Positions 1 through 64,000 of a stretch of 64,000 nucleotides of DNA are shown here, piece by piece. The stretch comes from Cohaesibacter sp. (lineage in GTDB: Bacteria; Pseudomonadota; Alphaproteobacteria; Rhizobiales; Cohaesibacteraceae): the NCBI GenBank assembly GCA_025800145.1, contig JAOXSH010000110.1:1-64000 (forward strand). Direction: 5' to 3'. The translations under genes were made by a program, and so were the position numbers. Each line of letters opens with the position of its first letter. Position 1 is the stretch's first letter. Below the pieces are notes generated by a model. That model did not search any database. It was not told the origin of the DNA and saw only the letters and a list, made by a program, of their open reading frames with translations.

Positions 1-142
1 GCACCGAAGGCCGGTTTTATTGGCTTTCTGGACTGCGTCGCTCTTGCTTTGTGGTCAACCAGACCATGGCAGCAAAAGCGTCTTACCAGAAAGCCAATAA
101 AATCCGGTCATATGGGGTAATCTTTCGTGCCGTTGGTATTAT
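1..142 (-). repeat. Family A palindromic element, cut by the window edge
   Basis: The segment has inverted arms (ggttttattggctttctgg and its complement) around a core of about 60 bases. Its right end is the family terminus taataccaacggcacgaaag, read on the minus strand. The core and right arm match the copy at 59283-59446 almost base for base in the opposite orientation. The terminus lies inside the 3' end of the integrase pseudogene. It resembles a MITE with no coding capacity. Confidence 0.8.
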
Positions 143-982
143 GTCCTGCCCACTCTTTAACGATCAGGAGTTGAACAGCTTTTTCAACGAGGCGAGACAA
201 ACAAGTATGACGAAGCATATGGATCACAAACTCCTTGCCATCTTGAAAACCGAGACGATGACGAGCACGGTTAAAATGATCTCTGTAAGTGTCCCTTGGT
301 ATCACAAAAGGCCTCTCGAACCCCTCTCTCTTTGCAAACTCTATCGCCGCTCTTGCTTTCTTTGCGAGAGGAATAGTCCATGCTTTATCATTCTTTGTAC
401 GAATGAACGTCACGCGAGTATCGCTGATTTTCAAAGCTGACCATTGGAGACTCATTGCTTCTCCAAGACGACAACCTGTGTAAAGTAGAAAGTTTGTTAG
501 GTGATAGGATAGGAGCAACCCTATATGCTTCAGGTAACCGAGAAGCTCTTTTTCTTCCGCCATAGAGAGAATACGCTCTTGGTTACCTCGTTCCTTTGAG
601 ATTGAAGAGCGCTTCCGATTGATTGTGCTTTCTGCACGATCATCCGCTCTAAATTGCTGCTCCATCTTAATGATGACTTTGGTGTCTATCTCACAGACCA
701 ACGTGTTAGGTCCGATATAGCGCATCACATGGCAATCTGTTCTCTTGCGTAGTCTTTTCGCTTTACATACGGCCAGATACTTTCGAAATACTGATCCACA
801 GAATCCCTCAAGGTGGCTTTTTGTGTTTGTGAGGGATCTGGAAGGGGAAGTCCATTAACTTCAGCCTTCCTTACTGCCTCTTCCCACGCCTCAGCTTCTT
901 GCTGTGTGGGAAAAGACTTTCTTTGTCGTTGTTTGTCATAAAGAATGTCAGCTTGCCATACCGGACCCCGCTGTCTCGCCAT
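108..982 (-). pseudogene. Tyrosine recombinase/phage integrase, frameshifted and truncated by a repeat
   Basis: The N-terminal part (start 982, preceded by gaaggag) has an arm-binding-like domain and the start of a core-binding domain ending REQIAM. The reading then shifts near 725-728, where ATGTGATG joins two frames, and continues as MRYIGPNT. The downstream part has the catalytic Arg in TGCRLGEAMSLQW, a Lys in the RTKNDKAW segment and the HMLRHT box. After VKEWAGH the protein becomes NTNGTKDYPI and stops. Those last residues are translated from the family A repeat, so the region carrying the nucleophilic tyrosine is missing. Both the frameshift and the lost tyrosine argue that it is inactive. 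The winged-helix gene lies just upstream and overlaps it, as in small phage or island integration modules. Confidence 0.8.
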
Positions 983-1400
983 TTGAAGAGTCTCCTTCGC
1001 TTTTCGCACTAAAGAGACGACGAACGAAGTTCCAGCCCTTAGGTGTCATGGACAGGGCTTTGTATCTCCGATCATATCGTCCTATTTCCACGTTGATGAA
1101 CCCCTGCCCCTTGATGGTGTTTTTTTCTTCACCAGTCTCAGGGTCAAGTTTCGTTAGACCCGGCCCCCAATAGTAGGTTTGTCGGGTTGCCGCTGAAGAG
1201 ACCACGCCAAGCATCTCTCCGAGGTCTTTTGTATTGAGTTCAGGCTTAGCTTGCTTTGAATCTTCCAGAGCGACGTAGAGGAGACCAAGGATTGTGGACA
1301 CTTGCATCCTTCCGTCTATATCCGCAAACATCTTCAACTGATCAATCAACCCGGTTAGGTCACCGCGTGAAAGCTGATCTATGTTGTGTGTTGGTGACAT
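948..1400 (-). CDS. MarR-like winged-helix protein of a phage/island remnant
   Basis: This is a protein of about 150 residues. A helix-turn-helix-like stretch (TKDLGEMLGVVSSAATRQTY, about residues 60-80) is followed by a probable wing and a C-terminal helix (TPKGWNFVRRLF). The organisation resembles a MarR/winged-helix DNA-binding protein. The start at 1400 (MSPTHNID) is preceded by aaaagg; a longer form from 1445 is possible. It overlaps the start of the integrase pseudogene by about 35 bases, so the two were probably co-transcribed. It may control integrase or lysogeny functions, but this is inferred from position only. The family is not recognised with certainty. Confidence 0.5.
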   Translation of the reverse strand: MSPTHNIDQLSRGDLTGLIDQLKMFADIDGRMQVSTILGLLYVALEDSKQAKPELNTKDLGEMLGVVSSAATRQTYYWGPGLTKLDPETGEEKNTIKGQGFINVEIGRYDRRYKALSMTPKGWNFVRRLFSAKSEGDSSNGETAGSGMAS

Positions 1401-1583
1401 AGCAAAAGTTACCTTTTCAGATAAACGAAATTTCACTCTTTGCATTTGGTAGCTACAAAGAGAACTTCCGTCTAATATATGTTCTTGTTAGTGGAGAAAT
1501 GATTGCTAAAATGAGTTTAATTTCAATTTAACAATCGTCTCTCCACAACGAAACACCATCGAATTCTAAAAGGCCTAGCAATC

Positions 1584-1710
1584 CCTGTAGACAGGAATAT
1601 ATGTTAGAGCATATTTTTCGAAAAGTGCGTGCGGTTTTCGGACAAAAATATGCTTAGAAACAAAGACTAGAGCGCATTTTGAATAACTACGTGTTTATTC
1701 AAAATGCGCT
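1584..1710. repeat. Hyphomicrobiales-type intergenic palindromes
   Basis: Two adjacent hairpins are visible. The first pairs 1608-1624 with 1635-1654 imperfectly (agcatatttttcgaaaa against ttttcggacaaaaatatgct). The second pairs 1671-1686 perfectly with 1695-1710 (16 bp, 8-base loop). The 'agagcattttttcgaaaag...ttttcgg' pattern is common between genes in Rhizobiales genomes. The second hairpin contains the stop codon of the small ORF that follows and could act as its terminator. Confidence 0.7.
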
Positions 1711-1852
1711 AGACCTTCTCTACAATATCGTATTCCGCATATAAACACTCTGAGGCATACAACTTACTAAACGCATAGTCATTGGCTTCCTGCCAAGACA
1801 TTGCATGGGTTGGATACGGTTCAATTTCAAGCGTCTCAAATCGCTCATTCAT
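1709..1852 (-). CDS. Small ORF or gene remnant, 47 residues
   Basis: The frame is open from an in-frame stop near 1890 to a TAG at 1709-1711. The first ATG gives MNERFETLEIEPYPTHAM and the peptide ends AEYDIVEKV. The composition (many aromatic and acidic residues) looks protein-like, but no clear ribosome binding site precedes it. The stop codon lies in the arm of a palindromic repeat, so this may be the remaining piece of a longer gene. No family is recognised. Confidence 0.3.
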   Translation of the reverse strand: MNERFETLEIEPYPTHAMSWQEANDYAFSKLYASECLYAEYDIVEKV

Positions 1853-1908
1853 CCAGTGGATTTTGCCAAAGACTTGAAAGACCTGAAATAATTTTTACGT
1901 CAACGCAT

Positions 1909-3195
1909 CTAGGCCAAATAAAGCGAGCGCATTTTCTTGTCGTGATACATACGGGCATCGGCCAGCGCCATCAGTGAGGCATATGTGCCATCGCCTTCAA
2001 AGAAATGCACCACGCCGATGCTGATACCAAGATCCTTGAAGCCTGCTTCTTGCAAGATTTGTTCGATTTTCGTGGTCCAATGGCGCAAATCACCGGCTTC
2101 CAAATTGCCTGCACGGGGGAAGACTTGCACAAATTCATCACCGCCCAAACGAAAGATACGATTGCCCGGCAGTTTATGCTCTCGCAAACAATGACCCAGC
2201 AGGGTCAGAGCTCTGTCCCCTTCTGCATGGCCCATCGTATCATTGAGGCGTTTGAAGCCATCGAAATCTGAGAGCATGATCACAGAATTGCGCATGGCAT
2301 GAGGATCGAACATGGACTGAACGGCTTCTGAGGTCCGCTCTCTATGCTGTTCTTCCAGACAATCATTGATGAAGCGCTCGCAGGCCCGGCGATTGCCAAG
2401 GCCGGTTACGCTATCAGTCAGGGATTCCTGTTGGGCTTTTTCGGCTTCTTCGCGGGCGTTATTGGCTTCAAAATATGGGCTATAGAGTGCCGCGATCACT
2501 TCCAGCAGGATCCCGACTTCCCAGGCGTCTTCCGGCTCGCTATGATGGCCAATCATGGCATAGCCAACACATTTTCCTGCATGATTTTTGATCGAGATGC
2601 CAATGAGATATCCCATGCCCTTATCCAGGAAGGGCTGAGGATCTGCAAAAATTTCCTGCAAATTTGCTATATGTTTCAAGCCTGAACAGGCAGAAAATTC
2701 TTGAGCCGCTTTTGTTGGGGCAAATAAGGGGGTATTCAGAAGATCGCCATCAAAGCCAAGATCAAAGACGAATTGCTTTGTCTCATGATCCAGACTGCAA
2801 ATGGCCATCCAGCGCCAGTCAACATGATTGCGCAAAGCCCTCAAGGCTGCTTGCTGGGCAGGAATATTGTCTGCGAGCTGGACCATAAAATCCTGCTGCA
2901 TGGCACGGATTTGTTCTAACTGATTGGCTTTGTTTTTACAAACCAGCACCATGTGATCTGGTAGATATGAGATGGAAATTTTCCAATTATCCAGATCAAT
3001 TTGCGGACTTTTGTCATAGCAGGCCTGCTGCCTGCATAACCGGATCAAACGGTCCAGATGTTTGGTGGGAAAGAGGACAGATTTATGATTTTGATAGACG
3101 CACAGGCCGTCCTGATCAATGACGAAGACCGCATCACTGACCTGATCAAAAATAGTATACAGACTGTCAGAGCTAGCCTTATCCGCCTTTTGCAT
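1909..3195 (-). CDS. Diguanylate cyclase with PAS/GAF-like sensory region
   Basis: The C-terminal half is a GGDEF domain (about residues 260-425) with the intact signature RLGGDEF (GGDEF at 351-355) and a LTDSVTGLGNRR start, so it should make c-di-GMP from two GTP. The inhibitory RxxD site that normally lies a few residues upstream is absent (LPGN instead), which suggests no product feedback. The first 250 residues have a short PAS-like segment (DAVFVIDQDGLCVYQN) and a GAF-like segment. A coiled linker (AREEAEKAQQ) joins the two halves. No membrane helix is seen, so it is probably cytosolic. It lies downstream of glcF on the same strand but 130 bases away, and is probably transcribed separately. 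Confidence 0.9.
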   Translation of the reverse strand: MQKADKASSDSLYTIFDQVSDAVFVIDQDGLCVYQNHKSVLFPTKHLDRLIRLCRQQACYDKSPQIDLDNWKISISYLPDHMVLVCKNKANQLEQIRAMQQDFMVQLADNIPAQQAALRALRNHVDWRWMAICSLDHETKQFVFDLGFDGDLLNTPLFAPTKAAQEFSACSGLKHIANLQEIFADPQPFLDKGMGYLIGISIKNHAGKCVGYAMIGHHSEPEDAWEVGILLEVIAALYSPYFEANNAREEAEKAQQESLTDSVTGLGNRRACERFINDCLEEQHRERTSEAVQSMFDPHAMRNSVIMLSDFDGFKRLNDTMGHAEGDRALTLLGHCLREHKLPGNRIFRLGGDEFVQVFPRAGNLEAGDLRHWTTKIEQILQEAGFKDLGISIGVVHFFEGDGTYASLMALADARMYHDKKMRSLYLA

Positions 3196-3326
3196 CCTAC
3201 CTACCCTATTGTCACGTAAAGATAGTATTGAACAAATTATCTAATATCCCCTTAAAAAATATGGCCTTTTCATTCAACCAGAAGCAGTCAAGGCGGGGCA
3301 TACCCTATGGATCATGCTTTATTTGA

Positions 3327-4682
3327 TCACTTGGAAAGCTTGGCAGGTTTTGGGCCGCCATAAGCCCAATCCAGCAATTGGATGACATGCAGAACAGGCC
3401 TTTTTGTACCGGTGCCGATCTGGGTGATGCAGCCAATATTACCAGCTGCAATGACATCTGGCTGGATTGTCTCGATATTGGCGCATTTGCGCTGTTGTAA
3501 TTTTTGCGCAAGCTCCGGCTGCATGATGTTATAGACACCGGCTGAACCGCAACATAAATGGCTTTCTGCTATGTCCCTGACAGTCAATCCGGCTTTTTTG
3601 AGCAAGCTTTTTGGTGCTGTTTTGATATGCTGACCATGTTGCAAAGAACAAGCTGCATGATAGGCCACCGATATATCCGGCAGTTTGATTGGAGAAATTG
3701 GCAGTTTGATTTCATTGAGAAATTCGCAAATGTCACGCGCCAAATTTGAGACTTTTTGTGCTTTTTCGCTCAAAAGCGGATCGTGACGAAACATATGAGC
3801 ATAATCCTTGATGCTGGTTCCACATCCTGATGTGGTGATGACAATCGCATCCAGTCCGTTGGTGTCTATTTCCCGGCACCAGACCTCAATATTGCGCTTT
3901 GCATGGCCTTTGGCTTTGTTTTCTTCCCCCATATGATGAACCAATGCGCCGCAGCAGCCCTCCCCTTCTGGCAGGACAACGTCATATCCCATACGGGTGA
4001 GCAAGCGGATGGCTGCTGCATTGATGTCACTGTCCAGAACCGGCTGGGCACAGCCGGTCAGCAGAGCCACTCTTTTTGTTTTTATGTTTGTGTTTGTGTT
4101 TTTTGGGGACTGGTCAACGCCTTTGCTGGCTGCAAAGACACCCGGCATTGTGTGCCGGGTTGGGGCTTCTATATGACGAGGGATCAGCCGCATCATGGCC
4201 GTCAGGCGCTGGCCCATTTGGCTTTTACCCGTCCCCATTTGTATGATGAGTGCAAAGGGGCGGACTATTTTTGCCAGCAAAAGAGCAAGGCGAAAACGGT
4301 CTGGATAAGGTAGGATCGTTTGCAGAAAAAACCGCATCATCTGATCCGCTTTGCCGCGCTGATGGGTTTTGGCAATATGGGTTCGGGTATAATCCACCAA
4401 ATGCCCATAATCCACCCCGGATGGGCAAGTGGTCATGCAGGATAGGCAAGACAAACAACGATCGATATGCGTCACCAATGCGCCAGTGGCAGGCTCTTGG
4501 CTTTCCAACATATGCTTGATCTGGTAAATGCGCCCACGGGGGCTGTCCAGCTCATCACCTAACAAAAGATAAGTGGGACAGGTTGCCGTGCAAAAGCCGC
4601 AATGGACGCAGGTGCGCAGTATTTTCTCCGCCTCTGCGGTGCCCTCATCTTGCAATTGCAACAGGGAAAAATTGGTTTCCAT
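3327..4682 (-). CDS. glcF: Glycolate oxidase iron-sulfur subunit GlcF
   Basis: GlcF passes electrons from the flavin subunits of glycolate oxidase to the quinone pool. Two 4Fe-4S motifs are present near the N-terminus: C25-C28-C31-C35 (CVHCGFCTATCP) and C76-C79-C82-C86 (CLSCLSCMTTCP). Two CCG domains follow, with GCAQPVLD...EGEGCCGALVHH and YHAACSLQH...SHLCCGSAG. The 451-residue length is slightly above the E. coli protein. Its ATG follows the glcE stop by one base, with a gggag site inside the glcE end, so translation is coupled. It is the last gene of glcD-glcE-glcF. Confidence 0.96.
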   Translation of the reverse strand: METNFSLLQLQDEGTAEAEKILRTCVHCGFCTATCPTYLLLGDELDSPRGRIYQIKHMLESQEPATGALVTHIDRCLSCLSCMTTCPSGVDYGHLVDYTRTHIAKTHQRGKADQMMRFFLQTILPYPDRFRLALLLAKIVRPFALIIQMGTGKSQMGQRLTAMMRLIPRHIEAPTRHTMPGVFAASKGVDQSPKNTNTNIKTKRVALLTGCAQPVLDSDINAAAIRLLTRMGYDVVLPEGEGCCGALVHHMGEENKAKGHAKRNIEVWCREIDTNGLDAIVITTSGCGTSIKDYAHMFRHDPLLSEKAQKVSNLARDICEFLNEIKLPISPIKLPDISVAYHAACSLQHGQHIKTAPKSLLKKAGLTVRDIAESHLCCGSAGVYNIMQPELAQKLQQRKCANIETIQPDVIAAGNIGCITQIGTGTKRPVLHVIQLLDWAYGGPKPAKLSK

Positions 4683-4683
4683 T

Positions 4684-5898
4684 TTATTCTCCCTGTTTTT
4701 TGGTCATGAAATCAGGGTTGAAAATGCCGTATGGATCGAAACTTTGTTTGACGGCCTTGATCAATTTGGACATTTGCTGTGCTGGCGGGTGAAAAGACAG
4801 GCCTGTCTCGCGCACATTCTTTGGGGCTTTGATCAGGGTTGCATGGCCGCCCAGCTGCGCAAGCCTGTGACGTATGGCTTTGGCCGCACCATCCTGCTGG
4901 GTGTTGGGGCTTATCGCCAGAGCGGCCCAAATCAGCCCACCTGACCAATCAAGAAGCACTTTGGCGTCATAGGTGTTGCGCAGCCATGCGGCCATGATTG
5001 GGGCATTTGTTGGTTTTAGCGATATTTTCCAAAGCAAATCAGTCTCTTGGGTCTCAAGATCGGACAAGCCTTTGACAGATTGCCATAACAGAGTACTTGT
5101 CTGTTCGTTAAAGCATTCAGCCTTGCCAAATGTTTGCAATTGTGCCGTTAATTCTGCGCTGCGATAGTGCAAGGAAGTCTCAAAGCCTTCCATGCGCAGC
5201 ATTGTTCTTGCCTGTTTCTGATCTGCCGACCAATCCGGACTTATATGGGCGGCGGATGTGACTTCAAACGGACTTGCCAAGGCTTTGGTCATCAACGAGA
5301 CTGCGGCATGATCATCCAGATCATAGAAGACCAGCGTTGTTTGCGTTTCCGGTTTTGGCTGCACTTTGAAACAGAGCTGTGTGAGCAAGCCCAACGTGCC
5401 CCAAGAGCCACATATGAGCTTGGTCAAATCATAACCAGTGACATTTTTCATCACCCGACCCCCATTTTTGATGAGATCGCCTTTGCCATTGATCAGTTCC
5501 ATACCGATCAAACTGTCGCGGGCCGCTCCATGGCTAATGCGCCGGGGGCCAGACAGATTGCACGCTGCCACCGCGCCAAGGGTTGGTATGCCAGCCGAGG
5601 CCAATAGACCCTGATAAGAGGGAGGGTCAAAAGACAGACGTTGGTTATGCTGGGCCAATATGTCTTCAATCTCTGACAAAGGGGTGCCTGAGCGTGCTGC
5701 GATGACCAGTTCTGATGGCTCATACAGGGTGATCCCTGTCAGATTGGCACTGGAGAGGATTTGGCTCACTTTCATTGGGGGGCCAATAGCTTCTTTGGTG
5801 CCGCCGCCCTGCAAAGCCAGTTTCTGGCCTGATTGAAGCGCGTTTATAATAATCTCAACTGCTTCCTGACTGCTTTTGGGATTCTGTAACGCTGTCAT
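4684..5898 (-). CDS. glcE: Glycolate oxidase FAD-binding subunit GlcE
   Basis: This is the second flavoprotein subunit of glycolate oxidase, which converts glycolate to glyoxylate. FAD-binding PCMH features are seen: GGGTKEAIG at 31-39, and SGPRRISHGAARDSLIG around 116-132 followed by GGRVMKNVTGYDLTKL and GSWGTLG. The length of 404 residues fits GlcE (the E. coli protein is about 350). It sits 50 bases after glcD and touches glcF, so the three form one operon. No defects are seen. Confidence 0.95.
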   Translation of the reverse strand: MTALQNPKSSQEAVEIIINALQSGQKLALQGGGTKEAIGPPMKVSQILSSANLTGITLYEPSELVIAARSGTPLSEIEDILAQHNQRLSFDPPSYQGLLASAGIPTLGAVAACNLSGPRRISHGAARDSLIGMELINGKGDLIKNGGRVMKNVTGYDLTKLICGSWGTLGLLTQLCFKVQPKPETQTTLVFYDLDDHAAVSLMTKALASPFEVTSAAHISPDWSADQKQARTMLRMEGFETSLHYRSAELTAQLQTFGKAECFNEQTSTLLWQSVKGLSDLETQETDLLWKISLKPTNAPIMAAWLRNTYDAKVLLDWSGGLIWAALAISPNTQQDGAAKAIRHRLAQLGGHATLIKAPKNVRETGLSFHPPAQQMSKLIKAVKQSFDPYGIFNPDFMTKKQGE

Positions 5899-5948
5899 GC
5901 TTTGGTCCTGACATATTGAGATGACATGCTTTTGTTCTGCTGTTTTTT

Positions 5949-7409
5949 CTATGCTTTTTGAGGCTTAAGGGCTTTTTGAGACTCCGGGCGCCCTTGCAAA
6001 GGAAAAACCTTAACCGGATTGAGCAACCAGTTGGGGTCCAAAGCTGATTTGATGGTCATTTGCTGGTCCAGATCCTTTTGTGTGAATTGCTCGGTCATCA
6101 AATCGCGTTTTTCAATGCCCACGCCATGTTCTCCGCTCAGGCATCCCCCAACCTCAACGCATAATTTGAGGATCTCTGCTCCCGCTTCTTCTGCGCTTTG
6201 GCATTCTTTTGGATCATTGATGTTATAGAGGATCAAAGGATGAAGATTGCCATCTCCTGCATGGAAGATATTGGCAACGCCAAGACCATGGCTTTTTACA
6301 ATCTGGTCAATGCGTTCCAGCACATGGGGCAATGTGCCGGTGGGGATTGTGCCATCCATACACATATAGTCCGAAATGCGCCCCATGGCCCCAAAGGCAG
6401 ATTTTCTGCCCAGCCAAATGCGACTGCTTTCTGCCTCGGATTGGGAAATTTTGCACAAGCTGGGGTGATAGTCTTGTGCAATCTGTGTGATCCGCTCCAA
6501 CAGATCCTGCATTTCCTGATCAGAGCCTTCCACTTCGATGATCAGCAACGCTTCGACATCCAAAGGATAGCCAGCATGGGCAAAGTCTTCGCATACCTTA
6601 ATGGCGGGCTTGTCCATATATTCGATGGCAACAGGAATGATACCAGAGCCAATGATAGCGGCAACGCAGGCTCCGGCCTCTTTCGGGGATTGAAAGCCCA
6701 TCAACATGGGACGTGCACCTTCTGCTTGCGCCAAAATGCGGACCGTTGCTTCGGTGACAATGCCAAGCTGACCTTCAGAGCCGATGATGAGGCCCAGCAA
6801 ATCATAGCTTTCGCTATCGAGGTGATCACCGCCAAGGGTGACAATCGTGCCATCCATCAGCACAAGCGTCAGTCCCAAAATATTGTTGGTGGTGACGCCA
6901 TATTTCAGACAATGCGCCCCGCCCGAATTCATCGCAATATTGCCAGCAATGGTGCAAGCCAGCTGGCTGGATGGATCGGGCGCATAAAAGAAGCCATCCG
7001 GGGCCACGGCATTGGTGATGTTGATATTGGTGACCCCTGCCTGCACTTTGGCTGTTCTGTTGGCATAATCAATATCAAGGATTTGGGTCATTCTGGAGAC
7101 ACCCAAAATGATGCCATCTTCCACAGGCAAGGCCCCCCCTGCCAGCGAAGTCCCGGCCCCGCGTGGGACGATTTTGACATGATGTGCCTGACAGAATTTT
7201 ACAATCTCACTGACCTGCTGTGTTGTGGTCGGCAAAACCACCGCCATGGGAATGCGGCGATAGGCGGTCAGGGCATCAGCTTCATAGGCGCGGCATTCTT
7301 CTTTCCTTGTGATCAGGCAATCATCAGGTACTATTTCTGACAGGCCCGCCAAGATCTCTGCCCGGCGCTGCATGATTGTCTGGTCTGGTGCGGGTATTTC
7401 AATTGACAT
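5949..7409 (-). CDS. glcD: Glycolate oxidase subunit GlcD
   Basis: This is the FAD-linked catalytic subunit of glycolate dehydrogenase/oxidase. It has an N-terminal FAD-binding PCMH domain with PRGAGTSLAGGALP (about 82-95) and SGGAHCLKYGVTTNN, and a C-terminal FAD-oxidase domain with FHAGDGNLHPLI and SGEHGVGIEKRD. The length of 486 residues is typical. The ATG at 7409 has a strong gggaggacc site. It is the first gene of glcDEF. Its upstream region holds a family B repeat and, beyond that, a palindrome (7606-7628) that resembles GntR operators. Confidence 0.96.
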   Translation of the reverse strand: MSIEIPAPDQTIMQRRAEILAGLSEIVPDDCLITRKEECRAYEADALTAYRRIPMAVVLPTTTQQVSEIVKFCQAHHVKIVPRGAGTSLAGGALPVEDGIILGVSRMTQILDIDYANRTAKVQAGVTNINITNAVAPDGFFYAPDPSSQLACTIAGNIAMNSGGAHCLKYGVTTNNILGLTLVLMDGTIVTLGGDHLDSESYDLLGLIIGSEGQLGIVTEATVRILAQAEGARPMLMGFQSPKEAGACVAAIIGSGIIPVAIEYMDKPAIKVCEDFAHAGYPLDVEALLIIEVEGSDQEMQDLLERITQIAQDYHPSLCKISQSEAESSRIWLGRKSAFGAMGRISDYMCMDGTIPTGTLPHVLERIDQIVKSHGLGVANIFHAGDGNLHPLILYNINDPKECQSAEEAGAEILKLCVEVGGCLSGEHGVGIEKRDLMTEQFTQKDLDQQMTIKSALDPNWLLNPVKVFPLQGRPESQKALKPQKA

Positions 7410-7441
7410 TGTGGTCCTCCCTGCCTGATCAAAATCCCTTA

Positions 7442-7583
7442 GAACCTGATTTAAAAGTCTTGAGCCAGCCCTCTCCCCCTAGCAGACCACCCATCATGGT
7501 ACCCTTGGGCGGTCTGAAAAGGGGGAGAGGGCTGGATATGTCGTCTAAAAGACTCAGGCAGAGACTTTTAAATCGGGCACTTA
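7442..7583. repeat. Family B palindromic element, copy 1
   Basis: The terminal inverted repeats are cctgatttaaaagtc and gacttttaaatcgggc. Inside is a long stem (ccagccctctccccc / gggggagagggctgg) with a GC-rich centre. It matches 11282-11428, but the centre is inverted there. It separates glcD from the palindrome at 7606-7628, so it would lie in the glcDEF leader. Confidence 0.85.
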
Positions 7584-7605
7584 ATCCTCCTTCATTCGCC
7601 TTATT

Positions 7606-7628
7606 ATTGGTAAAATAGTCTTACCAAT
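7606..7628. promoter_or_regulatory. Candidate GntR-type operator for glcDEF
   Basis: This is a perfect dyad, attggtaa-N7-ttaccaat. The half site ttggtaaaatag recurs, with small changes, twice upstream of the GntR gene at 10385 (ctggtaaaatgg and, inverted, cctattttcccag). FadR/GlcC-like regulators bind TGGT...ACCA dyads, so control of glcDEF by that GntR protein is a reasonable inference. Confidence 0.45.
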
Positions 7629-8079
7629 TACGCAAGTCATGATCCCTGTTTATGGCTTGAATCGGGGCCCACTCATTCGGCCATTTTGCGATCGCCTTTC
7701 GGGTTTGTCTTGAAACCAGCCCCCATGCTTATTTTGGTCTTGGTTCTTGTATATGAAGATGTGAAGCCCAACAGGATAGGCGAAATTCAAGCTTTCGCTG
7801 TCATAATACCAACAGCCTTCATCCTCATCCCTCCCCCCTTTCATATCGTCTCGGGCAAGATGTTGGCACAGAAATAAAATGACCTTTGCGCCAGAATGTC
7901 GCAGTTTTTGCCATTACTTGACTTTATTTTTCATATTATAACCTATCTGACACAAGTTCGACCATGGGTGCCCGGTCCCCGCTTCTGGCATTGATGCTTA
8001 AAAGCTGGCAGTGCCAACACCATGGTTTGCCGCTTGTGCATTTTGTTTGCCCATATGGGCATATGTCAGGAGCAAGATT

Positions 8080-8550
8080 ATGAAATTAACCAGTGCCATT
8101 CGTCTTGGTGTGGGCGCAAGCATTCTGGCTGTTGCCAGCCTGTCTGCCATGCCAGCCTTTGCCGAAACTTTTGAAGTTCAGATGCTGAACAAGGATCCTG
8201 AAAACAAGAAGAATAAGAATATTTTCAAGCCCGCTTTCTTGAAAATTAATGTTGGCGATACCGTGAAATTTATCTCGGTTGACAAAGGCCATAACAGCCA
8301 GTCTGTCAAAGGCATGTTGCCGGAAGGGGCGAAAAAGTGGAAATCCAAAATCTCCAAAGATTTTGAAATTACCTTTGATGTGGAAGGCACCTATGGCTAT
8401 AAATGCACCCCGCATTATTCCATGGGCATGGTGGGTGTGATTGTTGTTGGCGATGGCAGCAGCAATCTGGACGCCGCCAAAGGGGCAAAAGCCCCGAAAA
8501 AAGCTGCCAAGGCTTTTGCTCCTCTGTTTGAGCAAGCAGCCGCGCAATAA
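8080..8550 (+). CDS. Pseudoazurin, periplasmic blue-copper electron carrier
   Basis: A signal peptide (cleavage likely after AFA, residue 28) is followed by a cupredoxin domain. The type 1 copper ligands are visible as H71 (GHNSQSVKG), C109, H112 and M117 (YKCTPHYSMGM), with spacing typical of pseudoazurins. The C-terminus is Ala/Lys-rich, as in the family. The start at 8080 (MKLTSAIR) has an aggag site; an upstream in-frame ATG at 8011 would add an unlikely leader. Pseudoazurins carry electrons to nitrite reductase or related enzymes. No such enzyme is in this window. A terminator follows and a c-type cytochrome gene lies downstream. Confidence 0.93.
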   Translation: MKLTSAIRLGVGASILAVASLSAMPAFAETFEVQMLNKDPENKKNKNIFKPAFLKINVGDTVKFISVDKGHNSQSVKGMLPEGAKKWKSKISKDFEITFDVEGTYGYKCTPHYSMGMVGVIVVGDGSSNLDAAKGAKAPKKAAKAFAPLFEQAAAQ

Positions 8551-8564
8551 GCACTTGATTTTTT

Positions 8565-8588
8565 TATGGGGCTGTCAACAGCCCCATA
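8565..8588 (+). terminator. Terminator-like hairpin after pseudoazurin
   Basis: An 11-bp perfect stem (tatggggctgt / acagccccata) has a very short loop. It is preceded by a run of T and followed by taattttg. It lies 15 bases after the stop codon. Confidence 0.7.
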
Positions 8589-8861
8589 ATTTTGTGCATC
8601 TCTGCACTTTTGCGGACCGGATCGCGCAATCTCTCATCTTTCCTTTTGCTGCGACATTTTATCCCGGATTTCTGGCAATAATTTTGCCGCATTTGCTCTC
8701 CAAAAAGTTTAATAAGATCGTGACCCCATGACGAGCCTCCCTTTTATGGTCTTCATCCTATTGGATGGCAAGACTTTGATAGGGGTTTTGCTATAGTGGA
8801 AGAAAGAGGCTGGGACCAGACCATTCAGCCTTCTTTCGACAATGACCAAAGGACCAGATAT

Positions 8862-9254
8862 ATGAAACGTTTGATTGCTGTTGCTGGCATGCTTGTTCTT
8901 GCTGCTACCGGTTCCGCTCTTGCTGAGGGTGATGTCAAAAAAGGCGAAAAAGTCTTTAAAAAATGCAAAGCATGTCATCAGGTTGGCGAAAAGGCCAAAA
9001 ACAAGGTTGGCCCAATTCTTAATGGCATTGTCGGCAGCGAAATTGCCTCTGTCGAAGGCTTCAAATATTCCAAAGCTTTCAAAGCTAAAAAAGAAGAAGG
9101 CGGCTTTGTTTGGGATGAAGCCAATCTGCATGGCTATCTGACCAAGCCAAAGAAATTCATTCCGAAAAACAAAATGGCGTTTGCCGGTTTGAAAAAAGAA
9201 AAAGACCGTAACAATCTGATTGCCTATCTAAAGACCTTCCCAGCGGCTGAATAA
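8862..9254 (+). CDS. Class I cytochrome c (c2/c550-like), periplasmic
   Basis: A signal peptide (cleavage after ALA, residue 21) is followed by a single-haem domain with the CKACH binding site (C35, C38, H39) and a distal Met at about M105 in PKNKMAFAG. The length of 130 residues fits a soluble cytochrome c2. The mature protein is rich in lysine, which favours docking to oxidases. The ATG at 8862 is chosen because it starts the signal peptide. It probably carries electrons from complex III to the aa3 oxidase encoded near 51-56 kb, or shares partners with pseudoazurin; both roles are inferences. Confidence 0.92.
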   Translation: MKRLIAVAGMLVLAATGSALAEGDVKKGEKVFKKCKACHQVGEKAKNKVGPILNGIVGSEIASVEGFKYSKAFKAKKEEGGFVWDEANLHGYLTKPKKFIPKNKMAFAGLKKEKDRNNLIAYLKTFPAAE

Positions 9255-9294
9255 GCTCTATCTGTCTTTATTGGCACTTATCATCTGAGAAGAG

Positions 9295-9328
9295 ATGCCC
9301 TGTCAGTCCATGCTGGCAGGGCATTTTG
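9295..9328 (+). terminator. Terminator of the cytochrome c gene
   Basis: The stem atgccctgtcag / ctggcagggcat has one mismatch and a 6-base loop, followed by tttt. It lies between the cytochrome gene and the convergent GNAT gene. Confidence 0.75.
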
Positions 9329-9330
9329 CG

Positions 9331-9915
9331 TCATACTGAATGGAGCGTCAGGCGAGCCTGCAATGCACGCAAATCTGGCCAGATATAGGCTTTTTCCCGA
9401 AAGACAATTTTATTGCTGCGTCTTTCCAACCGTTTTGGACCTTCTCTGGCACCAAGCTTTTCGTAAAATGTTTCGCCTTTTTGATTGCCGCCAAGCACCC
9501 ATAAGGCCAAGTCCTTATAACCTTGCTGGATCAAATCTTTTACCAATGCAGCCATTAATCTTTGCCCATGGCCCTGCCGTTGATGGTTGGGATGCAGATA
9601 GATGGCATATATTTCAGCATCTGCCAAAATAAGTTGCCCTGCTTCTTCTGTCTCTTGTGGTGAGACCGGGCGGAAAGCTCCGGCAAGGGCATAGCCAATC
9701 AGGGCTGTGTCTTTATGCAAGATATAGGCTGACAGCCCGGCTTTTTCATCGGCCAGCCAATCGCGCCAATGTGGCTCTTCTGCTTTTGCATCCATTGTCT
9801 GCACAACAGACTCTGGCATCAATCCCTTATATGTATCGCGCCAACACAGAACTTTCAGCTCGGAAATGGCTTTGGCATCATCAGGATTTGCCGCGCGTAA
9901 GGTTATGGATGTCAT
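9331..9915 (-). CDS. GNAT-family N-acetyltransferase
   Basis: This 194-residue protein has the GNAT fold pattern. The N-terminal part reads ITLRAANPDDAKAISELKVLCWRDTYKGLMP, and the acetyl-CoA loop HPNHQRQGHGQRLMAALV (about residues 112-130) matches the Q/RxxGxG/A motif. ALWVLGGNQKGETFYEKLGA follows as the usual C-terminal strand. The start at 9915 has an aaagg site. Such proteins acetylate small molecules or protein N-termini; the substrate cannot be told. It stands alone, convergent with the cytochrome c gene. Confidence 0.88.
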   Translation of the reverse strand: MTSITLRAANPDDAKAISELKVLCWRDTYKGLMPESVVQTMDAKAEEPHWRDWLADEKAGLSAYILHKDTALIGYALAGAFRPVSPQETEEAGQLILADAEIYAIYLHPNHQRQGHGQRLMAALVKDLIQQGYKDLALWVLGGNQKGETFYEKLGAREGPKRLERRSNKIVFREKAYIWPDLRALQARLTLHSV

Positions 9916-9991
9916 TGCTCAAGCCTTTGATCATATTGGCATATGACAGAAATGCCGATCAAATATAAAAGGTTGGCTTTCAAAAGGAAAA

Positions 9992-10131
9992 GCTGGGGTC
10001 CACAAAGCCCCAGCCATCCAGGCCTCCCCCTTGTCGGCAGTCCAGAAAGATCGCTCTTTCTGTCTCGCGCTCAAACAAAAAGACTGAAGCGTTCATAAAC
10101 GCAGAGATCACAAACGAAGAGGCTTTGTGAC
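9992..10131. ncRNA. Candidate structured intergenic RNA, strand unsure
   Basis: The stretch between the GNAT and GntR genes (9916-10384) holds no convincing ORF but shows nested pairing. The arms 9998-10009 and 10121-10131 (gtccacaaagcc / ggctttgtgac) pair with one bulge. Inside are hairpins agaaaga-tcgc-tctttct (10044-10061) and gcgtt-cata-aacgc (10089-10102). On the minus strand, a gctgggg hairpin (9992-10014) is followed by a T-rich run, like a terminator. The rod-like closing of both ends recalls 6S-type RNAs, but no family is assigned. Confidence 0.3.
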
Positions 10132-10293
10132 TATAGCACGAAAACCCAAGAATGTTTCACGGTCAGGTTGCGGCGAGAACTTGGTTTCATTGTCTTTATA
10201 TTCTTGCCAATGTGCAAGCCCTGAAAGAAAAAATATTTCCCGACTTTGGACGAAAGCGTCTTATTCTTATTGTTTATTGGATCACAAAAATTA

Positions 10294-10338
10294 CCTATTT
10301 TCCCAGATTGGATTTTGAAACGGATCTGGTAAAATGGG
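10294..10338. promoter_or_regulatory. Candidate operator of the GntR regulator gene
   Basis: Two inverted half sites, cctattttcccag (10294-10306) and ctggtaaaatggg (10326-10338), lie about 50-90 bases before the GntR start. They match the half site seen upstream of glcD, which suggests autoregulation and a shared regulon. Confidence 0.4.
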
Positions 10339-10384
10339 GATCTGTTTGTTTGTATACGGCCTTATGCCTGAAAGTTAAACGCCC

Positions 10385-11284
10385 ATGATCTTCAGAGCCA
10401 TCAGTCAAAACAGAACGTCGGATGCTGTGATTGACCAAATTGAACGCCTGATCCTTGAGGGCGTGTTGCGCTCTGGCGACCAATTGCCAGCCGAGCGGGA
10501 GCTGGCAAGCAAGCTGGATGTATCTCGCCCTGTGCTGCGCACAGCACTGAAAGATCTGGAAGAACGCAATCTGATCCGCACCCAACATGGGGGGGGCACC
10601 TTTGTGGCCAATGTGGTTGGCACGGTTTTTTCTGATGAAGTGTTTGAGCTGATCCGCCGCCACCCCAAAGCCCATAGCGATTATTTTGAATTTCGTCGCG
10701 ATCTGGAAGGGGTGACAGCGGAACATGCTGCGCGCCGGGCAACGGATGCGGATAAATTGATCTTGACCCGCATTATGGACGTGATGCGCCAACATCATGC
10801 CGAAGGTGATATTCATAAGGAAAGCGAAGCGGATTTTGAATTTCATCAGGCCATTGTTGAAGCCAGTCACAATATGTTGATGCTGCATACATTGCGCTCT
10901 TGCTATAAATTGTTGGCGGAAGGCCTGTTTTATTCCCGTATTCGTTTATATGAATGGCCCGGCGTTCAGGATGCCTTGCTGGAACAGCATGAACGGCTTT
11001 ATAAAGCCATCATGGAAGGAAAACCGGATGAGGCGCGCGAGGCCGCCCGTCATCACATGGATTATGTGGAGCAGACCCTCACCCATACCAATCAGGCCGG
11101 GGTATGGGAGGAGATTTCACGTATGCGTCTGTCGCAATTGGCCGATCGCAGTGACAAGGCCAAACGAGCGAAAAAGACTTCCCATTCTGGCCGCAGCAAT
11201 ATTCGACCTCTCTCCAAAGTCAAAAGAAACCAAACGTCTGTTGTCTCCAAGCTGCATCGAGATGATAAAAAGGCAATGTCGTAA
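10385..11284 (+). CDS. GntR-family regulator, FadR/FCD subclass
   Basis: The N-terminal winged helix (about residues 8-75) has the GntR hallmark SGDQLPAERELASKLDVSRP and ends RTQHGGGTFVAN. The C-terminal FCD domain (about 95-235) carries acidic and His positions typical of metal-binding FCD proteins (DFEFHQAI, EQHERLYKAI, AARHHMDYV). A basic tail of about 60 residues extends past the domain. Regulators of this class often respond to lactate, glycolate, pyruvate or similar acids. Matching half sites upstream of this gene and of glcD point to glcDEF as a target. The TAA stop lies in the end of a family B repeat. Confidence 0.92.
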   Translation: MIFRAISQNRTSDAVIDQIERLILEGVLRSGDQLPAERELASKLDVSRPVLRTALKDLEERNLIRTQHGGGTFVANVVGTVFSDEVFELIRRHPKAHSDYFEFRRDLEGVTAEHAARRATDADKLILTRIMDVMRQHHAEGDIHKESEADFEFHQAIVEASHNMLMLHTLRSCYKLLAEGLFYSRIRLYEWPGVQDALLEQHERLYKAIMEGKPDEAREAARHHMDYVEQTLTHTNQAGVWEEISRMRLSQLADRSDKAKRAKKTSHSGRSNIRPLSKVKRNQTSVVSKLHRDDKKAMS

Positions 11285-11428
11285 GAGCCTGATTTAAAAG
11301 TCCTGAGCCAGCCTTCTCCCCCTTTTCAGACCGCCCATGAGGGTACCATAACGGGTGGTCTGCCAGGGGGAGAGGGCTGGATATACAGCATAAAAGTCTC
11401 ACTCGGAGACTTTTAAATCGGGCACTAA
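11282..11428. repeat. Family B palindromic element, copy 2, inverted core
   Basis: The element runs from taagagcctgatttaaaag to gacttttaaatcgggcacta, with the outer ends in the same orientation as at 7442-7583. The inner core (ttttcagaccgcccat...gggtggtctgcc) is the reverse complement of the copy 1 core. Its first three bases form the stop codon of the GntR gene. Confidence 0.85.
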
Positions 11429-11491
11429 GACCCATGCCGTTTTTAACAAGAGTTTGGAAGGAGTGATGCGCGGGTAGCGTAGGATGCATTT

Positions 11492-12262
11492 ATGGAGCAG
11501 ATAGAGTTTGACTTTGATGAGCCGGGCCAGAAAGCCCCCCCAGCCCGCAAAAAGCGCGTCGGCCTTTTTGTCACCTGTCTGGTGGATTTGTTTCGCCCCG
11601 TTGTTGGCTTTTCTGCGGTGAAATTGCTGGAAGAGGCCGGGTTTTATGTGGATGTCCCAAAGGCCCAGAGCTGTTGCGGACAATCTGCCTGTCGCCTTGA
11701 TGATCAAAGCGTCGCAAAAGCTGAGGCCCGGCATGTGATCCGGACTTTTGAAGTCTATGATTATGTGGTCACGCTGTCTCCTTCCTGTGCCGCTGTAATT
11801 CGTCAAGACTATCCTCACCGTTTTGCCAAAGAGCCAGCTTGGTGCAACCGGGCTATGGCACTAGCTGCAAATTGTTTTGATTTGCTTGAGTTTCTTTGCG
11901 ATATCGCCAAGCCGGAGCAATTTTGCTCTTCTTTTCAAGGTTCCATTGCCTATCATGATCTTGGTCAGAAAGAGGATTGGGATTTGGCGTCTGGTAAAAT
12001 ACAGCGATTGCTCGAAGGGCTTGAAGGCATTGAGTTGAAAGAGGTTTCGAACGCCAGTGCGCTCTCGCCCAAAGCTGTTCTATCCTCTGGGGCTGGCACC
12101 ATGATATCGGATGATTTGGGGCAATTGATGGATTGGGCACGTTTGCTCAAACGTGAAGGCTCGGCCATTGAAGTACGCCATATTGCCGAAATTCTGGCCG
12201 ACATGGCAGATGGTCCCGCTATTGGTGAGCGGGCGGCTTCTTTGGCTTCTATCCGGGCATAA
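11492..12262 (+). CDS. LutA/GlpC-like CCG-domain protein with degenerate second domain
   Basis: The first half is a normal LutA-type cysteine-rich (CCG) domain: RVGLFVTCLVDLFRP (C29), AQSCCGQSAC (C61, C62, C67) and TLSPSCAA (C99). LutA is an Fe-S subunit of the LutABC lactate oxidation system and usually repeats this domain. Here the second domain keeps its outline (YHDLGQ, DDLGQLMDWARLLKREG, EVRHIAEILA) but lost all its cysteine ligands. YHDSC became YHDLG, the CCG block is missing, and DLGC became DLGQ. It therefore probably holds fewer clusters than its relatives. No lutB or lutC lies next to it. The TAA stop is formed by a family A repeat end. Confidence 0.8.
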   Translation: MEQIEFDFDEPGQKAPPARKKRVGLFVTCLVDLFRPVVGFSAVKLLEEAGFYVDVPKAQSCCGQSACRLDDQSVAKAEARHVIRTFEVYDYVVTLSPSCAAVIRQDYPHRFAKEPAWCNRAMALAANCFDLLEFLCDIAKPEQFCSSFQGSIAYHDLGQKEDWDLASGKIQRLLEGLEGIELKEVSNASALSPKAVLSSGAGTMISDDLGQLMDWARLLKREGSAIEVRHIAEILADMADGPAIGERAASLASIRA

Positions 12263-12281
12263 TACCAACGGCACGAAAGAG
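12260..12281 (+). repeat. Solo family A end at the stop of the LutA-like gene
   Basis: The sequence taataccaacggcacgaaag equals the family A terminus. The leading TAA is the stop codon of the preceding gene. The rest of the element is absent. Confidence 0.7.
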
Positions 12282-12418
12282 CCGCCAGGCGGGTTTATCT
12301 TTCTTTTTGCAGCTTTTGAAATTGGCGTGCGCCTGCTCTTTTGCGCTTTGATTTGCTTGACGCTTTTGCCGCTTACCTGCATTCTTGGCTTTGGATGGAT
12401 TGGTGCAAGGAGTGCAAG

Positions 12419-13261
12419 ATGGCGGATATTTCCATGGATTTTCTGGATTTTCTGGATCAGGTTTATGGCAAGACGGTTCGGGAGCAACTCTCTCAGGCAA
12501 CGCATATGAGCGCTGATGATTTGCGAAAGGCGGCAGATGCTTTCGCCCCTGCTTTTTTGCAAGGCTTGATGCATATGGGCCAATATGCTCGCCAAGGCTC
12601 GACACAGATCTCTTCTGCTTCCTCTCCCAGTTTGCTGGATTTATGGCCCACCGAGATGCAAGATGCCATGCAAAGTCTGTTGCAACAAGGCAGCAAAGCG
12701 GCTGAGACATTTGGTCAATCGTCTCAATCCGGCTTTCCTTTTGCCTTTTTTACGGACCCGGCCCATGCGATGCCTTTGGAGCAACTTCACAAAAGCTTTC
12801 TGGCCTATAGCGCCCAGACACAGCTTTGTGAGCAGGTTGCAAAGGCAAGCGGGTTGGATAAGGAGCAGTTGCAATTGCTGTTTCCCATGCTGACCGCCTA
12901 CGGCCTGATGCCCTTGGTGCCACCGAAACTGGATGATCCTGCGGGTTGGATTGATTATCTGGGATCGCTGGGTCGACAAAATTTTCAAAAAGCCAACAAA
13001 GAGCTGGATGCCATGCCCAATCCTTTGGCGGCAGCTTTTGAAGGCTTGCGCGCCGGGCTCTATCCCCAGAGCGCCGCAAAAGTGGCTGAGCCTTTGAGTG
13101 ATGAAGAGATTGCAGCTCAGAAAATGGCGCAATTGAGTGAAACAGCCATGGAAATGCAAAGCAATTATATGAAAGGTCTCAATGGCTTGTTTGAAAGCTA
13201 TCAGGCCGGTCTTGATACCATGCGCCAGAACCAAAGCAACAATAAGGATGATGAGAGATAA
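12419..13261 (+). CDS. Uncharacterised protein with DUF937-like N-terminus
   Basis: This is a soluble protein of about 280 residues starting MADISMDFLDFLDQVYG, with an aaggag site. The segment that follows (LSQATHMSADDLRKAADAFAPAFLQGL) resembles the start of DUF937 proteins, whose role is unknown. The rest is rich in Gln, Met, Ala and Leu and mostly helical. It includes a conserved-looking MPLVPPKLDDPAGWIDYLG stretch and a helical C-terminal tail ending DTMRQNQSN. No signal peptide or membrane helix is seen. It follows the LutA-like gene after 157 bases. Confidence 0.7.
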   Translation: MADISMDFLDFLDQVYGKTVREQLSQATHMSADDLRKAADAFAPAFLQGLMHMGQYARQGSTQISSASSPSLLDLWPTEMQDAMQSLLQQGSKAAETFGQSSQSGFPFAFFTDPAHAMPLEQLHKSFLAYSAQTQLCEQVAKASGLDKEQLQLLFPMLTAYGLMPLVPPKLDDPAGWIDYLGSLGRQNFQKANKELDAMPNPLAAAFEGLRAGLYPQSAAKVAEPLSDEEIAAQKMAQLSETAMEMQSNYMKGLNGLFESYQAGLDTMRQNQSNNKDDER

Positions 13262-13288
13262 AAAAGACCCGCCGGATTAGGGCGGGTC
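13259..13288 (-). terminator. Terminator for the DUF1127 gene, minus strand
   Basis: The stem gacccgcc / ggcgggtc (13266-13273, 13281-13288) is followed on the minus strand by six T. It could also stop the plus-strand gene that ends at 13261. Confidence 0.7.
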
Positions 13289-13295
13289 AAGGGAT

Positions 13296-13384
13296 GGGGA
13301 TCATACGGCCATGATCCCCGGCTGCTTAACTGGGATGATGCTTATTGAACCGGATTTGCGAGTCTGACAGATCCAATAAGCATC
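13296..13384. other. Two further hairpins in the DUF1127 3' region
   Basis: ggggatcat / atgatcccc (13296-13304, 13311-13319) and gatgcttattg / caataagcatc (13337-13347, 13374-13384) are perfect stems in a row. With the terminator they fill the non-coding interval, so the interval may encode a small 3'-end-derived RNA. Confidence 0.45.
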
Positions 13385-13425
13385 ACTGGATGGAGCAAAA
13401 GCCGATCAAGGCTGCTAAATCATGA

Positions 13426-13764
13426 TCAGGCGGCGGCTCCTTTCAAAGACGCACAGCAGGACTGCTCGCCTTTGGCGTTTGTCTGGAGGTCTGAGACAAA
13501 CACATTCTGTTTGATGCTCGGCTTGGCGATGCCACGCTTGCTGGCCAACGGTCCGATGATATAGGGATCCTGATGCCATGGCACGGCTTGGGCGGCGACA
13601 ATGTCTGATCGGGTCAGACCAATGTCCTTGAGCATATAATCATCAAGCGCATCGAGTTGGCGAAGAGCGCGGCGATTTTTTACCCACTTTGTTAGATTTG
13701 TCGCAAGGCGGTTGATGCCTTGACTGGCATTGTGCAGAGCGCGAATAAAAGCGGCTGTCAGCAT
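13426..13764 (-). CDS. DUF1127 small basic protein
   Basis: This 112-residue protein starts after a strong aggag site. The middle holds a DUF1127 motif: RALRQLDALDDYMLKDIGLT followed by RSDIVAAQA (about residues 52-80). In alphaproteobacteria, small DUF1127 proteins are arginine-rich, and some influence RNA turnover or phosphate and stress responses. This one is longer than the roughly 45-residue forms, with an N-terminal helix and a C-terminal tail ending CCASLKGAAA. It is divergent from the LysR gene at 13983. Confidence 0.85.
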   Translation of the reverse strand: MLTAAFIRALHNASQGINRLATNLTKWVKNRRALRQLDALDDYMLKDIGLTRSDIVAAQAVPWHQDPYIIGPLASKRGIAKPSIKQNVFVSDLQTNAKGEQSCCASLKGAAA

Positions 13765-13982
13765 GGGTCATCTCCTTTTGTTGGATGCCTGCGGGCACGC
13801 AATAATCCCGGACATCTGATTTCCTTGAACAAAACTGATTGGTGGATTGCGGCCAATCTGTCGTTTTGCGGTTGATGAACTCAGTCTCGCAGGATTTTTT
13901 TAATAAATCCAACGAATGTTTTTTATAGAAATGATCTATTTTTGTGATATATAGACATATCAGTGAGAGACAGGAGACATAT

Positions 13983-14873
13983 ATGACCGCTCTTTTGGAC
14001 CTTGATCAATTGCGCACCTTCATTGCAATTGCTGAAACCGGCAGCTTTACCCGTGCTGCCAATCAGGTCAACAAAACCCAATCTGCGGTTTCCATGCAGA
14101 TGCGCCGTTTGGAAGAGCGGATTGGACAAACCATTTTTGTGCGCGATGGACGCCAAAGCCGCGTGACGGATGCGGGCATTCGCCTGCTGGATTATGCCCG
14201 GCGGATGCTCTCGCTCAATGCCGAGACGATTGCCGCTTTCTCTTCTGACGCCATGTCCGGGACTGTGCGACTTGGCCTGCCTGATGATTATGCCCCGCGC
14301 TTGTTGCCCACCGTTTTGGCCAGCTTTGCCACCACCCATCCCAATATCGAAATTGAAATGACTTGCGAGCAAAGTTCGTGCATTCATAGAAGAGTAGAAG
14401 ATGGGCGGCTGGATATTGGCATTGTCACCCATGGCGACTGCACCAAGGGCAATATAGGGCGCATCATTCGCTCCGAGCCTTTGTTATGGGTGTCTTCTGC
14501 GCATCATTCTGTTCATTGTCAATCCACCATTCCGCTGGCTTTGGGCACCACCAATTGTTCCTGGCGCCATTCGGCGACAGAGGCTCTTACGCGCGCGGGC
14601 AAACAATATCGCGTGGCCTATGTCAGCTCCTCTGCTGCGGCCCATACTGGGGCGGTGATGGCGGGCTTGGCCATTTCCGTTTTGCCCGAAAGCGCCCTGA
14701 CCTCTGATATGCGGGTTCTGGGCGAGCGAGAAGGCTTCCCGGAATTGCCCCATTGCGATATTGCTCTTCTGCGCTCTCATAATGCGCAGGACCGCATCCA
14801 TACTGCACTGGCTGCGCATATTGTTAATGCTCTTGATAATGTCTCCGGCGGTGGCAGCTTGGCGGCAGAGTGA
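13983..14873 (+). CDS. LysR-family transcriptional regulator
   Basis: The N-terminal helix-turn-helix is clear (about residues 6-65: LRTFIAIAETGSFTRAANQV and SAVSMQMRRLEERIG). It is followed by a periplasmic-binding-type effector domain (GTVRLGLPDDYAPRLLP onward). The length of 296 residues is typical. The start at 13983 (MTALLDLD) has a caggag site. Targets of LysR regulators are often divergent or adjacent, so candidates are the DUF1127 gene on one side and the EamA exporter that converges at 14889. The effector is unknown. Confidence 0.92.
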   Translation: MTALLDLDQLRTFIAIAETGSFTRAANQVNKTQSAVSMQMRRLEERIGQTIFVRDGRQSRVTDAGIRLLDYARRMLSLNAETIAAFSSDAMSGTVRLGLPDDYAPRLLPTVLASFATTHPNIEIEMTCEQSSCIHRRVEDGRLDIGIVTHGDCTKGNIGRIIRSEPLLWVSSAHHSVHCQSTIPLALGTTNCSWRHSATEALTRAGKQYRVAYVSSSAAAHTGAVMAGLAISVLPESALTSDMRVLGEREGFPELPHCDIALLRSHNAQDRIHTALAAHIVNALDNVSGGGSLAAE

Positions 14874-14888
14874 TTGCTTGGTGCGTTG

Positions 14889-15839
14889 TTAGCGTTGTTC
14901 ACTCTTTTTGCCGCGCATAACGAGGATATTGCCGCCAAGGATGGCGGCAAGGCCGATCAGGCCGAGCCATGCCCATTGATAGCCCTCAAACAAAGTCGAT
15001 AGGATCAAGGCCACAATGGGAAATAACACTGTGGCATAGGAGGCTCTGGCCGCTCCAATATTTTTGAGCAAGGTCAGATAACCGGCAAAAGCGATGACAG
15101 ACGCTACGATGGCCAGCCAAATGGTTGCGCCCCAATAGGTCCATGTCCATTCTATCAGGAAAGGGGTATCGCTGACCAAGGCAACCAGTGTCATCCATAA
15201 GGTGCCATAGAGCATCCCCCATGCATTGGAAGAGATCAGCGGCAGATTGATCTTTTGATTGGAGGCGGCAACCATATTGCCAATGCAAAAAGACAATGTT
15301 CCAGCCAACCCCAATGCAAGGCCAGTTAGAATATGCTCATGCGCGGTGCTTGCGGTCATTTCTGGCCAGAAAATCAGGGCAATCCCGACAAAGCCCATGA
15401 GCGAGCCCAACGCTGCGATGGGGGTTGGCCGAATACCCAGAATAAAAGCGCTCAGAACAATATTGATCAGACTGGCAAGGGAGAAAATCACCGCCATCAG
15501 ACCCGACGCCATATAGCTTGCGGCATAATAGAAGAGCACAAAATTGGTCGAGAAAATGAACATTCCGAGCAATAGAAAGCGCAGATGAATGCGCCAGGGA
15601 AAGCGCATGGGCACTTTGGCAACAAAGGCCCAGATCATCATGGCCAAGGTTGCAATGCCAAAGCGATAAATACCGGTTATAATGGGGGGAACAATCTCGA
15701 TCTGGAATGTCATGGCAATCCAGCTGGTGCCCCAGATAAGGACCATCAGGATATAAAGCCCCAAATCATGCGCAGACATGACCCCAAAACTGGCACTTGT
15801 CTCAGGCCCGGCTAACGACGTGGCTTTGCTATCGCTCAT
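14889..15839 (-). CDS. EamA/DMT-family transporter
   Basis: About ten predicted membrane helices form two EamA repeats. The first starts LGLYILMVLIWGTSWIAMTF and the second begins near GNMVAASNQKINL. It probably exports amino acids or other metabolites, but the substrate is not visible. The start at 15839 (MSDSKATS) has a ggggat site; one further upstream adds only four residues. It is convergent with the LysR gene, with 15 bases between the stops. Confidence 0.88.
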   Translation of the reverse strand: MSDSKATSLAGPETSASFGVMSAHDLGLYILMVLIWGTSWIAMTFQIEIVPPIITGIYRFGIATLAMMIWAFVAKVPMRFPWRIHLRFLLLGMFIFSTNFVLFYYAASYMASGLMAVIFSLASLINIVLSAFILGIRPTPIAALGSLMGFVGIALIFWPEMTASTAHEHILTGLALGLAGTLSFCIGNMVAASNQKINLPLISSNAWGMLYGTLWMTLVALVSDTPFLIEWTWTYWGATIWLAIVASVIAFAGYLTLLKNIGAARASYATVLFPIVALILSTLFEGYQWAWLGLIGLAAILGGNILVMRGKKSEQR

Positions 15840-16040
15840 GGCTATCCCCATGCAATTTCAAATCATGCAATTTCAAATATAGTTTCGCTGCAAATCTCAG
15901 TGTTTATATCCTGCCTGATTAGCGTGAAGCAGGGTGCAAAGGCTGTTCAGCAAAAGGGTAGCAAAAATCTCCCATCGCTTCTAATGATTATAATATTTTC
16001 TTTCATCACATTTTTTGATGAAAAGTCGCTATTTGGGCCA

Positions 16041-16415
16041 TTATTTCTGCAAGGATTGTTTCGATGTTGCGCAAAATTGGCGAATGTCTCCCTGTGCTTT
16101 TTGGGGATGATTCGCTTTGCAAGCCGATTCGCTTTCCTGCTCAATCAGGGTCAAGTCTCCCCTCACCAACCGGTTGAGATAAGCCGTTCGCGGGGCATCC
16201 TTGGGGGGGCGGTGCTGAAACTGTGTGACCCTTTGCTTCATCGTTACACATTCTATCGCAAGGACTGTCACCCCCCCATTTGTCAGGATTTCTGTGACCG
16301 GTGCAATGGAGGCTTTGCATGTTTGCATGTCTGGCTTGGTGGTATAGGCCGTTGAGTGTCCGCCTGATGCCATTGCAGTCAGGACGAATAAAGTGATGAG
16401 GGATGAGGCTTCCAT
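16041..16415 (-). CDS. Small exported protein with four cysteines, unknown
   Basis: This protein of about 124 residues starts MEASSLITLFVLTAMASGGH, which looks like a signal peptide with an Ala/Ser-rich cleavage region. The remainder has four cysteines (DMQTC, AIECV, SACKAN, QFCAT), possibly two disulfides in the periplasm. Weak support for coding is given by the aaagag site before the ATG and by the periplasm-like composition. No family is recognised. A plus-strand frame also spans this region, but without a good start. Confidence 0.4.
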   Translation of the reverse strand: MEASSLITLFVLTAMASGGHSTAYTTKPDMQTCKASIAPVTEILTNGGVTVLAIECVTMKQRVTQFQHRPPKDAPRTAYLNRLVRGDLTLIEQESESACKANHPQKAQGDIRQFCATSKQSLQK

Positions 16416-16528
16416 GGACTATCTCTTTCATCTGGATCCAACCCCTTCAGGCTAAATCCGATCCGGGCCTATCACCTTGGCAAAGATCAAATGGGGTTTT
16501 TAAAGTCTGCTCTGCTTGTCTGTCACGC

Positions 16529-16548
16529 TTAATACCAACGGCATAAAA
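16529..16548 (+). repeat. Solo family A end
   Basis: ttaataccaacggcataaaa matches the family A terminus (the variant with cataaaa seen at 59430-59446). It lies in the leader of the SDR gene. No second arm is seen. Confidence 0.55.
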
Positions 16549-16688
16549 TGGTCGTATTTGTGCAAGATAATCAAAGATCCATTGACAAATATACCAATAG
16601 AATTCTAAGGCCTTTTCAGATTTACATTTTTATCTCTTTTGTAAATACCCCTCTTGTTCTTCTCCTTACACTCCGACAAGGCAATCTC

Positions 16689-17618
16689 ATGGCAACTCAG
16701 ATCATCTCTTCTCTTGGTGTGACAGATTGGACAGATCATCGGCTCCCAGATCTTTTTGGCAAACGATATGTGATTACAGGAGGCAATTCAGGGGTTGGTT
16801 TTGAAGCGGCCCGTATGCTGGGGCAAAAAGGTGCTGATATCATTCTGGCCTGCCGCTCTGTTGACAAGGCACAAGCTGCCAAGACACGCCTTGAAGCCGT
16901 CAGCCTTGGCAATGTCGACATCATCCGTCTTGATTTGTCCGATCTCGCCAGCGTGCGCGAGGCAGCCCATGAGCTGCGCCGCTCCTTCAATGGCCTTGAT
17001 GGACTGATCAACAATGCCGGTATTATGCAAACACCAGAATTGAAAACAAAAGACGGCTTTGAATTGCAATTTGGCACCAATCATCTGGGCCATTTTCTAC
17101 TGACCCATTTGTTGCTGGATATGGTCGAAAGACGCAAAGGGCGGATTGTGGTTGTTGCCTCCCTCATTCACAAAATGGGCAAGCTGCATTTTGATGATTT
17201 GATGCTCAAGGACGCCTATAGCCCAACCAAGGCTTATGCGCAAAGCAAACTGGCCAATCTGATGTTTGCCTTTGAGCTGGACCGTCGGTTGAAAGCTGCC
17301 AATAGCCCGGCCATTGCCATTGCCTGCCATCCGGGATATTCGGCCACCAATTTGCAATTTACCGGGCCAAAGGGGCTGATGAATTTGCTCTATAAATTGA
17401 CGACAAACTGGACCGCGCAATCCTCAAGCAACGGAGCCTTGCCCAGTGTTCTCGCCGCAGCGGGGACAGAGGCCAAACGGGGGGGCTATTATGGACCAAC
17501 CGGTTTTCTGGATATGCGCGGCCCCGTATCCGATGCGGGCGTTGCTCCCCATGCGCTGGATGAGGTTGCGGCAAAGCACCTTTGGCAAGAAAGCGAGAGA
17601 CTTCTCGGTCTTGATTGA
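16689..17618 (+). CDS. Short-chain dehydrogenase/reductase
   Basis: This is a classical-to-extended SDR of about 309 residues. The NAD(P)-binding glycine motif TGGNSGVGFEAA is near residue 30, followed by the DLSDLASVR adenine-ring motif, NNAGIM and the catalytic YAQSKLAN (YxxxK), with a Ser in VVVASLIHKM. It most resembles retinol dehydrogenase/protochlorophyllide-reductase-like SDRs (FELQFGTNHLGHFLLT). The substrate is unknown. The start at 16689 is chosen for family length; no strong ribosome site is visible. It is convergent with the LysE gene across a terminator. Confidence 0.9.
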   Translation: MATQIISSLGVTDWTDHRLPDLFGKRYVITGGNSGVGFEAARMLGQKGADIILACRSVDKAQAAKTRLEAVSLGNVDIIRLDLSDLASVREAAHELRRSFNGLDGLINNAGIMQTPELKTKDGFELQFGTNHLGHFLLTHLLLDMVERRKGRIVVVASLIHKMGKLHFDDLMLKDAYSPTKAYAQSKLANLMFAFELDRRLKAANSPAIAIACHPGYSATNLQFTGPKGLMNLLYKLTTNWTAQSSSNGALPSVLAAAGTEAKRGGYYGPTGFLDMRGPVSDAGVAPHALDEVAAKHLWQESERLLGLD

Positions 17619-17629
17619 TGCTGATATGG

Positions 17630-17658
17630 AAAAAGCCAGCTTTTGACTGGCCTTTTTT
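17630..17658. terminator. Bidirectional terminator between SDR and LysE genes
   Basis: aaaaagccag pairs with ctggccttttt with one bulge and a loop of about 7 bases. It has A-runs on one side and T-runs on the other, as expected for convergent genes. Confidence 0.8.
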
Positions 17659-17666
17659 CGTCTTGT

Positions 17667-18293
17667 TTATTTTGCTTCGCGGGCCAGTTTCCCGGCAAAT
17701 GTCAGAAGCAGGAAACCAGATGTCACGCGGAAAATGCGATATCGGCTTTGTGTCAAAAAGCGTGAGCGCAGGAAAGCGGCAATGCTGGAATAACCCAGCA
17801 AAGATGCCACCGAAATGGAGCAAAATGTTGCAATCATAATTGTGGATTGCAACCAGAGTGGGCGCGATGCATCCATAACCTGCGGGAAAATAGCAACAAA
17901 GAACAAAATGGCCTTGGGGTTGGTTGCCGCCAGAGTGAAGGCTTCAACAAATAGCACATGTGCAGGCACATGAGGCTGTGTTCCGTCTTTGTCCGACAAA
18001 TCCAGTTCTTCGCGAATCCAGATCAATTTGAGACCGAGATAGGCCAGATAGGCGACGCCCAGCCAGCGAAAGAGCGTCCATAAAAATTCCGAGGCCAGAA
18101 CAAAGGCAGCCACACCGCCAGCACAAAAAGAACCGGCAACAACCAGCCCCAATGTATTGCCCATAATAGTTGGCAATGTGCCTTTGACGCCCAATTGGGT
18201 GGCGCGCCGGATTGTGTTGAGAATAGCTGGGCCGGGTGTCACAATATTGGCGGCGGAAACCATGGCAAAGGATGCCCAGACAAGAAAATCCAT
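17667..18293 (-). CDS. LysE/RhtB-family amino-acid exporter
   Basis: This 208-residue membrane protein has the LysE N-terminal signature (SAANIVTPGPAILNTIRRATQ) and six predicted helices, ending FLLLTFAGKLAREAK. LysE/RhtB proteins export amino acids such as lysine, homoserine or threonine from the cytosol. The start has an aagg site. The gene stands alone between a bidirectional terminator and a 200-base non-coding stretch. Confidence 0.9.
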   Translation of the reverse strand: MDFLVWASFAMVSAANIVTPGPAILNTIRRATQLGVKGTLPTIMGNTLGLVVAGSFCAGGVAAFVLASEFLWTLFRWLGVAYLAYLGLKLIWIREELDLSDKDGTQPHVPAHVLFVEAFTLAATNPKAILFFVAIFPQVMDASRPLWLQSTIMIATFCSISVASLLGYSSIAAFLRSRFLTQSRYRIFRVTSGFLLLTFAGKLAREAK

Positions 18294-18462
18294 CTATATA
18301 TAGCCTTTATTGATTGGCTCGCATGAAGGAAATCATAGGATGATTTGTAGAACGCATTGAGCCAGAGGTGGGAAAGCTTTCAGTGTAGAGAATGAATGGC
18401 CGTTCGGCTATTGGGAAGCTAGGTTTCCCTCAGATATTCCTTAGTGCCAGCGAGCGCACGGG

Positions 18463-18502
18463 CATATATCACGAAAGCAGCACACTGCTTTCGTGATATA
18501 TG
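18463..18502 (-). terminator. Perfect 18-bp hairpin after gshA
   Basis: catatatcacgaaagcag pairs perfectly with ctgctttcgtgatatatg across a 4-base loop, 15 bases after the gshA stop. No T-run follows, so it may protect the mRNA end as well as, or instead of, terminating. Confidence 0.6.
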
Positions 18503-18517
18503 TAGACTTGATGGGGT

Positions 18518-19897
18518 TTAATAAGCGAAATCTTCAAAGACGCGATTGATATTGCCGCCCCATTCATTGCCATAGCGTGAGAGCAACATGTCAGCAGGGG
18601 TCATGCCAAGGGCAACCGTCTCTTCCAAAGCGGCAAGATATTGGGTTTCGTCAAAGCCTGCGCCATTTTTGCGATTGCGGGCTGCAAGGCCATTGCGGGC
18701 CAGTTCGACCACCTGACGGGCAATTGGCTGGATTGTGTCGTCTCTGAAGGACGCTTTCAGGCCATGTTTTGCGGCATCAACCCGCAAGGTATTGCGTTCG
18801 TCTTCGCTCCAGTCCCTGACCAGATCCCAAGCGGCATCCAATGTGGTTTGATCATAAAGCAAACCGGTCCAAAGAGCGGGTAAAGCACAGATGCGCCGCC
18901 ATTGGCCGCCATCGGCTCCGCGCATTTCGATATACCGTTTCAGGCGCACTTCGGGGAACAGAGTGGTCAGGTGATCTTCCCAATCCTGCAAGGTTGGCAG
19001 GGTATCGGGCGTATCATGCATGCGTTTTCCGTTCAGATATTGGCGGAAGGTCACACCGGTCATATCATAATAGGTGCCATCGCGGATGATGAAATACATC
19101 GGCACATCCAGCGCCCAGTCGACATATTGCTCATAGCCAAAATTCTCGTCAAAAACGAATGGCAACATGCCTGTGCGGTCGTCATCGAGATTTTGCCAAA
19201 TGGCACCGCGCAGGGATTGGTAGCCGTTTTTCTGGCCATCGAGGAAAGGACTGTTGGCAAACAGAGCCGTTGCGATGGGTTGCAGGGCGATGCCGACCCG
19301 CATTTTTTTCGCCATGTCAGCTTCGCTGGTAAAATCCAGATTGACCTGAATGGTGCACGAGCGGAACATCATATCCAAGCCGCGGGTGCCGACCTTTGGC
19401 ATATAATTCATCATGATGCCATAGCGGCTTTTTGGCATGACCGGGGTTTCTTCCAGGCTCCATTTTGGCGAGGTGCCAAGGCCCAGAAAGCCAATACCAA
19501 GGGGATCAGCGACTTCACGCAATTGGGCCAAATGGCCATGCACTTCGCGGCAGGTTTGATGCAGACTTTCCAAGGGTGCACCGGATAGCTCAAACTGCCC
19601 GCCCGGCTCCAGCGAGATGGCCCCTCCATCCACCGGATCAATCAGGCCGATAATGTTGCCTTTATCCTCGACGCGTTTCCAGCCAAGTAACCCTTCCATG
19701 CCTTCCAGCAACCGCTTGATGCCTGCTTCCCCTTCATAAGGGACCGGCGCAAGCGTGTTTTTATAGAAGGTGAATTTTTCATGTTCCGAACCAATGCGCC
19801 ATTGGTCCTTGGGTTTTTCACCGGCGGAAATGGCTTCGATAAGCTCGGCCTTGTTTTCAAGGCTGATGCTGGTCTGTGTTTTATGCGCGCTGGCCAT
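18518..19897 (-). CDS. gshA: Glutamate-cysteine ligase, plant/alphaproteobacterial type
   Basis: This enzyme makes gamma-glutamylcysteine, the first step of glutathione synthesis, in the cytosol. The 459-residue sequence has family hallmarks: WRIGSEHEKFTF near the N-terminus (catalytic Glu), EPGGQFELSGAPLESLHQT, MNYMPKVGTRGLDMMFRSCT and YIEMRGADGGQWRRICALPA. It belongs to the GCS2-like class found in plants and alphaproteobacteria, not the E. coli class. It is monocistronic, with a strong hairpin downstream. Confidence 0.95.
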   Translation of the reverse strand: MASAHKTQTSISLENKAELIEAISAGEKPKDQWRIGSEHEKFTFYKNTLAPVPYEGEAGIKRLLEGMEGLLGWKRVEDKGNIIGLIDPVDGGAISLEPGGQFELSGAPLESLHQTCREVHGHLAQLREVADPLGIGFLGLGTSPKWSLEETPVMPKSRYGIMMNYMPKVGTRGLDMMFRSCTIQVNLDFTSEADMAKKMRVGIALQPIATALFANSPFLDGQKNGYQSLRGAIWQNLDDDRTGMLPFVFDENFGYEQYVDWALDVPMYFIIRDGTYYDMTGVTFRQYLNGKRMHDTPDTLPTLQDWEDHLTTLFPEVRLKRYIEMRGADGGQWRRICALPALWTGLLYDQTTLDAAWDLVRDWSEDERNTLRVDAAKHGLKASFRDDTIQPIARQVVELARNGLAARNRKNGAGFDETQYLAALEETVALGMTPADMLLSRYGNEWGGNINRVFEDFAY

Positions 19898-20114
19898 GAA
19901 TGTGGCTCCGGGGATAGAAGCGTGAGAACAGAATATGTCCGACAGGCAGGCGTCCCCTCATACGATCTGCCGTCACACCAAATTAGGGATTCTTGGCCAT
20001 TCTACAATGGCTGATTTCGGATAAACTTGCTTAGAGCAAAATTATTGCCCATGCATCGAGATGATGCTCAATCTTTTGTGAAAAATTGTTATCTTTTTCC
20101 TTTCGCTTTCAGCC

Positions 20115-21044
20115 TCAGGCCGACTTGGTATTGTGGGTTTGCTGCTCGCGGTAAATGATGTAGAGCCCCGCCCCGATTGTGATGGCAATGCCTGCGGCGG
20201 CCAGCCAATTGGGGAGATCTGAAAAAATAATCCAGCCTATCAAGGTGGCAAACGGCATTTCCAGATATTGCATTGGGGCCAAAGTGGTACTGGGGGCATA
20301 GCGCAAAGCAGCGGTGAAGAGCAAATGCGCGAATGTGCCGATAATCCCAGATCCCAGCAAATGGAACCATTGCACGCCTTGGGGCATGGTCCAGTCAAAG
20401 CCTTCCCAGCCTTGGCCGTTCAACATGATCATCATGATGATCAGTCCTGTGACCCCCATCAGCCCCGATAGAGACTGAATGGAAAAAGCATCCATTTCTT
20501 GCGATATTTTACGGGTGACCAGCATGAAGATCACAAATGTCACGGCCACGAAAATGGGCCATAAGACATTCAATCCAACCTCGATAAAATTGGGCTGCAC
20601 GACCATCAAGGTGCCGACGAATCCCAAAAGAGCAGCACCAAATCGATGGGGGCCGACATATTCACCCATATAAAAATGGCCGACCAACAACATCAGAAGC
20701 GGAAAAATAAAGGCGATGGCAACAGTGTCGGCCAGCGGCATATATTTCAAGCCGTAATACATGCCAATGATGCCAGCCCCATGCAAGAGTGTGCGAATGG
20801 CAAGAAGCCGATATAATCTGTGGGAATGGCTGAAAGATACCCGCACAGAGCCTGCATTTTTGATCAGGATGATTGGCCAGAGCAAAAAGCCCTGCATGCC
20901 GAAGCGAAAGAGCAGAACCATCATGATGGACACGCTATCGCTCATCAATTTGACAAGAGCATCGCCAAAGGGAATCAGCGCACAAAATGCAATCATCAGA
21001 GAAATGCCCAATAAGGGCTTGTCATGGATCATGGCTGAGGTCAT
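20115..21044 (-). CDS. EamA/DMT-family transporter
   Basis: This is a second, distinct DMT exporter of 309 residues. Ten helices are arranged in two EamA halves: ISLMIAFCALIPFGDALVKL starts the first, and ATLIGWIIFSDLPNWLAAAG is the end of the second. It is only distantly similar to the transporter at 14889. No partner gene is adjacent. The start at 21044 has a weak site; an ATG four codons inside is an alternative. The substrate is unknown. Confidence 0.88.
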   Translation of the reverse strand: MTSAMIHDKPLLGISLMIAFCALIPFGDALVKLMSDSVSIMMVLLFRFGMQGFLLWPIILIKNAGSVRVSFSHSHRLYRLLAIRTLLHGAGIIGMYYGLKYMPLADTVAIAFIFPLLMLLVGHFYMGEYVGPHRFGAALLGFVGTLMVVQPNFIEVGLNVLWPIFVAVTFVIFMLVTRKISQEMDAFSIQSLSGLMGVTGLIIMMIMLNGQGWEGFDWTMPQGVQWFHLLGSGIIGTFAHLLFTAALRYAPSTTLAPMQYLEMPFATLIGWIIFSDLPNWLAAAGIAITIGAGLYIIYREQQTHNTKSA

Positions 21045-21198
21045 GGCGGGGATATCGTAGCGTTATATGGTAAGACGTGACAGAAGAGACGTTTGACGTA
21101 AAAATATTAGAAATTTTTATATATTTCTAATAAATCATTCTTTGCATGAATGCAATCATATGCTGCAGCCTGTGCCTTTATGCTGTTCGCTATTGCCT

Positions 21199-21876
21199 CT
21201 ATCGGTTTATATCCGGGTTCATAAAGGCCTGCATATGATAGCGCGCATGCTCGGCGCTATAGTGACAATCCTGTCCAATGGGGCAAGCCTTACGAGCCAG
21301 ACACCCCGTCCAGCACTCCACCTTTTGATCCTGCATATAGCTTTTGCAGTGTGCAACATTGTAAGCCTTGCCACCAAAGGCTGAGACAGGGCAAGCAGAG
21401 AGACAAGGTTGGCTCACGCAGTCCTGACAGGGATTGCCGGTTTTTCGTGCTGCAACGGGCAATATTTCCTTAAACAGAAAGGCCCCCCGATGGGCGTGGA
21501 ACAGGCCATACTCACGATGCAGACCCATGCCAAGGGGGGATTTGACCACATTGCCGCTGCGCTCGGCCCAACTGACAAATGGGTACCAAGGGGGGCCGGC
21601 AAAGGGGAAGACAAGATCACAGTCCAGACTATCGGCAATTGGTTGTAAGCTCTCTTGCGTCCATTTGTTCATGGCATCGGGATCGTTTTTCTCCCTTGCC
21701 TGATCAAAGGGCGTCCACATGGCAGAGCCAGCATTGCCCACCATCACGATGGTGCCCGGCTGGCTGTCTTGTCCGGGGACGGCTTTTTCCTCGCATTTGG
21801 GACAAAAGGCGGCCAGAATGACAAGCCCCAATGGCGCAATTTCATGGTCAAGGATGGCGAGTTTTGAGGACATCAT
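21199..21876 (-). CDS. 4Fe-4S ferredoxin-type protein, QueG-like C-terminus
   Basis: This soluble protein of about 225 residues has cysteine clusters at the C-terminus: CQDCVSQPCLSACPVSAFG, followed by VAHCKSYM and CLARKACPIGQDC. These suggest two 4Fe-4S centres arranged as in the ferredoxin part of epoxyqueuosine reductase and related ferredoxins. No cobalamin-binding part is seen, so it is not QueG itself. FPFAGPPWYPFVSWAERSG and GLHREYGLFHAHRGAFLF are likely family motifs. The start at 21876 (MMSSKLAIL) follows, after one base, the stop of a LysE fragment. Its electron partner is unknown. Confidence 0.78.
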   Translation of the reverse strand: MMSSKLAILDHEIAPLGLVILAAFCPKCEEKAVPGQDSQPGTIVMVGNAGSAMWTPFDQAREKNDPDAMNKWTQESLQPIADSLDCDLVFPFAGPPWYPFVSWAERSGNVVKSPLGMGLHREYGLFHAHRGAFLFKEILPVAARKTGNPCQDCVSQPCLSACPVSAFGGKAYNVAHCKSYMQDQKVECWTGCLARKACPIGQDCHYSAEHARYHMQAFMNPDINR

Positions 21877-21877
21877 G

Positions 21878-21994
21878 TCAGCTTCGGCTTGCCATGGCCA
21901 AGGCACGGGAGAGGATGAAAACCAGATCCGGCCCCGGTGTGATGGAGAGCATAATTGACGCCGCCACAAAAACAGCCCAACTTTCCAGAGACAT
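21878..21994 (-). pseudogene. Truncated LysE-family exporter fragment, 38 residues
   Basis: This short frame reads MSLESWAVFVAASIMLSITP followed by GPDLVFILSRALAM. It is the start of a LysE/RhtB transporter with the TPGPD hallmark, and it stops after SRS. Intact family members have about 205 residues, so more than 80 percent is missing. The stop is followed at once by the ferredoxin-like gene. A deletion that joined the two genes would explain this. Upstream ATG or GTG codons at 22000 and 22006 are in the same frame. Confidence 0.6.
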
Positions 21995-22024
21995 AATCAT
22001 CTTCACTATCCTTATCTTGCGCAG

Positions 22025-22795
22025 TTAAACCCAATCGCCCAGCACGGCTTGGATGATGGCGAGGGAGGCGATGGCGGCGGTGTCGGCGCGTAAAATACGG
22101 GGACCGAGCGGAATGGCTGTGACAAAATCGAAAGCCAGCAATTGCTCGCGCTCTTGATCAGAAAAGCCGCCTTCCGGCCCAATGAGGACGGCCAGCGGTG
22201 GCACCGCATTTCCCTCTCCGCGCAAAGTATTGAGGATGGCCAAGGGGTCGAGATTGGTCTCGGTTTCATCACAAAAGATGATCAGGCGGTTGGGATCGCT
22301 TTGATGCCATTGGTCCAGCAATTGGCTCAAAGCAACCGGTTCTTCGACCGGTGGGATGGATAGAATACCGCATTGCTCGGCCGCTTCGATGATATTGAGG
22401 CGCATTTTATCCAGCTTTGGGCGGCGTTCCTGCGTGTGCTGGGTCATGACAGGGCGCAATTTGGCAACGCCCATTTCCACTGCCTTTTGCGCCATATAAT
22501 CAATGCGTGCCGATTTTAGCGGGGCAAACAGATAATGCAGATCATTCTCTCTTGCCTGTGGCTGCGCTCTTTCCTGTATGATTGGCACAAGAGCGGCTTT
22601 TTTGCGGCCCAAGGCGTGCAATTCGCATTTCCATTCGCCATCGCGGCCATTGAAAATCAGCATGTGGTCGCCTTGCTCCATGCGCAAGACATTGAGCAGA
22701 TAATTGGCCTGAGCGCGATCACAGGGAATGGCATTTTGGGCACTAATATCCTGAGATACCCAAAGACGCTGGCTTTTGTAATCATAATGGGACAT
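22025..22795 (-). CDS. rsmE: 16S rRNA (uracil1498-N3)-methyltransferase RsmE
   Basis: This SPOUT-family enzyme methylates U1498 in the decoding region of 16S rRNA. The C-terminal knot is clear: LAVLIGPEGGFSDQEREQLL and LGPRILRADTAAIASLA. An N-terminal PUA-like domain (YLLNVLRMEQGDHMLIFNGR) binds RNA. The length of about 256 residues is as usual. The start at 22795 (MSHYDYKSQR) is chosen over an upstream TTG. A family A/E hybrid repeat lies just upstream. Confidence 0.94.
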   Translation of the reverse strand: MSHYDYKSQRLWVSQDISAQNAIPCDRAQANYLLNVLRMEQGDHMLIFNGRDGEWKCELHALGRKKAALVPIIQERAQPQARENDLHYLFAPLKSARIDYMAQKAVEMGVAKLRPVMTQHTQERRPKLDKMRLNIIEAAEQCGILSIPPVEEPVALSQLLDQWHQSDPNRLIIFCDETETNLDPLAILNTLRGEGNAVPPLAVLIGPEGGFSDQEREQLLAFDFVTAIPLGPRILRADTAAIASLAIIQAVLGDWV

Positions 22796-22839
22796 GGGCC
22801 ACTCGCTTTTTTGCCTTGGCAAAGACTTTGTTCTGACTT

Positions 22840-22917
22840 AGGACGTAATACCAACGGCATGAAAGATTACCCCATAAATCTGATGCATTTAACACTAAAT
22901 TTATGAGTTCACGTCCT
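22840..22917. repeat. Hybrid palindromic repeat (family A end plus family E end)
   Basis: aggacgt...acgtcct forms the outer ends. One side has taataccaacggcatgaaagattacccca (family A), the other ataaatctgatgcattt and atttatgagt (family E). It sits in the divergent promoter region between rsmE and the phosphatase gene. Confidence 0.7.
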
Positions 22918-22979
22918 AGTGCTTTCTTGCTATGGCATTTTTGCGCAGTCAAGCCAAGAATAAGCAGGGGATCGTCTTG

Positions 22980-23588
22980 ATGGCCAAAATTATACTCATG
23001 CGTCACGGCAAACCAGAACTGGATTTTGATGGCTCTTATGGGCGCTGGCTGTCGTCCAACGCTATGGCCCGTCTGATTGATGCCTATCAGGATGCCCGCC
23101 TTGCAGAGCCTTTCTTGGTTCCAGATGATACCCTGTCTCTTGCCCATATGGCGGATTATGCTTTTACCAGCCCCCTTGCCCGCAGCTTTGAATCTTTGGT
23201 CGCTTTGCGGCTGGATGTGGAATTTCTGGCGGATCCGGTTTTTGCTGAAGCCTCAATGCCTGCCCCTGCCCTGCCTTCTTTTTTAGGTCGCTTGCCTTTG
23301 CCCGTCATTGTCTGGTCCGCCCTGCTGCGGCTTTTTTGGTGGCTAGGCCTTATGGATGGCAAGGAAAGCTATCAACGCTGCCAATTGCGGGCAGAGCGCG
23401 CCGTTCATCTGTTGCAAAAGCAATTCTTGTCTCATGACACGCTTTTTCTTTCTGGTCATGGATTTTTCAATCATATGCTGATCCGGGCTTTGAAACGCCA
23501 TGGCTGGACTGTGACAGCGCAGAAGTCTGGATCTCGCCCCGGCTATTGGTCTTGTGTCCTGTTGGAAAAAACGCAGACATCAACTTGA
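22980..23588 (+). CDS. Histidine phosphatase family protein
   Basis: This protein of about 202 residues has the phosphoglycerate-mutase-like catalytic motif near its N-terminus (LMRHGKPELD, catalytic His in RHG). A second histidine lies in SGHGFFNHMLI near residue 160. A hydrophobic segment (LPVIVWSALLRLFWWLGLM) in the middle could associate with a membrane. The start at 22980 has an agggg site. Substrates of this family vary widely and cannot be assigned here. It is divergent from rsmE, and xseA follows after 65 bases. Confidence 0.85.
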   Translation: MAKIILMRHGKPELDFDGSYGRWLSSNAMARLIDAYQDARLAEPFLVPDDTLSLAHMADYAFTSPLARSFESLVALRLDVEFLADPVFAEASMPAPALPSFLGRLPLPVIVWSALLRLFWWLGLMDGKESYQRCQLRAERAVHLLQKQFLSHDTLFLSGHGFFNHMLIRALKRHGWTVTAQKSGSRPGYWSCVLLEKTQTST

Positions 23589-23653
23589 CCGGGGCGACAA
23601 AGACAGGCACGAAAGAAGCCTGTCTGTCTGTTTGTCGAATCCCGGAAGTGTTC

Positions 23654-25297
23654 ATGTCCAACTCCACCAATGCTGCTGAATTTACCGTTTCCGAAATCAG
23701 CTATGCTGTCAAATCTTCGATTGAAGATCAATTTGGCTATGTGCGGGTGCGCGGGGAATTGGGGCGGGTTTCGCGTCCGGCCTCAGGGCATATTTATCTG
23801 GATTTGAAGGATGATAAATCCGTTCTCAATGGGGTTATCTGGCGCGGGGCTGCGCAAAAAATGACGGTTCGGCCCGAACAGGGGCTGGAAGTGATTGCCA
23901 CTGGCAAATTGACGACCTTTCCCGGTCAGTCGAAATATCAGATGGTGATTGACCGCATGGAACCGGCAGGGGCCGGGGCTTTGATGGCATTGCTGGAAGA
24001 ACGCAAAAAGAAGCTGGCCTCTGAGGGCCTGTTTGCGCCAGAGCGCAAAAAAAGGCTGCCCTATCTGCCGCGGGTGATTGGGGTTGTCACCTCGCCCAGC
24101 GGGGCGGTTATTCGCGATATTTTGCATCGCGTGGCCGATCGCTTTCCGGTTCATGTTCTGGTCTGGCCTGTGCGTGTGCAAGGGGAGACTTGTGCGCAGG
24201 AAGTGGCCAATGGCATCAAAGGTTTTAATGCCTTGCCGCAAGGGGGGGGCATTCCCCGCCCTGATCTGATCATTGTGGCCCGCGGTGGTGGCAGTCTGGA
24301 AGATTTATGGGGCTTTAACGAAGAAGAGCCAGTGCGCGCTGCGGCCATGAGTGATATTCCCCTGATCTCTGCCGTTGGCCATGAAACCGATGTCACCTTG
24401 ATTGATTATGCCGCAGATTTGCGGGCGCCTACCCCGACAGGGGCAGCAGAAATGGCTTTGCCGGTCAAATCTGATTTGCTGGCAACTTTGGGCGATTTGC
24501 ATTTGCGTCAATCTGGTGCGGTGATGCGGATGATGGAGCGACGCCGCTCTGATTTGCGTTCCGCATCCCGCGCCCTGCCCCAGCCCAAGGATTTGTTGGC
24601 TTTGGCCCGGCAACGCTTTGATATGGCCTCGTCCCGGCTTGGGCAAAGTTTGCAAGCTGCAACGCTTAACCATCGCAACCGTCTGGCGACCAGTTCTGTG
24701 CGCTTGCGACCGACTTTGATTGCCAACAAAATCACTCTTCATAAAGAGCGCTTACAGGATCGTGGTGACCGCCTTACGCGGATCTCTTTGCGAGGTCTTG
24801 AGCAAAAACGCACGCAACTGGATAGCGCCACGCGCTTGATGGAGAGCCTGTCTCATAAGGGTGTGTTGGCGCGTGGCTTTGCCTTGGTGCGCAATCGCGA
24901 TGATGAGATGATCCGACAAGCTGATCAGGTTAGCGCCGGGCAAGGCCTTAGCCTTGAATTTGCTGATGGTCATGTCTCGGTGGTTGCGGGGTTACTGGAT
25001 CCGGTTGCGCTCACCCCGTCTGATAAGGACAAGCAGAGCATCGCAGCTCAACAAGAAGAAAATGTCAGCGGTATTATGGCATCCAAAGCCATTTCAGCAC
25101 AAGATATTGAGGCCAATCTGCGCTCTCTTGCCGGTGTCAAAGGGGGGGCCAAAAGCGGGAAAGAGGACAAAGGCCGCCCTTCAAAATCATCCGTCTCTGC
25201 CTCTTCCAAAGGCCAGAGCCAGCCTGAGAAACCAAAGCCAAAATCGCGCAAATCTGCGGCGCCAAAGGATGATGATGCGCAAGGCAGCTTGTTTTAG
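23654..25297 (+). CDS. xseA: Exodeoxyribonuclease VII large subunit XseA
   Basis: XseA with XseB degrades single-stranded DNA to oligonucleotides. An OB-fold domain is at the N-terminus (VRGELGRVSRPASGHIYLDL), followed by the catalytic domain with PRVIGVVTSPSGAVIRDI, RGGGSLEDLWGFNEE and SAVGHETDVTLIDYAADLRA. A long helical region and a Lys/Ser/Pro-rich tail (about 60 residues) complete the roughly 547-residue protein. The start at 23654 has a ggaag site. xseB is not adjacent. The TAG stop lies in the end of a family B repeat. Confidence 0.95.
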   Translation: MSNSTNAAEFTVSEISYAVKSSIEDQFGYVRVRGELGRVSRPASGHIYLDLKDDKSVLNGVIWRGAAQKMTVRPEQGLEVIATGKLTTFPGQSKYQMVIDRMEPAGAGALMALLEERKKKLASEGLFAPERKKRLPYLPRVIGVVTSPSGAVIRDILHRVADRFPVHVLVWPVRVQGETCAQEVANGIKGFNALPQGGGIPRPDLIIVARGGGSLEDLWGFNEEEPVRAAAMSDIPLISAVGHETDVTLIDYAADLRAPTPTGAAEMALPVKSDLLATLGDLHLRQSGAVMRMMERRRSDLRSASRALPQPKDLLALARQRFDMASSRLGQSLQAATLNHRNRLATSSVRLRPTLIANKITLHKERLQDRGDRLTRISLRGLEQKRTQLDSATRLMESLSHKGVLARGFALVRNRDDEMIRQADQVSAGQGLSLEFADGHVSVVAGLLDPVALTPSDKDKQSIAAQQEENVSGIMASKAISAQDIEANLRSLAGVKGGAKSGKEDKGRPSKSSVSASSKGQSQPEKPKPKSRKSAAPKDDDAQGSLF

Positions 25298-25343
25298 TGC
25301 CCGATTTAAAAATTTTGATGAGACTTTTAAATCAGGCTCTTAG
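25295..25343. repeat. Short family B element (ends only)
   Basis: tagtgcccgatttaaaa and gacttttaaatcaggctctta lie close together. These are both family B ends without the long inner stem. The TAG forms the xseA stop. Confidence 0.75.
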
Positions 25344-25356
25344 GCTGTAGACACAT

Positions 25357-25391
25357 AAAAAAGGCTCGCACAAGATAGCGACGAGCCTTTT
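25357..25391. terminator. Bidirectional terminator between xseA and peroxiredoxin
   Basis: aaaaaaggctcg pairs with cgagcctttt across a 13-base loop between two convergent genes. Confidence 0.8.
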
Positions 25392-25399
25392 GTTATTGG

Positions 25400-25888
25400 T
25401 TATGCTTTTAACTGCTCGATGATGACAGCAGCACCGGATTTTTCAGCAATTCCGGGATTTTCTTCGAGATTGAAGTGGGTGACGACGCCATCCTGTGCAA
25501 TGAGCGAATAGCGCAGATTGCGGATGCCCAGACCATGTTCGGACAGATCAATTTCCAGCCCCATAGCCTTGGCAAAGTCGCCGCTGCCATCTGCTAGATA
25601 AATCAGCTTTCCCTTGCCGCCCGTGTCTTTTGCCCAGCTTTCCATCACAAAGACATCATTGACCGAGACCACGGCCACATCATCGACGCCAAGGGCCTTG
25701 AGGCCATCAATATTGTCCAGATATCCGGGTAGGTGATTTTGGTGGCATGTGGGCGTAAAGGCTCCGGGCACACCAAAAAGCACAACCTTTTTTCCTTTAA
25801 AAAGGCTGTCTGTCGTCACATGCTCCATGCCGTCATCGCCCATAACCGGAAATGTGGCCTCAGGAATGCGATCGCCTTGTTTAATCAT
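25400..25888 (-). CDS. Peroxiredoxin, Prx5/glutaredoxin-dependent type
   Basis: This 162-residue cytosolic thiol peroxidase reduces hydrogen peroxide or organic peroxides. The peroxidatic motif PGAFTPTCHQNHLPGY places the active cysteine at about residue 48. No other cysteine is present, so a partner thiol such as glutathione or glutaredoxin is needed. A strong aggag site precedes the ATG. In related genomes a gene of this type often lies near rnhA; here it is about 13 kb away. A family A repeat lies in its upstream region. Confidence 0.93.
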   Translation of the reverse strand: MIKQGDRIPEATFPVMGDDGMEHVTTDSLFKGKKVVLFGVPGAFTPTCHQNHLPGYLDNIDGLKALGVDDVAVVSVNDVFVMESWAKDTGGKGKLIYLADGSGDFAKAMGLEIDLSEHGLGIRNLRYSLIAQDGVVTHFNLEENPGIAEKSGAAVIIEQLKA

Positions 25889-25932
25889 AGTCTCTCCTAA
25901 TGACTTGCAGTTTTATAAAAGGATTACGGTGT

Positions 25933-26021
25933 TATACCAACGGCACGAAAGATTACCCCATATGACCGGATTTTATTGGCTTTCTGGTCATATGGGGTAA
26001 TCTTTCGTGCCGTTGGTATTA
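25933..26021. repeat. Family A element, minimal palindrome
   Basis: Two family A arms are joined tail to tail with no core, from tataccaacggcacgaaag to ctttcgtgccgttggtatta, forming one perfect hairpin of about 40 bp per side. Its right end supplies the TAA stop of the neighbouring minus-strand gene. Confidence 0.9.
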
Positions 26022-26855
26022 ATTTTTCAGACGGATCACCTGTTCCACAGCCTTTTCGCCGTTGGTCAGGGTGAAGGTCAGATCAACATTTTTGGTTCTG
26101 GTCTGATCGGGCAAGCCATCCAGTACAAGCTGGAAGGTGCCTTTTTCTGTATCCAGGGGTTGGGGCAAGGGCAAATACCAATCTTTTGGCCCTTCGACAA
26201 ACAAATCAGAGGCCCCCAGACCCTTTGGAATATCGGCTGAGATTACAAGCCGATCCGGTTGGCCCTGTTGTTTTTTCTGGATGATCTTGGTGATTTTAAA
26301 GCCTTCTGTGCTTCTTTGTGGCACCAAGGCCAAATCGCGATCGATGACAAATTCAGAAGCGCTGTCTTTGTCGCCACCAACCGGGACAGCAAGGGAGAGT
26401 TTGGCCTGTACCGGGACGCATAAATCAGAACATAGCCCAACATTGGCATCCAGCACCAGATCCACCGGCTTGTTGGGGTCACGCGGCATCACATGAATGG
26501 GAAAGGTCACCCATTCTTTATAGCCAACCAATTGCGCCAAATTGTCACCATAGCGCGTGGGAGCTGGCCAAAGGATTTTGACATCCTTGACGTTGCTGGA
26601 GGCGGAAAAATCCAGCATTGGCGGAATGCCGGCATCTCCGGGGACTTTCCAATAGGTTTTCCAGCCCGGTTCCATGGCAATTTCCAGCCCGGCTTTCAAT
26701 CCGGTGCCAAAGGTGCCGCCTGCTACCAGACGCATTTTGCCGCCATAACCTTCTGCCCATGGCGATTGGGCCGCCTTGGCCAATGAGGGCGGGGAGATTG
26801 GCAAGGCTAGAGCGAGCCAAACTGACAAAAATCGCAAGGATATGCGTGACAGCAT
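26019..26855 (-). CDS. Exported DsbD-alpha-like thiol-redox protein
   Basis: This 278-residue protein has a signal peptide (about residues 1-29). The periplasmic part resembles the N-terminal domain of DsbD (GWKTYWKVPGDAGIPPML, YKEWVTFPIHV) and has a cysteine pair C142-C146 (GLCSDLCVP) that could exchange disulfides. The membrane and thioredoxin parts of DsbD are not present, so it is a stand-alone DsbD-alpha-type protein. It may receive electrons from a separate CcdA-type protein and support cytochrome c maturation; this is inference. The aagga site before the ATG is good. The stop lies in a repeat end. Confidence 0.82.
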   Translation of the reverse strand: MLSRISLRFLSVWLALALPISPPSLAKAAQSPWAEGYGGKMRLVAGGTFGTGLKAGLEIAMEPGWKTYWKVPGDAGIPPMLDFSASSNVKDVKILWPAPTRYGDNLAQLVGYKEWVTFPIHVMPRDPNKPVDLVLDANVGLCSDLCVPVQAKLSLAVPVGGDKDSASEFVIDRDLALVPQRSTEGFKITKIIQKKQQGQPDRLVISADIPKGLGASDLFVEGPKDWYLPLPQPLDTEKGTFQLVLDGLPDQTRTKNVDLTFTLTNGEKAVEQVIRLKN

Positions 26856-27083
26856 CGAATTTTGTTCCTTTTTAAAAGCAGCCCCATCTCAGGAAGGATG
26901 CGCATCCTAGAATGCATATATGGCATAATAAGGATTTTGCAGGACTTTTGCCTCCCCAATGGCCTTCATTTTTTTGTGATATCCTCAGACCGGGGAAGAG
27001 GCGGCCTTGCCCCCTTTACAGATAGCATGTGAGGCGGGTACGATTCCCTATGACGAGTGATTTGCAAACCTGGTGGCAGGAGC

Positions 27084-27707
27084 ATGACACAGATAGACAA
27101 AACCATCGCCGGTTCGTCTCCTCTACCTTCCAATCTGGAGGGACAGTTTCTTGTTGCCATGCCCAGTGTTAAGGGGCCGCATTTTGAACGGTCGGTGGTC
27201 TATATTTGCTCTCACGATGCGCAAGGTGCTATGGGACTTGTGGTCAATCAGGTTTCAAACCAAATCACCTTTCCTGACCTTTTAAAGCAAATTGACATTC
27301 TGGGCGAAAGTGCTGGGGCCATCAGTCTGCCCGCGCCTGCCCGTAAAATGCAGGTGCTCGATGGCGGCCCGGTTGATCAGGGGCGCGGCTTTGTGCTGCA
27401 TAGCGGCGATTATGTGCTCAAAGATTCCACCCTTGAAGTGGCAAATGATATTTGCCTAACAGCAACGATTGAGATTTTGCGCGATCTTGCCGAAGGCACG
27501 GGGCCAAGTTCTGCTCTATTAACCCTTGGCTATGCCGGATGGTCCGCAGGCCAGCTGGAAGAAGAGATGCAGAATAATTCCTGGCTGACCTGTCAGGCCG
27601 AACCAAATATCTTGTTTAAATGCGCGCCGGAAGATCTCTATGACCGCAGTCTGGCCCTGATGGGCATCGATCTCTCCATGTTGTCCAGCGATGTGGGCCA
27701 TGCCTGA
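27084..27707 (+). CDS. YqgE/AlgH family protein
   Basis: This protein of about 207 residues belongs to the DUF179 (UPF0301) family, seen as LEGQFLVAMPSVKGPHFERS, the SHDAQGAMGLVVNQ motif and LDGGPVDQGRGFVLHS. The C-terminal LTLGYAGWSAGQLEEEMQ is also typical. Its biochemical role is unknown, and it often sits alone, as here. The start at 27084 (MTQIDKTI) has a ggcagg site. It is convergent with the EAL gene, with about 35 bases between. Confidence 0.92.
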   Translation: MTQIDKTIAGSSPLPSNLEGQFLVAMPSVKGPHFERSVVYICSHDAQGAMGLVVNQVSNQITFPDLLKQIDILGESAGAISLPAPARKMQVLDGGPVDQGRGFVLHSGDYVLKDSTLEVANDICLTATIEILRDLAEGTGPSSALLTLGYAGWSAGQLEEEMQNNSWLTCQAEPNILFKCAPEDLYDRSLALMGIDLSMLSSDVGHA

Positions 27708-27741
27708 TAGCCTCCTCCCCACACTCTATTGGATATAGAAA

Positions 27742-30700
27742 TCAGTTTGAGGATTTCTTCATGGCATTGGCAATGGCCGCTGCTATATCCTGATCGATCC
27801 CGGACATATCCGGCATCGCAAAGGGAAGATCGCTATCCTCTGGGGCTTTTTCTTTCGCTGGCACGGCCTTGCCCGGATTTTGGGTAACGGGCTGGGCTGC
27901 CTGTTCCTGTATCTTTTCCGGCTTTTGAGCAGGATCGCCTTTCTTTACAAGATCCCCGATTGTTTGAGCAGATGCTTGATCAGATGGTTTTTCTACTGCT
28001 TGTCTTGGGGCCGCTTGATTGACTGGTGCGGCTTGTGTTGCTTGCGTAGCGGATTGGACAGGCGCTGGCTCTTGTTTTGGGTGAGTGTGATTTGTACGGG
28101 CCGGGGTGTTCTGCACAGGAGCCGTTTGCGCGTTTGAAGCAAAACGGACCTGTTTTGGAGATTGGGGCACAGGGGCCATTTGTTGCTGTTGTTGTTGCCC
28201 TTGTTTGGGCAGTGTTTTAGCATCCTGTGCTTGAGCAGGTGCCGCTTGAATTGGCGCAGTTTGAGGCTTTACGATCTGCGCTCTGTTTGCATTTGGCTGC
28301 GGCACAGCAACCTCTTTTGGCAAAATGGGTGCCGACTGTTTTTGTGTCTTTTTAGCTGTTTCTCTTTTTTCTTCTTTTGCCTTGTCTTTGCGCTCCTTGG
28401 CCTCTTTCAAGGCATCTGCGGAATTTCTGGCCGATTGCACAGCGGATGTTGCTGTCTCTTCCAGAGCTGAGAGCGCGGATTTTAGGAAACCGCTGGTCTT
28501 TTTGCTCTCGCCAACAACTTTTTTGAGCGCTTTTGAGGCTTTGCCAATGGCTGGCTCTGATTTGGCTTTTTGTTCAGTGACGGCCTGCTTTGCGGCTTTG
28601 GTTATCGCAGATTCCAGCTCCAGATCAAGAGCATCATCCAGAATAACAGGCTGGCTCTGCGCCGCCTGTTTGGCTTGTTGTTTGCTGTTGTCTTTGGTGA
28701 CAGATTCTGCTTTTGATGGCTCTGGTGGCAAAGGGCTCGCAGCGACTTGGCGTGCATGAGACTGGGCGCGTTCCAGCTCTTTTGCCTCGGCCTGACGTTG
28801 TTCTTCGATCTTGCGCTGTTTTTCGTCTTCCTTGCGCTGCGCCTCTGCCTGCGCTTGTGCTTTTTTGCGCGCAGTCTCTTCTACCATGGCCGCTTTTCGC
28901 ATTTCCAGATGCTGCTTTAAAAGCTGGCTGGCATGATCAGCCGTCAAAGGCTTGCCGAACAGGAAGCCTTGAGCCAATGGGCAACCCATTTCCATCAATT
29001 GCTGAACGGCAGTCTCATTCTCAACCCCTTCGGCAACCAAATTTAGCTCCAGATCATGGGCAAGACCAACGATGGATTGGAGAATGACCGAGGTGATCTC
29101 AGAGGATTGACCGATGAAGCTTTTGTCAATTTTGAGGGTATCAAACGGAAAATGCTGCAAATAGGCAAGGGACGAATAGCCGGTTCCAAAATCATCCAGC
29201 GAGAGGCCTGCGCCCATATCGCGCAATTTTTCCAGCACCTGAGAGGCATATTCAGGATTTTCCATGACCAGACTTTCGGTCAATTCCAACTTCAGCGTGC
29301 CGCGCTTGACATTGGCACGCGAGAGCACTGTCTTGACGTCATTGATCAAATCATGGCGCAGCAATTGGCGCGAAGAAACATTGACGCTCATGAAAAGGTC
29401 GCTCATCTCTTCATTTTGTTGCCAGCTTGCCAGCTGACGGGCCGCCTGCTCCATGATGTAAATGCCAAGTGGTACAATCAGGCCTGTGCGCTCTGCTGCC
29501 GGAATGAAATCGGATGGAGGCACCATGCCGCGTTGGGGATGGCTCCAGCGGGCCAGCGCTTCAAAGCCCTTGATCTGGCGGTCCTGCAAACTGACAATTG
29601 GCTGGAAGACGACATCAATCTCGTTTTTCTCTAGCGCCGAGACCAAATCGCGATCCATTGGACCACGGCTGCGGTCCTGTTGGCGCAAGGATGGGCGGAA
29701 AGGCTCGATCCTGTCACCGCCAAGGCGTTTGGCATGATAAAGCGCCAGCTCGGCATCATTGATGACATCGCCAGCCATATTGTGGATCTGACTGTCATAA
29801 ATGGAAATGCCGATAGAGAGTTTCAGCGACAGGCGCTTGTCTCCAAAGGCAATCGGCTCGCGCAATTGTCTGCGCACATTGTCCGCAAAGACAGCAATGC
29901 GCTCTGGCTGCTGCTCTGACAACAGTATGATAGCAAACTGGTCGCCATAAAAGCGGGCAATCGTATCTTGAGGTTTGAGAATCCGGTTCAGGCGTCGCGA
30001 AACCGTCAACAAAAGAGAATCGCCGATCGAGAGGCCATAACGGTCATTCACGTCTCTGAAATTATCAATATCAACCAACAAGACGGCTGGCTTGGCGGTC
30101 GCTTCGACATTTCTGCGGATCATGGCACTGCCAAGACGGTCTTGCAGCAATTCGCGATTGGCAAGGCCGGTGAGATTGTCATGCACCGCATCATGGAGCA
30201 TGCGCTCCTCGGCATTGCGCTGGCCTGTCACATCCAGCAAGGTACCCACGCAGCGCACCACTTCGCCATCGGTGCCCACAACAGGGCGGGCCCGCAAGCG
30301 GAACCAGCGATAATGGCCGTCATCGGCGCGCAAGCGGAATTGCTGGTTGATGCGGCCCCGGCGCTGATCAATCACCGCATCCAGTGTGAGGGAAAAGCGG
30401 TCGCGATCCTGCGGATGCAAGACCTCCAGCCAGTTGCGGGCATGGCCATCCAATGTGCCGGGCTTGAGGCCCAAAATGGTCTCTGCTTCGTCCGAAACAT
30501 GGATATGATCGCGTGGCACATCCCAATCCCAGACAATGTCGCCAGACCCGACAATGGCCAAGGCGCGGCGTTCACTGTCCGAGACAATGCCCTGCGCCAG
30601 AATGCCGCCAGAAAAGGCATGTTGCATGATGGTGAAAGAGAAGAGCAGAACCAACAGCACCAGACCGCCATTGAGGGCAGGTTGGACCAGATCATTGTCC

Positions 30701-31770
30701 AAGATGCCAAGGACCGCGGCCCCTGAGGCCAATAGCCAGAGCAACAGCAAAATCCATGTCGGGATCAGCATGATTGCGCGATCAAAGCCATGGAATGCAA
30801 GATAGAGAATCACCACAAATCCGGCAGAGGCGGTCGCCGCCATGGAGAGGCGTGCAATCCCGGCGCCCAATGCCGGATCAAACAAAGCCAATCCCAACAC
30901 CACAACAAGGAAGATCATCCATAGCCCAGAAATATGCGAATAATGCACATGCCAGCGATGCAGGGTCAGATAGGTGAAGAGCAGAATCAGAATGGAAGCA
31001 GAGAAAATGACTTCAGCCCCTGCACGCCAAATTGGCTCGGCGGCTGTCGAAATATCGACCAGATATCCCATAAAGCCAAAATCAATGGCCAGATAGGCCA
31101 GAACGGACCAAGCCAAAAGGGCAGCGGCGGGGAACATGGCCGCGCCTTTGACCACAAATAAAATGATCAAAAACAGCGCCAGTAAGCCTGCAATGCCAAG
31201 AACGATGCCGCGAAAGAATGTGTAGCTGTTGACATAATCTTTATAGGCCTGCGGTTCCCACAAAGCCAAACCGGGCAGTTTGCGGTGACTTTTTTCCAAA
31301 ACGAATGTCACAACATTGCCCGGATCCAATGTGACGAGAAACACATCAGCTTCATCATCGGGGATGCGCTCCGGCGCAAAGCCTTGCGAGGTGGAAATTG
31401 AGGTGACACGCTGCGCGCCAAGATCGGGCTTTAACAGCCCGGAACCGGCCATGCGGAAATGAGGCACCACCAGATAGCGGTCGATCTGGCGATCGCTTTT
31501 ATTTTCCAGCGCGAAGACGGCCCAGCCCGGTATTGCTCCGCCCTTGCGGGCGCGCACTTCAATGCGGCGCACAATGCCATCGGGACCGGGGGCTGTTGAG
31601 ACCTGAAGACGGTCACCATCGCCTTCATGTTGCTCATAGATTTCGCTCAGATCCAGAACCTTGATATTGGCCTTCACATCAACAGCTTCCAGTCCCCAAG
31701 CAAGGGAGACCTGAAAAATGCAAAGCAAACAGGCAAACAGCATGGATGTCAGGACAGATACGCGCGTCAC
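27742..31770 (-). CDS. Membrane c-di-GMP phosphodiesterase with degenerate GGDEF and long tail
   Basis: This is a 1342-residue protein, GTG start. It has a signal peptide, a periplasmic domain (about 25-180), seven or so membrane helices (185-390, 7TMR-like), a PAS/PAC domain (about 395-515), a GGDEF-type domain (530-690) and an EAL domain (705-955). The GGDEF site is altered to YGDQF (608-612), so cyclase activity is unlikely. The EAL domain keeps its catalytic set: EAL at 737-739, NVSS, ELTES, DDFGTGYSSL, LKIDKSF, AEGVE and QGF. About 380 further residues rich in Ala, Gln, Lys and Pro follow, with a charged coiled-coil start. A CtrA-like site lies upstream. It probably degrades c-di-GMP in response to a periplasmic or membrane signal. 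Confidence 0.92.
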   Translation of the reverse strand: MTRVSVLTSMLFACLLCIFQVSLAWGLEAVDVKANIKVLDLSEIYEQHEGDGDRLQVSTAPGPDGIVRRIEVRARKGGAIPGWAVFALENKSDRQIDRYLVVPHFRMAGSGLLKPDLGAQRVTSISTSQGFAPERIPDDEADVFLVTLDPGNVVTFVLEKSHRKLPGLALWEPQAYKDYVNSYTFFRGIVLGIAGLLALFLIILFVVKGAAMFPAAALLAWSVLAYLAIDFGFMGYLVDISTAAEPIWRAGAEVIFSASILILLFTYLTLHRWHVHYSHISGLWMIFLVVVLGLALFDPALGAGIARLSMAATASAGFVVILYLAFHGFDRAIMLIPTWILLLLWLLASGAAVLGILDNDLVQPALNGGLVLLVLLFSFTIMQHAFSGGILAQGIVSDSERRALAIVGSGDIVWDWDVPRDHIHVSDEAETILGLKPGTLDGHARNWLEVLHPQDRDRFSLTLDAVIDQRRGRINQQFRLRADDGHYRWFRLRARPVVGTDGEVVRCVGTLLDVTGQRNAEERMLHDAVHDNLTGLANRELLQDRLGSAMIRRNVEATAKPAVLLVDIDNFRDVNDRYGLSIGDSLLLTVSRRLNRILKPQDTIARFYGDQFAIILLSEQQPERIAVFADNVRRQLREPIAFGDKRLSLKLSIGISIYDSQIHNMAGDVINDAELALYHAKRLGGDRIEPFRPSLRQQDRSRGPMDRDLVSALEKNEIDVVFQPIVSLQDRQIKGFEALARWSHPQRGMVPPSDFIPAAERTGLIVPLGIYIMEQAARQLASWQQNEEMSDLFMSVNVSSRQLLRHDLINDVKTVLSRANVKRGTLKLELTESLVMENPEYASQVLEKLRDMGAGLSLDDFGTGYSSLAYLQHFPFDTLKIDKSFIGQSSEITSVILQSIVGLAHDLELNLVAEGVENETAVQQLMEMGCPLAQGFLFGKPLTADHASQLLKQHLEMRKAAMVEETARKKAQAQAEAQRKEDEKQRKIEEQRQAEAKELERAQSHARQVAASPLPPEPSKAESVTKDNSKQQAKQAAQSQPVILDDALDLELESAITKAAKQAVTEQKAKSEPAIGKASKALKKVVGESKKTSGFLKSALSALEETATSAVQSARNSADALKEAKERKDKAKEEKRETAKKTQKQSAPILPKEVAVPQPNANRAQIVKPQTAPIQAAPAQAQDAKTLPKQGQQQQQQMAPVPQSPKQVRFASNAQTAPVQNTPARTNHTHPKQEPAPVQSATQATQAAPVNQAAPRQAVEKPSDQASAQTIGDLVKKGDPAQKPEKIQEQAAQPVTQNPGKAVPAKEKAPEDSDLPFAMPDMSGIDQDIAAAIANAMKKSSN

Positions 31771-31821
31771 AAAAGGCCCCTTTATTCAAACGTCAGACAA
31801 GCTGAACACTGGCTTCCATAG

Positions 31822-31838
31822 TTAAAATCTTGCTAACC
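31822..31838. promoter_or_regulatory. Candidate CtrA site upstream of the EAL gene
   Basis: ttaa-N7-ctaacc is one base off the TTAA-N7-TTAACC box bound by the cell-cycle regulator CtrA. It lies about 50 bases before the GTG of the minus-strand EAL gene. Confidence 0.35.
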
Positions 31839-31999
31839 ATCGCACAAGACGAAAGTGCATCAGACTTCGATTTTTCATATGAAAAACCCAATTGCGGCAC
31901 TTTCCCTTGATCGCAAGTATGACAGCTTGGCCTGTTTGCCCTTTTCAAGACGGGCAAGACCCGCATTCTCTTGGCAAAATGCCCTCTTGGTTCTGAGAA

Positions 32000-32713
32000 T
32001 CATTGCCGCTTGTCACTGGCAAGAATAGCAAAAAGTTGATGATCTTCCCATCTGCCATTGATGCATAAATATTGCCTGGCAAATCCTTCATGCTGAAAGC
32101 CAAGATATTGCAACAGAGCAATAGAGCGCTGATTATGCGGCAAACAGGCGGCTTCTATTCTGTGCAGGGCGTATTGGTCAAACAAATGCGGCAAAAGCAT
32201 GGCCATGGCTTCAAACATCAATCCCTTGCCTGCATGGCTTTGCCCCATCCAATAACCAAGCATGGCGCTTTGGCAGACGCCCCGGCGAATGTTGGACAAA
32301 GTGATGCCACCCAATAGCTGGTTTGTATGGGTGGAAAAAAGGAAATAGGGCAAGGAGCGCCCGTCCCTTGCATCTTTTTGATATTGGTTCAGACGACGTT
32401 GATAGCCTTTGGGCGTTAAATCATCTTGTGGCCAAACTGGCTCCCAAGGCTTTAGAAAATCGGCGCTTTGTCGTCGCACCGAAAGCCATTGTTCGCAATC
32501 GCCCTTTTGGGGTGCACGCAAATAAACATGCTGTCCCTGCAAGGCCCCCATTGCGATTGGCGGGGCCTTTGTTTGATAGGAAATCTGATTCCATGAAGAA
32601 AATGACTGCCAGCTTTTAGGGCACTCAATCCCTCTTTCTTTGGTTGGAGCTGGCGCATTGTCTTCTTTTGTCGAGCGATCAGGAAACAGGCGTGAGACGA
32701 GATTATGGATCAT
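32000..32713 (-). CDS. RimJ/RimL-type GNAT acetyltransferase
   Basis: This 237-residue protein has a GNAT domain in its C-terminal part (HVYLRAPQKGDCEQWLSVRR start, GYWMGQSHAGKGLMFEAM, the RimJ-like RIEAACLPHNQRSIALLQYLGF). The N-terminal 60 residues are low in order and not part of the fold. Such enzymes acetylate ribosomal protein N-termini or small molecules. It follows the M16 peptidase and thrC in the same direction, the order seen in many Rhizobiales. A strong ggagg site precedes the ATG. A large repeat separates it from the peptidase gene. Confidence 0.88.
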   Translation of the reverse strand: MIHNLVSRLFPDRSTKEDNAPAPTKERGIECPKSWQSFSSWNQISYQTKAPPIAMGALQGQHVYLRAPQKGDCEQWLSVRRQSADFLKPWEPVWPQDDLTPKGYQRRLNQYQKDARDGRSLPYFLFSTHTNQLLGGITLSNIRRGVCQSAMLGYWMGQSHAGKGLMFEAMAMLLPHLFDQYALHRIEAACLPHNQRSIALLQYLGFQHEGFARQYLCINGRWEDHQLFAILASDKRQ

Positions 32714-32812
32714 CTTGCCCCTCCCTCTGGTGCCCGACGCGCAAATTGACAGATCGTCCGAACAGGCTACCCCTTGTTGCTGTCAGGATCAAGCAGCTCG
32801 GCTTACGATCTC

Positions 32813-33129
32813 TTAGGCCGTAAACTCATAAATCTGGTGCATTTGGCGCTTAAATGGCCCGATATCACGCAAAAAAGTGTGCAGTATGGGCTGGTTGCCC
32901 ATTCAAACACTCTTTTTTGCACCTTGCCGCCCACCAACCCAAGGGGATGACAAAGCGAGAGCGTGGCCATTTAAACGTCGTACACGATATGGCTAATTTT
33001 TCTCACACGTCGTCGCAAGGATTTGAAAATGAACCACATTGTCTGCATCCTTGCTTTGAGTGGGAGAAAAAATTAGCCTCTACCAAATGCATCACATTTA
33101 TGAGTCTATGTCCTAATACCCGATTTAAG
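32813..33129. repeat. Family E inverted-repeat element of about 300 bp plus a family B end
   Basis: The outer arms match: ttaggccgtaaactcataaa at the left and, read in reverse, ttaggacatagactcataaa at the right, each continuing into gcatttgg. An inner pair (cttaaatggcc / ggccatttaaacg) is nested. The centre has short open frames without family signals. A family B end (taatacccgatttaaga) is joined at 33114-33129 and forms the M16 stop codon. It looks like a small non-autonomous mobile element between the GNAT and M16 genes. Confidence 0.7.
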
Positions 33130-34465
33130 ACCCAAGGCGGTGTTTTACCTCATCCAGAGACATCAAACACTCGACAGGGCCGACAGATGCCATAGTTGGT
33201 TGGGTTGTCAGGAAGAGATCCTTGGCCATATCGCGCACATTTTCAACGCTGATGGCTTCAATTTTCTCCACCAGTTCCGTTGTGCCAAGGGGTCTGCCGA
33301 ACAAGAGACGCTGGCGGGCAATCTGGCTGGCGCGGGCCGCCGGGCTTTCCAGCGACATCAAAAGGCCTGCCTTAATTTGTGCGCGCGAGCGATTAAGCTC
33401 TTCCAAGGTCAGATCGTCGCAAGCGCGCATCAATTCGCCCAGAATAACCGGCATCAATTCGCCCAAATCGTCTGCCCCGGTTGCAGCATGAATGCCAAAG
33501 AGGCCAGAATCGGCAAAGCCCCAATGAAAGGCATAAACAGAATAGCAAAGGCCCCGCTTTTCGCGCACTTCCTGAAAGAGCCGTGAGGACATGCCGCCCC
33601 CAAGCAGAGAGGCCAGAATTTGCGCAGTATAAAAGTCTTCATTTTTGTAACTTTTGCCTTTAAAGCCCAGAACGACTTGCGCTTCCATCAAATCTTTTTG
33701 GATATCGCGGCTTTCGCCGCCCTGATAGCGGGCTTTTTCCGGAGCCTCAACTTCGGTATTGGAAAATTTCGAGAAAGCCTCACGTCCCAGATTGACCAGA
33801 TCGTCATGCTTGATGCCGCCTGCCGCGCTGAGCACCATTGAGGGACCGTGATAATGGCCATCCATATAATCGTGAATGGCGCTTGGGGTGAAGCTTTGCA
33901 CCATATCGGGCGTGCCCAAAATTGTGCGGCCCAGTGCCTGATCAGGGAAAGCCTGTTCCTGAATATGATCAAAGACCCGATCTTCGGGCATATCGTGAGC
34001 GGCACCGATTTCTTGCAAAATCACATGCTGCTCGCGGCGCAATTCCTCTGCATCAAATGTGCTTTCGGTCAGAATATCGCCCAGAATATCCACTGCCAGA
34101 GGCAAATCTTCTTGCAGGATACGGGCATAATAAGCTGTGCTTTCCAAGCCTGTTGAGGCATTGACCTCGCCGCCAACCGCCTCGATTTGTTCCACAATAT
34201 CGCGGGCAGAGCGGCTTGTCGTGCCTTTGAACGCCATATGTTCCAGCAAATGAGAAATGCCGTGCTGATCGGCGGTCTCTGAACGCGAGCCCGCCCCAAC
34301 CCAGACGCCGACTGCGGCACTTTTGAGATGATCCATTTCGTCGGAGATGACCGTGAGGCCATTCTCAAGGGTGGTCAATTGCACTGGCAAGGCAAGTACC
34401 TCTGTTGAAGGGTTGTTGTTTGGTGCCGGTTTTATATCCGGCTTGACCCTATGGGCATAGGGCAA
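33125..34465 (-). CDS. M16-family zinc peptidase (mitochondrial-processing-peptidase-like)
   Basis: This protein of about 446 residues has the inverted zinc motif HLLEH (72-76, in HGISHLLEHMAFKG) and the distal Glu region, with typical M16B features (GGGMSSRLFQEVREKRGLCY). It is a soluble metallopeptidase related to mitochondrial processing peptidase. The substrate is not known. The start at 34465 gives a 28-residue N-terminal extension; a GTG at VQLTTLENGL would remove it. It lies between thrC and the GNAT gene, in the same direction. Its TAA stop comes from a family B repeat end. Confidence 0.93.
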   Translation of the reverse strand: MPYAHRVKPDIKPAPNNNPSTEVLALPVQLTTLENGLTVISDEMDHLKSAAVGVWVGAGSRSETADQHGISHLLEHMAFKGTTSRSARDIVEQIEAVGGEVNASTGLESTAYYARILQEDLPLAVDILGDILTESTFDAEELRREQHVILQEIGAAHDMPEDRVFDHIQEQAFPDQALGRTILGTPDMVQSFTPSAIHDYMDGHYHGPSMVLSAAGGIKHDDLVNLGREAFSKFSNTEVEAPEKARYQGGESRDIQKDLMEAQVVLGFKGKSYKNEDFYTAQILASLLGGGMSSRLFQEVREKRGLCYSVYAFHWGFADSGLFGIHAATGADDLGELMPVILGELMRACDDLTLEELNRSRAQIKAGLLMSLESPAARASQIARQRLLFGRPLGTTELVEKIEAISVENVRDMAKDLFLTTQPTMASVGPVECLMSLDEVKHRLGS

Positions 34466-34514
34466 AGGTCAAAGCCGCAAATTTTTATATCTTCTGCGGC
34501 TTTGTTATTTCGTA

Positions 34515-35936
34515 TCAATCATCCTTGGACGCACGGGCACGCTTGAGGATGAAAGCCTCAATATCGTCTAGGCTATTGTCCAGAATGTCGAATTTTTCTT
34601 CCCGATCCATCAGATCGGACAACCAGATAGGAAGCTCTGGATATTGGCCGCTGGCTTCTTCGACCGCAGCCGGGAATTTGGCCGGATGTGCGGTGGACAA
34701 AACAATCATTGGAGGGTGGACTTTGCCGCACCCACAGCCCTCATACCCCTGTTTGCGCGCCACATGAAGCCCGACCGCGGTATGGGGATCCATCAAATAG
34801 CCGCATGTTTCCAACACAGTGCTGATGGCCTCAATGGTATCGGCTTCGCTTGCGCGATCAGCAGCAAAGCCTTTGCGCAGGCGGTTCAGAGGCTTGTCAT
34901 CAATGGTGAAAGAGCCGGATTGTTTCAAGCCTGCCATCAGGCACTTGACGGCTTCACTGTCGCGCCCATAAAGCTCGAACAACAGACGCTCAAAATTGGA
35001 CGAGACCTGAATATCCATACTGGGTGAGACTGACGGATTGACGCCATTGACTTCATAAGAGCCGCTTTCCAGCGTTCTGGCCAAAATGTCATTCTGGTTG
35101 GTGGCAATCACCAATTTGTCGATTGGCAAGCCCATTTGCTTGGCAACAAACCCTGCAAAAATGTCGCCAAAATTGCCCGTTGGAACCGTGAAGGAGACTT
35201 GACGGTAAGGTGCCCCAAGCGACAGGGCTGCGGTGAAATAATAGACAACCTGAGCCATGATCCGGCCCCAATTGATGGAATTGACGCCGGACAGGGCCAC
35301 AGTCTCTTTGAAGGATGTATGGGCGAACATATCCTTGACGATGGCCTGACAATCATCAAAGTGACCTTGCAGGGCGATGCAATGCACATTGTCATCAAGA
35401 ACAGAGGTCATCTGACGCTGTTGCACAGGTGAGACGCGTTCATTGGGAAAGAGGATAAAAATATCGGTATTGGAGCGCCCGCGAAACGCTTCGATTGCCG
35501 CTCCACCCGTATCGCCAGAGGTTGCTCCGACAATGGTTGCTCTGGCCGAGCGCTGGGCCAGAACAAAATCCATCATCCGCGCCAAAAGCTGCATGGCAAC
35601 ATCTTTAAAGGCAAGGGTTGGGCCGTGGAACAATTCCAGAATGAATTCATTGGGGCCTGTTTGTACCAAAGGTGCGACGGCCCGGTGACGGAATGAGCCA
35701 TAGGCCTCGTCAATCATGGTGCGAAAGACATTATCGGGAATTTCACCGGCGACATAAGGCTTCATGACGGCGAAAGCGATTTCGGCATAGCTTTTGCCTG
35801 AGAGAGCTGCAATTTCCTCATCGCTCATGACCGGCCATTCTTTTGGAACATATAACCCGCCATCATTGGCAAGGCCTGCCAGAATTGCATCACAGAAGCC
35901 GAGTTCGGGTGCTTCTCCCCGCGTACTTATATATTT
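34515..35936 (-). CDS. thrC: Threonine synthase
   Basis: ThrC converts O-phosphohomoserine to threonine using PLP. FHGPTLAFKDVAMQLLARMM contains the PLP lysine, and GATSGDTGGAAIEAFRG is the phosphate-binding loop. TVPTGNFGDIFAGFVAKQMG and IATNQNDIL are also typical. The start at 35936 (GTG, MKYISTRGEAPELGF) matches the family N-terminus and gives 473 residues. An ATG seven codons further upstream (35957) is an alternative. It heads the thrC-M16-GNAT block. thrB lies 4 kb away on the same strand. Confidence 0.94.
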   Translation of the reverse strand, partial: KYISTRGEAPELGFCDAILAGLANDGGLYVPKEWPVMSDEEIAALSGKSYAEIAFAVMKPYVAGEIPDNVFRTMIDEAYGSFRHRAVAPLVQTGPNEFILELFHGPTLAFKDVAMQLLARMMDFVLAQRSARATIVGATSGDTGGAAIEAFRGRSNTDIFILFPNERVSPVQQRQMTSVLDDNVHCIALQGHFDDCQAIVKDMFAHTSFKETVALSGVNSINWGRIMAQVVYYFTAALSLGAPYRQVSFTVPTGNFGDIFAGFVAKQMGLPIDKLVIATNQNDILARTLESGSYEVNGVNPSVSPSMDIQVSSNFERLLFELYGRDSEAVKCLMAGLKQSGSFTIDDKPLNRLRKGFAADRASEADTIEAISTVLETCGYLMDPHTAVGLHVARKQGYEGCGCGKVHPPMIVLSTAHPAKFPAAVEEASGQYPELPIWLSDLMDREEKFDILDNSLDDIEAFILKRARASKDD

Positions 35937-35957
35937 CACGCCTATCACTTGCCTCAT

Positions 35958-36195
35958 TCCACCAGATGCAGGACCATGATAAAATCCGCTGCTGGCCAAT
36001 CGTCTTGCATGGACCGCCTTGCTCCCAGCCACCGATGACAAAGATATTGCCTGAGGGCAAAAGCATATGGGCCCGATTTGATCTCGTCATATAGGAACAG
36101 AGCCATCCGCCCGGTTCACCTGATACCGGCGGCACCCTACCCCTTCCAACCCAGAGGGGCAAGGGTTGGCTGTTGGCAATCGGGCCTTTGCAAGC
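35958..36195. other. Non-coding stretch upstream of thrC
   Basis: No clear gene is seen. One minus-strand frame reads HMLLPSGNIFVIGGWEQGG, which resembles a single kelch-type strand. It has no proper start or neighbours and may be a remnant. Confidence 0.25.
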
Positions 36196-36233
36196 AAAAA
36201 AGGCGACATGGATTGCTCCATATCGCCTTTTTT
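36196..36233 (-). terminator. Bidirectional terminator after the ParD-like gene
   Basis: aaaaaaggcgacatgga pairs with tccatatcgcctttttt with one mismatch and a 4-base loop. It lies 44 bases beyond the stop of the ParD-like gene. Confidence 0.85.
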
Positions 36234-36276
36234 GAGGATGCCTGTCCGATTTCAGTCAGACAAGCAATTAGCAAGG

Positions 36277-36633
36277 TTATTCAGCTGCTATGCGCGCACG
36301 AAGCTGGCACTTTGTCGCGGGGATCGCAACTGCCGATTTCGTCAATTCGCTTGCGGCCAATGCCTGCATGGCGTCTTGCACAGAATTGGTGACCTTGGCC
36401 GCCGCCTCGGTCGAGATTTTTTGTGCCTGATCGGCCATATTCAGTTTGGCATCGGTCTCTTTCAAACGAATGATGGATTTTTGTTCACGCAGACCTAGCT
36501 CATGCTCTTCGAGCATACGCAAGCCCGCTCTCATCACTTCCGATGAATTGTTAAACCGCCCGGAAGAAACCTGTTCTGCCACAAAGCGTTCGAAATAGTC
36601 TCCGATTGCAATTGTTCGACTTGAAGATGCCAC
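36277..36633 (-). CDS. ParD-like ribbon-helix-helix antitoxin, orphan
   Basis: The N-terminal 60 residues match ParD/CC2985-type antitoxins: SSRTIAIGDYFERFVAEQVS, GRFNNSSEVMRAGLRMLEEH. This is a ribbon-helix-helix DNA-binding module. The protein continues for about 55 Ala/Lys-rich residues (AKVTNSVQDAMQALAASELT). No ParE toxin gene is found on either side, so it is an orphan or has been recruited as a regulator. The GTG start at 36633 gives the family N-terminus and has a gcgagg site; an ATG at 36666 would add 11 residues. Confidence 0.75.
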   Translation of the reverse strand: MASSSRTIAIGDYFERFVAEQVSSGRFNNSSEVMRAGLRMLEEHELGLREQKSIIRLKETDAKLNMADQAQKISTEAAAKVTNSVQDAMQALAASELTKSAVAIPATKCQLRARIAAE

Positions 36634-36666
36634 GTCAGCCTCGCCTTTCCTCATTGGTCTTGCCAT

Positions 36667-37258
36667 CCTTATATACAGGATTGCCGCTCATGTGCCGCAT
36701 CAGCTGCTTTCCTGTCCCAACCATGGCCTTCTGTCCCGTGAACCATAGCGATGCAAGAGGTCGCAAATTTCATATGTCTGTCTTGCCTGTTGGCTGCACC
36801 CGCCCAGTTGGTGCGCTCAGTTTTACAGCCCGCGCCGATAAAGGGAATGGTTTTTTTAAGGATTTTTTTACACATTTTTTGGCAAAGCGATTTATCCAGA
36901 CAGGGATGGTGCTGCAAAGGAGCTTTAAACCTTTGACGACTCTTGCAGGGCTTGCCTGTCAAGTTTTTCGCCGAGATTTTTTTTGGCAATTTTGATAATT
37001 TTTTGCTTGCCTTGGTTATCCCCAAACGTGCCCGATTTGTTCTGTTGCAAACAAAATATTCTGCTGATCCATTCAGACAGACCTGCCTCTGTTTATGGCT
37101 TGATCACGGCTTGACCTTGGACAAGGTTGCTTTGCCCTTTTTGTTTTTACTGTCGTCTGACGCCTGTTTTCCGGCTTTCATGAACGCCTTTTGGACATGC
37201 TTGATGTTTTGCCAACTGGCCCGGTCCATTCATCGACAAGACAGACAGAGTAAGAGAG
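36667..37258. other. Long non-coding interval
   Basis: About 590 bases between the ParD-like and DUF3592 genes. A 118-codon minus-strand frame is present, but it lacks a family signal, has an odd composition (Lys/Cys-rich) and has no clear ribosome site. I see no gene here. Confidence 0.4.
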
Positions 37259-37870
37259 ATGCCAATGCCTACCCCCATGCCACAAGAGCCAGCCGCAGCA
37301 CAATGCGATATGAGCAAGATGAACCGCTTTTGGCATGTCATGGCCCTCTATGGTGTGCCTTGTGCCTTGTTGCTTGCAGGGCTTGCCTTTCTCTCTCTTG
37401 GCATTCTTTTGGTTCAAGATGCCAAGGATGCGCGCAATTGGCCAAATGTTGACGCCAAAATTTTGTCGTCATCCATCGCGACGGTTAAACAGACCAAAGG
37501 GCGCAAAAAGACCTTTCATTATCCAAATGTGCTTTATCAATATGAGAAAGATGGCAAGCTGATCGAAGATGACCGCCTGTCCATGTCTGATATGGGATAT
37601 GCAAAAATAGCCGATGCAAAGGCCATTTTAGAGGACTATCCCAAAGGCTCGATCCATCCGGTTTATCTGGATCCTGACAATCCTTCTGTCGCCATTCTGC
37701 GACCCGGTGAGGATAGCATTGCCACTTTCGCCTTGTGGTTTGGCGTTGGCTTTCTGGTTGTTGGGATCTTTGCCTGGTGGGGATTGCCAAAGGTCGCGGC
37801 CAAGGTGCGCTTTCATGCCCATCAGCAAAGGATAGAAGCAAGACGCCAGATCTGGGGCGTAGACTCATAA
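37259..37870 (+). CDS. DUF3592 membrane protein
   Basis: This 203-residue protein has a hydrophobic helix near residues 28-52, a soluble beta-rich middle (FHYPNVLYQYEKDGKLIEDD, YPKGSIHPVYLDPDNPSVAI) and a second helix near 163-183. This is the layout of DUF3592 proteins, whose role is unknown. The N-terminus is Pro/Met-rich (MPMPTPMPQEPA). The gene stands alone. Its last residues, GVDS, and the TAA stop come from a family E repeat end, so the native C-terminus may have been slightly longer. Confidence 0.8.
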   Translation: MPMPTPMPQEPAAAQCDMSKMNRFWHVMALYGVPCALLLAGLAFLSLGILLVQDAKDARNWPNVDAKILSSSIATVKQTKGRKKTFHYPNVLYQYEKDGKLIEDDRLSMSDMGYAKIADAKAILEDYPKGSIHPVYLDPDNPSVAILRPGEDSIATFALWFGVGFLVVGIFAWWGLPKVAAKVRFHAHQQRIEARRQIWGVDS

Positions 37871-37875
37871 ATCTG
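37856..37875 (+). repeat. Solo family E end at the DUF3592 stop
   Basis: ggcgtagactcataaatctg contains the core tagactcataaatctg also found at 39169-39184 and at the ends of the large element at 32813. It supplies the TAA stop. Confidence 0.7.
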
Positions 37876-37889
37876 TGGCTAGGTCTCAG

Positions 37890-37937
37890 GCTGGAGTTGG
37901 GGCTGGGGCTGGGGCTGGGGTTGGGGCCGAGGTTGGA
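37890..37937. repeat. Hexanucleotide tandem repeat, eight units
   Basis: Eight units of gctggg or close variants (gctgga, gttggg, gctggg x3, gttggg, gccgag, gttgga) lie just after the DUF3592 gene in the non-coding stretch 37871-38309. The perfect centre suggests slippage. Confidence 0.8.
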
Positions 37938-38063
37938 TGCATTATCCCCCTTGCTTGATCTGGACTATGAAGATCTTCTCATAAGGATTGTCTTTAATTT
38001 TCCAATCGTTAGTCACTGGTCTCTCATTGCTTTGCTCAGATGTTCATGCACAATCTACAAATC

Positions 38064-38078
38064 TTAACGCTCTGTTAA
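38064..38078. promoter_or_regulatory. Candidate CtrA site upstream of the PilZ gene
   Basis: TTAA-CGCTCTG-TTAA fits the CtrA consensus TTAA-N7-TTAA exactly and is also a dyad (cttaac / gttaag). Further TTAACC and TTAA half sites follow around 38190-38230, before the PilZ start at 38310. Confidence 0.4.
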
Positions 38079-38309
38079 GACATTTTCTCAAAAGCTGGTG
38101 CAAGCCTTTGATATTCATGTTAAATTCAACAAAGCTCACCCAAGGCGCATGTTTGACTAATTTCTGAGAAAAATGAGTCATCATTCTTGTTTAACCTTTT
38201 GTTGTTAAATGTTTTTTCTTGCTTAACTTACGACTTTACGGGCAAGATTTGGATATGCCAACAAGAAACGCGCGCCTTGTGCCAATCAGAATGCTTATGA
38301 GGCAGACAT

Positions 38310-38636
38310 ATGGATTTCTTGTCTGATCGCCGCCAATCTTCACGTCGCCGTGTGTTGAAAGGCGGCAAGGTCTTTTACAATAATTTTTCGATCAGTCTGG
38401 ATTGCACCATTCGCAATGAAAGCGACAAGGGGATGCGCCTCAAAGTTGATCCACTTATCAGCCTGCCGCGCAGCTTCTCGTTGCTCAACCGCAAAGATGG
38501 CACCATGGCCGAGGTCTCGGTCATCTGGCATCATGAGGGCGAATTTGGCGTGGAATTTGTCGGCCTGATGGAAGACGTACATAAATTGGCCAAAAGCGAT
38601 TTGCGCCGTATTTCAATCATTGCAACACGGGGCTGA
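38310..38636 (+). CDS. PilZ-domain c-di-GMP-binding protein
   Basis: This 108-residue single-domain protein has DRRQSSRRRVLKGGKVFYN at the N-terminus, which gives the RxxxR c-di-GMP motif, and a distal (D/N)xSxxG-like segment ESDKGMRLKV. SVIWHHEGEFGVEFVG ends the barrel. It probably acts as a cytosolic c-di-GMP receptor. A gagg site precedes the ATG. It has no operon partner and is convergent with rnhA. Candidate CtrA boxes upstream suggest cell-cycle control. Confidence 0.88.
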   Translation: MDFLSDRRQSSRRRVLKGGKVFYNNFSISLDCTIRNESDKGMRLKVDPLISLPRSFSLLNRKDGTMAEVSVIWHHEGEFGVEFVGLMEDVHKLAKSDLRRISIIATRG

Positions 38637-38676
38637 TGGCCGATTGACTGATTGCTTATTTGCTGGTTTGCGATCC

Positions 38677-39111
38677 TTATTGCTTGAACGGCTCCATGCC
38701 TCTGCGGGCCAATGCGTCAGCGTGCTCATTGCCTTCATGGCCTGCATGACCCTTGACCCAATGCCAGCTCACATTATGGCGTTTGAGCGCCTCATCCAGC
38801 GCTTGCCATAATTCGGAATTTTTAACCGGCTTTTTGTTGGCCGTTTTCCAGCCATTTTTTTTCCAGCCATGGATCCAGCCAGTGATGCCTCCTTTGACAT
38901 ATTGGCTGTCGGTATAAAGGTCGATCTCGCACGGGCGCGTCAGGGCTGTGAGGGCTTCAATGGCGGCTTGCAATTCCATCCGATTGTTGGTGGTGTTGGC
39001 CTCGCCACCGCACAGCTCTTTTTCATGTTCGCCATAAAGCAGTAAGGCACCCCAACCGCCCGGGCCGGGATTGCCGGAGCAGGCTCCGTCTGTATAGATG
39101 GTCACTTTTGC
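38677..39111 (-). CDS. rnhA: Ribonuclease HI
   Basis: RNase HI cuts RNA in RNA-DNA hybrids. The four catalytic acidic residues are seen in [34 protein letters not shown] and [23 protein letters not shown] also includes the catalytic histidine. The GTG start at 39111 ([10 protein letters not shown]) gives 144 residues, the usual length; the upstream extension is rejected. It should follow thrB in the ispH-thrB-rnhA order, but a plus-strand methyltransferase gene lies between. A family E repeat end lies about 60 bases upstream. Confidence 0.94.
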
Positions 39112-39168
39112 CACGCGCTCTTCTCTCTCTTGCCGCCCTTGTTCCCACCGGATGGATGATCCGGGAGC

Positions 39169-39184
39169 TAGACTCATAAATCTG
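39169..39184. repeat. Solo family E end upstream of rnhA
   Basis: tagactcataaatctg matches the family E terminus. It lies in the short interval between the divergent rnhA and methyltransferase genes. Confidence 0.6.
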
Positions 39185-39335
39185 CTTTTCGTTCTGTGCA
39201 AGTCAGAGCAATGGGCATTCACATATATCGCTCATTGCGCCCGGCTGGCTTTTCGTGGCTTTTGGCTGGACCTTTGTTGCCTATGGCTGTATTGGGCATG
39301 ACATGACATCATCAAGAATAAGGGATGATCAAAAG

Positions 39336-40175
39336 ATGAGCAGCATTGATCAAGAGGCACTGGCCAAAGCCTATAACAAGGCTTTGACATTGGAAAAATC
39401 CGGCAAGCTGGACGAAGCGGCTGAGGCCTATCGGGCTGTGTTGGTGCTTGATCCCGATGATCATGGGGGGGCGGCTGTGCGGCTGGCCTCTCTTGCGCAA
39501 GGCCCCACGCCAGAGAAAGCGCCTGTTGCCTATGTCGCAACATTGTTTGATCAACATGCCGAGGCCTTTGAAAAAATTCTGGTTGATGATCTTGGTTATG
39601 CGGTGCCGATGATGGTGCGCGAAATGGTGGTGCGCTACCAGCCGGATCGCATGTTTCAACGGCTACTGGATCTTGGGTGCGGTACCGGTTTGACCGGCAT
39701 TTCCCTGTCTGACAAAGCCCGTGAGATGATTGGTGTGGATGTGTCGACCGGCATGTTGGACGAGGCCTATGAGAAAGGCGTTTATGACGATCTTTATGCC
39801 GGGGATGTGGTTGAGTTTCTAAGAGATATCGAGGATGATGGCAGTTCAGAGGGCGGCATACAGGGTTGGGATTTGATCGTCTCGACCGATGTTTTGCCTT
39901 ATTTGGGGGCCTTGGAAGAGAAATTTCACCATGTTGCCCGATGTCTTGATCAAGGGGGGGTGTTTGCCTTTTCTTCCGAGACCATGCCGGATGAGGCCTT
40001 TGAAGGGGATGATTTCAAAGTTGGCCCCAAACATCGCTTTGCCCATCGTGAAGGCTATCTTCGTTCTTTGCTTGAGGTCAATGGCTTATCGATCAAACAT
40101 TTTGAAATGATCGTGGTGCGCAGCGATGAAGGCAAGCCGATTTACGGGCATCTGGTTCTGGCGGCGAAACCCTGA
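39336..40175 (+). CDS. TPR-containing class I SAM methyltransferase
   Basis: This protein of about 279 residues starts MSSIDQEALAKAYNKALTLE, which forms one or two TPR-like helices (SGKLDEAAEAYRAVLVLDPD). A methyltransferase domain follows, with the SAM-binding glycine motif LLDLGCGTGLTGI (about residues 110-122), an acidic loop VDVSTGMLDEA, and DLIVSTDVLPYLG. It resembles trans-aconitate/UbiE-type methyltransferases with a TPR front. The substrate is unknown. It is transcribed against the flanking thrB and rnhA genes and splits that block. A start at 39303 is also possible. Confidence 0.85.
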   Translation: MSSIDQEALAKAYNKALTLEKSGKLDEAAEAYRAVLVLDPDDHGGAAVRLASLAQGPTPEKAPVAYVATLFDQHAEAFEKILVDDLGYAVPMMVREMVVRYQPDRMFQRLLDLGCGTGLTGISLSDKAREMIGVDVSTGMLDEAYEKGVYDDLYAGDVVEFLRDIEDDGSSEGGIQGWDLIVSTDVLPYLGALEEKFHHVARCLDQGGVFAFSSETMPDEAFEGDDFKVGPKHRFAHREGYLRSLLEVNGLSIKHFEMIVVRSDEGKPIYGHLVLAAKP

Positions 40176-40222
40176 TCCATAGCCCGCCGGGCGCTTTTCT
40201 TTAGCTGCTCTGTAGCTGCTTT

Positions 40223-41188
40223 TTAGTCCGTTATGCCATAATCCGCGACAGAGCGGATGGAGCGATGGAAGCGCAGTTTTTTGATATATTCACCGGGATC
40301 TTTTGGCATAACCAAGGCACCAGCTGGCACATTAAGCCAGTCATAGAGGCGGGTGAGAAGGAAACGCAGTGCCGCGCCTCTTGCCAGAAGCGGCAGGGCT
40401 TGCAACTCTTTTGGTTGCAGCGGGCGGATGGACTGATAGCCTTTTAACAAGGCGCGAATTTTGGTGACATTGAACATATCATCGGCTTCAAAGCACCAGG
40501 CATTGATGCAGATGGCAATGTCATAGGCCAACAGATCATTGCAGGCAAAATAGAAGTCGATCAGGCCTGAAAATTCATTGCGCAGAAAAAAGACATTATC
40601 GGGAAAGAGGTCGGCATGAATGACGCCTTTGGGCAAATCATCCGGCCAATGGCTTTCCATGAAGGCCAATTCCTGTTCGATCTCCTCTTTCAGGCCGTTT
40701 TGCACGCTATCGGTGCGATCTCCGCACATGGCAAAGAGAGGTCGCCAGCCTGAGACCGAGAGTGCATTGGGGCGAGACAGCTCAAAATCTTTACCTGCTT
40801 CATGCATTTGCGCCAGTGCTACGCCCAATTGCTCACAATGGGAGACATTGGGGCGACGCACCCACATGCCTTCCAAAAAAGAGATGATGGCGGCGGGCCG
40901 CCCTGCCAAATGGCCAAGGGCCTTGCCATCGCGGTTTTTGATCGGCACGGGACAGTTCAATCCCTTGCCTGCCAAATGTTCCTTTAATCCCAAAAAGAAA
41001 GGCAGATCATTTGAGTCGACGCGCTTTTCATAAAGGGTGAGGATGAAATTGCCTTGCTCGGTATGGATCAGATAGTTGGAATTTTCGACGCCCTCGGCAA
41101 TCCCTTTATAGGACAGCAAGGCGCCAATCTCATAGCCGTCAATAAATTCGCTCAGCTCTTCATCGGATACTTCGGTATAAACGGCCAT
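40223..41188 (-). CDS. thrB: Homoserine kinase, aminoglycoside-phosphotransferase type
   Basis: This 321-residue kinase makes O-phosphohomoserine for ThrC. Family features are [20 protein letters not shown], the catalytic loop [17 protein letters not shown] and the metal site [16 protein letters not shown]. It belongs to the ThrB class of the APH fold, used by alpha- and betaproteobacteria, not the GHMP class of E. coli. It lies 58 bases after ispH in the same direction, so they may be co-transcribed. Confidence 0.94.
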
Positions 41189-41246
41189 TCATCTATCTCT
41201 TGATTGTCTTTTCTATCGCGTATCCGCGCTTCTTTTGCGCCTGATT

Positions 41247-42293
41247 TCATTGGCTGGGGATCGCTTTGACAAGGGGTGTCAGCACCCCTGCCTCAATTGC
41301 CGCCTCACGCAACTGACGCGGGATATTAAAGGTAATATCTTCTTTGGCGGTCACCACCAGCTCGACCTTGACCTGATAGCGCTGGGAGAAGGCCTCTATG
41401 ACCTCTTCAACCAATATCTCCGGGGCCGATGCGCCTGCGGTGATGGCTACAGACTGGATGTCTCCCAGAGCGTCCCAGTTAATTTCGCTGGCTCTTTGCA
41501 AAAGCAGGGATTGGCGACATCCGGCGCGCTCGCCCACTTCGCGCAAGCGTTTGGAATTTGAGCTGTTGGGCGCGCCCACCACAATCATCACATCCGCTTT
41601 TGGTGCAACATATTTGACCGCTTCCTGTCGATTGGTGGTGGCATAACAGATATCATCCTTATTTGGCCCCTTGATCGCGGGAAAGCGCTCTTTTAGGGCC
41701 ATAATGATATCGGCTGTATCGTCCAGCGATAAGGTGGTCTGGGTGATCCAAGCCAGATTATCCGGGTCTTTGGGCTGAAATGTTGCCACATCCTCAACCG
41801 TTTCAATGAGATTGACCACATTATCAGCCAATTGCCCCATGGTGCCGATGACTTCCGGGTGGCCTGCATGACCGATCAAAATGATTTCGTGGCCACGCTT
41901 GTCGTGAAGCATGGCTTCTTTATGCACTTTGGACACCAGAGGGCAGGTTGCATCAAGATAGAAGAAATTGCGTGCACTGGCATTAGCCGGTACGGATTTT
42001 GGTACGCCATGGGCTGAAAAAATAACCGGCTGCTGCGTATCGGGCACTTCATCCAGTTCTTCGACAAAAATCGCCCCCTTGGCTTTCAAACCTTCAACAA
42101 CGAATTTGTTATGGACAATTTCATGGCGCACATAGACGGGCGCTCCATAGGTTGCCAGTGCCAATTCGACGATCTGGATTGCCCGATCAACACCAGCACA
42201 AAATCCACGCGGCGCACATAAAAAGATGTCCAAAAGCGGCAAATTGGCAGCTTTTGGCGCCTTTTCTGCGCTCATGTCGCGATTTTGTGTCAT
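41247..42293 (-). CDS. ispH: 4-hydroxy-3-methylbut-2-enyl diphosphate reductase
   Basis: IspH makes IPP and DMAPP in the last step of the MEP isoprenoid pathway. Conserved cysteines for the iron-sulfur cluster are in [30 protein letters not shown] and [34 protein letters not shown] and [11 protein letters not shown] are also typical. The start at 42293 ([11 protein letters not shown]) has a gggag site. It heads the ispH-thrB-rnhA block. In related genomes surf1 is usually next to it; here they are 8 kb apart. Confidence 0.95.
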
Positions 42294-42697
42294 GCAATCA
42301 ACTCCCATTCGTCAAGGATATGTCTGAAATTTCGTACAAGTTTGCCATCGTGTCACTGGTTTGTAACATGGCTTTTTCAGAAGCACTGTCAAGAGATTAT
42401 CCTGCTTTTGATGGCGATATTGCAAGCGATGGCACGGCAAACGCGTGACAAAGCCTCGCCAAATGCCATAATTATGCTATAAGCGATGGTTAAAGAGATC
42501 GCAGCAAACAGAGCAATAGGGCTTTGGCCCATGGATAAAATCTCTGCAAAGCTGCAAAAAGCGGCGCGTAATTGAGTATAGGACAGACCAAGATGGCGAT
42601 GAAGTATTCCCCATCCCCTTGCCATGGCAAGGCCCCTTCCCCTTCTTTCGGCTCATTTTCCAGTGAAAGCCTTTTGTTTGCTGGCAAGCCCCTTTCC
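42294..42697. other. Divergent intergenic region, no gene seen
   Basis: About 400 bases between ispH and the lipoprotein gene. A plus-strand frame of 29 codons (MVKEIAANRAIGLWP...) at 42486-42575 has no ribosome site and is not called. A tata-rich segment near 42470 could be a promoter. Confidence 0.4.
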
Positions 42698-43330
42698 ATG
42701 CTGCGCTCTTTGCTGATTGCAGGAACCCTCACGGCAGGGCTTGCTGGATGTTCCGGCGGCGCAGGTGGTCTCTCCGTGCCTTCTCTTGGTGGTTTGGGAG
42801 CTGGGTCCAAGACGATACATCCTGTTGAGCCTGCCCCGACCAGCAGTGCATCCGATATTGCCAAAACCGGTGTCATTACCGACGAAGCCACGCGGCTGAT
42901 GCTCTCCAATCCCAAAAAGCTGACGGGCTATTGCCCTTCGGTTTCGGTTTTGGGGGACACCACTTATTACCAGAGCTTTGAGCGCAATCACGATGGGGAC
43001 CAGCGATATCTGATTTATCAAGGTGTCATCACCCAAACGGCTCGCGAATGCACCAATCTGGGCGCGGAAATGTATATCAAGGTTGGCATTGCTGGACGGG
43101 TTCTGGCTGGCCCCAAAGGCGAGACTGCAAAGGCGCTTCTGCCCATTCGCGTTGTGATTCGCGAAGTGGGTGGTGATGTGCTTTACAGCAAGCTGCATAA
43201 AGTATCGGCTCAGATCACTCCGCCGGATCGTTCGGCGCTGTTTGCGCAAATTGATGATGCCATTCCCATTCCGACCCCGGACAAGCGGAATTTAAAAATT
43301 CTGGTTGGCTTTGATAGCGGTGCCAAATAA
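42698..43330 (+). CDS. Putative lipoprotein, unknown
   Basis: The start at 42698 gives MLRSLLIAGTLTAGLAGCSG, a lipoprotein signal with the lipobox LAGC (Cys at residue 18). A Gly/Ser/Pro-rich linker and a folded domain follow (YCPSVSVLGDTTYYQSFERN, RECTNLGAEMYIKVGIAGRV, LPIRVVIREVGGDVLYSKLH). Two cysteines in the domain could pair. The length is 210 residues. The family is not named with certainty, but similar lipoproteins occur in other alphaproteobacteria. It stands alone before the convergent ada gene. Confidence 0.72.
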   Translation: MLRSLLIAGTLTAGLAGCSGGAGGLSVPSLGGLGAGSKTIHPVEPAPTSSASDIAKTGVITDEATRLMLSNPKKLTGYCPSVSVLGDTTYYQSFERNHDGDQRYLIYQGVITQTARECTNLGAEMYIKVGIAGRVLAGPKGETAKALLPIRVVIREVGGDVLYSKLHKVSAQITPPDRSALFAQIDDAIPIPTPDKRNLKILVGFDSGAK

Positions 43331-43343
43331 TCTTGGCTTTTGT

Positions 43344-44411
43344 TCAAAGACTTCCAGCTTTCCTGGCAATCTTTTGTTCCAAATCGATCAGCTTTTGCTT
43401 GCGCCAGAGGCCACCGCCATAACCGGTCAGGTTGCCATCGCTGGCAATAACTCTATGGCACGGCACCAAAATGGCCAGCGGATTGGCTCCATTGGCGCGG
43501 GCAACCGCTCTTGTGGCGGCTGGATTGTCCAGCTCTTTGGCCAATTGACTATAAGAACGGGTTTGCCCAACAGGAATGGAGCGCAATTGACGCCAAACCT
43601 GTTGGGTGAAAGCACTGCCATGCATGGTGATCGGGGTTTTGAAACTGGCAACGTCACCTTTGAAATAAGCGTCCAATTCCTTTTGCACCTGATCGGTAGG
43701 AGAGAAGCGACCGAAGCCCAAGCTGCCTTTGGCGCGTTTATGCAGGGCTTTTAATTCTCGAGGCAGGGCTTTTCGTTCCAGAAACTCCAGCAAATGCAAA
43801 CTGGAAGCATCGCTCACAGCAATCATTGCCCCCAAGGGGGTGTCGATCCAGTCAGCGCGCAGGAGCGCATCTTGTTGAAAGTGCGAGGGGGCCATACCCA
43901 GCAATTTGCCAAACGCCGCGCGAAAGGCACTGGGCGAGGCAAAGCCCGCATCCAGCTGCGCCTCGATCACCTTGCCACCAATGGCAAGGGTTTCAAAACC
44001 CTCACGTATGCGCGTTTGGCGGGCCATTTCCAGAAAAGTAATGCCAAAATGCCGTTTGAAAGACCGGCGAATGGTGGAGGGATCAAAACCTGCGCTAACA
44101 ATATCGGCCTCGCTCCAGCGGTGCTGGGGGCTCTGTTCCAAGGCGGCCAAGAGGCTTTGCACAGCCGGATCGGCCTCTGCTGCCGTTTGCATGGGGTGGC
44201 ATCTCTTGCAGGGGCGAAAGCCAGCTTCCAAACAAGCGGCTATTGTTTCCTGAAAGCTGCAATTTTTGAATTTCGGTTTTCTGGCCGGACAGGTGAGACG
44301 ACAAAAAATGCCCGTTGAGCTGACGCAGACATAGGCGCGCCCCTCAAATTCCGGGTCGCGCTCCAATAAAGCCTGATAGAGGATTTGATCATTTGGCAGA
44401 TGTATAAGCAT
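43344..44411 (-). CDS. ada: Bifunctional Ada DNA-repair regulator
   Basis: Ada repairs methylated DNA and activates the adaptive response. It has an N-terminal zinc/methyl-acceptor domain with C37, C41, C68 and C71 (FCRLTCPARKP, RPCKRCHP), an AraC-type helix-turn-helix region (STIRRSFKRHFGITFLEMAR) and a C-terminal O6-methylguanine methyltransferase domain with VPCHRVIASDG (C318) and the helix ATRAVARANGANPLAI. The length of 355 residues is the family value. It stands alone, convergent with the lipoprotein gene. Confidence 0.94.
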   Translation of the reverse strand: MLIHLPNDQILYQALLERDPEFEGRAYVCVSSTGIFCRLTCPARKPKFKNCSFQETIAACLEAGFRPCKRCHPMQTAAEADPAVQSLLAALEQSPQHRWSEADIVSAGFDPSTIRRSFKRHFGITFLEMARQTRIREGFETLAIGGKVIEAQLDAGFASPSAFRAAFGKLLGMAPSHFQQDALLRADWIDTPLGAMIAVSDASSLHLLEFLERKALPRELKALHKRAKGSLGFGRFSPTDQVQKELDAYFKGDVASFKTPITMHGSAFTQQVWRQLRSIPVGQTRSYSQLAKELDNPAATRAVARANGANPLAILVPCHRVIASDGNLTGYGGGLWRKQKLIDLEQKIARKAGSL

Positions 44412-44599
44412 GGCCTTGTATACTCTTTTCTTTCTTTGTCTGTCCGTCTGATTTCGGGCATTTATTCGTCAAATCCTCTCCTGTTGACAAAGATGCCTTG
44501 ACTTTGACAAGACTGGCAAGCAAGTTAAGGCCATCTTGGATGGATTGTTGTCGCGATCTGTTCTTTTGCAGTGACATAAACATGATCACGCACAGGTTA

Positions 44600-44840
44600 G
44601 CGGGAGAGATCGATATGAGCTGACAACAAGGTGGGATTTTCGCCTTCTTGTTATGCTTTCTCTTCGACGCCGAAGGAGCAACCGCCTCGGAAACTCTCAG
44701 GCATCACGGACCGCCTTGGCCAGCGACACTCTGGAAAGCAGCCAGCCTTTTGGCCCGGCTCACCGAAGGAAGTAACCGTTCTTTTGAATAGGAGCGGGAA
44801 ATCTCTCAGGTTCTGCGACAGAGGAGGCACCTGGATCTGG
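44600..44840 (+). promoter_or_regulatory. Tandem glycine riboswitch
   Basis: Two aptamers are seen upstream of gcvT. The first has gcgggagagat, ccgaaggagcaa and actctcaggc. The second has ccgaaggaagtaacc, aatctctcagg and gacagaggagg. These are the conserved bases of glycine riboswitch aptamers. The second ends about 90 bases before the gcvT start. Two cooperative aptamers usually switch on gcv expression when glycine is plentiful. Confidence 0.92.
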
Positions 44841-44928
44841 CCGGATATTGGCTGGATCATGTGCAACCCTGTGTGAAGGCTTGTATGGCATCCATACCAA
44901 TCTTCCGCGCAAGAAATAGGTGAGAGAC

Positions 44929-46065
44929 ATGGCTGATTTGTCCAATACAAAAAAGACCCCTCTTTATGATCTGCACAAAGAGCTTGGCGGCAGTCTGGTA
45001 GATTTTGCCGGTTATGCTTTGCCCGTTCGCTATGAAGCGGGGATTATGGCAGAACATGCGCAGTGCCGAGACAGTGCCGCTCTGTTTGATGTCTCGCATA
45101 TGGGACAGGCCATTTTGCAAGGGCCTGATCATGAGACAACGGCCAAAGCGCTGGAAGCTTTGGCACCCTCTGCTTTTGTCGAGCTTGGCCATGGCAAAAT
45201 GCGTTATTCGCTTTTATTGGCTGAAGATGGTGGCATTTTGGATGATTTTATCGTCACCCGCCCGGCGGATCCGGCTTTGGATGGAGAGCTGATGATTGTT
45301 GTCAATGGCGCCTGCAAGGATGCTGATTATGCGCATTTTGAGGCCAAATTGCCCAAGACAATCCAGCTGAGAAAGCTTGAAGATCGGGCTTTGATTGCCA
45401 TTCAGGGGCCAAAGGCCGTGGATGCTCTTGTGCGTCATTGCCCTGAGGCCAATGACATGTCTTTCATGACATCCATTCGGGCTAAAGTCGGCGCTTATGA
45501 TTGTTATCTATCGCGCTGCGGCTATACCGGTGAGGACGGATTTGAGCTTTCTGTTGTCAATGAAGAGGCCGAGGCTTTGGCGCGCTTGCTGCTTGAGGAG
45601 CCTGAAATTGCGCCATCTGGCCTTGGGGCGCGCGATAGTTTGCGGCTGGAAAGCGGCCTTTGCCTTTATGGTCATGATTTGAGCCTTGAAACTGATCCAG
45701 CTGAAGCTGATTTAGGATTTGCCATTCAGAAAAGACGCCGCGCGGATGGTGGCTTTCCCGGTTCTGAACGCATTCTCAGCGGGCTTTCGAATGGCACAAA
45801 AAGAAAACGCGTTGGCCTTCGGCTGGAGGGCAAGGCCCCTGCCCGTGAAGGGGCTATCATTGAGGATTTGGATGGCAATGAGATTGGCATCATTACCTCT
45901 GGCGGCTTTGCCCCAACCGTTCAGGCGCCCATCGCTATGGGTTATATCGATGCCGAACAGGCCAGCGAAGGCACCGCGGTCAAATTGCTGGTACGCAAAC
46001 GGGCATTGGATGCAAGTGTTGCCACCATGCCCTTTGTTCCCCAGCGCTATGTGCGAAAGCCATAG
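44929..46065 (+). CDS. gcvT: Glycine cleavage system aminomethyltransferase
   Basis: GcvT transfers the methylene group of glycine from the H-protein to tetrahydrofolate. Seen are LYDLHKELGGSLVDFAGYALP, ALFDVSHMGQ, the folate-binding SRCGYTGEDGFELSV and GARDSLRLESGLCLYGHDL. The start at 44929 (MADLSNTKKT) has an aggtgag site; a GTG three codons upstream is less likely. The length is 378 residues. It is under the glycine riboswitch and is followed by gcvH. gcvP is not nearby. Confidence 0.95.
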   Translation: MADLSNTKKTPLYDLHKELGGSLVDFAGYALPVRYEAGIMAEHAQCRDSAALFDVSHMGQAILQGPDHETTAKALEALAPSAFVELGHGKMRYSLLLAEDGGILDDFIVTRPADPALDGELMIVVNGACKDADYAHFEAKLPKTIQLRKLEDRALIAIQGPKAVDALVRHCPEANDMSFMTSIRAKVGAYDCYLSRCGYTGEDGFELSVVNEEAEALARLLLEEPEIAPSGLGARDSLRLESGLCLYGHDLSLETDPAEADLGFAIQKRRRADGGFPGSERILSGLSNGTKRKRVGLRLEGKAPAREGAIIEDLDGNEIGIITSGGFAPTVQAPIAMGYIDAEQASEGTAVKLLVRKRALDASVATMPFVPQRYVRKP

Positions 46066-46124
46066 CTTTTCTCTTTTACGATACACCCTTATTCAAACCC
46101 CAATCTAACGACAGGACCTGACTT

Positions 46125-46499
46125 ATGAGCAAACTTTTCACCGAAGATCATGAGTGGATTTCCATGGATGGTGACGTTGCCACTGTTGGCATTACTGATT
46201 TTGCCCAAAGCCAACTTGGCGATGTTGTCTTTGTGGAACTTCCCGAAGTGGGCGCAGAGCTGGAAAAAGGCGGCGATGCAGCCGTTGTTGAAAGCGTGAA
46301 AGCGGCTTCCGAAGTTTATGCACCAATTGATGGGGAAGTGCTGGAAGTCAATGACGCTTTGGAAGATGATCCGTCCAAAGTGAATAGTGAAGCGGAAAGC
46401 GGTGCCTGGTTCATGAAGCTGAAAGTTAGCGATGCAAGCCAGCTTGATGAGATGATGGATGCGGACGCCTATAAAGCCTTTGTCGCTGATCAGGAGTAA
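46125..46499 (+). CDS. gcvH: Glycine cleavage system H protein
   Basis: This 124-residue lipoyl carrier shuttles the aminomethyl group between GcvP, GcvT and Lpd. The lipoyl lysine is K59 in [14 protein letters not shown]. It starts [12 protein letters not shown], and [16 protein letters not shown] is the usual C-terminus. It lies 59 bases after gcvT, with an aggacc site, in the same transcript. The next gene is on the other strand, so the P-protein must be encoded elsewhere. Confidence 0.96.
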
Positions 46500-46582
46500 G
46501 GCAAAAGCCTGATCTCTATATGCTTCCTCTGTATGCTTCGTTTAGCATTTTTAGCTGTCAAATGAAGCATACAGGCTTTTCT

Positions 46583-48613
46583 TTAGCTGCTAGCATTTGT
46601 CTTTTGCGCCTTATCTGTATCAGAATTTGTCACAGCTTTTTCCAGATTCTGCTGGGCGCGTTCTCTTTCCAGCATGGCAATCAATTGAAGCTTGTTCATG
46701 GGACGGCCAAACAAATATCCCTGACCGACATCACAATGCAGGCCGCGCAAAAATTCGACCTGATATTCGGTCTCTACGCCTTCAGCAACGACTTTCATGC
46801 CCATGCCGCGCGCCAGATTGATGATACCGCGCACCAATTTGCGATCTTCCTCGTTGCTTTCCAGATGGGTGACAAAAGAGCGGTCAATTTTTAGGCAATC
46901 CAGAGGCAGGCTCTTGAGGTAGCCAAGATTGGAATAGCCGGTTCCAAAATCATCCATGGCCAGTGAGACGCCTTGCTGGTTCAGGGTCTCAAGCATTTCA
47001 ACGGCTGCCTTGGTGTTATGTACTGCGGCACTCTCGGTGATTTCCAGTGTCAGCTTATTGGCTGGCATACCAGTTTTCCGCAAGACCTGAAAAATCTCAT
47101 CCGGCAAATAGCGATTGTTCAATTGATGCGGCGACAGATTGACCGAGAGATTGATATCAAAGCCTGCCTTATGCCACAAAACGGCATCTTCGCAAGCCTG
47201 ACAGGTCACCCATGCGGACAAGTCATCAATAATGCCGGTGCTTTCTGCAATATCGATGAATTCCACTGTTGGAATGGTCCCATGTTCGGGATGGAACCAG
47301 CGCACCAAGGCCTCCACACCAATCACAGATAGGCTTTCATTCTTGTCATTGAACAGAACCTGTGGCTGATAATAAACTTCCAGCCCGCCTGCTTCATTGT
47401 TCAGAGCATTGCGCAGATCCATTTCCAAACCCATGCGGTGCTTGATCTCGACACTCATGGAATGTTTATAGAGAGCCCATGTGTTTCGGCCTGCATTTTT
47501 GGCGGCATAAAGCGCCAAATCGGCATCGCGCATCAAATCTTCTGCCGTATCCGACAAATCTGGATAGGTTGAGATGCCGATAGATGTGGAGATGTGGATC
47601 TCGTGGCCATTGATCACAAAGCTGGAAGACAAAGCAGAGATAACACGGCTCACCGCTTTTTCGATATTGGCCATATCCGCCTTGATGAGAATGGCAAATT
47701 CATCGCCCCCTAACCGCACGACAATATCTTCGGAGCGAAAAATGCCTGACAGGCGGCGAGCGGCATTTTTGAGCAATTGATCGCCAGTTGGATGCCCGAA
47801 TGTGTCATTGACATCCTTGAATTTGTCCAAATCCAGCAGCAGAAGATGAAAGCATTCGTCGTTGGCTTTTGCCTCTTTCATGAATTCTTTCATCTTGATA
47901 TTCAAATAAGCTCGATTGCCCAGACGGGTGAGGGAATCATGCTCGGCCAGAAAGCGCACTCTGGCTTCGCGGATTTTGATTTTTCTTTCTGCATGCCGTG
48001 CTCTAAAGGCTTCGATGCCCAACATGCTCAGAACCAGAATGCCGCCCCCAGTGGAGGAAATCAGCAAGGTATCGATGCCTTGTAGGGCCAGCTCCAGCTT
48101 TTCCTGAAGAGAAGCGGCTTCATCGACGCGGGTTTGGGCAATAGCAACAGCCAACTGCGTCACGCGAGCATCAAAGGCTTCCAGCGCTTTATGAATGGCG
48201 GCAAGACTTTCTTCGTCTCCACGCTTGAGGTTTTGGACCAGCGGGTCCACTTCCTTCAGCGCAATACGCATATCTGTAAAAAGCTGTCTTGCTTCTTGCT
48301 TATCCATACCATCGGGAATGGAAGATTCTGAGGCAATAGAATAGGCCCGACTCCAGAAAATATCGAACCATGTCAAGACATCAGCGTGGCTGATATCATC
48401 TTGCCCGCGAACATAGGAAATCACCTTATATTGAAAACGGCGATATTCCACTTCCAGCCTTAGCCCTTCATCACGACCAGAAATCAGCTCGTAGCTCTCA
48501 CCTATCTGATGGCTGACATTACGCATCTTCTTGAAATGTATGACTTCAAGAAAAAGCAGACTGCCAACGGCCGCCAAGTATATCAGTGCAAGCCATTTTA
48601 TCTGCTTTTTCAT
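46583..48613 (-). CDS. DcpA-like dual GGDEF-EAL membrane protein
   Basis: The first 205 residues form a periplasmic sensor between two membrane helices (about 6-24 and 184-204). A GGDEF domain (225-380) is intact: GGDEF at 302-306, with an RSED I-site at 293-296. The EAL domain (395-645) is also intact, with EAL at 434-436, NLSPHQ, EITES, DDFGTGYSNLGY, LKIDRSF and AEGVE. It can therefore plausibly both make and break c-di-GMP. It overlaps by 4 bases the gene upstream, a PruR-like protein. In Agrobacterium, PruR controls the dual enzyme DcpA through pterins. The same pairing here is an inference from architecture. Confidence 0.88.
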   Translation of the reverse strand: MKKQIKWLALIYLAAVGSLLFLEVIHFKKMRNVSHQIGESYELISGRDEGLRLEVEYRRFQYKVISYVRGQDDISHADVLTWFDIFWSRAYSIASESSIPDGMDKQEARQLFTDMRIALKEVDPLVQNLKRGDEESLAAIHKALEAFDARVTQLAVAIAQTRVDEAASLQEKLELALQGIDTLLISSTGGGILVLSMLGIEAFRARHAERKIKIREARVRFLAEHDSLTRLGNRAYLNIKMKEFMKEAKANDECFHLLLLDLDKFKDVNDTFGHPTGDQLLKNAARRLSGIFRSEDIVVRLGGDEFAILIKADMANIEKAVSRVISALSSSFVINGHEIHISTSIGISTYPDLSDTAEDLMRDADLALYAAKNAGRNTWALYKHSMSVEIKHRMGLEMDLRNALNNEAGGLEVYYQPQVLFNDKNESLSVIGVEALVRWFHPEHGTIPTVEFIDIAESTGIIDDLSAWVTCQACEDAVLWHKAGFDINLSVNLSPHQLNNRYLPDEIFQVLRKTGMPANKLTLEITESAAVHNTKAAVEMLETLNQQGVSLAMDDFGTGYSNLGYLKSLPLDCLKIDRSFVTHLESNEEDRKLVRGIINLARGMGMKVVAEGVETEYQVEFLRGLHCDVGQGYLFGRPMNKLQLIAMLERERAQQNLEKAVTNSDTDKAQKTNASS

Positions 48614-49140
48614 TTAATTTTCATGCCTTTAATCTGCCAGATATACCGACCTGCAATTTTTTTGTCATTCAATTCAGGTTTTTGTTCAATAGGATAAATA
48701 ATACGAGCCGGTCCGCGATTGCGGATCGACAGGCGTTTGCCATCCAGTTTGAAAACAAGCCAAACGTCATAATCGTAATAATCAGAAATTGGAACCGTGA
48801 TGCGGTAATCATCAAGGGCGGTCACTTCCAGCATATCACCCTTTGCGCCAACATAATCGAGCAAATCCCGCATCAGGACACCACTGAAATTATATTTGTT
48901 CTTAGAATAAAAGGTGCGGGTTTTCAGATCCTTGACATCCATCTTTTCCAGCGTGTCATAGCCGATCCTGGCTATACCATCGGGAATGTCAGACGAAATC
49001 TTTCCGGTGATTGTAATGATGGTGCGCTCTTTGGGCTCTTCATAGGGTTGCGCATGGGCGGTTATGACGCTCAAAAGCCATATCAGTGGAACCACAACCA
49101 GCTTCATCAAGACACCAGAGCCTAATCCAATATGATGCAT
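48610..49140 (-). CDS. PruR-like periplasmic pterin-binding-type protein
   Basis: This 176-residue protein has a signal sequence (about residues 12-30) and one domain similar to the molybdopterin/sulfite-oxidase fold but without the molybdenum cysteine. Seen are FSGVLMRDLLDYVGAKGDML, DDYRITVPISDYYDYDVWLV and IRNRGPARIIYPIEQ, which are characteristic of the PruR group. In Agrobacterium PruR binds pterins in the periplasm and regulates the DcpA-type enzyme. The stop overlaps the next start by ATGA, so the two are translationally coupled. A later ATG at 49107 would also give a signal peptide. Confidence 0.72.
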   Translation of the reverse strand: MHHIGLGSGVLMKLVVVPLIWLLSVITAHAQPYEEPKERTIITITGKISSDIPDGIARIGYDTLEKMDVKDLKTRTFYSKNKYNFSGVLMRDLLDYVGAKGDMLEVTALDDYRITVPISDYYDYDVWLVFKLDGKRLSIRNRGPARIIYPIEQKPELNDKKIAGRYIWQIKGMKIK

Positions 49141-49381
49141 AACACCGCCCTCATTGCTGCATTTGAAACAATATAGCGTATCTGCTCTTTATATTGGGTA
49201 AATTTTATTGCGTGAAATCTGACAATGAATTCAAAAGATTCGCGATTGCAATGAGTTAGAAATGCGCGCAATATTTTTGTTATTTGTTACTTACTAAAAT
49301 GCTGGTTTTCTCTTACTTATGACGTTCAAATCAGGCAAAACTTTTGTTTTGCCTGATCGGCTCTTGTTTATAATCTTGCTA

Positions 49382-50053
49382 TTATTGATCTTGCCAGATT
49401 TTCAGGGCTTCCAATGTTGCGGGCAGATCTTCGAAGCGGTGAATTACGGTTTCTGCGCCTGCATCCATCAAATGCTCGCCATGTCCGGGATAGGAATGGG
49501 CACCACCGATGAAGCCAATGACGCGCATACCGGCAGCGACAGCCGCTTGCACGCCATGGAAGCTATCCTCAATCACGTAGCAATCCTTGGCATCCATTTC
49601 CAGACTGGTTGCAGCATGGAGAAAGACATTTGGATCGGGCTTGGCGGCTTTGGAGCCGACTTCTGTTGCAGAATAGATATAGGGGCGGAATCGATCCCAT
49701 AAGCCGGTTGAGCGCATATGGTCGCAGAGATAATCACTGTCTGAATTGGAGCATAAGCAGCGGGCATAATCGAGCTGGTCCAGCATTTCATGCACGCCTT
49801 GAATGGCTTTCACATTTTCCAGCTTTTTCTCGGCTTTGTCCTGAATGCGCTGCGCAATATCGTGGGAGAGGCCTTGCTCCAGCTCCTCTTCCAAATGGGC
49901 GATGATTTCCTGCGAATTCATGCCGGCATATTGAGCATTATAGGTTTCAACAGACATATCAATATCTTCTTCCTGCATCACTTCGGATGTGGCCTGTGCC
50001 CACATGATTTCAGAATCCACCAATGTGCCATCAAAGTCGAAAATAACGAGCAT
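49382..50053 (-). CDS. HAD-superfamily phosphatase, phosphoglycolate-phosphatase-like
   Basis: The start at 50053 (MLVIFDFDGTLVDSEIMWAQ) has an aagga site. The HAD motif I DFDGTLVDS, motif II CSNSDSDY, motif III lysine (KAAKPDPNVFLHA) and motif IV EDSFHGVQAA are complete. A cap domain lies between motifs I and II, so it belongs to subclass I. The product may be a sugar or nucleotide phosphatase; specificity is unknown. The length is 223 residues. It lies between the PruR-like gene and surf1, both on the same strand, but with gaps above 100 bases. Confidence 0.88.
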   Translation of the reverse strand: MLVIFDFDGTLVDSEIMWAQATSEVMQEEDIDMSVETYNAQYAGMNSQEIIAHLEEELEQGLSHDIAQRIQDKAEKKLENVKAIQGVHEMLDQLDYARCLCSNSDSDYLCDHMRSTGLWDRFRPYIYSATEVGSKAAKPDPNVFLHAATSLEMDAKDCYVIEDSFHGVQAAVAAGMRVIGFIGGAHSYPGHGEHLMDAGAETVIHRFEDLPATLEALKIWQDQ

Positions 50054-50175
50054 ATCGCTGTCCTTGCCCTGCCTGTTTCCTCTGCCGGTTCTGATGCATT
50101 CAGCATCAACCGTGCGCACTGATCGCCTGTTTTGCCAGTTTGGTCAATAGAAAGCTTTGGTTATGCCTTCACATA

Positions 50176-50943
50176 TCATGACAGTTTGCGACTGGGTCCA
50201 CGCAGTGCCTTTATCAGCCAAGCCAGATAGACGCCGAATAAGACCACAGCCAAGGCATACCAGGTCAACATATATTGCAAATGATTGTTGGAGAAGGTGA
50301 CAAGGGTTTCCCCACCTTGCGGCAAGCCTGCCTCTCCCTGCCCTTTGGTTAAATCAATCCAATAGGGCGCCGTGCTATGCGCAGAAAGATCAAGATATTG
50401 GCGCATTTCTGCAACTTGGCGCACGATCCAGACATTATTTTGTGTATCCGCTGGCGGAGAGAGCCATGTTTTTGGTTCGTCAAAGCGGATCAGGCCGGTC
50501 AGATACTGCTCGTCCTTTGTCAGGGTCATGGGGCGCGAAGAGGGCTGTTTCATCGCTTCGGGCACAAAGCCGCGATTGACGATCACGTCCCAGCCTTGCA
50601 GCGTCGTGAATTTGGTCAGGATCAGATAACCTGGACCATACAGCTTCCCTCCTTGCGGTTTATTGAGCGCAAACCAGACATGTATTTCCTTGCTATGGTC
50701 ATAATGGCCACGCAACTCCACTTTTTTGTAAAGATGGCCCTGACGGCTGACATTGTCCCAAAGATCCGGCCCTGGAGCCGCTATAGCCGGTTTGTCCAGC
50801 CGCTCGCTGACTGTGGCAATGAGATTTTCCTTCCAGGCCAGTCGCTTCCATTGCCATGTTCCCAATGAAATCAGGCACAGAAAGGCAATCAGAGCAGCAA
50901 GGCTTAGAGGCCAAATGCGCGGCACCTTTGGCTGGTTTGTCAT
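50176..50943 (-). CDS. SURF1 family cytochrome oxidase assembly protein
   Basis: SURF1 helps insert haem a into the oxidase. Two membrane helices frame a periplasmic domain: PLSLAALIAFLCLISLGTWQ near the N-terminus and YALAVVLFGVYLAWLIKAL near the C-terminus. The domain has VELRGHYDHSKEIHVWF and VNRGFVPEAM, typical of the family. The start at 50943 (MTNQPKVPRI) gives about 255 residues. It is the last gene of the cta series, 130 bases after ctaE. Confidence 0.93.
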   Translation of the reverse strand: MTNQPKVPRIWPLSLAALIAFLCLISLGTWQWKRLAWKENLIATVSERLDKPAIAAPGPDLWDNVSRQGHLYKKVELRGHYDHSKEIHVWFALNKPQGGKLYGPGYLILTKFTTLQGWDVIVNRGFVPEAMKQPSSRPMTLTKDEQYLTGLIRFDEPKTWLSPPADTQNNVWIVRQVAEMRQYLDLSAHSTAPYWIDLTKGQGEAGLPQGGETLVTFSNNHLQYMLTWYALAVVLFGVYLAWLIKALRGPSRKLS

Positions 50944-51072
50944 CACTGAGCTCTTTTCTGTCTGTCTCTCTCTATCCTCATTCGAGGATAGAGCTCTTAT
51001 CTGATCATGAAAAAAAGGGCGGCCATTGGCCACCCTTCTTTTTCATGATGTGGATGATGTCTGTTGGCGCTT

Positions 51073-51912
51073 TTAATGCGCTGCCACAACACCGCCTGCA
51101 TTGCCCCACAGATAGACCGCAGCAAACAGGAAGAGCCAGACCACATCGACAAAATGCCAATACCAAGCCGCTGATTCAAAGCCGAAATGCTGTTTTGGCG
51201 TGAAATGTCCCTTATTGGCGCGCAGGAGACAGACAATCAGGAAGATGGTTCCGACAAAAACATGGAAGCCATGGAAACCGGTTGCCATATAGAATGTCGC
51301 ACCATAGATGCTTTCCTTAAAGCCAAAAGGCGCAACCACATATTCATAAACCTGCACACAGGTAAAGATAGCGCCCAGAATGACGGTCAGGATCAGTCCC
51401 CATTTCAGGCCTTCGCGATCATCTTCAAGCAAGGCATGATGCGCCCATGTGACAGTTGTACCAGAGATCAGCAGCAATAGCGTATTGAACAGGGGCAAAT
51501 GCCAGGCATCAATCACTTCAATGCCCTTTGGTGGCCACATGCCGCCCGTATATTCCACACGGGCAAATTGCTGGGCTTCATCAAAGAACAGGCTGGCATC
51601 AAAAAACGCCCAGAACCATGCCACAAAGAACATGACCTCAGAGGCAATGAACATGATCATGCCATAGCGCAAGTGAAGCTGAACCACAGGCGTATGGTGG
51701 CCTTCATGGGCTTCCTTGATCACATCGCTCCACCAGGCAAGCATGGTATAGAGAATACCTGCCAGACCGATGAGCAACATCCAGATCGGACCATCATGGA
51801 AATAGGTGATCGCCCCGATTGCCATGACAAAGGCAGAAACCGAGCCAATAAAGGGCCAAGGACTTGGATCTATGATGTGATAATCGTGGTTTTTGCTACT
51901 AGCCTCTGCCAT
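51073..51912 (-). CDS. ctaE: Cytochrome c oxidase subunit III
   Basis: This is subunit III of the aa3-type oxidase in the inner membrane. It has 279 residues and seven predicted helices, with the typical N-terminus [20 protein letters not shown], the segment [20 protein letters not shown] and [20 protein letters not shown]. The C-terminal [20 protein letters not shown] is a family signature. A strong ggagg site precedes the ATG. It follows ctaG by 81 bases. A DUF983 gene, often found between ctaE and surf1 in related bacteria, is absent. Confidence 0.97.
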
Positions 51913-51993
51913 GTCAGCTTTCTCCTCCCAACGCTTGCTTGGGTTTGCTTGTCACCGCCTTGCCGTCCTCATCAGGGCAAATGGTGAGTGTCT

Positions 51994-52608
51994 TTACGAC
52001 TCTGTCCCTTTGTCAGCCTTGCTTTCTTTTTCTGTCGTCAAGGCTGCTTCTTCCCGCTCTTTTGGAAAGAAAGTATAGGACAAGGTGATGGTATCGATGC
52101 TTTCCATATTGGGGTCTTTGTCGATATCGGGATCAACAAAGAACACAACGGGCATATTGACGCTTTGCCCTGCTTCGACCTCTTGATAGGTGAAGCAGAA
52201 ACAATCCAATTTGTTAAAATAAATGCCTGCCGCCAATGGGGTGACATTAAAGGTTGCGGTGCCAGCGGTTGGGGCCTTGCCAAGATTGACCACCTGATAA
52301 CTGGCTTCTGCGGTCTCGCCCAGTTTTAAGGTGATTGGCTTGGTGAGCGGTTTGAAATCCCAGTTCAGGCCATTGCCGATATTGGCGTCAAAGCGCACAG
52401 TCATGGTGCGCTCAATCACAGAATTGGGAGAGCTGCTTGCCTGTTGCGTGGTGCCACCATAGCCGGTCACACGGCAGAAAAGCTCATAAAGAGGCACAGC
52501 GGCATAAGCCACCCCCACCATACAGGAGACGAAAACAGCCAAACCAATTGCCATTGTGCGATTGGATCTGTTTCTTGTCTGTATTGATGATTGGTTTGCT
52601 TTGCTCAT
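51994..52608 (-). CDS. ctaG: Cytochrome oxidase assembly protein CtaG/Cox11
   Basis: Cox11 delivers copper to the CuB site of subunit I. It has one membrane helix (RTMAIGLAVFVSCMVGVAYA) and a periplasmic Ig-like domain with the copper motif CFCF (in LDCFCFTYQEVEAGQ). VPLYELFCRVTGYGGTT is also typical. The length is 204 residues, with an Lys/Glu-rich C-terminus. It sits between the CoxF-like small gene and ctaE, in the standard order. Confidence 0.96.
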   Translation of the reverse strand: MSKANQSSIQTRNRSNRTMAIGLAVFVSCMVGVAYAAVPLYELFCRVTGYGGTTQQASSSPNSVIERTMTVRFDANIGNGLNWDFKPLTKPITLKLGETAEASYQVVNLGKAPTAGTATFNVTPLAAGIYFNKLDCFCFTYQEVEAGQSVNMPVVFFVDPDIDKDPNMESIDTITLSYTFFPKEREEAALTTEKESKADKGTES

Positions 52609-52661
52609 TGTTTCTCTCTGTGTCCTTTTTAAACCAACGATCCTTGGCTTTTCTTTTGATC

Positions 52662-52823
52662 CTAAAGAGGCCGGTTCAGGATGCCTGGCCCCATTTTGAC
52701 CAGCGTGATGGCATAGAAAATCGCCACCAAGATGCCAAGAGCCAGCGCAATGGCGATTGAGCGTTTGCGTTGGCGTTTTTTCTGCTCTTCGCTGAGCTGC
52801 ACCATTTCGCTTACTTGTGTCAT
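52662..52823 (-). CDS. CoxF-like small membrane protein of the cta operon
   Basis: This 53-residue peptide starts MTQVSEMVQLSEEQKKRQRK and has one membrane helix (about 20-42), ending MGPGILNRPL. Its size, position between ctaB and ctaG, and charged N-terminus match the CoxF-like/hypothetical proteins encoded at this place in alphaproteobacterial cox operons. The ATG at 52823 follows a gaaa-rich leader and lies 33 bases after ctaB. Its role in oxidase assembly is assumed. Confidence 0.85.
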   Translation of the reverse strand: MTQVSEMVQLSEEQKKRQRKRSIAIALALGILVAIFYAITLVKMGPGILNRPL

Positions 52824-52856
52824 TTCACGTCCTTTCAAAGCCCTGCCAGCGCCGCT

Positions 52857-53822
52857 CTATCCAAAGATAGAGGGCAGCATTTCAAGGCCCAGCAAATGCT
52901 CTGCCATCAGGATGGCATAAAGCGCGAACAAATAGAAAATAGAGAAAGCAAACATCTGACCTGCCGCCTTGCGGGCCGGGTCGCCTTCTCGCAGGGCATA
53001 AACCCGGAACGCTGCCAACAGAAAGACCACGCCCAAGATAGAAGAGGCAATAGCATAGCCAAGGCCTGCAAAACCCAACAAAGATGGGGCGACGCCCAAA
53101 GGCGCGACGATCAGGCTATAGAGCAGGATTTGACTGCGGGTGACCGCCTCGCCTGCCACAACGGGCAGCATGGGGACGCCTGCATTTTTGTAATCTTCAT
53201 TTTTCAGCAAAGCCAGCGCCCAGAAATGAGGGGGCGTCCACATGAAGATGATCAAAAACAGGATAATGCTTTCAATGGTCACGGAGCCTGTTACCGCAGC
53301 CCAGCCAATCATTGGAGGGAAAGCGCCTGCGGCACCACCAATCACGATATTTTGCGGGGTGGAACGTTTCAGCCACATGGTATAAATCACCGCATAGAAA
53401 AAGATGGTGAAAGCAAGCAGACCTGCGGCCAGCCAATTGACCAAGACGCCCAGCACCAAAATAGAGGCCGCCGACAGGATCAGGCCAAAGGCCAGCGCCT
53501 GATCCGGGGCAATTTTGCCGGCCGGAATTGGACGGGTTGCGGTGCGCTTCATGATGCGGTCAATATCGGCGTCATACCACATATTCAACGCGCCAGACGC
53601 GCCACCACCAATGGCGATACACAAAATCGCAATGAAGCCTTCAAAGGGATGAATGGTGCCCGGTTGCATGGTCATTGCAACAACAAGGCCAACAAAAGCA
53701 GTGAACACCACCAAAGACATCACTCTTGGTTTTAGCAAGGCAATATAATCCCTGACATCTGCGGTGCCAAATTCGGCGTCGCTCAAAGCGCGTACCGGAC
53801 TGGTCTGCTCCACTATGCTCAT
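52857..53822 (-). CDS. ctaB: Protoheme IX farnesyltransferase
   Basis: CtaB/CyoE converts haem B to haem O in the inner membrane. It has nine predicted helices in 321 residues. The aspartate motif is seen in [15 protein letters not shown] and [19 protein letters not shown]. The second motif [13 protein letters not shown] is present too. It starts [11 protein letters not shown] with a ggagagg site. It is in the cta operon, 240 bases after ctaD; that gap contains an inverted repeat. Confidence 0.96.
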
Positions 53823-53903
53823 TTGGTCCTCTCTCCCTTCCTTGCGCTGATCAGCCTGCTCTTTGTTGGCCTTTGTTCAAAGCTCTTTCAAGCGGCTGAT
53901 CTG

Positions 53904-53973
53904 CTTCTTTTCGCGATCGTGGATCAAGAGTTTGAGATCTGATATCTCTCTCACCCACAATCGTGAAAAGAAG
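53904..53973. other. Inverted repeat in the ctaD-ctaB gap
   Basis: cttcttttcgcgatcgtgg pairs with ccacaatcgtgaaaagaag (two mismatches) around a 32-base centre. It may be an attenuator or processing site that lowers expression of the assembly genes relative to ctaC-ctaD. Confidence 0.5.
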
Positions 53974-54064
53974 CCTGTTTGGGCTCTGTTTGGCTTCTGT
54001 TTGGTTCTGGTGATTTTGGCAAGCGCTCATGACAGAGCGCTTGCCTTTGTCTGTTTGCCCACCC

Positions 54065-55672
<1,608 letters not shown>

Positions 55673-55694
55673 TCAGCTCCCTTTGTTGGCGCGC

Positions 55695-56597
55695 CTATTG
55701 CGCTGCAAGTTTCAGATTGGTGTCGGCATTGGAAGTGGTCGCAGCAATCAAGGCCTTGTTGGCTTCTTCCACATCATCTGCGGCAGCGGCCAGCCAAGTC
55801 TTATATTGCTCTTCGCTCACCACACGCACAGCCAGAGGCATGAAAGCATGGTCCTTGCCACACAGCTCAGAACATTGGCCATAATAGATGCCTTCACGGT
55901 CTGCCTTGAACCAAGTCTCGTTCAGGCGGCCCGGCACTGCATCCATTTTCACTCCGAAGGCTGGCATGGCATAGGCATGGATCACATCAGCAGAGGTGAT
56001 TTGCAGGCGCACAATTTTGTTCACCGGCACGACCATCTCATTGTCAACGGCCAAGAGACGCGGCTCATTGGTGCCTTTTTCTGCAATTTCCTGCTCATTG
56101 AGCATGATGGAATCGAAGGATACATCCGGGTTATCAGGATATTCATAGCCCCAATACCATTGATAGCCGACGACCTTGATGGTCACATCAGCGTTTGGAA
56201 TTTCCACTTGCTTATAAAGCAGGCGGAAACTTGGCACAGCAAGGATAAGCAAGATCAAGATCGGCACAACGGTCCAAACCACTTCGATCATGGTGTTGTG
56301 CGATGTCTTGGATGGCACCGGATTGGCCTTGGCATTGAATTTGAAAATCACCATGGCCAAGAGAATGGCAACAAAAACCACGATCACACCAATGATCCAG
56401 AAAGTGAAATTCCCGAACCAATGAATATCGTCCATCACGGTGCTGGCGCTTTCCTGCAGGCCAATGCCCCATGGCGTGGGCTGTGCGGCCTGAGCTGCAC
56501 CTGACATCAAGCCTGCCTGGGCAACGCTGAACAGCAAGGCCACCAGCAGGGCCGGTGCTTGCTTGAAACTTTCTACTAGACGTTTGCCGATAGACAC
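55695..56597 (-). CDS. ctaC: Cytochrome c oxidase subunit II
   Basis: Subunit II takes electrons from cytochrome c through the CuA centre. It has a signal peptide, two membrane helices and a C-terminal cupredoxin domain with the CuA ligands in YYGQCSELCGKDHAFMP plus the upstream HAYAMPAFGVKMD. The GTG start at 56597 (MSIGKRLVESF) has a gaggagcgagga site; the longer frame from 56663 is rejected. It is the first gene of the cta operon. An FNR-type site lies about 285 bases upstream. Confidence 0.97.
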   Translation of the reverse strand: MSIGKRLVESFKQAPALLVALLFSVAQAGLMSGAAQAAQPTPWGIGLQESASTVMDDIHWFGNFTFWIIGVIVVFVAILLAMVIFKFNAKANPVPSKTSHNTMIEVVWTVVPILILLILAVPSFRLLYKQVEIPNADVTIKVVGYQWYWGYEYPDNPDVSFDSIMLNEQEIAEKGTNEPRLLAVDNEMVVPVNKIVRLQITSADVIHAYAMPAFGVKMDAVPGRLNETWFKADREGIYYGQCSELCGKDHAFMPLAVRVVSEEQYKTWLAAAADDVEEANKALIAATTSNADTNLKLAAQ

Positions 56598-57266
56598 GTC
56601 CTCGCTCCTCCTACTTTCTTCGCCCCTCATGCGAAGACATCCATATGGTGCATTTCGCTCCAAGACTTTCTTTCACAGACAGCCTCTTGGCATCCAACTC
56701 TCTTTGCAAAGAGTTTTGCATCATACAGACCTGTTCAGATCCTGCCGTTCCTGTGCTTTCTTTTGTCCTTGCCTGTGTGGGCATTAACAAAAGAGGCCGC
56801 TTGTCTGATTGTGCCGTTGGCCAGTCAGGGAGTGTCCTGTTCATGGTCCTTGCCCAATGGGTCCAGCCGGGCACAGTCAATTGACATAGATCAATCTATC
56901 CTTATTCAGCCACATGCGACAGCCTGTCGCAACTCTTTCCTTCTATACTTTTGTGCGACACTTTGACACTATTTACAGAAAAAGACGCTGTTTTCCGCTT
57001 TTTCCATATTAGGGATAATTCGTATTTTCTATTCAATATGATATTTTTCCCCAATCTTTTCTTGCCACATTTGTTAACTATGCTCGCCAAACCATGCTTT
57101 TCAGCGACAAGGTGCTCGCGAATCAGGCAAATAGGTTTTGTTTATTTTTGCAAGAAAGATCACGGTGACTGGCCAGATGCAGACCCCTTCAAACCCAGCT
57201 GGCAGACGCTCTGCCCTTCGCATCGTCCGTTCCTGTTTTGGAAAAGACATGTGTGCAGGAAAAGAC
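56598..57266. other. Divergent promoter region of cta operon and ialB
   Basis: About 670 bases with no convincing gene. It contains the FNR-type site at 56881 and AT-rich stretches around 57000-57070 that could hold promoters. Confidence 0.5.
56881..56894. promoter_or_regulatory. FNR/FnrL-type binding site
   Basis: TTGACATAGATCAA differs from the FNR consensus TTGAT-N4-ATCAA by one base, and both half sites are present. It lies between the cta operon and ialB, so it could repress the aa3 oxidase when oxygen is low. Confidence 0.55.
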
Positions 57267-57809
57267 ATGGATCAAGGATTTATGGATCAAGGATTTATCA
57301 ACCGGGGAATAAAGCGCTTTTTGCTGCTCATTGCCATGCTCTTTGCGGGGGGCCTGATACAAATAGATCACGCACAGGCACAAGGGGCTGTTCGCTCTGT
57401 TCATGGGGAATGGGAGATTCGCTGCGACACGCCTCCTGGCGCGCGCTCTGAACAATGTGCGCTTATGCAATATGTGACAGCTGCGGATCGCGATAATGTG
57501 GGCCTGACGGTGATTGTGCTGAAAACAGCCGATAAGTCAGCCCGTATCTTGCGTGTGCTCTCGCCTCTTGGGGTTTTGCTTCCCCATGGCCTTGGCTTGC
57601 GCGTTGATGATACTGATGTGGGCCGGGCCGGTTTCATTCGCTGTCTGCCACAAGGTTGCATAGCCGAAATTATCATGGATGAAAAATTGATCAAGCTGCT
57701 CAGTGATGGCCAATTTGCCACTTTCATCGTCTTTCAGACACCGGAAGAAGGCATTGGCATTCCCATTCCGCTGGATGGCTTCACAGCAGGCTTTGGTCAG
57801 TTGAAATAA
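57267..57809 (+). CDS. Invasion-associated locus B (IalB) family protein
   Basis: This protein of about 180 residues starts after a gcagga site. It has a signal peptide (LLLIAMLFAGGLIQIDHAQA) and an IalB domain, with VHGEWEIRCDTPPGARSEQC, RILRVLSPLGVLLPHGLGLR and GFIRCLPQGCIAEIIMDEKL. IalB proteins are periplasmic and named for a Bartonella factor, but occur in many free-living bacteria with unknown roles. The start region is a 15-base tandem duplication giving MDQGFMDQGF. It is divergent from the cta operon. Confidence 0.88.
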   Translation: MDQGFMDQGFINRGIKRFLLLIAMLFAGGLIQIDHAQAQGAVRSVHGEWEIRCDTPPGARSEQCALMQYVTAADRDNVGLTVIVLKTADKSARILRVLSPLGVLLPHGLGLRVDDTDVGRAGFIRCLPQGCIAEIIMDEKLIKLLSDGQFATFIVFQTPEEGIGIPIPLDGFTAGFGQLK

Positions 57810-57869
57810 TCTTGCAACCAAAAGCCCGACTGACGCGGGCTTTTGTTTGACGCATTTTGGTGATCCTCA

Positions 57870-58508
57870 TCAGTGACAGCCACAGCTTTTCTGCCTGTCT
57901 GCTTGGACCTGACTGTCTGCTTGGCCCTGATTTTGTGCCGCGATGGAATATTTCAGCGCATCCAGCTCTGCCTTTGTCCAATGGCGGGCTATTTCTGATG
58001 GCCCCTCTGGCATATGCCCCATCAAGGCCATGACTTTTTGTGCTTCTTCTTCGCTCGGAAATGAACCAAAGGCTGGCAGGCTATCGCCATTTTCCAGAAC
58101 CGGCACCAATGTCAATATATTCTCTTGAGTTGCCCAAGAGGGACGTTTCATGTCGAAAAAGGCGATATCAGTGAACGACGTTTCAATGACAGTCGGCTTC
58201 AGGGTCCAGCCACGCACAGTCTGCTTGAGCCTTTGTGTGGCCAGATCGACCCTGCTTTCTCTTGCCTCGCCCAGTACAGCCGACAAACAAAAGGAAAAGC
58301 CAGCCAACCCTGCCCCGGTTCCCATCACGCCATAGGGGATCAGCATCCACGAGAAATGGTTCCAGCCGGGGGCAATCAGCAAATAATAGGGGATCGAGAG
58401 CAACACCAATCCGAAGATCCCCACCATGGCACGCACTGGCAGAGGATAGTGATTGCGAAAAGCCAGCGGATCATCTTTGACTTTTGTGCCATTTCCACAA
58501 CAGGACAT
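57870..58508 (-). CDS. Two-helix membrane protein with terminal cysteines, unknown
   Basis: This protein of about 212 residues starts after a strong agagg site. The N-terminus is MSCCGNG and the C-terminus ends SCGCH, so Cys clusters sit at both ends and may bind metal. Two membrane helices (about residues 28-47 and 53-75) are followed by a soluble domain (RVDLATQRLKQTVRGWTLKP, SFTDIAFFDMKRPS, GSFPSEEEAQKVMALMGHMP). This domain resembles a PH-like fold. The gene at 58730 has the same layout, so they look like diverged paralogs. Confidence 0.7.
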   Translation of the reverse strand: MSCCGNGTKVKDDPLAFRNHYPLPVRAMVGIFGLVLLSIPYYLLIAPGWNHFSWMLIPYGVMGTGAGLAGFSFCLSAVLGEARESRVDLATQRLKQTVRGWTLKPTVIETSFTDIAFFDMKRPSWATQENILTLVPVLENGDSLPAFGSFPSEEEAQKVMALMGHMPEGPSEIARHWTKAELDALKYSIAAQNQGQADSQVQADRQKSCGCH

Positions 58509-58520
58509 ATTCTTTCCTCT

Positions 58521-58690
58521 CACGGCTATCCCTCGTTAGCACTCGGGCCTGCGAGGGCGCGCAGACAAGCTGCGATCACCTAGCGGTTCACGCATACGAA
58601 AAATCGTATGCGATTCTTTTATACTGCACATATTGCAATCTATCACGGCTACCCTCGTTAGCACTCGGGCCTGCGAGGGCGCGCAAACAA
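58521..58690. repeat. Family C direct repeats, two copies
   Basis: cacggctatccctcgttagc with actcgggcctgcgagggcgc (58521-58567) is repeated at 58644-58690 with few changes. Each copy can fold through cctcg...cgagg. A perfect hairpin (cgcatacga / tcgtatgcg, 58591-58612) lies between. The repeats fill the gap between the two related membrane-protein genes. Confidence 0.85.
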
Positions 58691-58729
58691 TGTGGTTGCT
58701 TAGCATTTAAGATTGCAAATTGTTTCGCT

Positions 58730-59242
58730 TTAGCTGGGGTCTGATTGGTGTTTTTGCAAGCATTCCAGCATTTGGCGTTTGCACATCAAGGCGTCATCTT
58801 CATCATCGAACAACCCGATTGTCATCATGACACGATCCTGATTGTCTTTCAATTGCAGGGAGATACCGCCCTGTTCGGAAAATTCCGGTTTTACCGGCTC
58901 CATTGCATCAATTTTTAAAAACGCAATTGTGAAGGGGCGCGAGCGCCCGAAAAGCGAGGCGGTATAATGGCGTACATCCTGTTTGTCGAAATCAATTTCC
59001 GTTTCTTTTGACCAGCCCATAATGGCCTGGCTTAATCCGGTATAGGCAAGGCCCAATGAAATGAAGGCGATGAACATGGACAGGATGAGCAAAAGTGTGC
59101 TGTCCCCTTCCCATTTCGGACCCAAAAGCAAGCCAAGCGCGATTGCTAACATGAGGATGCCGATCAAGGCTTTGCGCAGTCTTATCGCGGATGTCAATTG
59201 ATTGCGCAGGGTGCGGATGGTTGCAGATTTGGCCTTACCCAT
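58730..59242 (-). CDS. Two-helix membrane protein, likely paralog of the 57870 gene
   Basis: This 170-residue protein starts MGKAKSATIRTLRNQLTSAI, has two helices (about 24-42 and 48-70), then a soluble domain (TEIDFDKQDVRHYTASLFGR, IAFLKIDAMEPVKP, GLFDDEDDALMCKRQMLECL). The layout, including the acidic 'DDEDDA' helix near the end, parallels the SEEEAQKV helix of the neighbouring protein. The family is not recognised. It lacks the terminal Cys clusters of its partner. A family A repeat lies upstream. Confidence 0.7.
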   Translation of the reverse strand: MGKAKSATIRTLRNQLTSAIRLRKALIGILMLAIALGLLLGPKWEGDSTLLLILSMFIAFISLGLAYTGLSQAIMGWSKETEIDFDKQDVRHYTASLFGRSRPFTIAFLKIDAMEPVKPEFSEQGGISLQLKDNQDRVMMTIGLFDDEDDALMCKRQMLECLQKHQSDPS

Positions 59243-59282
59243 TCTTTTCTCAGTTCCCGATCAGGTTCAAACGAGCGCCTTG

Positions 59283-59446
59283 TAATACCAACGGCACGAA
59301 AGATTACCCCATATGACCGGATTTTATTGGCTTTCTGGTAAGACGCTTTTGCTGCCATGGTCTGGTTGACCATAAAGCAAGAGCGACGCAGTCCAGGAAG
59401 CCATTTCAAAGCATCCTATGGGTCAATCTTTTATGCCGTTGGTATA
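59283..59446. repeat. Family A element, full copy
   Basis: The left arm taataccaacggcacgaaag continues to ggctttctgg, then a core of about 60 bases and a right end reading, in reverse, taccaacggcataaaagat. It is the best full copy in the window. Its right end encodes the last residues (TNGIKD) and TGA stop of dgkA. Confidence 0.88.
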
Positions 59447-59782
59447 AAAGACCCATGCACTATAAAGCGTCATCATGGCGAGGCCACAAAAAACTGCAAA
59501 AGAGCCCAAATCCTTGGCCTGTCTCGCAAATTCGGCAAAATCCATGGTCAGATGATCAACCAACACTTCAATGGCGGTATTGAGCGCTTCCAGTCCCAAG
59601 ATCAGCAGGAAAAAGAAGGTCAGGAGTGCAAAGTCCAGCAGGGTTGCCCCGACCCATCCATATCCGATCAGCAAAGCGCCATAGAGAATAACTTCCGCTT
59701 GCGCAGCTGTTTCCTGCATCAGTCTTTTGAAACCACCAAAGGAATAGAGGGTGGCTTTCAAACTGTGGCGAATATGTTCCAT
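59423..59782 (-). CDS. dgkA: Diacylglycerol kinase
   Basis: This integral-membrane enzyme recycles diacylglycerol by phosphorylation. It has 119 residues with three helices. The family signature is seen in LEALNTAIEVLVDHLTMDF with EYA-like FAEFARQAKDLGSFAVF. It is typical of the small prokaryotic DgkA family. The start at 59782 (MEHIRHSLKA) has an aaagg site. The last six residues, TNGIKD, and the stop come from a family A repeat end. They follow the end of the last helix, so the enzyme is probably active. Confidence 0.93.
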   Translation of the reverse strand: MEHIRHSLKATLYSFGGFKRLMQETAAQAEVILYGALLIGYGWVGATLLDFALLTFFFLLILGLEALNTAIEVLVDHLTMDFAEFARQAKDLGSFAVFCGLAMMTLYSAWVFYTNGIKD

Positions 59783-59862
59783 AGCCTTTGGCCTTTTTTT
59801 CTGCAATCACGCTATGGTTTGAGCAGCTTTGTATGACGCTGGCATGTCGTAAAATCCTGAGC

Positions 59863-61839
59863 CTAAGCTCTACCAAATAAACGTTCAATATCGCTTAGTT
59901 TCAACTCGACATAAGTGGGGCGGCCATGGTTGCATTGGCCCGAATGGGGCGTGGCTTCCATTTCGCGCAGTAGTGCGTCCATTTCTTCGGCCCGCATGCG
60001 ACGGCCTGAGCGCACAGAGCCGTGACAGGCCATGGTGGCGGCGACATGGTGGATTTTTTCTTCCACTCTTGTGGCTTTATCCCATTCTGCCAAATCATCG
60101 GCAATGTCGCGCACCAACCGGTCCAGATTGGGTTTGCCCAAAATGGCCGGTGTTTCGCGCACAGCCACGGCACCGGGGCCAAAGGCCTCAAGGCTCAGAC
60201 CCAGAGCTTGCAGCTCTTCTTTTGCCTCGTCCAGTCTGGCAACATCCTCTTCTTCCATTTCCACGATATGGGGGATGAGCAGACCTTGCCGTGCGATGCC
60301 CTTTTGCGCAATGGCTTTTTTGAGCCGCTCATAGACCAGTCGTTCATGGGCGGCATGTTGATCGACAATGACCAAGCCATCTTCGGTTTGGGCGATGATG
60401 TAATTTTCATGAATTTGGGCCCGCGCCGCTCCCAAAGGCCGGGAGAGCCTGGCTTCTTGCAAAGGAATATCCCCTGCTCTTGCATCGGCGCTGGGGATCG
60501 AGACATCTGCCATGCGGCCTTGCTGCTCTGGCCGCTGTATGGATGCCTGTATTGCCCCCTCTTCTGGCAGAGCTGAGGCTGGTGCCGATTGAGCATCTGT
60601 TAAATTGTTATAAGGACCGGCCTGTTCCTGTGCGCCTTTCTCTGTTTGGACTGCCTCACTTTGCGGTGCATAGGGGGAGTGTCGCCATTCCCAGTCTTGA
60701 GGATGGGCCGGAGCTGCGCTTTGGGGTGCGAAGGGGGCTTTTTGCTGTCTGGTAGCGGCCTGCGTGTTGCGCATACCATCGGGCCGTAAAGCGGCCAGCG
60801 TTGCTTCGCCGCCTGTTGTGGTAGCGCGGTGCCCTGCTTCCATCAGTGCATGGCGAATGGCCCCGACCACCAGTCCGCGCACATGCTGGGGATCGCGAAA
60901 GCGCACATCGGCTTTGGTTGGGTGGACATTGACATCCACCTGATGGGGATCGAGATCCAGAAACAGCACCACGCATGGATAGCGATTGCCAGCCAGAAAA
61001 TCGACATAAGCGCCACGAATGGCCCCCAATATGGTTTTGTCCTTTACCGGACGACCATTGACAAAGATGAATTGCTGCAAGCTGTTGGCGCGGTTCAAGG
61101 TTGGCAGGCCTGCAAAGCCGGTCAGGCGGACCTCATCACGGATGGCGTCAATTTCCACCGCATTGTCGCGAAAGGCTTTGCCCATGACTTGCCCCATGCG
61201 CACCAAATGGGCGTCTTCGCCTTTACAGGCGGCATAATCAAGGCGAGAGCGGTCAGCGCCGGTCAAGGTGAAGCGAATATGGGGATGCGCCAATGCAATG
61301 CGCTTGATGATCTCGGAAATGGCGGTATTTTCTGCCCGATCTGTTTTGAGAAATTTCAGCCGCGCTGGCGTGGAAAAGAACAGATCTTCAACCTCAATGC
61401 GGGTGCCTTTGCTCAGAGCAGCGGGTTTGATCTCACCTTTTCTGCCCCCTTTTATCTCAATCTCCCAAGCGTGCGGCTCGCTTTGGTGGCGGGTGGTGAT
61501 GCCGAGCTTGGCAATTGACCCGATTGAGGGAAGCGCCTCTCCGCGAAATCCAAGATGGCGAATATCCATCAAATCATCAGGATCCAGTTTCGAAGTGCAG
61601 TGGCGCTGAATGGCCAGAGCCAAATCGCGCTGTGTCATGCCTATGCCATCATCTGTGATACGGATCAGATTTTTGCCACCGCCTGCGGTGATGATTTCGA
61701 TACGGCTGGCGCCTGCATCAATGGCATTTTCCACCAGCTCCTTGACCACAGAGGCCGGGCGTTCGACCACTTCACCAGCGGCGATTTTATTGATGGTGGC
61801 ATCGTCCAGTTGGCGAATGATTGTTGGCGTCTCTGTCAT
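59863..61839 (-). CDS. mutL: DNA mismatch repair protein MutL
   Basis: MutL links mismatch recognition by MutS to strand removal. The GHKL ATPase motifs are seen in [27 protein letters not shown] and [15 protein letters not shown]. The C-terminal domain has the endonuclease motif [14 protein letters not shown] and ends [20 protein letters not shown]. The length of 658 residues includes a long Gln/Pro-rich linker. The DQHAxxExxxE motif suggests a MutH-independent nicking activity. A strong aaagg site precedes the ATG. Confidence 0.97.
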
Positions 61840-61965
61840 ATCGGCCTTTAATGTGACACTTGCATTGAACCGGTCTGTTGCGATCAGTGACTATCACTTT
61901 GATCGCAACAAGAAGGGCTAGAGTGCCACATGGCACGCTTTGCAAGCAACAAGCCGGCGACTTTT

Positions 61966-62064
61966 TCAACTATTGAGCAGCACAATCATCACTATACAGG
62001 AAAGTAGCAGGGAAATGCGGCTGGAAATATCAAGGCCCAGTAAAAAGACGCGATGGTTTTTCAT
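61966..62064 (-). CDS. Small membrane peptide, 32 residues
   Basis: The frame reads MKNHRVFLLGLDISSRIS and then LLLSCIVMIVLLNS. A very good site (aggag, 8 bases before the ATG) precedes it. The basic N-terminus and one hydrophobic helix suggest an inner-membrane peptide. It lies between the terminator of the porin gene and mutL, on the same strand. No family is recognised. It is too short for most gene finders. Confidence 0.5.
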   Translation of the reverse strand: MKNHRVFLLGLDISSRISLLLSCIVMIVLLNS

Positions 62065-62111
62065 AATCGATTCTCCTGTCTGTCTATTGATAAAATGTGC
62101 ATGCTGCCCCC

Positions 62112-62162
62112 GGCGCCTGATCTCGTCTGTAGCGGTTGCAGGTCTTTTCGAGATCAGGCGCC
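62112..62162 (-). terminator. Terminator-like hairpin after the outer-membrane protein gene
   Basis: ggcgcctgatctcg pairs perfectly with cgagatcaggcgcc across 23 bases. It lies about 30 bases beyond the stop codon of the porin-like gene. No strong T-run is present. Confidence 0.6.
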
Positions 62163-62189
62163 AGCGACGTCCCCACTAGATTATAGGCA

Positions 62190-62870
62190 CTAGAATTTAT
62201 AAGAGATCCCGACCATTAGCTGGTGCGATCCAGCGGTATTTTTGAAAGTGGTTCCACTGAAATTGTAAGATTTGTTATGCAACCCTTTAGCTGTGTAATC
62301 TGCGCGGATATTGACCCTGTCATTGAGGGCATATTCCACGCCGCCCCCAAGGGTCAGACTGGCCATATTGGATTTCTTTTTCTGTCCCTTGGCGATCAGA
62401 TGGTAATCTCCAACCTCCAGACCCAAACTGACATAAGGCATGAAACGATCAACGGGCAGGCCGATGCGCCCCTTTAGGCCTGTGCTCCAGTTTGTCTTGC
62501 TGGTCACCGTACCAAGAGAGCCGATGGTGGCGCTTTTTTTGAACCTGTTGGATTTGATATCCGCTTCAAGACCAAAGATGACGCCTGCCATTTGCCAATT
62601 GTAACCGGCATACAGCCCCCCATTCAGACCCCCAGCTGTCACTGTCTTCTTGGTTTTGCCTGATTTTGTTTGGCTGACTAACAATCCTGCTCCCAATTGG
62701 GCCCCCACATAAGGGCCATACCAACTGAATTTGGGTTTGGGGCCTTTAACAGAATAGAGACCATCCAGCTTTGGAAGGTCTGAAGCAAGGGCAGGATTTA
62801 CTGCGAGAAGGCCTGTCAGCGCGAGCAGAGGCAGTAAGCTTTTCTTGATCATTAGAAATATGGGTTTCAT
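62190..62870 (-). CDS. Outer-membrane beta-barrel protein, Omp25/OmpA-like
   Basis: This 226-residue protein starts with a signal peptide (cleavage after ALA, about residue 29). The remainder is an eight-strand-type barrel: SWYGPYVGAQLGAGLLVSQT, GGLNGGLYAGYNWQMAGVIF, FMPYVSLGLEVGDYHLIAKG and YALNDRVNIRADYTAKGL. It ends ISYKF with the C-terminal Phe needed for outer-membrane assembly. It belongs to the Rhizobiales Omp25/Omp31-type porin family. An aggac site precedes the ATG. An AT-rich dyad lies upstream. Confidence 0.9.
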   Translation of the reverse strand: MKPIFLMIKKSLLPLLALTGLLAVNPALASDLPKLDGLYSVKGPKPKFSWYGPYVGAQLGAGLLVSQTKSGKTKKTVTAGGLNGGLYAGYNWQMAGVIFGLEADIKSNRFKKSATIGSLGTVTSKTNWSTGLKGRIGLPVDRFMPYVSLGLEVGDYHLIAKGQKKKSNMASLTLGGGVEYALNDRVNIRADYTAKGLHNKSYNFSGTTFKNTAGSHQLMVGISYKF

Positions 62871-62924
62871 CAGTCTGTCCTATTGGCATGGTTGAGCGGC
62901 AAGGTCATAGTTCAAGAAGCTTTT

Positions 62925-62961
62925 CGATAATAAATTAATTCAAATAATATATTTATTATCG
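62925..62961. promoter_or_regulatory. AT-rich dyad in the divergent porin/DUF2975 promoter
   Basis: cgataataaat and atttattatcg are perfect 11-base inverted arms 15 bases apart. The gataat hexamers recall Fur-type boxes. The Xre-type regulator at 63709 is another possible binder. Confidence 0.4.
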
Positions 62962-63117
62962 TTTTACATTAATTTTTAAATCCTATATATTTGTTGAAAA
63001 GTCAAGGGCCGTCATAATATTTTTTCAAAAAGCCCCCTTGCTTCGCCTATCGGGCTTGGGGCATGAAAGAGAAAGCCAGACAGACACTTTTTGTCGTCAG
63101 CAAACAGGTCAGAGAAA

Positions 63118-63696
63118 ATGATCGATAAAATTCAATCAGATGTCCCTATTCGCCATCGCAAGATCATGCGTGTCAGTCAAATTATGAAATGGTTTCTGAG
63201 CTTATGTCTCATTCTGCTCGTCTTGATTGCCTCTCTGATAACGGTTGAGCTTTTTGGTCTGGATCCGTTCGATGTTGGCGCCAATATGGTTGACTATGGC
63301 GAGATTGAGCGGAGCTATAATGACTTGCCAAAACTCCAGCAAATCGGCCTTGTGATCAGTGAATTGGTGATATTGGGTGCCATTATTTTTATCGTCTGGG
63401 ACATGCGCAAATTGTTTTGTGCCTTTCAAAGGCTGGATTTTTTCTCTCCCAAAACGCTTTCAAATATCCTGAATACGGGCATTCACTTTCTCATTTTCGC
63501 CATTCTGGATCTGACCGAAGAGCCCATTCATTCTGTGTTGTCGACACTGGATCTGGGTGAAGGCAATATAGTTCTCAATATCGAAATTGAGGGGGGTGAA
63601 ATCTTCTTTTTGATTTTTGGCGCTCTTTTTGTCACGCTTGCCTGGGTGCTTCGCGAAGCGGCCCTGATTCAAAAAGAAAATGACCAGTTCGTTTAG
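63118..63696 (+). CDS. DUF2975 membrane protein
   Basis: This protein of about 192 residues has four predicted helices: LSLCLILLVLIASLITVELF, IGLVISELVILGAIIFIVWD, ILNTGIHFLIFAIL and EIFFLIFGALFVTLAWVLRE. CAFQRLDFFSPKTLSNILNT and LREAALIQKENDQFV at the end are typical of DUF2975. In many bacteria this gene is paired with a small Xre-type regulator, as here, 13 bases downstream. The function is unknown; the pair probably forms a small membrane-linked regulatory module. Confidence 0.85.
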   Translation: MIDKIQSDVPIRHRKIMRVSQIMKWFLSLCLILLVLIASLITVELFGLDPFDVGANMVDYGEIERSYNDLPKLQQIGLVISELVILGAIIFIVWDMRKLFCAFQRLDFFSPKTLSNILNTGIHFLIFAILDLTEEPIHSVLSTLDLGEGNIVLNIEIEGGEIFFLIFGALFVTLAWVLREAALIQKENDQFV

Positions 63697-63708
63697 GAGG
63701 GCGTGATC

Positions 63709-63927
63709 ATGGCCATCATGATTGAACTGGATGTGATGCTTGCGCGGCGTAAAATGAAGTCCAAAGCCCTGTCCGAATTGATTGGCATTTCCGAACAGAA
63801 TGTCTCTTTACTGAAATCAGGCAAAGTCAAGGGTGTGCGGTTTGAAACCCTGAACAAGATTTGCGAAGTTCTGGACTGTCAGCCGGGCGATATTCTGATC
63901 TATCAGCCGGATGAGGAAGACGGTTAA
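63709..63927 (+). CDS. YozG-type Cro/C1 (Xre) transcriptional regulator
   Basis: This 72-residue protein consists of a helix-turn-helix (KALSELIGISEQNVSLLKSG and RFETLNKICEVLDCQPGDIL). The KxLSELIGIS...CEVLDCQPGDIL pattern is the YozG group that accompanies DUF2975 genes. The ATG at 63709 has a perfect ggagg site. A GTG two codons earlier is too close to it. It probably represses the pair. Its TAA stop lies in the family A end that begins at 63925. Confidence 0.93.
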   Translation: MAIMIELDVMLARRKMKSKALSELIGISEQNVSLLKSGKVKGVRFETLNKICEVLDCQPGDILIYQPDEEDG

Positions 63928-64000
63928 ACCAACGGCATGAAAGATTGACCCATAGGATGCTTTGAAATGGTTTACTGAGAAGGTATCTTTCGACGGACAA
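63925..64000 (+). repeat. Family A element, cut by the right window edge
   Basis: taaaccaacggcatgaaagattgacccata and the next 25 bases match the right end of the copy at 59283-59446 read in reverse. The element continues beyond the window. Its first bases form the stop codon of the Xre gene. Confidence 0.8.

Follow-up and report, generated by a model that had tools for sequence, protein, structure and literature searches.

The window, a stretch of 64,000 nt from Cohaesibacter sp. (contig JAOXSH010000110.1), contains a phage-type integrase ORF, GntR/FCD, LutA-like, DsbD-like, DUF3592 and Xre-like genes, xseA, dgkA and an M16 peptidase gene, and copies of short inverted repeats lie at or near their 3' ends (Table 1). 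The original prediction, made from the letters of the window, held that ten sites end exactly inside the end of a repeat of family A, B or E. We found an exact match with the stop codon at five of them (LutA, DsbD, Xre, GntR and xseA). The integrase and dgkA stops do lie within A copies, but 31 and 22 nt inside the A end and not at its boundary, and the DUF3592 stop is likewise in a repeat only because the gene runs into a decayed E end. The M16 peptidase stop is outside its E element; by eye, this stop sits in sequence resembling a B remnant. The tenth site, the small ORF at 1709, does have its TAG at the edge of a palindrome, but its status as a gene is unsupported. Our own gene finder overlooks foreign-looking genes such as the integrase.

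Table 1. Repeat copies and neighbouring gene ends in the window, with the corresponding sites elsewhere.
Positions	Strand	Feature	Corresponding site
21-138	-	A copy holding the stop (TGA, 110-108) of the phage-type integrase ORF (108-728); A end at 138	
1671-1710		Family-F palindrome (CTAG-like target); 47-aa minus-strand ORF ends with TAG at its edge	
7442-7580		B element, 139 bp, target TTA, away from stop codons	
11282-11284	+	Stop codon (TAA) of GntR/FCD gene, identical with the left 3-bp target copy of B	G005: same end position and TAA, without repeat
11285-11425		B element of 141 bp with inverted ends; on its right the target copy TAA at 11426-11428	
12260-12262	+	Stop codon (TAA) of the LutA-like gene (CCG domain), at A end	G005: ..SIRP, TAG, without repeat
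12263-12280	+	A-end remnant, 18 nt	
22849-22916		A end nested in E element, away from stop codons	
25295-25297	+	TAG stop of xseA; target TTA gives TA, B gives G	L227, L228: ..QGSLF, TAG, without B
25297-25339		Short B copy of 43 bp with TTA duplicated; site looks like an older E end	
25935-26018		A copy, short and palindromic (84 bp), between target duplications at 25932-25934 and at 26019-26021 (TTA; minus reading TAA)	
26019-26021	-	TAA stop of DsbD_N-domain (DsbD-like) gene = target duplication of A	
32816-33113		E element of 298 bp; stop of the M16 peptidase gene (33125-33127, minus) 11 nt outside	
37855-37875	+	Decayed E end, entered over 16 nt by the DUF3592 gene (stop 37868-37870)	
59286-59444		A element, 159 bp, within dgkA 3' end; encodes the tail ..FYTNGIKD and stop	
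63925-63927	+	Stop codon (TAA) of the Xre-like (HTH_26) gene; A at the boundary, where family A has T	
63927-64000	+	A end, continuing past the window edge	

A, B and E, and likewise two more families named F and G, are most probably short, MITE-like, non-autonomous inverted-repeat transposons. Terminal inverted repeats spanned 32 nt at 84% in A, 34 nt at 85% in E and 16 nt at 94% in B, and the genome contained 376 A, 199 B and 84 E end motifs, compared to 8, 0 and 0 for reversed-pattern controls. The 3-mer before the end was TNA in 145 of 150 A ends and 104 of 122 B ends, and an identical 3-bp TNA stood on both sides of 18/26 A pairs and 24/36 B pairs. Comparison of empty sites and joined flanks gave a target duplication of TA (2 bp) for E, and the flanks of F and G were mostly CTA. 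The reading of TA alone as the duplicated target in every family was abandoned once the 3-bp TNA duplications were found. The paired elements in the printed lists measured 43-321 bp, with pairing restricted to less than 450 bp; 179 of 253 elements had one known end only, and 98 A, 50 B and 31 E ends were without a recognised partner.

With up to two mismatches, 295 A ends were found in the genome itself and five in G005, and none in the other 16 genomes of the genus that were searched; a plasmid search for A and B gave no match. The congener G010 had A-like ends at nine of ten fetched regions, mostly with TNA flanks. One abuts the in-frame TAA of a 44-aa ORF and two others lie 22 and 52 nt into a called gene end, which are too few cases for a test.

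A 3-bp TNA or TWA target duplication is a feature of the IS1031-type group of the IS5 family and of the eukaryotic PIF/Harbinger-Tourist MITEs. A and B are like them in this duplication, and kinship is no more than possible; we infer that the movement of the elements is driven by a transposase. A partner transposase would be expected with TACCAACGGC.. or G(T/A)GCCYGATTTAAAAGTC ends. Among the 16 DDE_Tnp_1 matches, to which the transposase search was confined, none was intact with matching A or B ends and none was a candidate for B. On C106 (L194/L206), a pair of A-like ends encloses a broken DDE_Tnp_1 ORF; both ends differ from A by 5 mismatches in 18, and TTA flanks the pair on either side. 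By eye, the sampled part of a 960-bp A-to-A interval on C35 contained no transposase-like ORF.

The coincidence with stop codons extended well beyond the window. In a sample of 1.64 Mb (48% of the genome) with 327 A, B and E ends, we expressed the position of each end relative to the same-strand stop as d, and counted d = 0 or -1 as a boundary. There were 49 boundary ends, and as predicted all three families contributed (A 22/150, B 15/122, E 12/55); the palindromic families F and G added 12 ends at stops. A had 21 stop hits against 4.8 expected from random TNA sites (P = 1.4e-8), B had 9, at d = 0 only, against 3.3 (P = 0.006), and E had 12 against 1.4 expected from random TA sites (P = 1e-8), which confirmed the predicted enrichment over random intergenic insertion. 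Each family piled up in its own phase, A at d = 0, B at 0 and -1, and E, F (5/71 ends) and G (7/41) at -1. A was inserted 20 times on 537 in-frame TAA stops versus once on 210 TTA sites one base upstream, and B 7 times versus 6. A cannot restore a stop at d = -1 because it starts with T. The sole A case at d = -1 has A, not T, as its boundary base.

In a close relative, 24 of the 25 testable boundary genes ended at the same position, the remaining protein differing by one residue in length, and the repeat was absent, as counted by eye, at 21 of the 25 boundary sites with an orthologue. Of eight A or B sites, seven overlapped the relative's empty site by 3-4 nt and one by 9 nt; at the sole joinable E site the overlap was 2 nt. 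When the flanks of paired d = -1 cases were joined, the stop was retained in 6 of 7 (at d = 0 this is automatic), and the other, a B case, was a truncation. The same C-termini without the repeat, an outcome that the original prediction had named as its refutation, refute the donation of stops by repeats and support the other half of that prediction, that the repeats inserted with little harm into stop codons containing TA that were already there.

The pattern is real: positions, duplications, empty sites, unchanged protein ends and enrichment were all observed, and the repeats mostly enter existing stops rather than provide new ones. We consider it quite likely that MITE-like elements inserted into native stops, with target motif and selection behind most of their excess there. 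A and B would insert at TNA and duplicate those three bases, and E would duplicate TA. Stop codons are natural targets for them, because TAA and TGA fit TNA, and TAA and TAG fit TAR. An in-frame TNA insertion on a stop would copy the whole stop, so that the gene keeps it, and an insertion one base upstream (at TTA, or at TA alone) would leave TA, which ends starting with G or A could complete to TAG or TAA. Selection would remove most insertions in genes and promoters; stops would then be over-represented among the survivors, because neither protein nor promoter is hurt there. An insertion in the codons just before the stop would instead give a short repeat-encoded tail, in A of the form ..TNGxKD.

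We infer that target motif and selection explain most of the excess at stops, with selection as the main cause, and some active preference for stops is possible. The excess was about 3-8-fold against random sites and 2.8-fold after motif matching. Observed/expected ratios were 0.49 in divergent regions and 0.98 on the start side, 1.37 (1-40 nt) and 0.62 (>40 nt) on the codirectional 3' side, 1.38 (1-40) and 1.95 (>40) in convergent regions, and 2.43 and 3.77 at codirectional and convergent stops; the tests against motif-matched expectation left out ends in genes, ends at piece edges and ends without a preceding TNA or TA, and these splits also drop ends without a gene on either side and hold 57 stop hits instead of 60. 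Selection with a 4-nt motif is incomplete as an explanation, since after motif weighting hits were still in excess at stops over sites 1-30 nt downstream (P = 0.0005) and over convergent sites at >40 nt from a stop (P = 0.03), as they were at convergent stops over convergent intergenic sites (P = 0.004), although these were several tests, some of them picked after the data were seen. The first two values exclude 24 partner ends of stop-hit elements; with those ends counted as intergenic, P was 0.001 and 0.09, respectively.

It is conceivable, but unlikely, that the transposition machinery itself picks stops by something beyond TNA or TA, such as a wider sequence, DNA structure or coupling to the termination of transcription or translation. 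The excesses just described would fit, and a 20-nt context model kept the excess over the 3' neighbours (P = 0.0007). The absence of an age trend would also fit, the stop share of exact versus diverged ends being 10/72 versus 11/60 in A, 2/20 versus 13/78 in B and 5/19 versus 7/24 in E. However, compared with the intergenic DNA that best tolerates insertions, that of convergent regions, stops were in excess by only about 1.5-2-fold, and intergenic DNA may be less neutral than assumed, because of terminators or the start of the next gene. In addition, the 4-nt-weighted excess of family F was not significant (5 vs 4.0, P = 0.37). That unrelated TA and TNA elements in this genome actively favour stops beyond their sequence, for example via termination coupling, which would make the stop a dedicated safe harbour for bacterial MITEs, is in our opinion doubtful.

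It is improbable that the repeat ends generally donate stops, that is, that an insertion truncates or extends a gene and the protein then ends at the repeat's own stop. This is true of three genes of the window (integrase, dgkA and DUF3592), in which the coding end itself took the insertion, so that the stop falls inside the repeat. When the dgkA flanks are joined without the element, the native end ..FYKALV results, so a Tyr codon was hit and not the stop. A insertions at d = -22 altered the native tail in all five cases, the repeat's own stop ends the protein in 3 of 3 in-gene A cases with an orthologue, and five paired in-gene cases plus one B case at d = -1 have a stop supplied by the repeat. 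As a general rule, however, donation is refuted by the joined flanks and by the unchanged ends in the relative, and an in-frame duplication of TAA or TGA can copy only a stop that already exists. The claim that repeat ends supply stop codons therefore fails for the most part: all three bases of the stop are duplicated target at d = 0, and at d = -1 the repeat gives the third base only.

A role as transcription terminators or RNA-processing sites, for which the repeats would be kept at gene ends, appears very improbable. The repeats are palindromes with an excess both at stops and in gaps between convergent genes, but crude scans of four of them gave no terminator-like site overlapping the repeat, and at three sites (0, 1 and 10) the relative has, by eye, a hairpin and T run 3' of the stop. 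This flank can be aligned to the DNA that follows the repeat in the present genome, and the suggestion that the elements act as transcript ends found no support. A gene-calling artefact or chance can practically be dismissed, since the orthologues confirm the gene ends and the enrichment P-values are low, even though we used a simple gene finder of our own and 4 of 49 boundary genes scored below 20.

Small mobile repeats at stops resemble BOX of Streptococcus pneumoniae, which forms the far 3' end, stop codon included, of 36 of the 58 coding sequences that it overlaps, with strong evidence of truncation lacking (PMC3049150). The parallel is functional, and the cited parts of that report describe no target duplication rebuilding the stop, no empty-site test and no enrichment test (PMC3049150). 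RUP and Correia elements are bacterial MITEs of less than 200 bp with inverted ends (mostly TA), target duplications and high copy number (PMC2229807). A, B and E resemble them in these traits, but the duplication of A and B is of 3 bp (TNA), and certain copies reach 321 bp. RUP is linked to the IS630-Spn1 transposase (PMC2229807), whereas here the broken DDE_Tnp_1 ORF is the only candidate. QMITE2 of Coxiella burnetii is mainly found in 3' untranslated and intergenic DNA, and one in-frame copy extends a protein C-terminus, much like the TNGxKD tails of A; it differs in its 7-11 nt duplications, and the cited parts of the source describe no stop-codon targeting (PMC5896051). Among titles and opening lines of abstracts on stop-codon insertion, we recognised no duplication-rebuilt stops in bacteria.

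The rule that emerges is that a transposon duplicating TNA, or one duplicating TA and starting with a purine, can occupy TAA, TGA or TAG with the protein unchanged. It predicts which stop phase each family can occupy, and it may account for reports of stop-encoding repeats in other genomes. Annotators should be wary of taking a C-terminal repeat for a truncation, which it usually is not. The rule also makes the choice between active targeting and selection a testable question.

The A, B and E repeats, three short MITE-like inverted-repeat families, are abundant in the genome: in the 3.44-Mb draft (161 contigs) their end motifs were found 376, 199 and 84 times, compared to 8, 0 and 0 for the reversed-pattern controls. 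The window covers positions 1-64000 of the 64,217 in contig C13, and the five best matches of its xseA protein in named genomes were all from Cohaesibacter (95-63% identical), which makes Cohaesibacter very probably the source of the draft. As a sample we used 80 stretches plus the window, giving 35 contig pieces with 1,638,834 bp in total, about half of the genome, in which our own simple gene finder called 1,338 genes (82% coding) and our own simple end patterns picked out 150 ends of A, 122 of B and 55 of E. Only one end was recognised in 179 of 253 elements. Breaks in the assembly tend to fall at such repeats: 13 ends of A, 4 of B and 2 of E lay within 350 nt of the starts of the pieces.

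According to the original prediction, nine genes of the window and one small ORF end exactly inside repeat ends. Five genes with checked Pfam domains (LutA-like, DsbD-like, GntR, xseA and Xre) do end exactly at a repeat boundary, but the integrase and dgkA genes read into an A end (stops 31 and 22 nt within it), the DUF3592 gene enters a decayed E end by 16 nt, and the M16 peptidase gene stops 11 nt short of an E end. Joining the dgkA flanks restores a native tail of ..FYKALV, now ..FYTNGIKD. The earlier list was therefore a mixture of stop-codon hits and of hits just before stops that altered the tail. Judged from its Pfam match, the integrase may have lost the end of its domain.

Features with coordinates in the window and in other loci (L) or contigs (C)
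Feature	Location	Observation
Phage-type integrase ORF	window 108-728	Pfam match ends at profile position 158 of 172, near start of A-encoded tail
Small ORF	window 1709	47 aa; adjoins edge of another palindrome
Nested repeats	window 22841-22919	A end (22849) within E element (E end 22916)
xseA stop region with short B	window 25295-25360	at TTA of xseA stop
E-like end	L227, from 4639	at xseA stop
Element with A-like ends	L194 (C106), 1351-1982	632 bp; TTA on both sides; 5 mismatches in 18 at each A-like end
A-end remnants	L204 and L205, 1449; L198, 288	roughly 14-17 nt; transposase-like sequence follows immediately and is the same in two of three
Contig ends	C32:74, C34:163	appear to be the halves of a single A insertion between convergent genes that overlap

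For each repeat end we took as d the distance of the repeat's first base from the end of the closest stop codon on the same strand. The ends piled up at boundary sites, with 21 A and 9 B ends at 0 and one A, six B and 12 E ends at -1, in total 49 of 327; elsewhere within 60 nt, counts peaked at five (A at -22) and were otherwise two or fewer. TNA formed the three bases preceding 145 of 150 A ends and 104 of 122 B ends, and of the paired elements 18 of 26 (A) and 24 of 36 (B) had the same triplet on both sides. These families therefore make a 3-bp TNA duplication, which we take to resemble that of the IS5/IS1031 group. TA, mostly as YTA, preceded 46 of 55 E ends; the same 3 bp flanked 1 of 12 E pairs, and one clean empty site had a 2-bp duplication.

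The phases obey a rule: a TNA duplicated in frame is itself the stop codon (d = 0), and a TNA one base upstream leaves TA followed by the base with which the repeat starts, so that a stop results only when this base is A or G. At -1 this base was G in all six B cases and G or A in all 12 E cases; family A starts with T, and its single -1 case (Xre) has A instead. A insertions fell on 1 of 210 such -1 sites, compared to 20 of 537 in-frame TAA stops, and B insertions on six -1 sites and seven in-frame TAA stops. An A insertion in the -1 phase otherwise yields a ..TNGxKD tail with d = -22. At all five A sites with this distance the native tail, taken from joined flanks or a relative, was different, and the flanking triplets were unequal in two. 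Two more palindromic families, F and G, whose targets resemble CTAG, had 5 of 71 (F) and 7 of 41 (G) of their ends at -1.

Orthologues for 28 of 60 sites, 25 of them boundary sites, came from a close congener (G005), with locus L227 for xseA. The position of the relative's protein end was unchanged at 24 of the 25 boundary sites and one residue longer at the other, and the repeat, read by eye, was missing at 21 (all 11 A sites, 5 of the 8 B sites and 5 of the 6 E sites). This bears out the idea that existing stops were hit with little harm to the protein. The non-empty sites were two B sites with a B end, one E site with an E-like start, and xseA in L227 with its E-like end. When the flanks of paired repeats at d = -1 were joined, the stop was kept in 6 of 7, the seventh being a truncation. 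Where an orthologue was available, the three A insertions within genes all had tails different from the relative's. In a more distant Cohaesibacter (L228), xseA also ends in QGSLF TAG, and these repeats are absent there. Together with the E-like end in L227, this repeat-less end suggests two successive hits on the xseA stop, the first from an E-like element and the second from B. The two convergent genes at C32:74 and C34:163 adjoin uninterrupted in a relative (L258); here one retains its TAA and the other has gained a TNGTKD tail.

In their ends, duplication, copy number, empty sites and size, the repeats have the tested traits of MITEs. The genome contained 16 DDE_Tnp_1 matches, and one place, in C106, was a broken ORF between A-like ends; this 632-bp element is a candidate remnant of the partner of A. 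Diverged A-like elements (TACCAACGAGGGG..) occurred in another genome of the genus (G010, L292-L300), and weaker matches in a genome from a different family within the order (G043, L142 and L148).

The closest published parallel that we found is BOX of pneumococcus. Among 58 overlapping coding sequences, 36 end in BOX with the stop encoded by the repeat, and no strong evidence of truncation was reported (PMC3049150). What the present analysis adds is the rebuilding of the stop by the duplication or the first base, the phases seen in each family, the empty sites and a test weighted by motif.

The predicted enrichment at stops over random intergenic TNA/TA sites was recovered at about 3- to 8-fold. 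We then weighted sites by the core plus four flanking bases, with weights derived from insertions away from stops, omitting the 24 second ends of stop-hit elements and taking gap sizes with the repeats still in place. Observed against expected numbers at stops were 21 and 6.8 for A, 15 and 5.7 for B, 12 and 2.9 for E, 5 and 4.0 for F, and 7 and 2.1 for G, or 60 and 21.4 for the five families pooled; sites 1-30 nt past stops had 21 against 17.1 and were exceeded by stops (P = 0.0005). Expectations for the 60 became 23.3 (P = 0.001) with the second ends retained and 22.3 (P = 0.0007) under a 20-nt context model. The observed/expected ratio was 0.49 in divergent gaps; in codirectional gaps 1.37 (1-40 nt) and 0.62 (>40 nt) on the 3' side and 0.98 on the start side; in convergent gaps 1.38 (1-40 nt) and 1.95 (>40 nt); and at stops 2.43 (codirectional) and 3.77 (convergent). 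Stops exceeded the convergent >40-nt class (P = 0.03) and convergent stops the convergent intergenic sites (P = 0.004), each being one of several tests on classes picked during the work. We suggest that stop codons are the safest target class and that selection on TA/TNA-targeting elements yields most of the pattern. The left-over preference of about 1.5- to 2-fold would mean either that the neutrality of intergenic DNA has been overrated or that stops are favoured targets.
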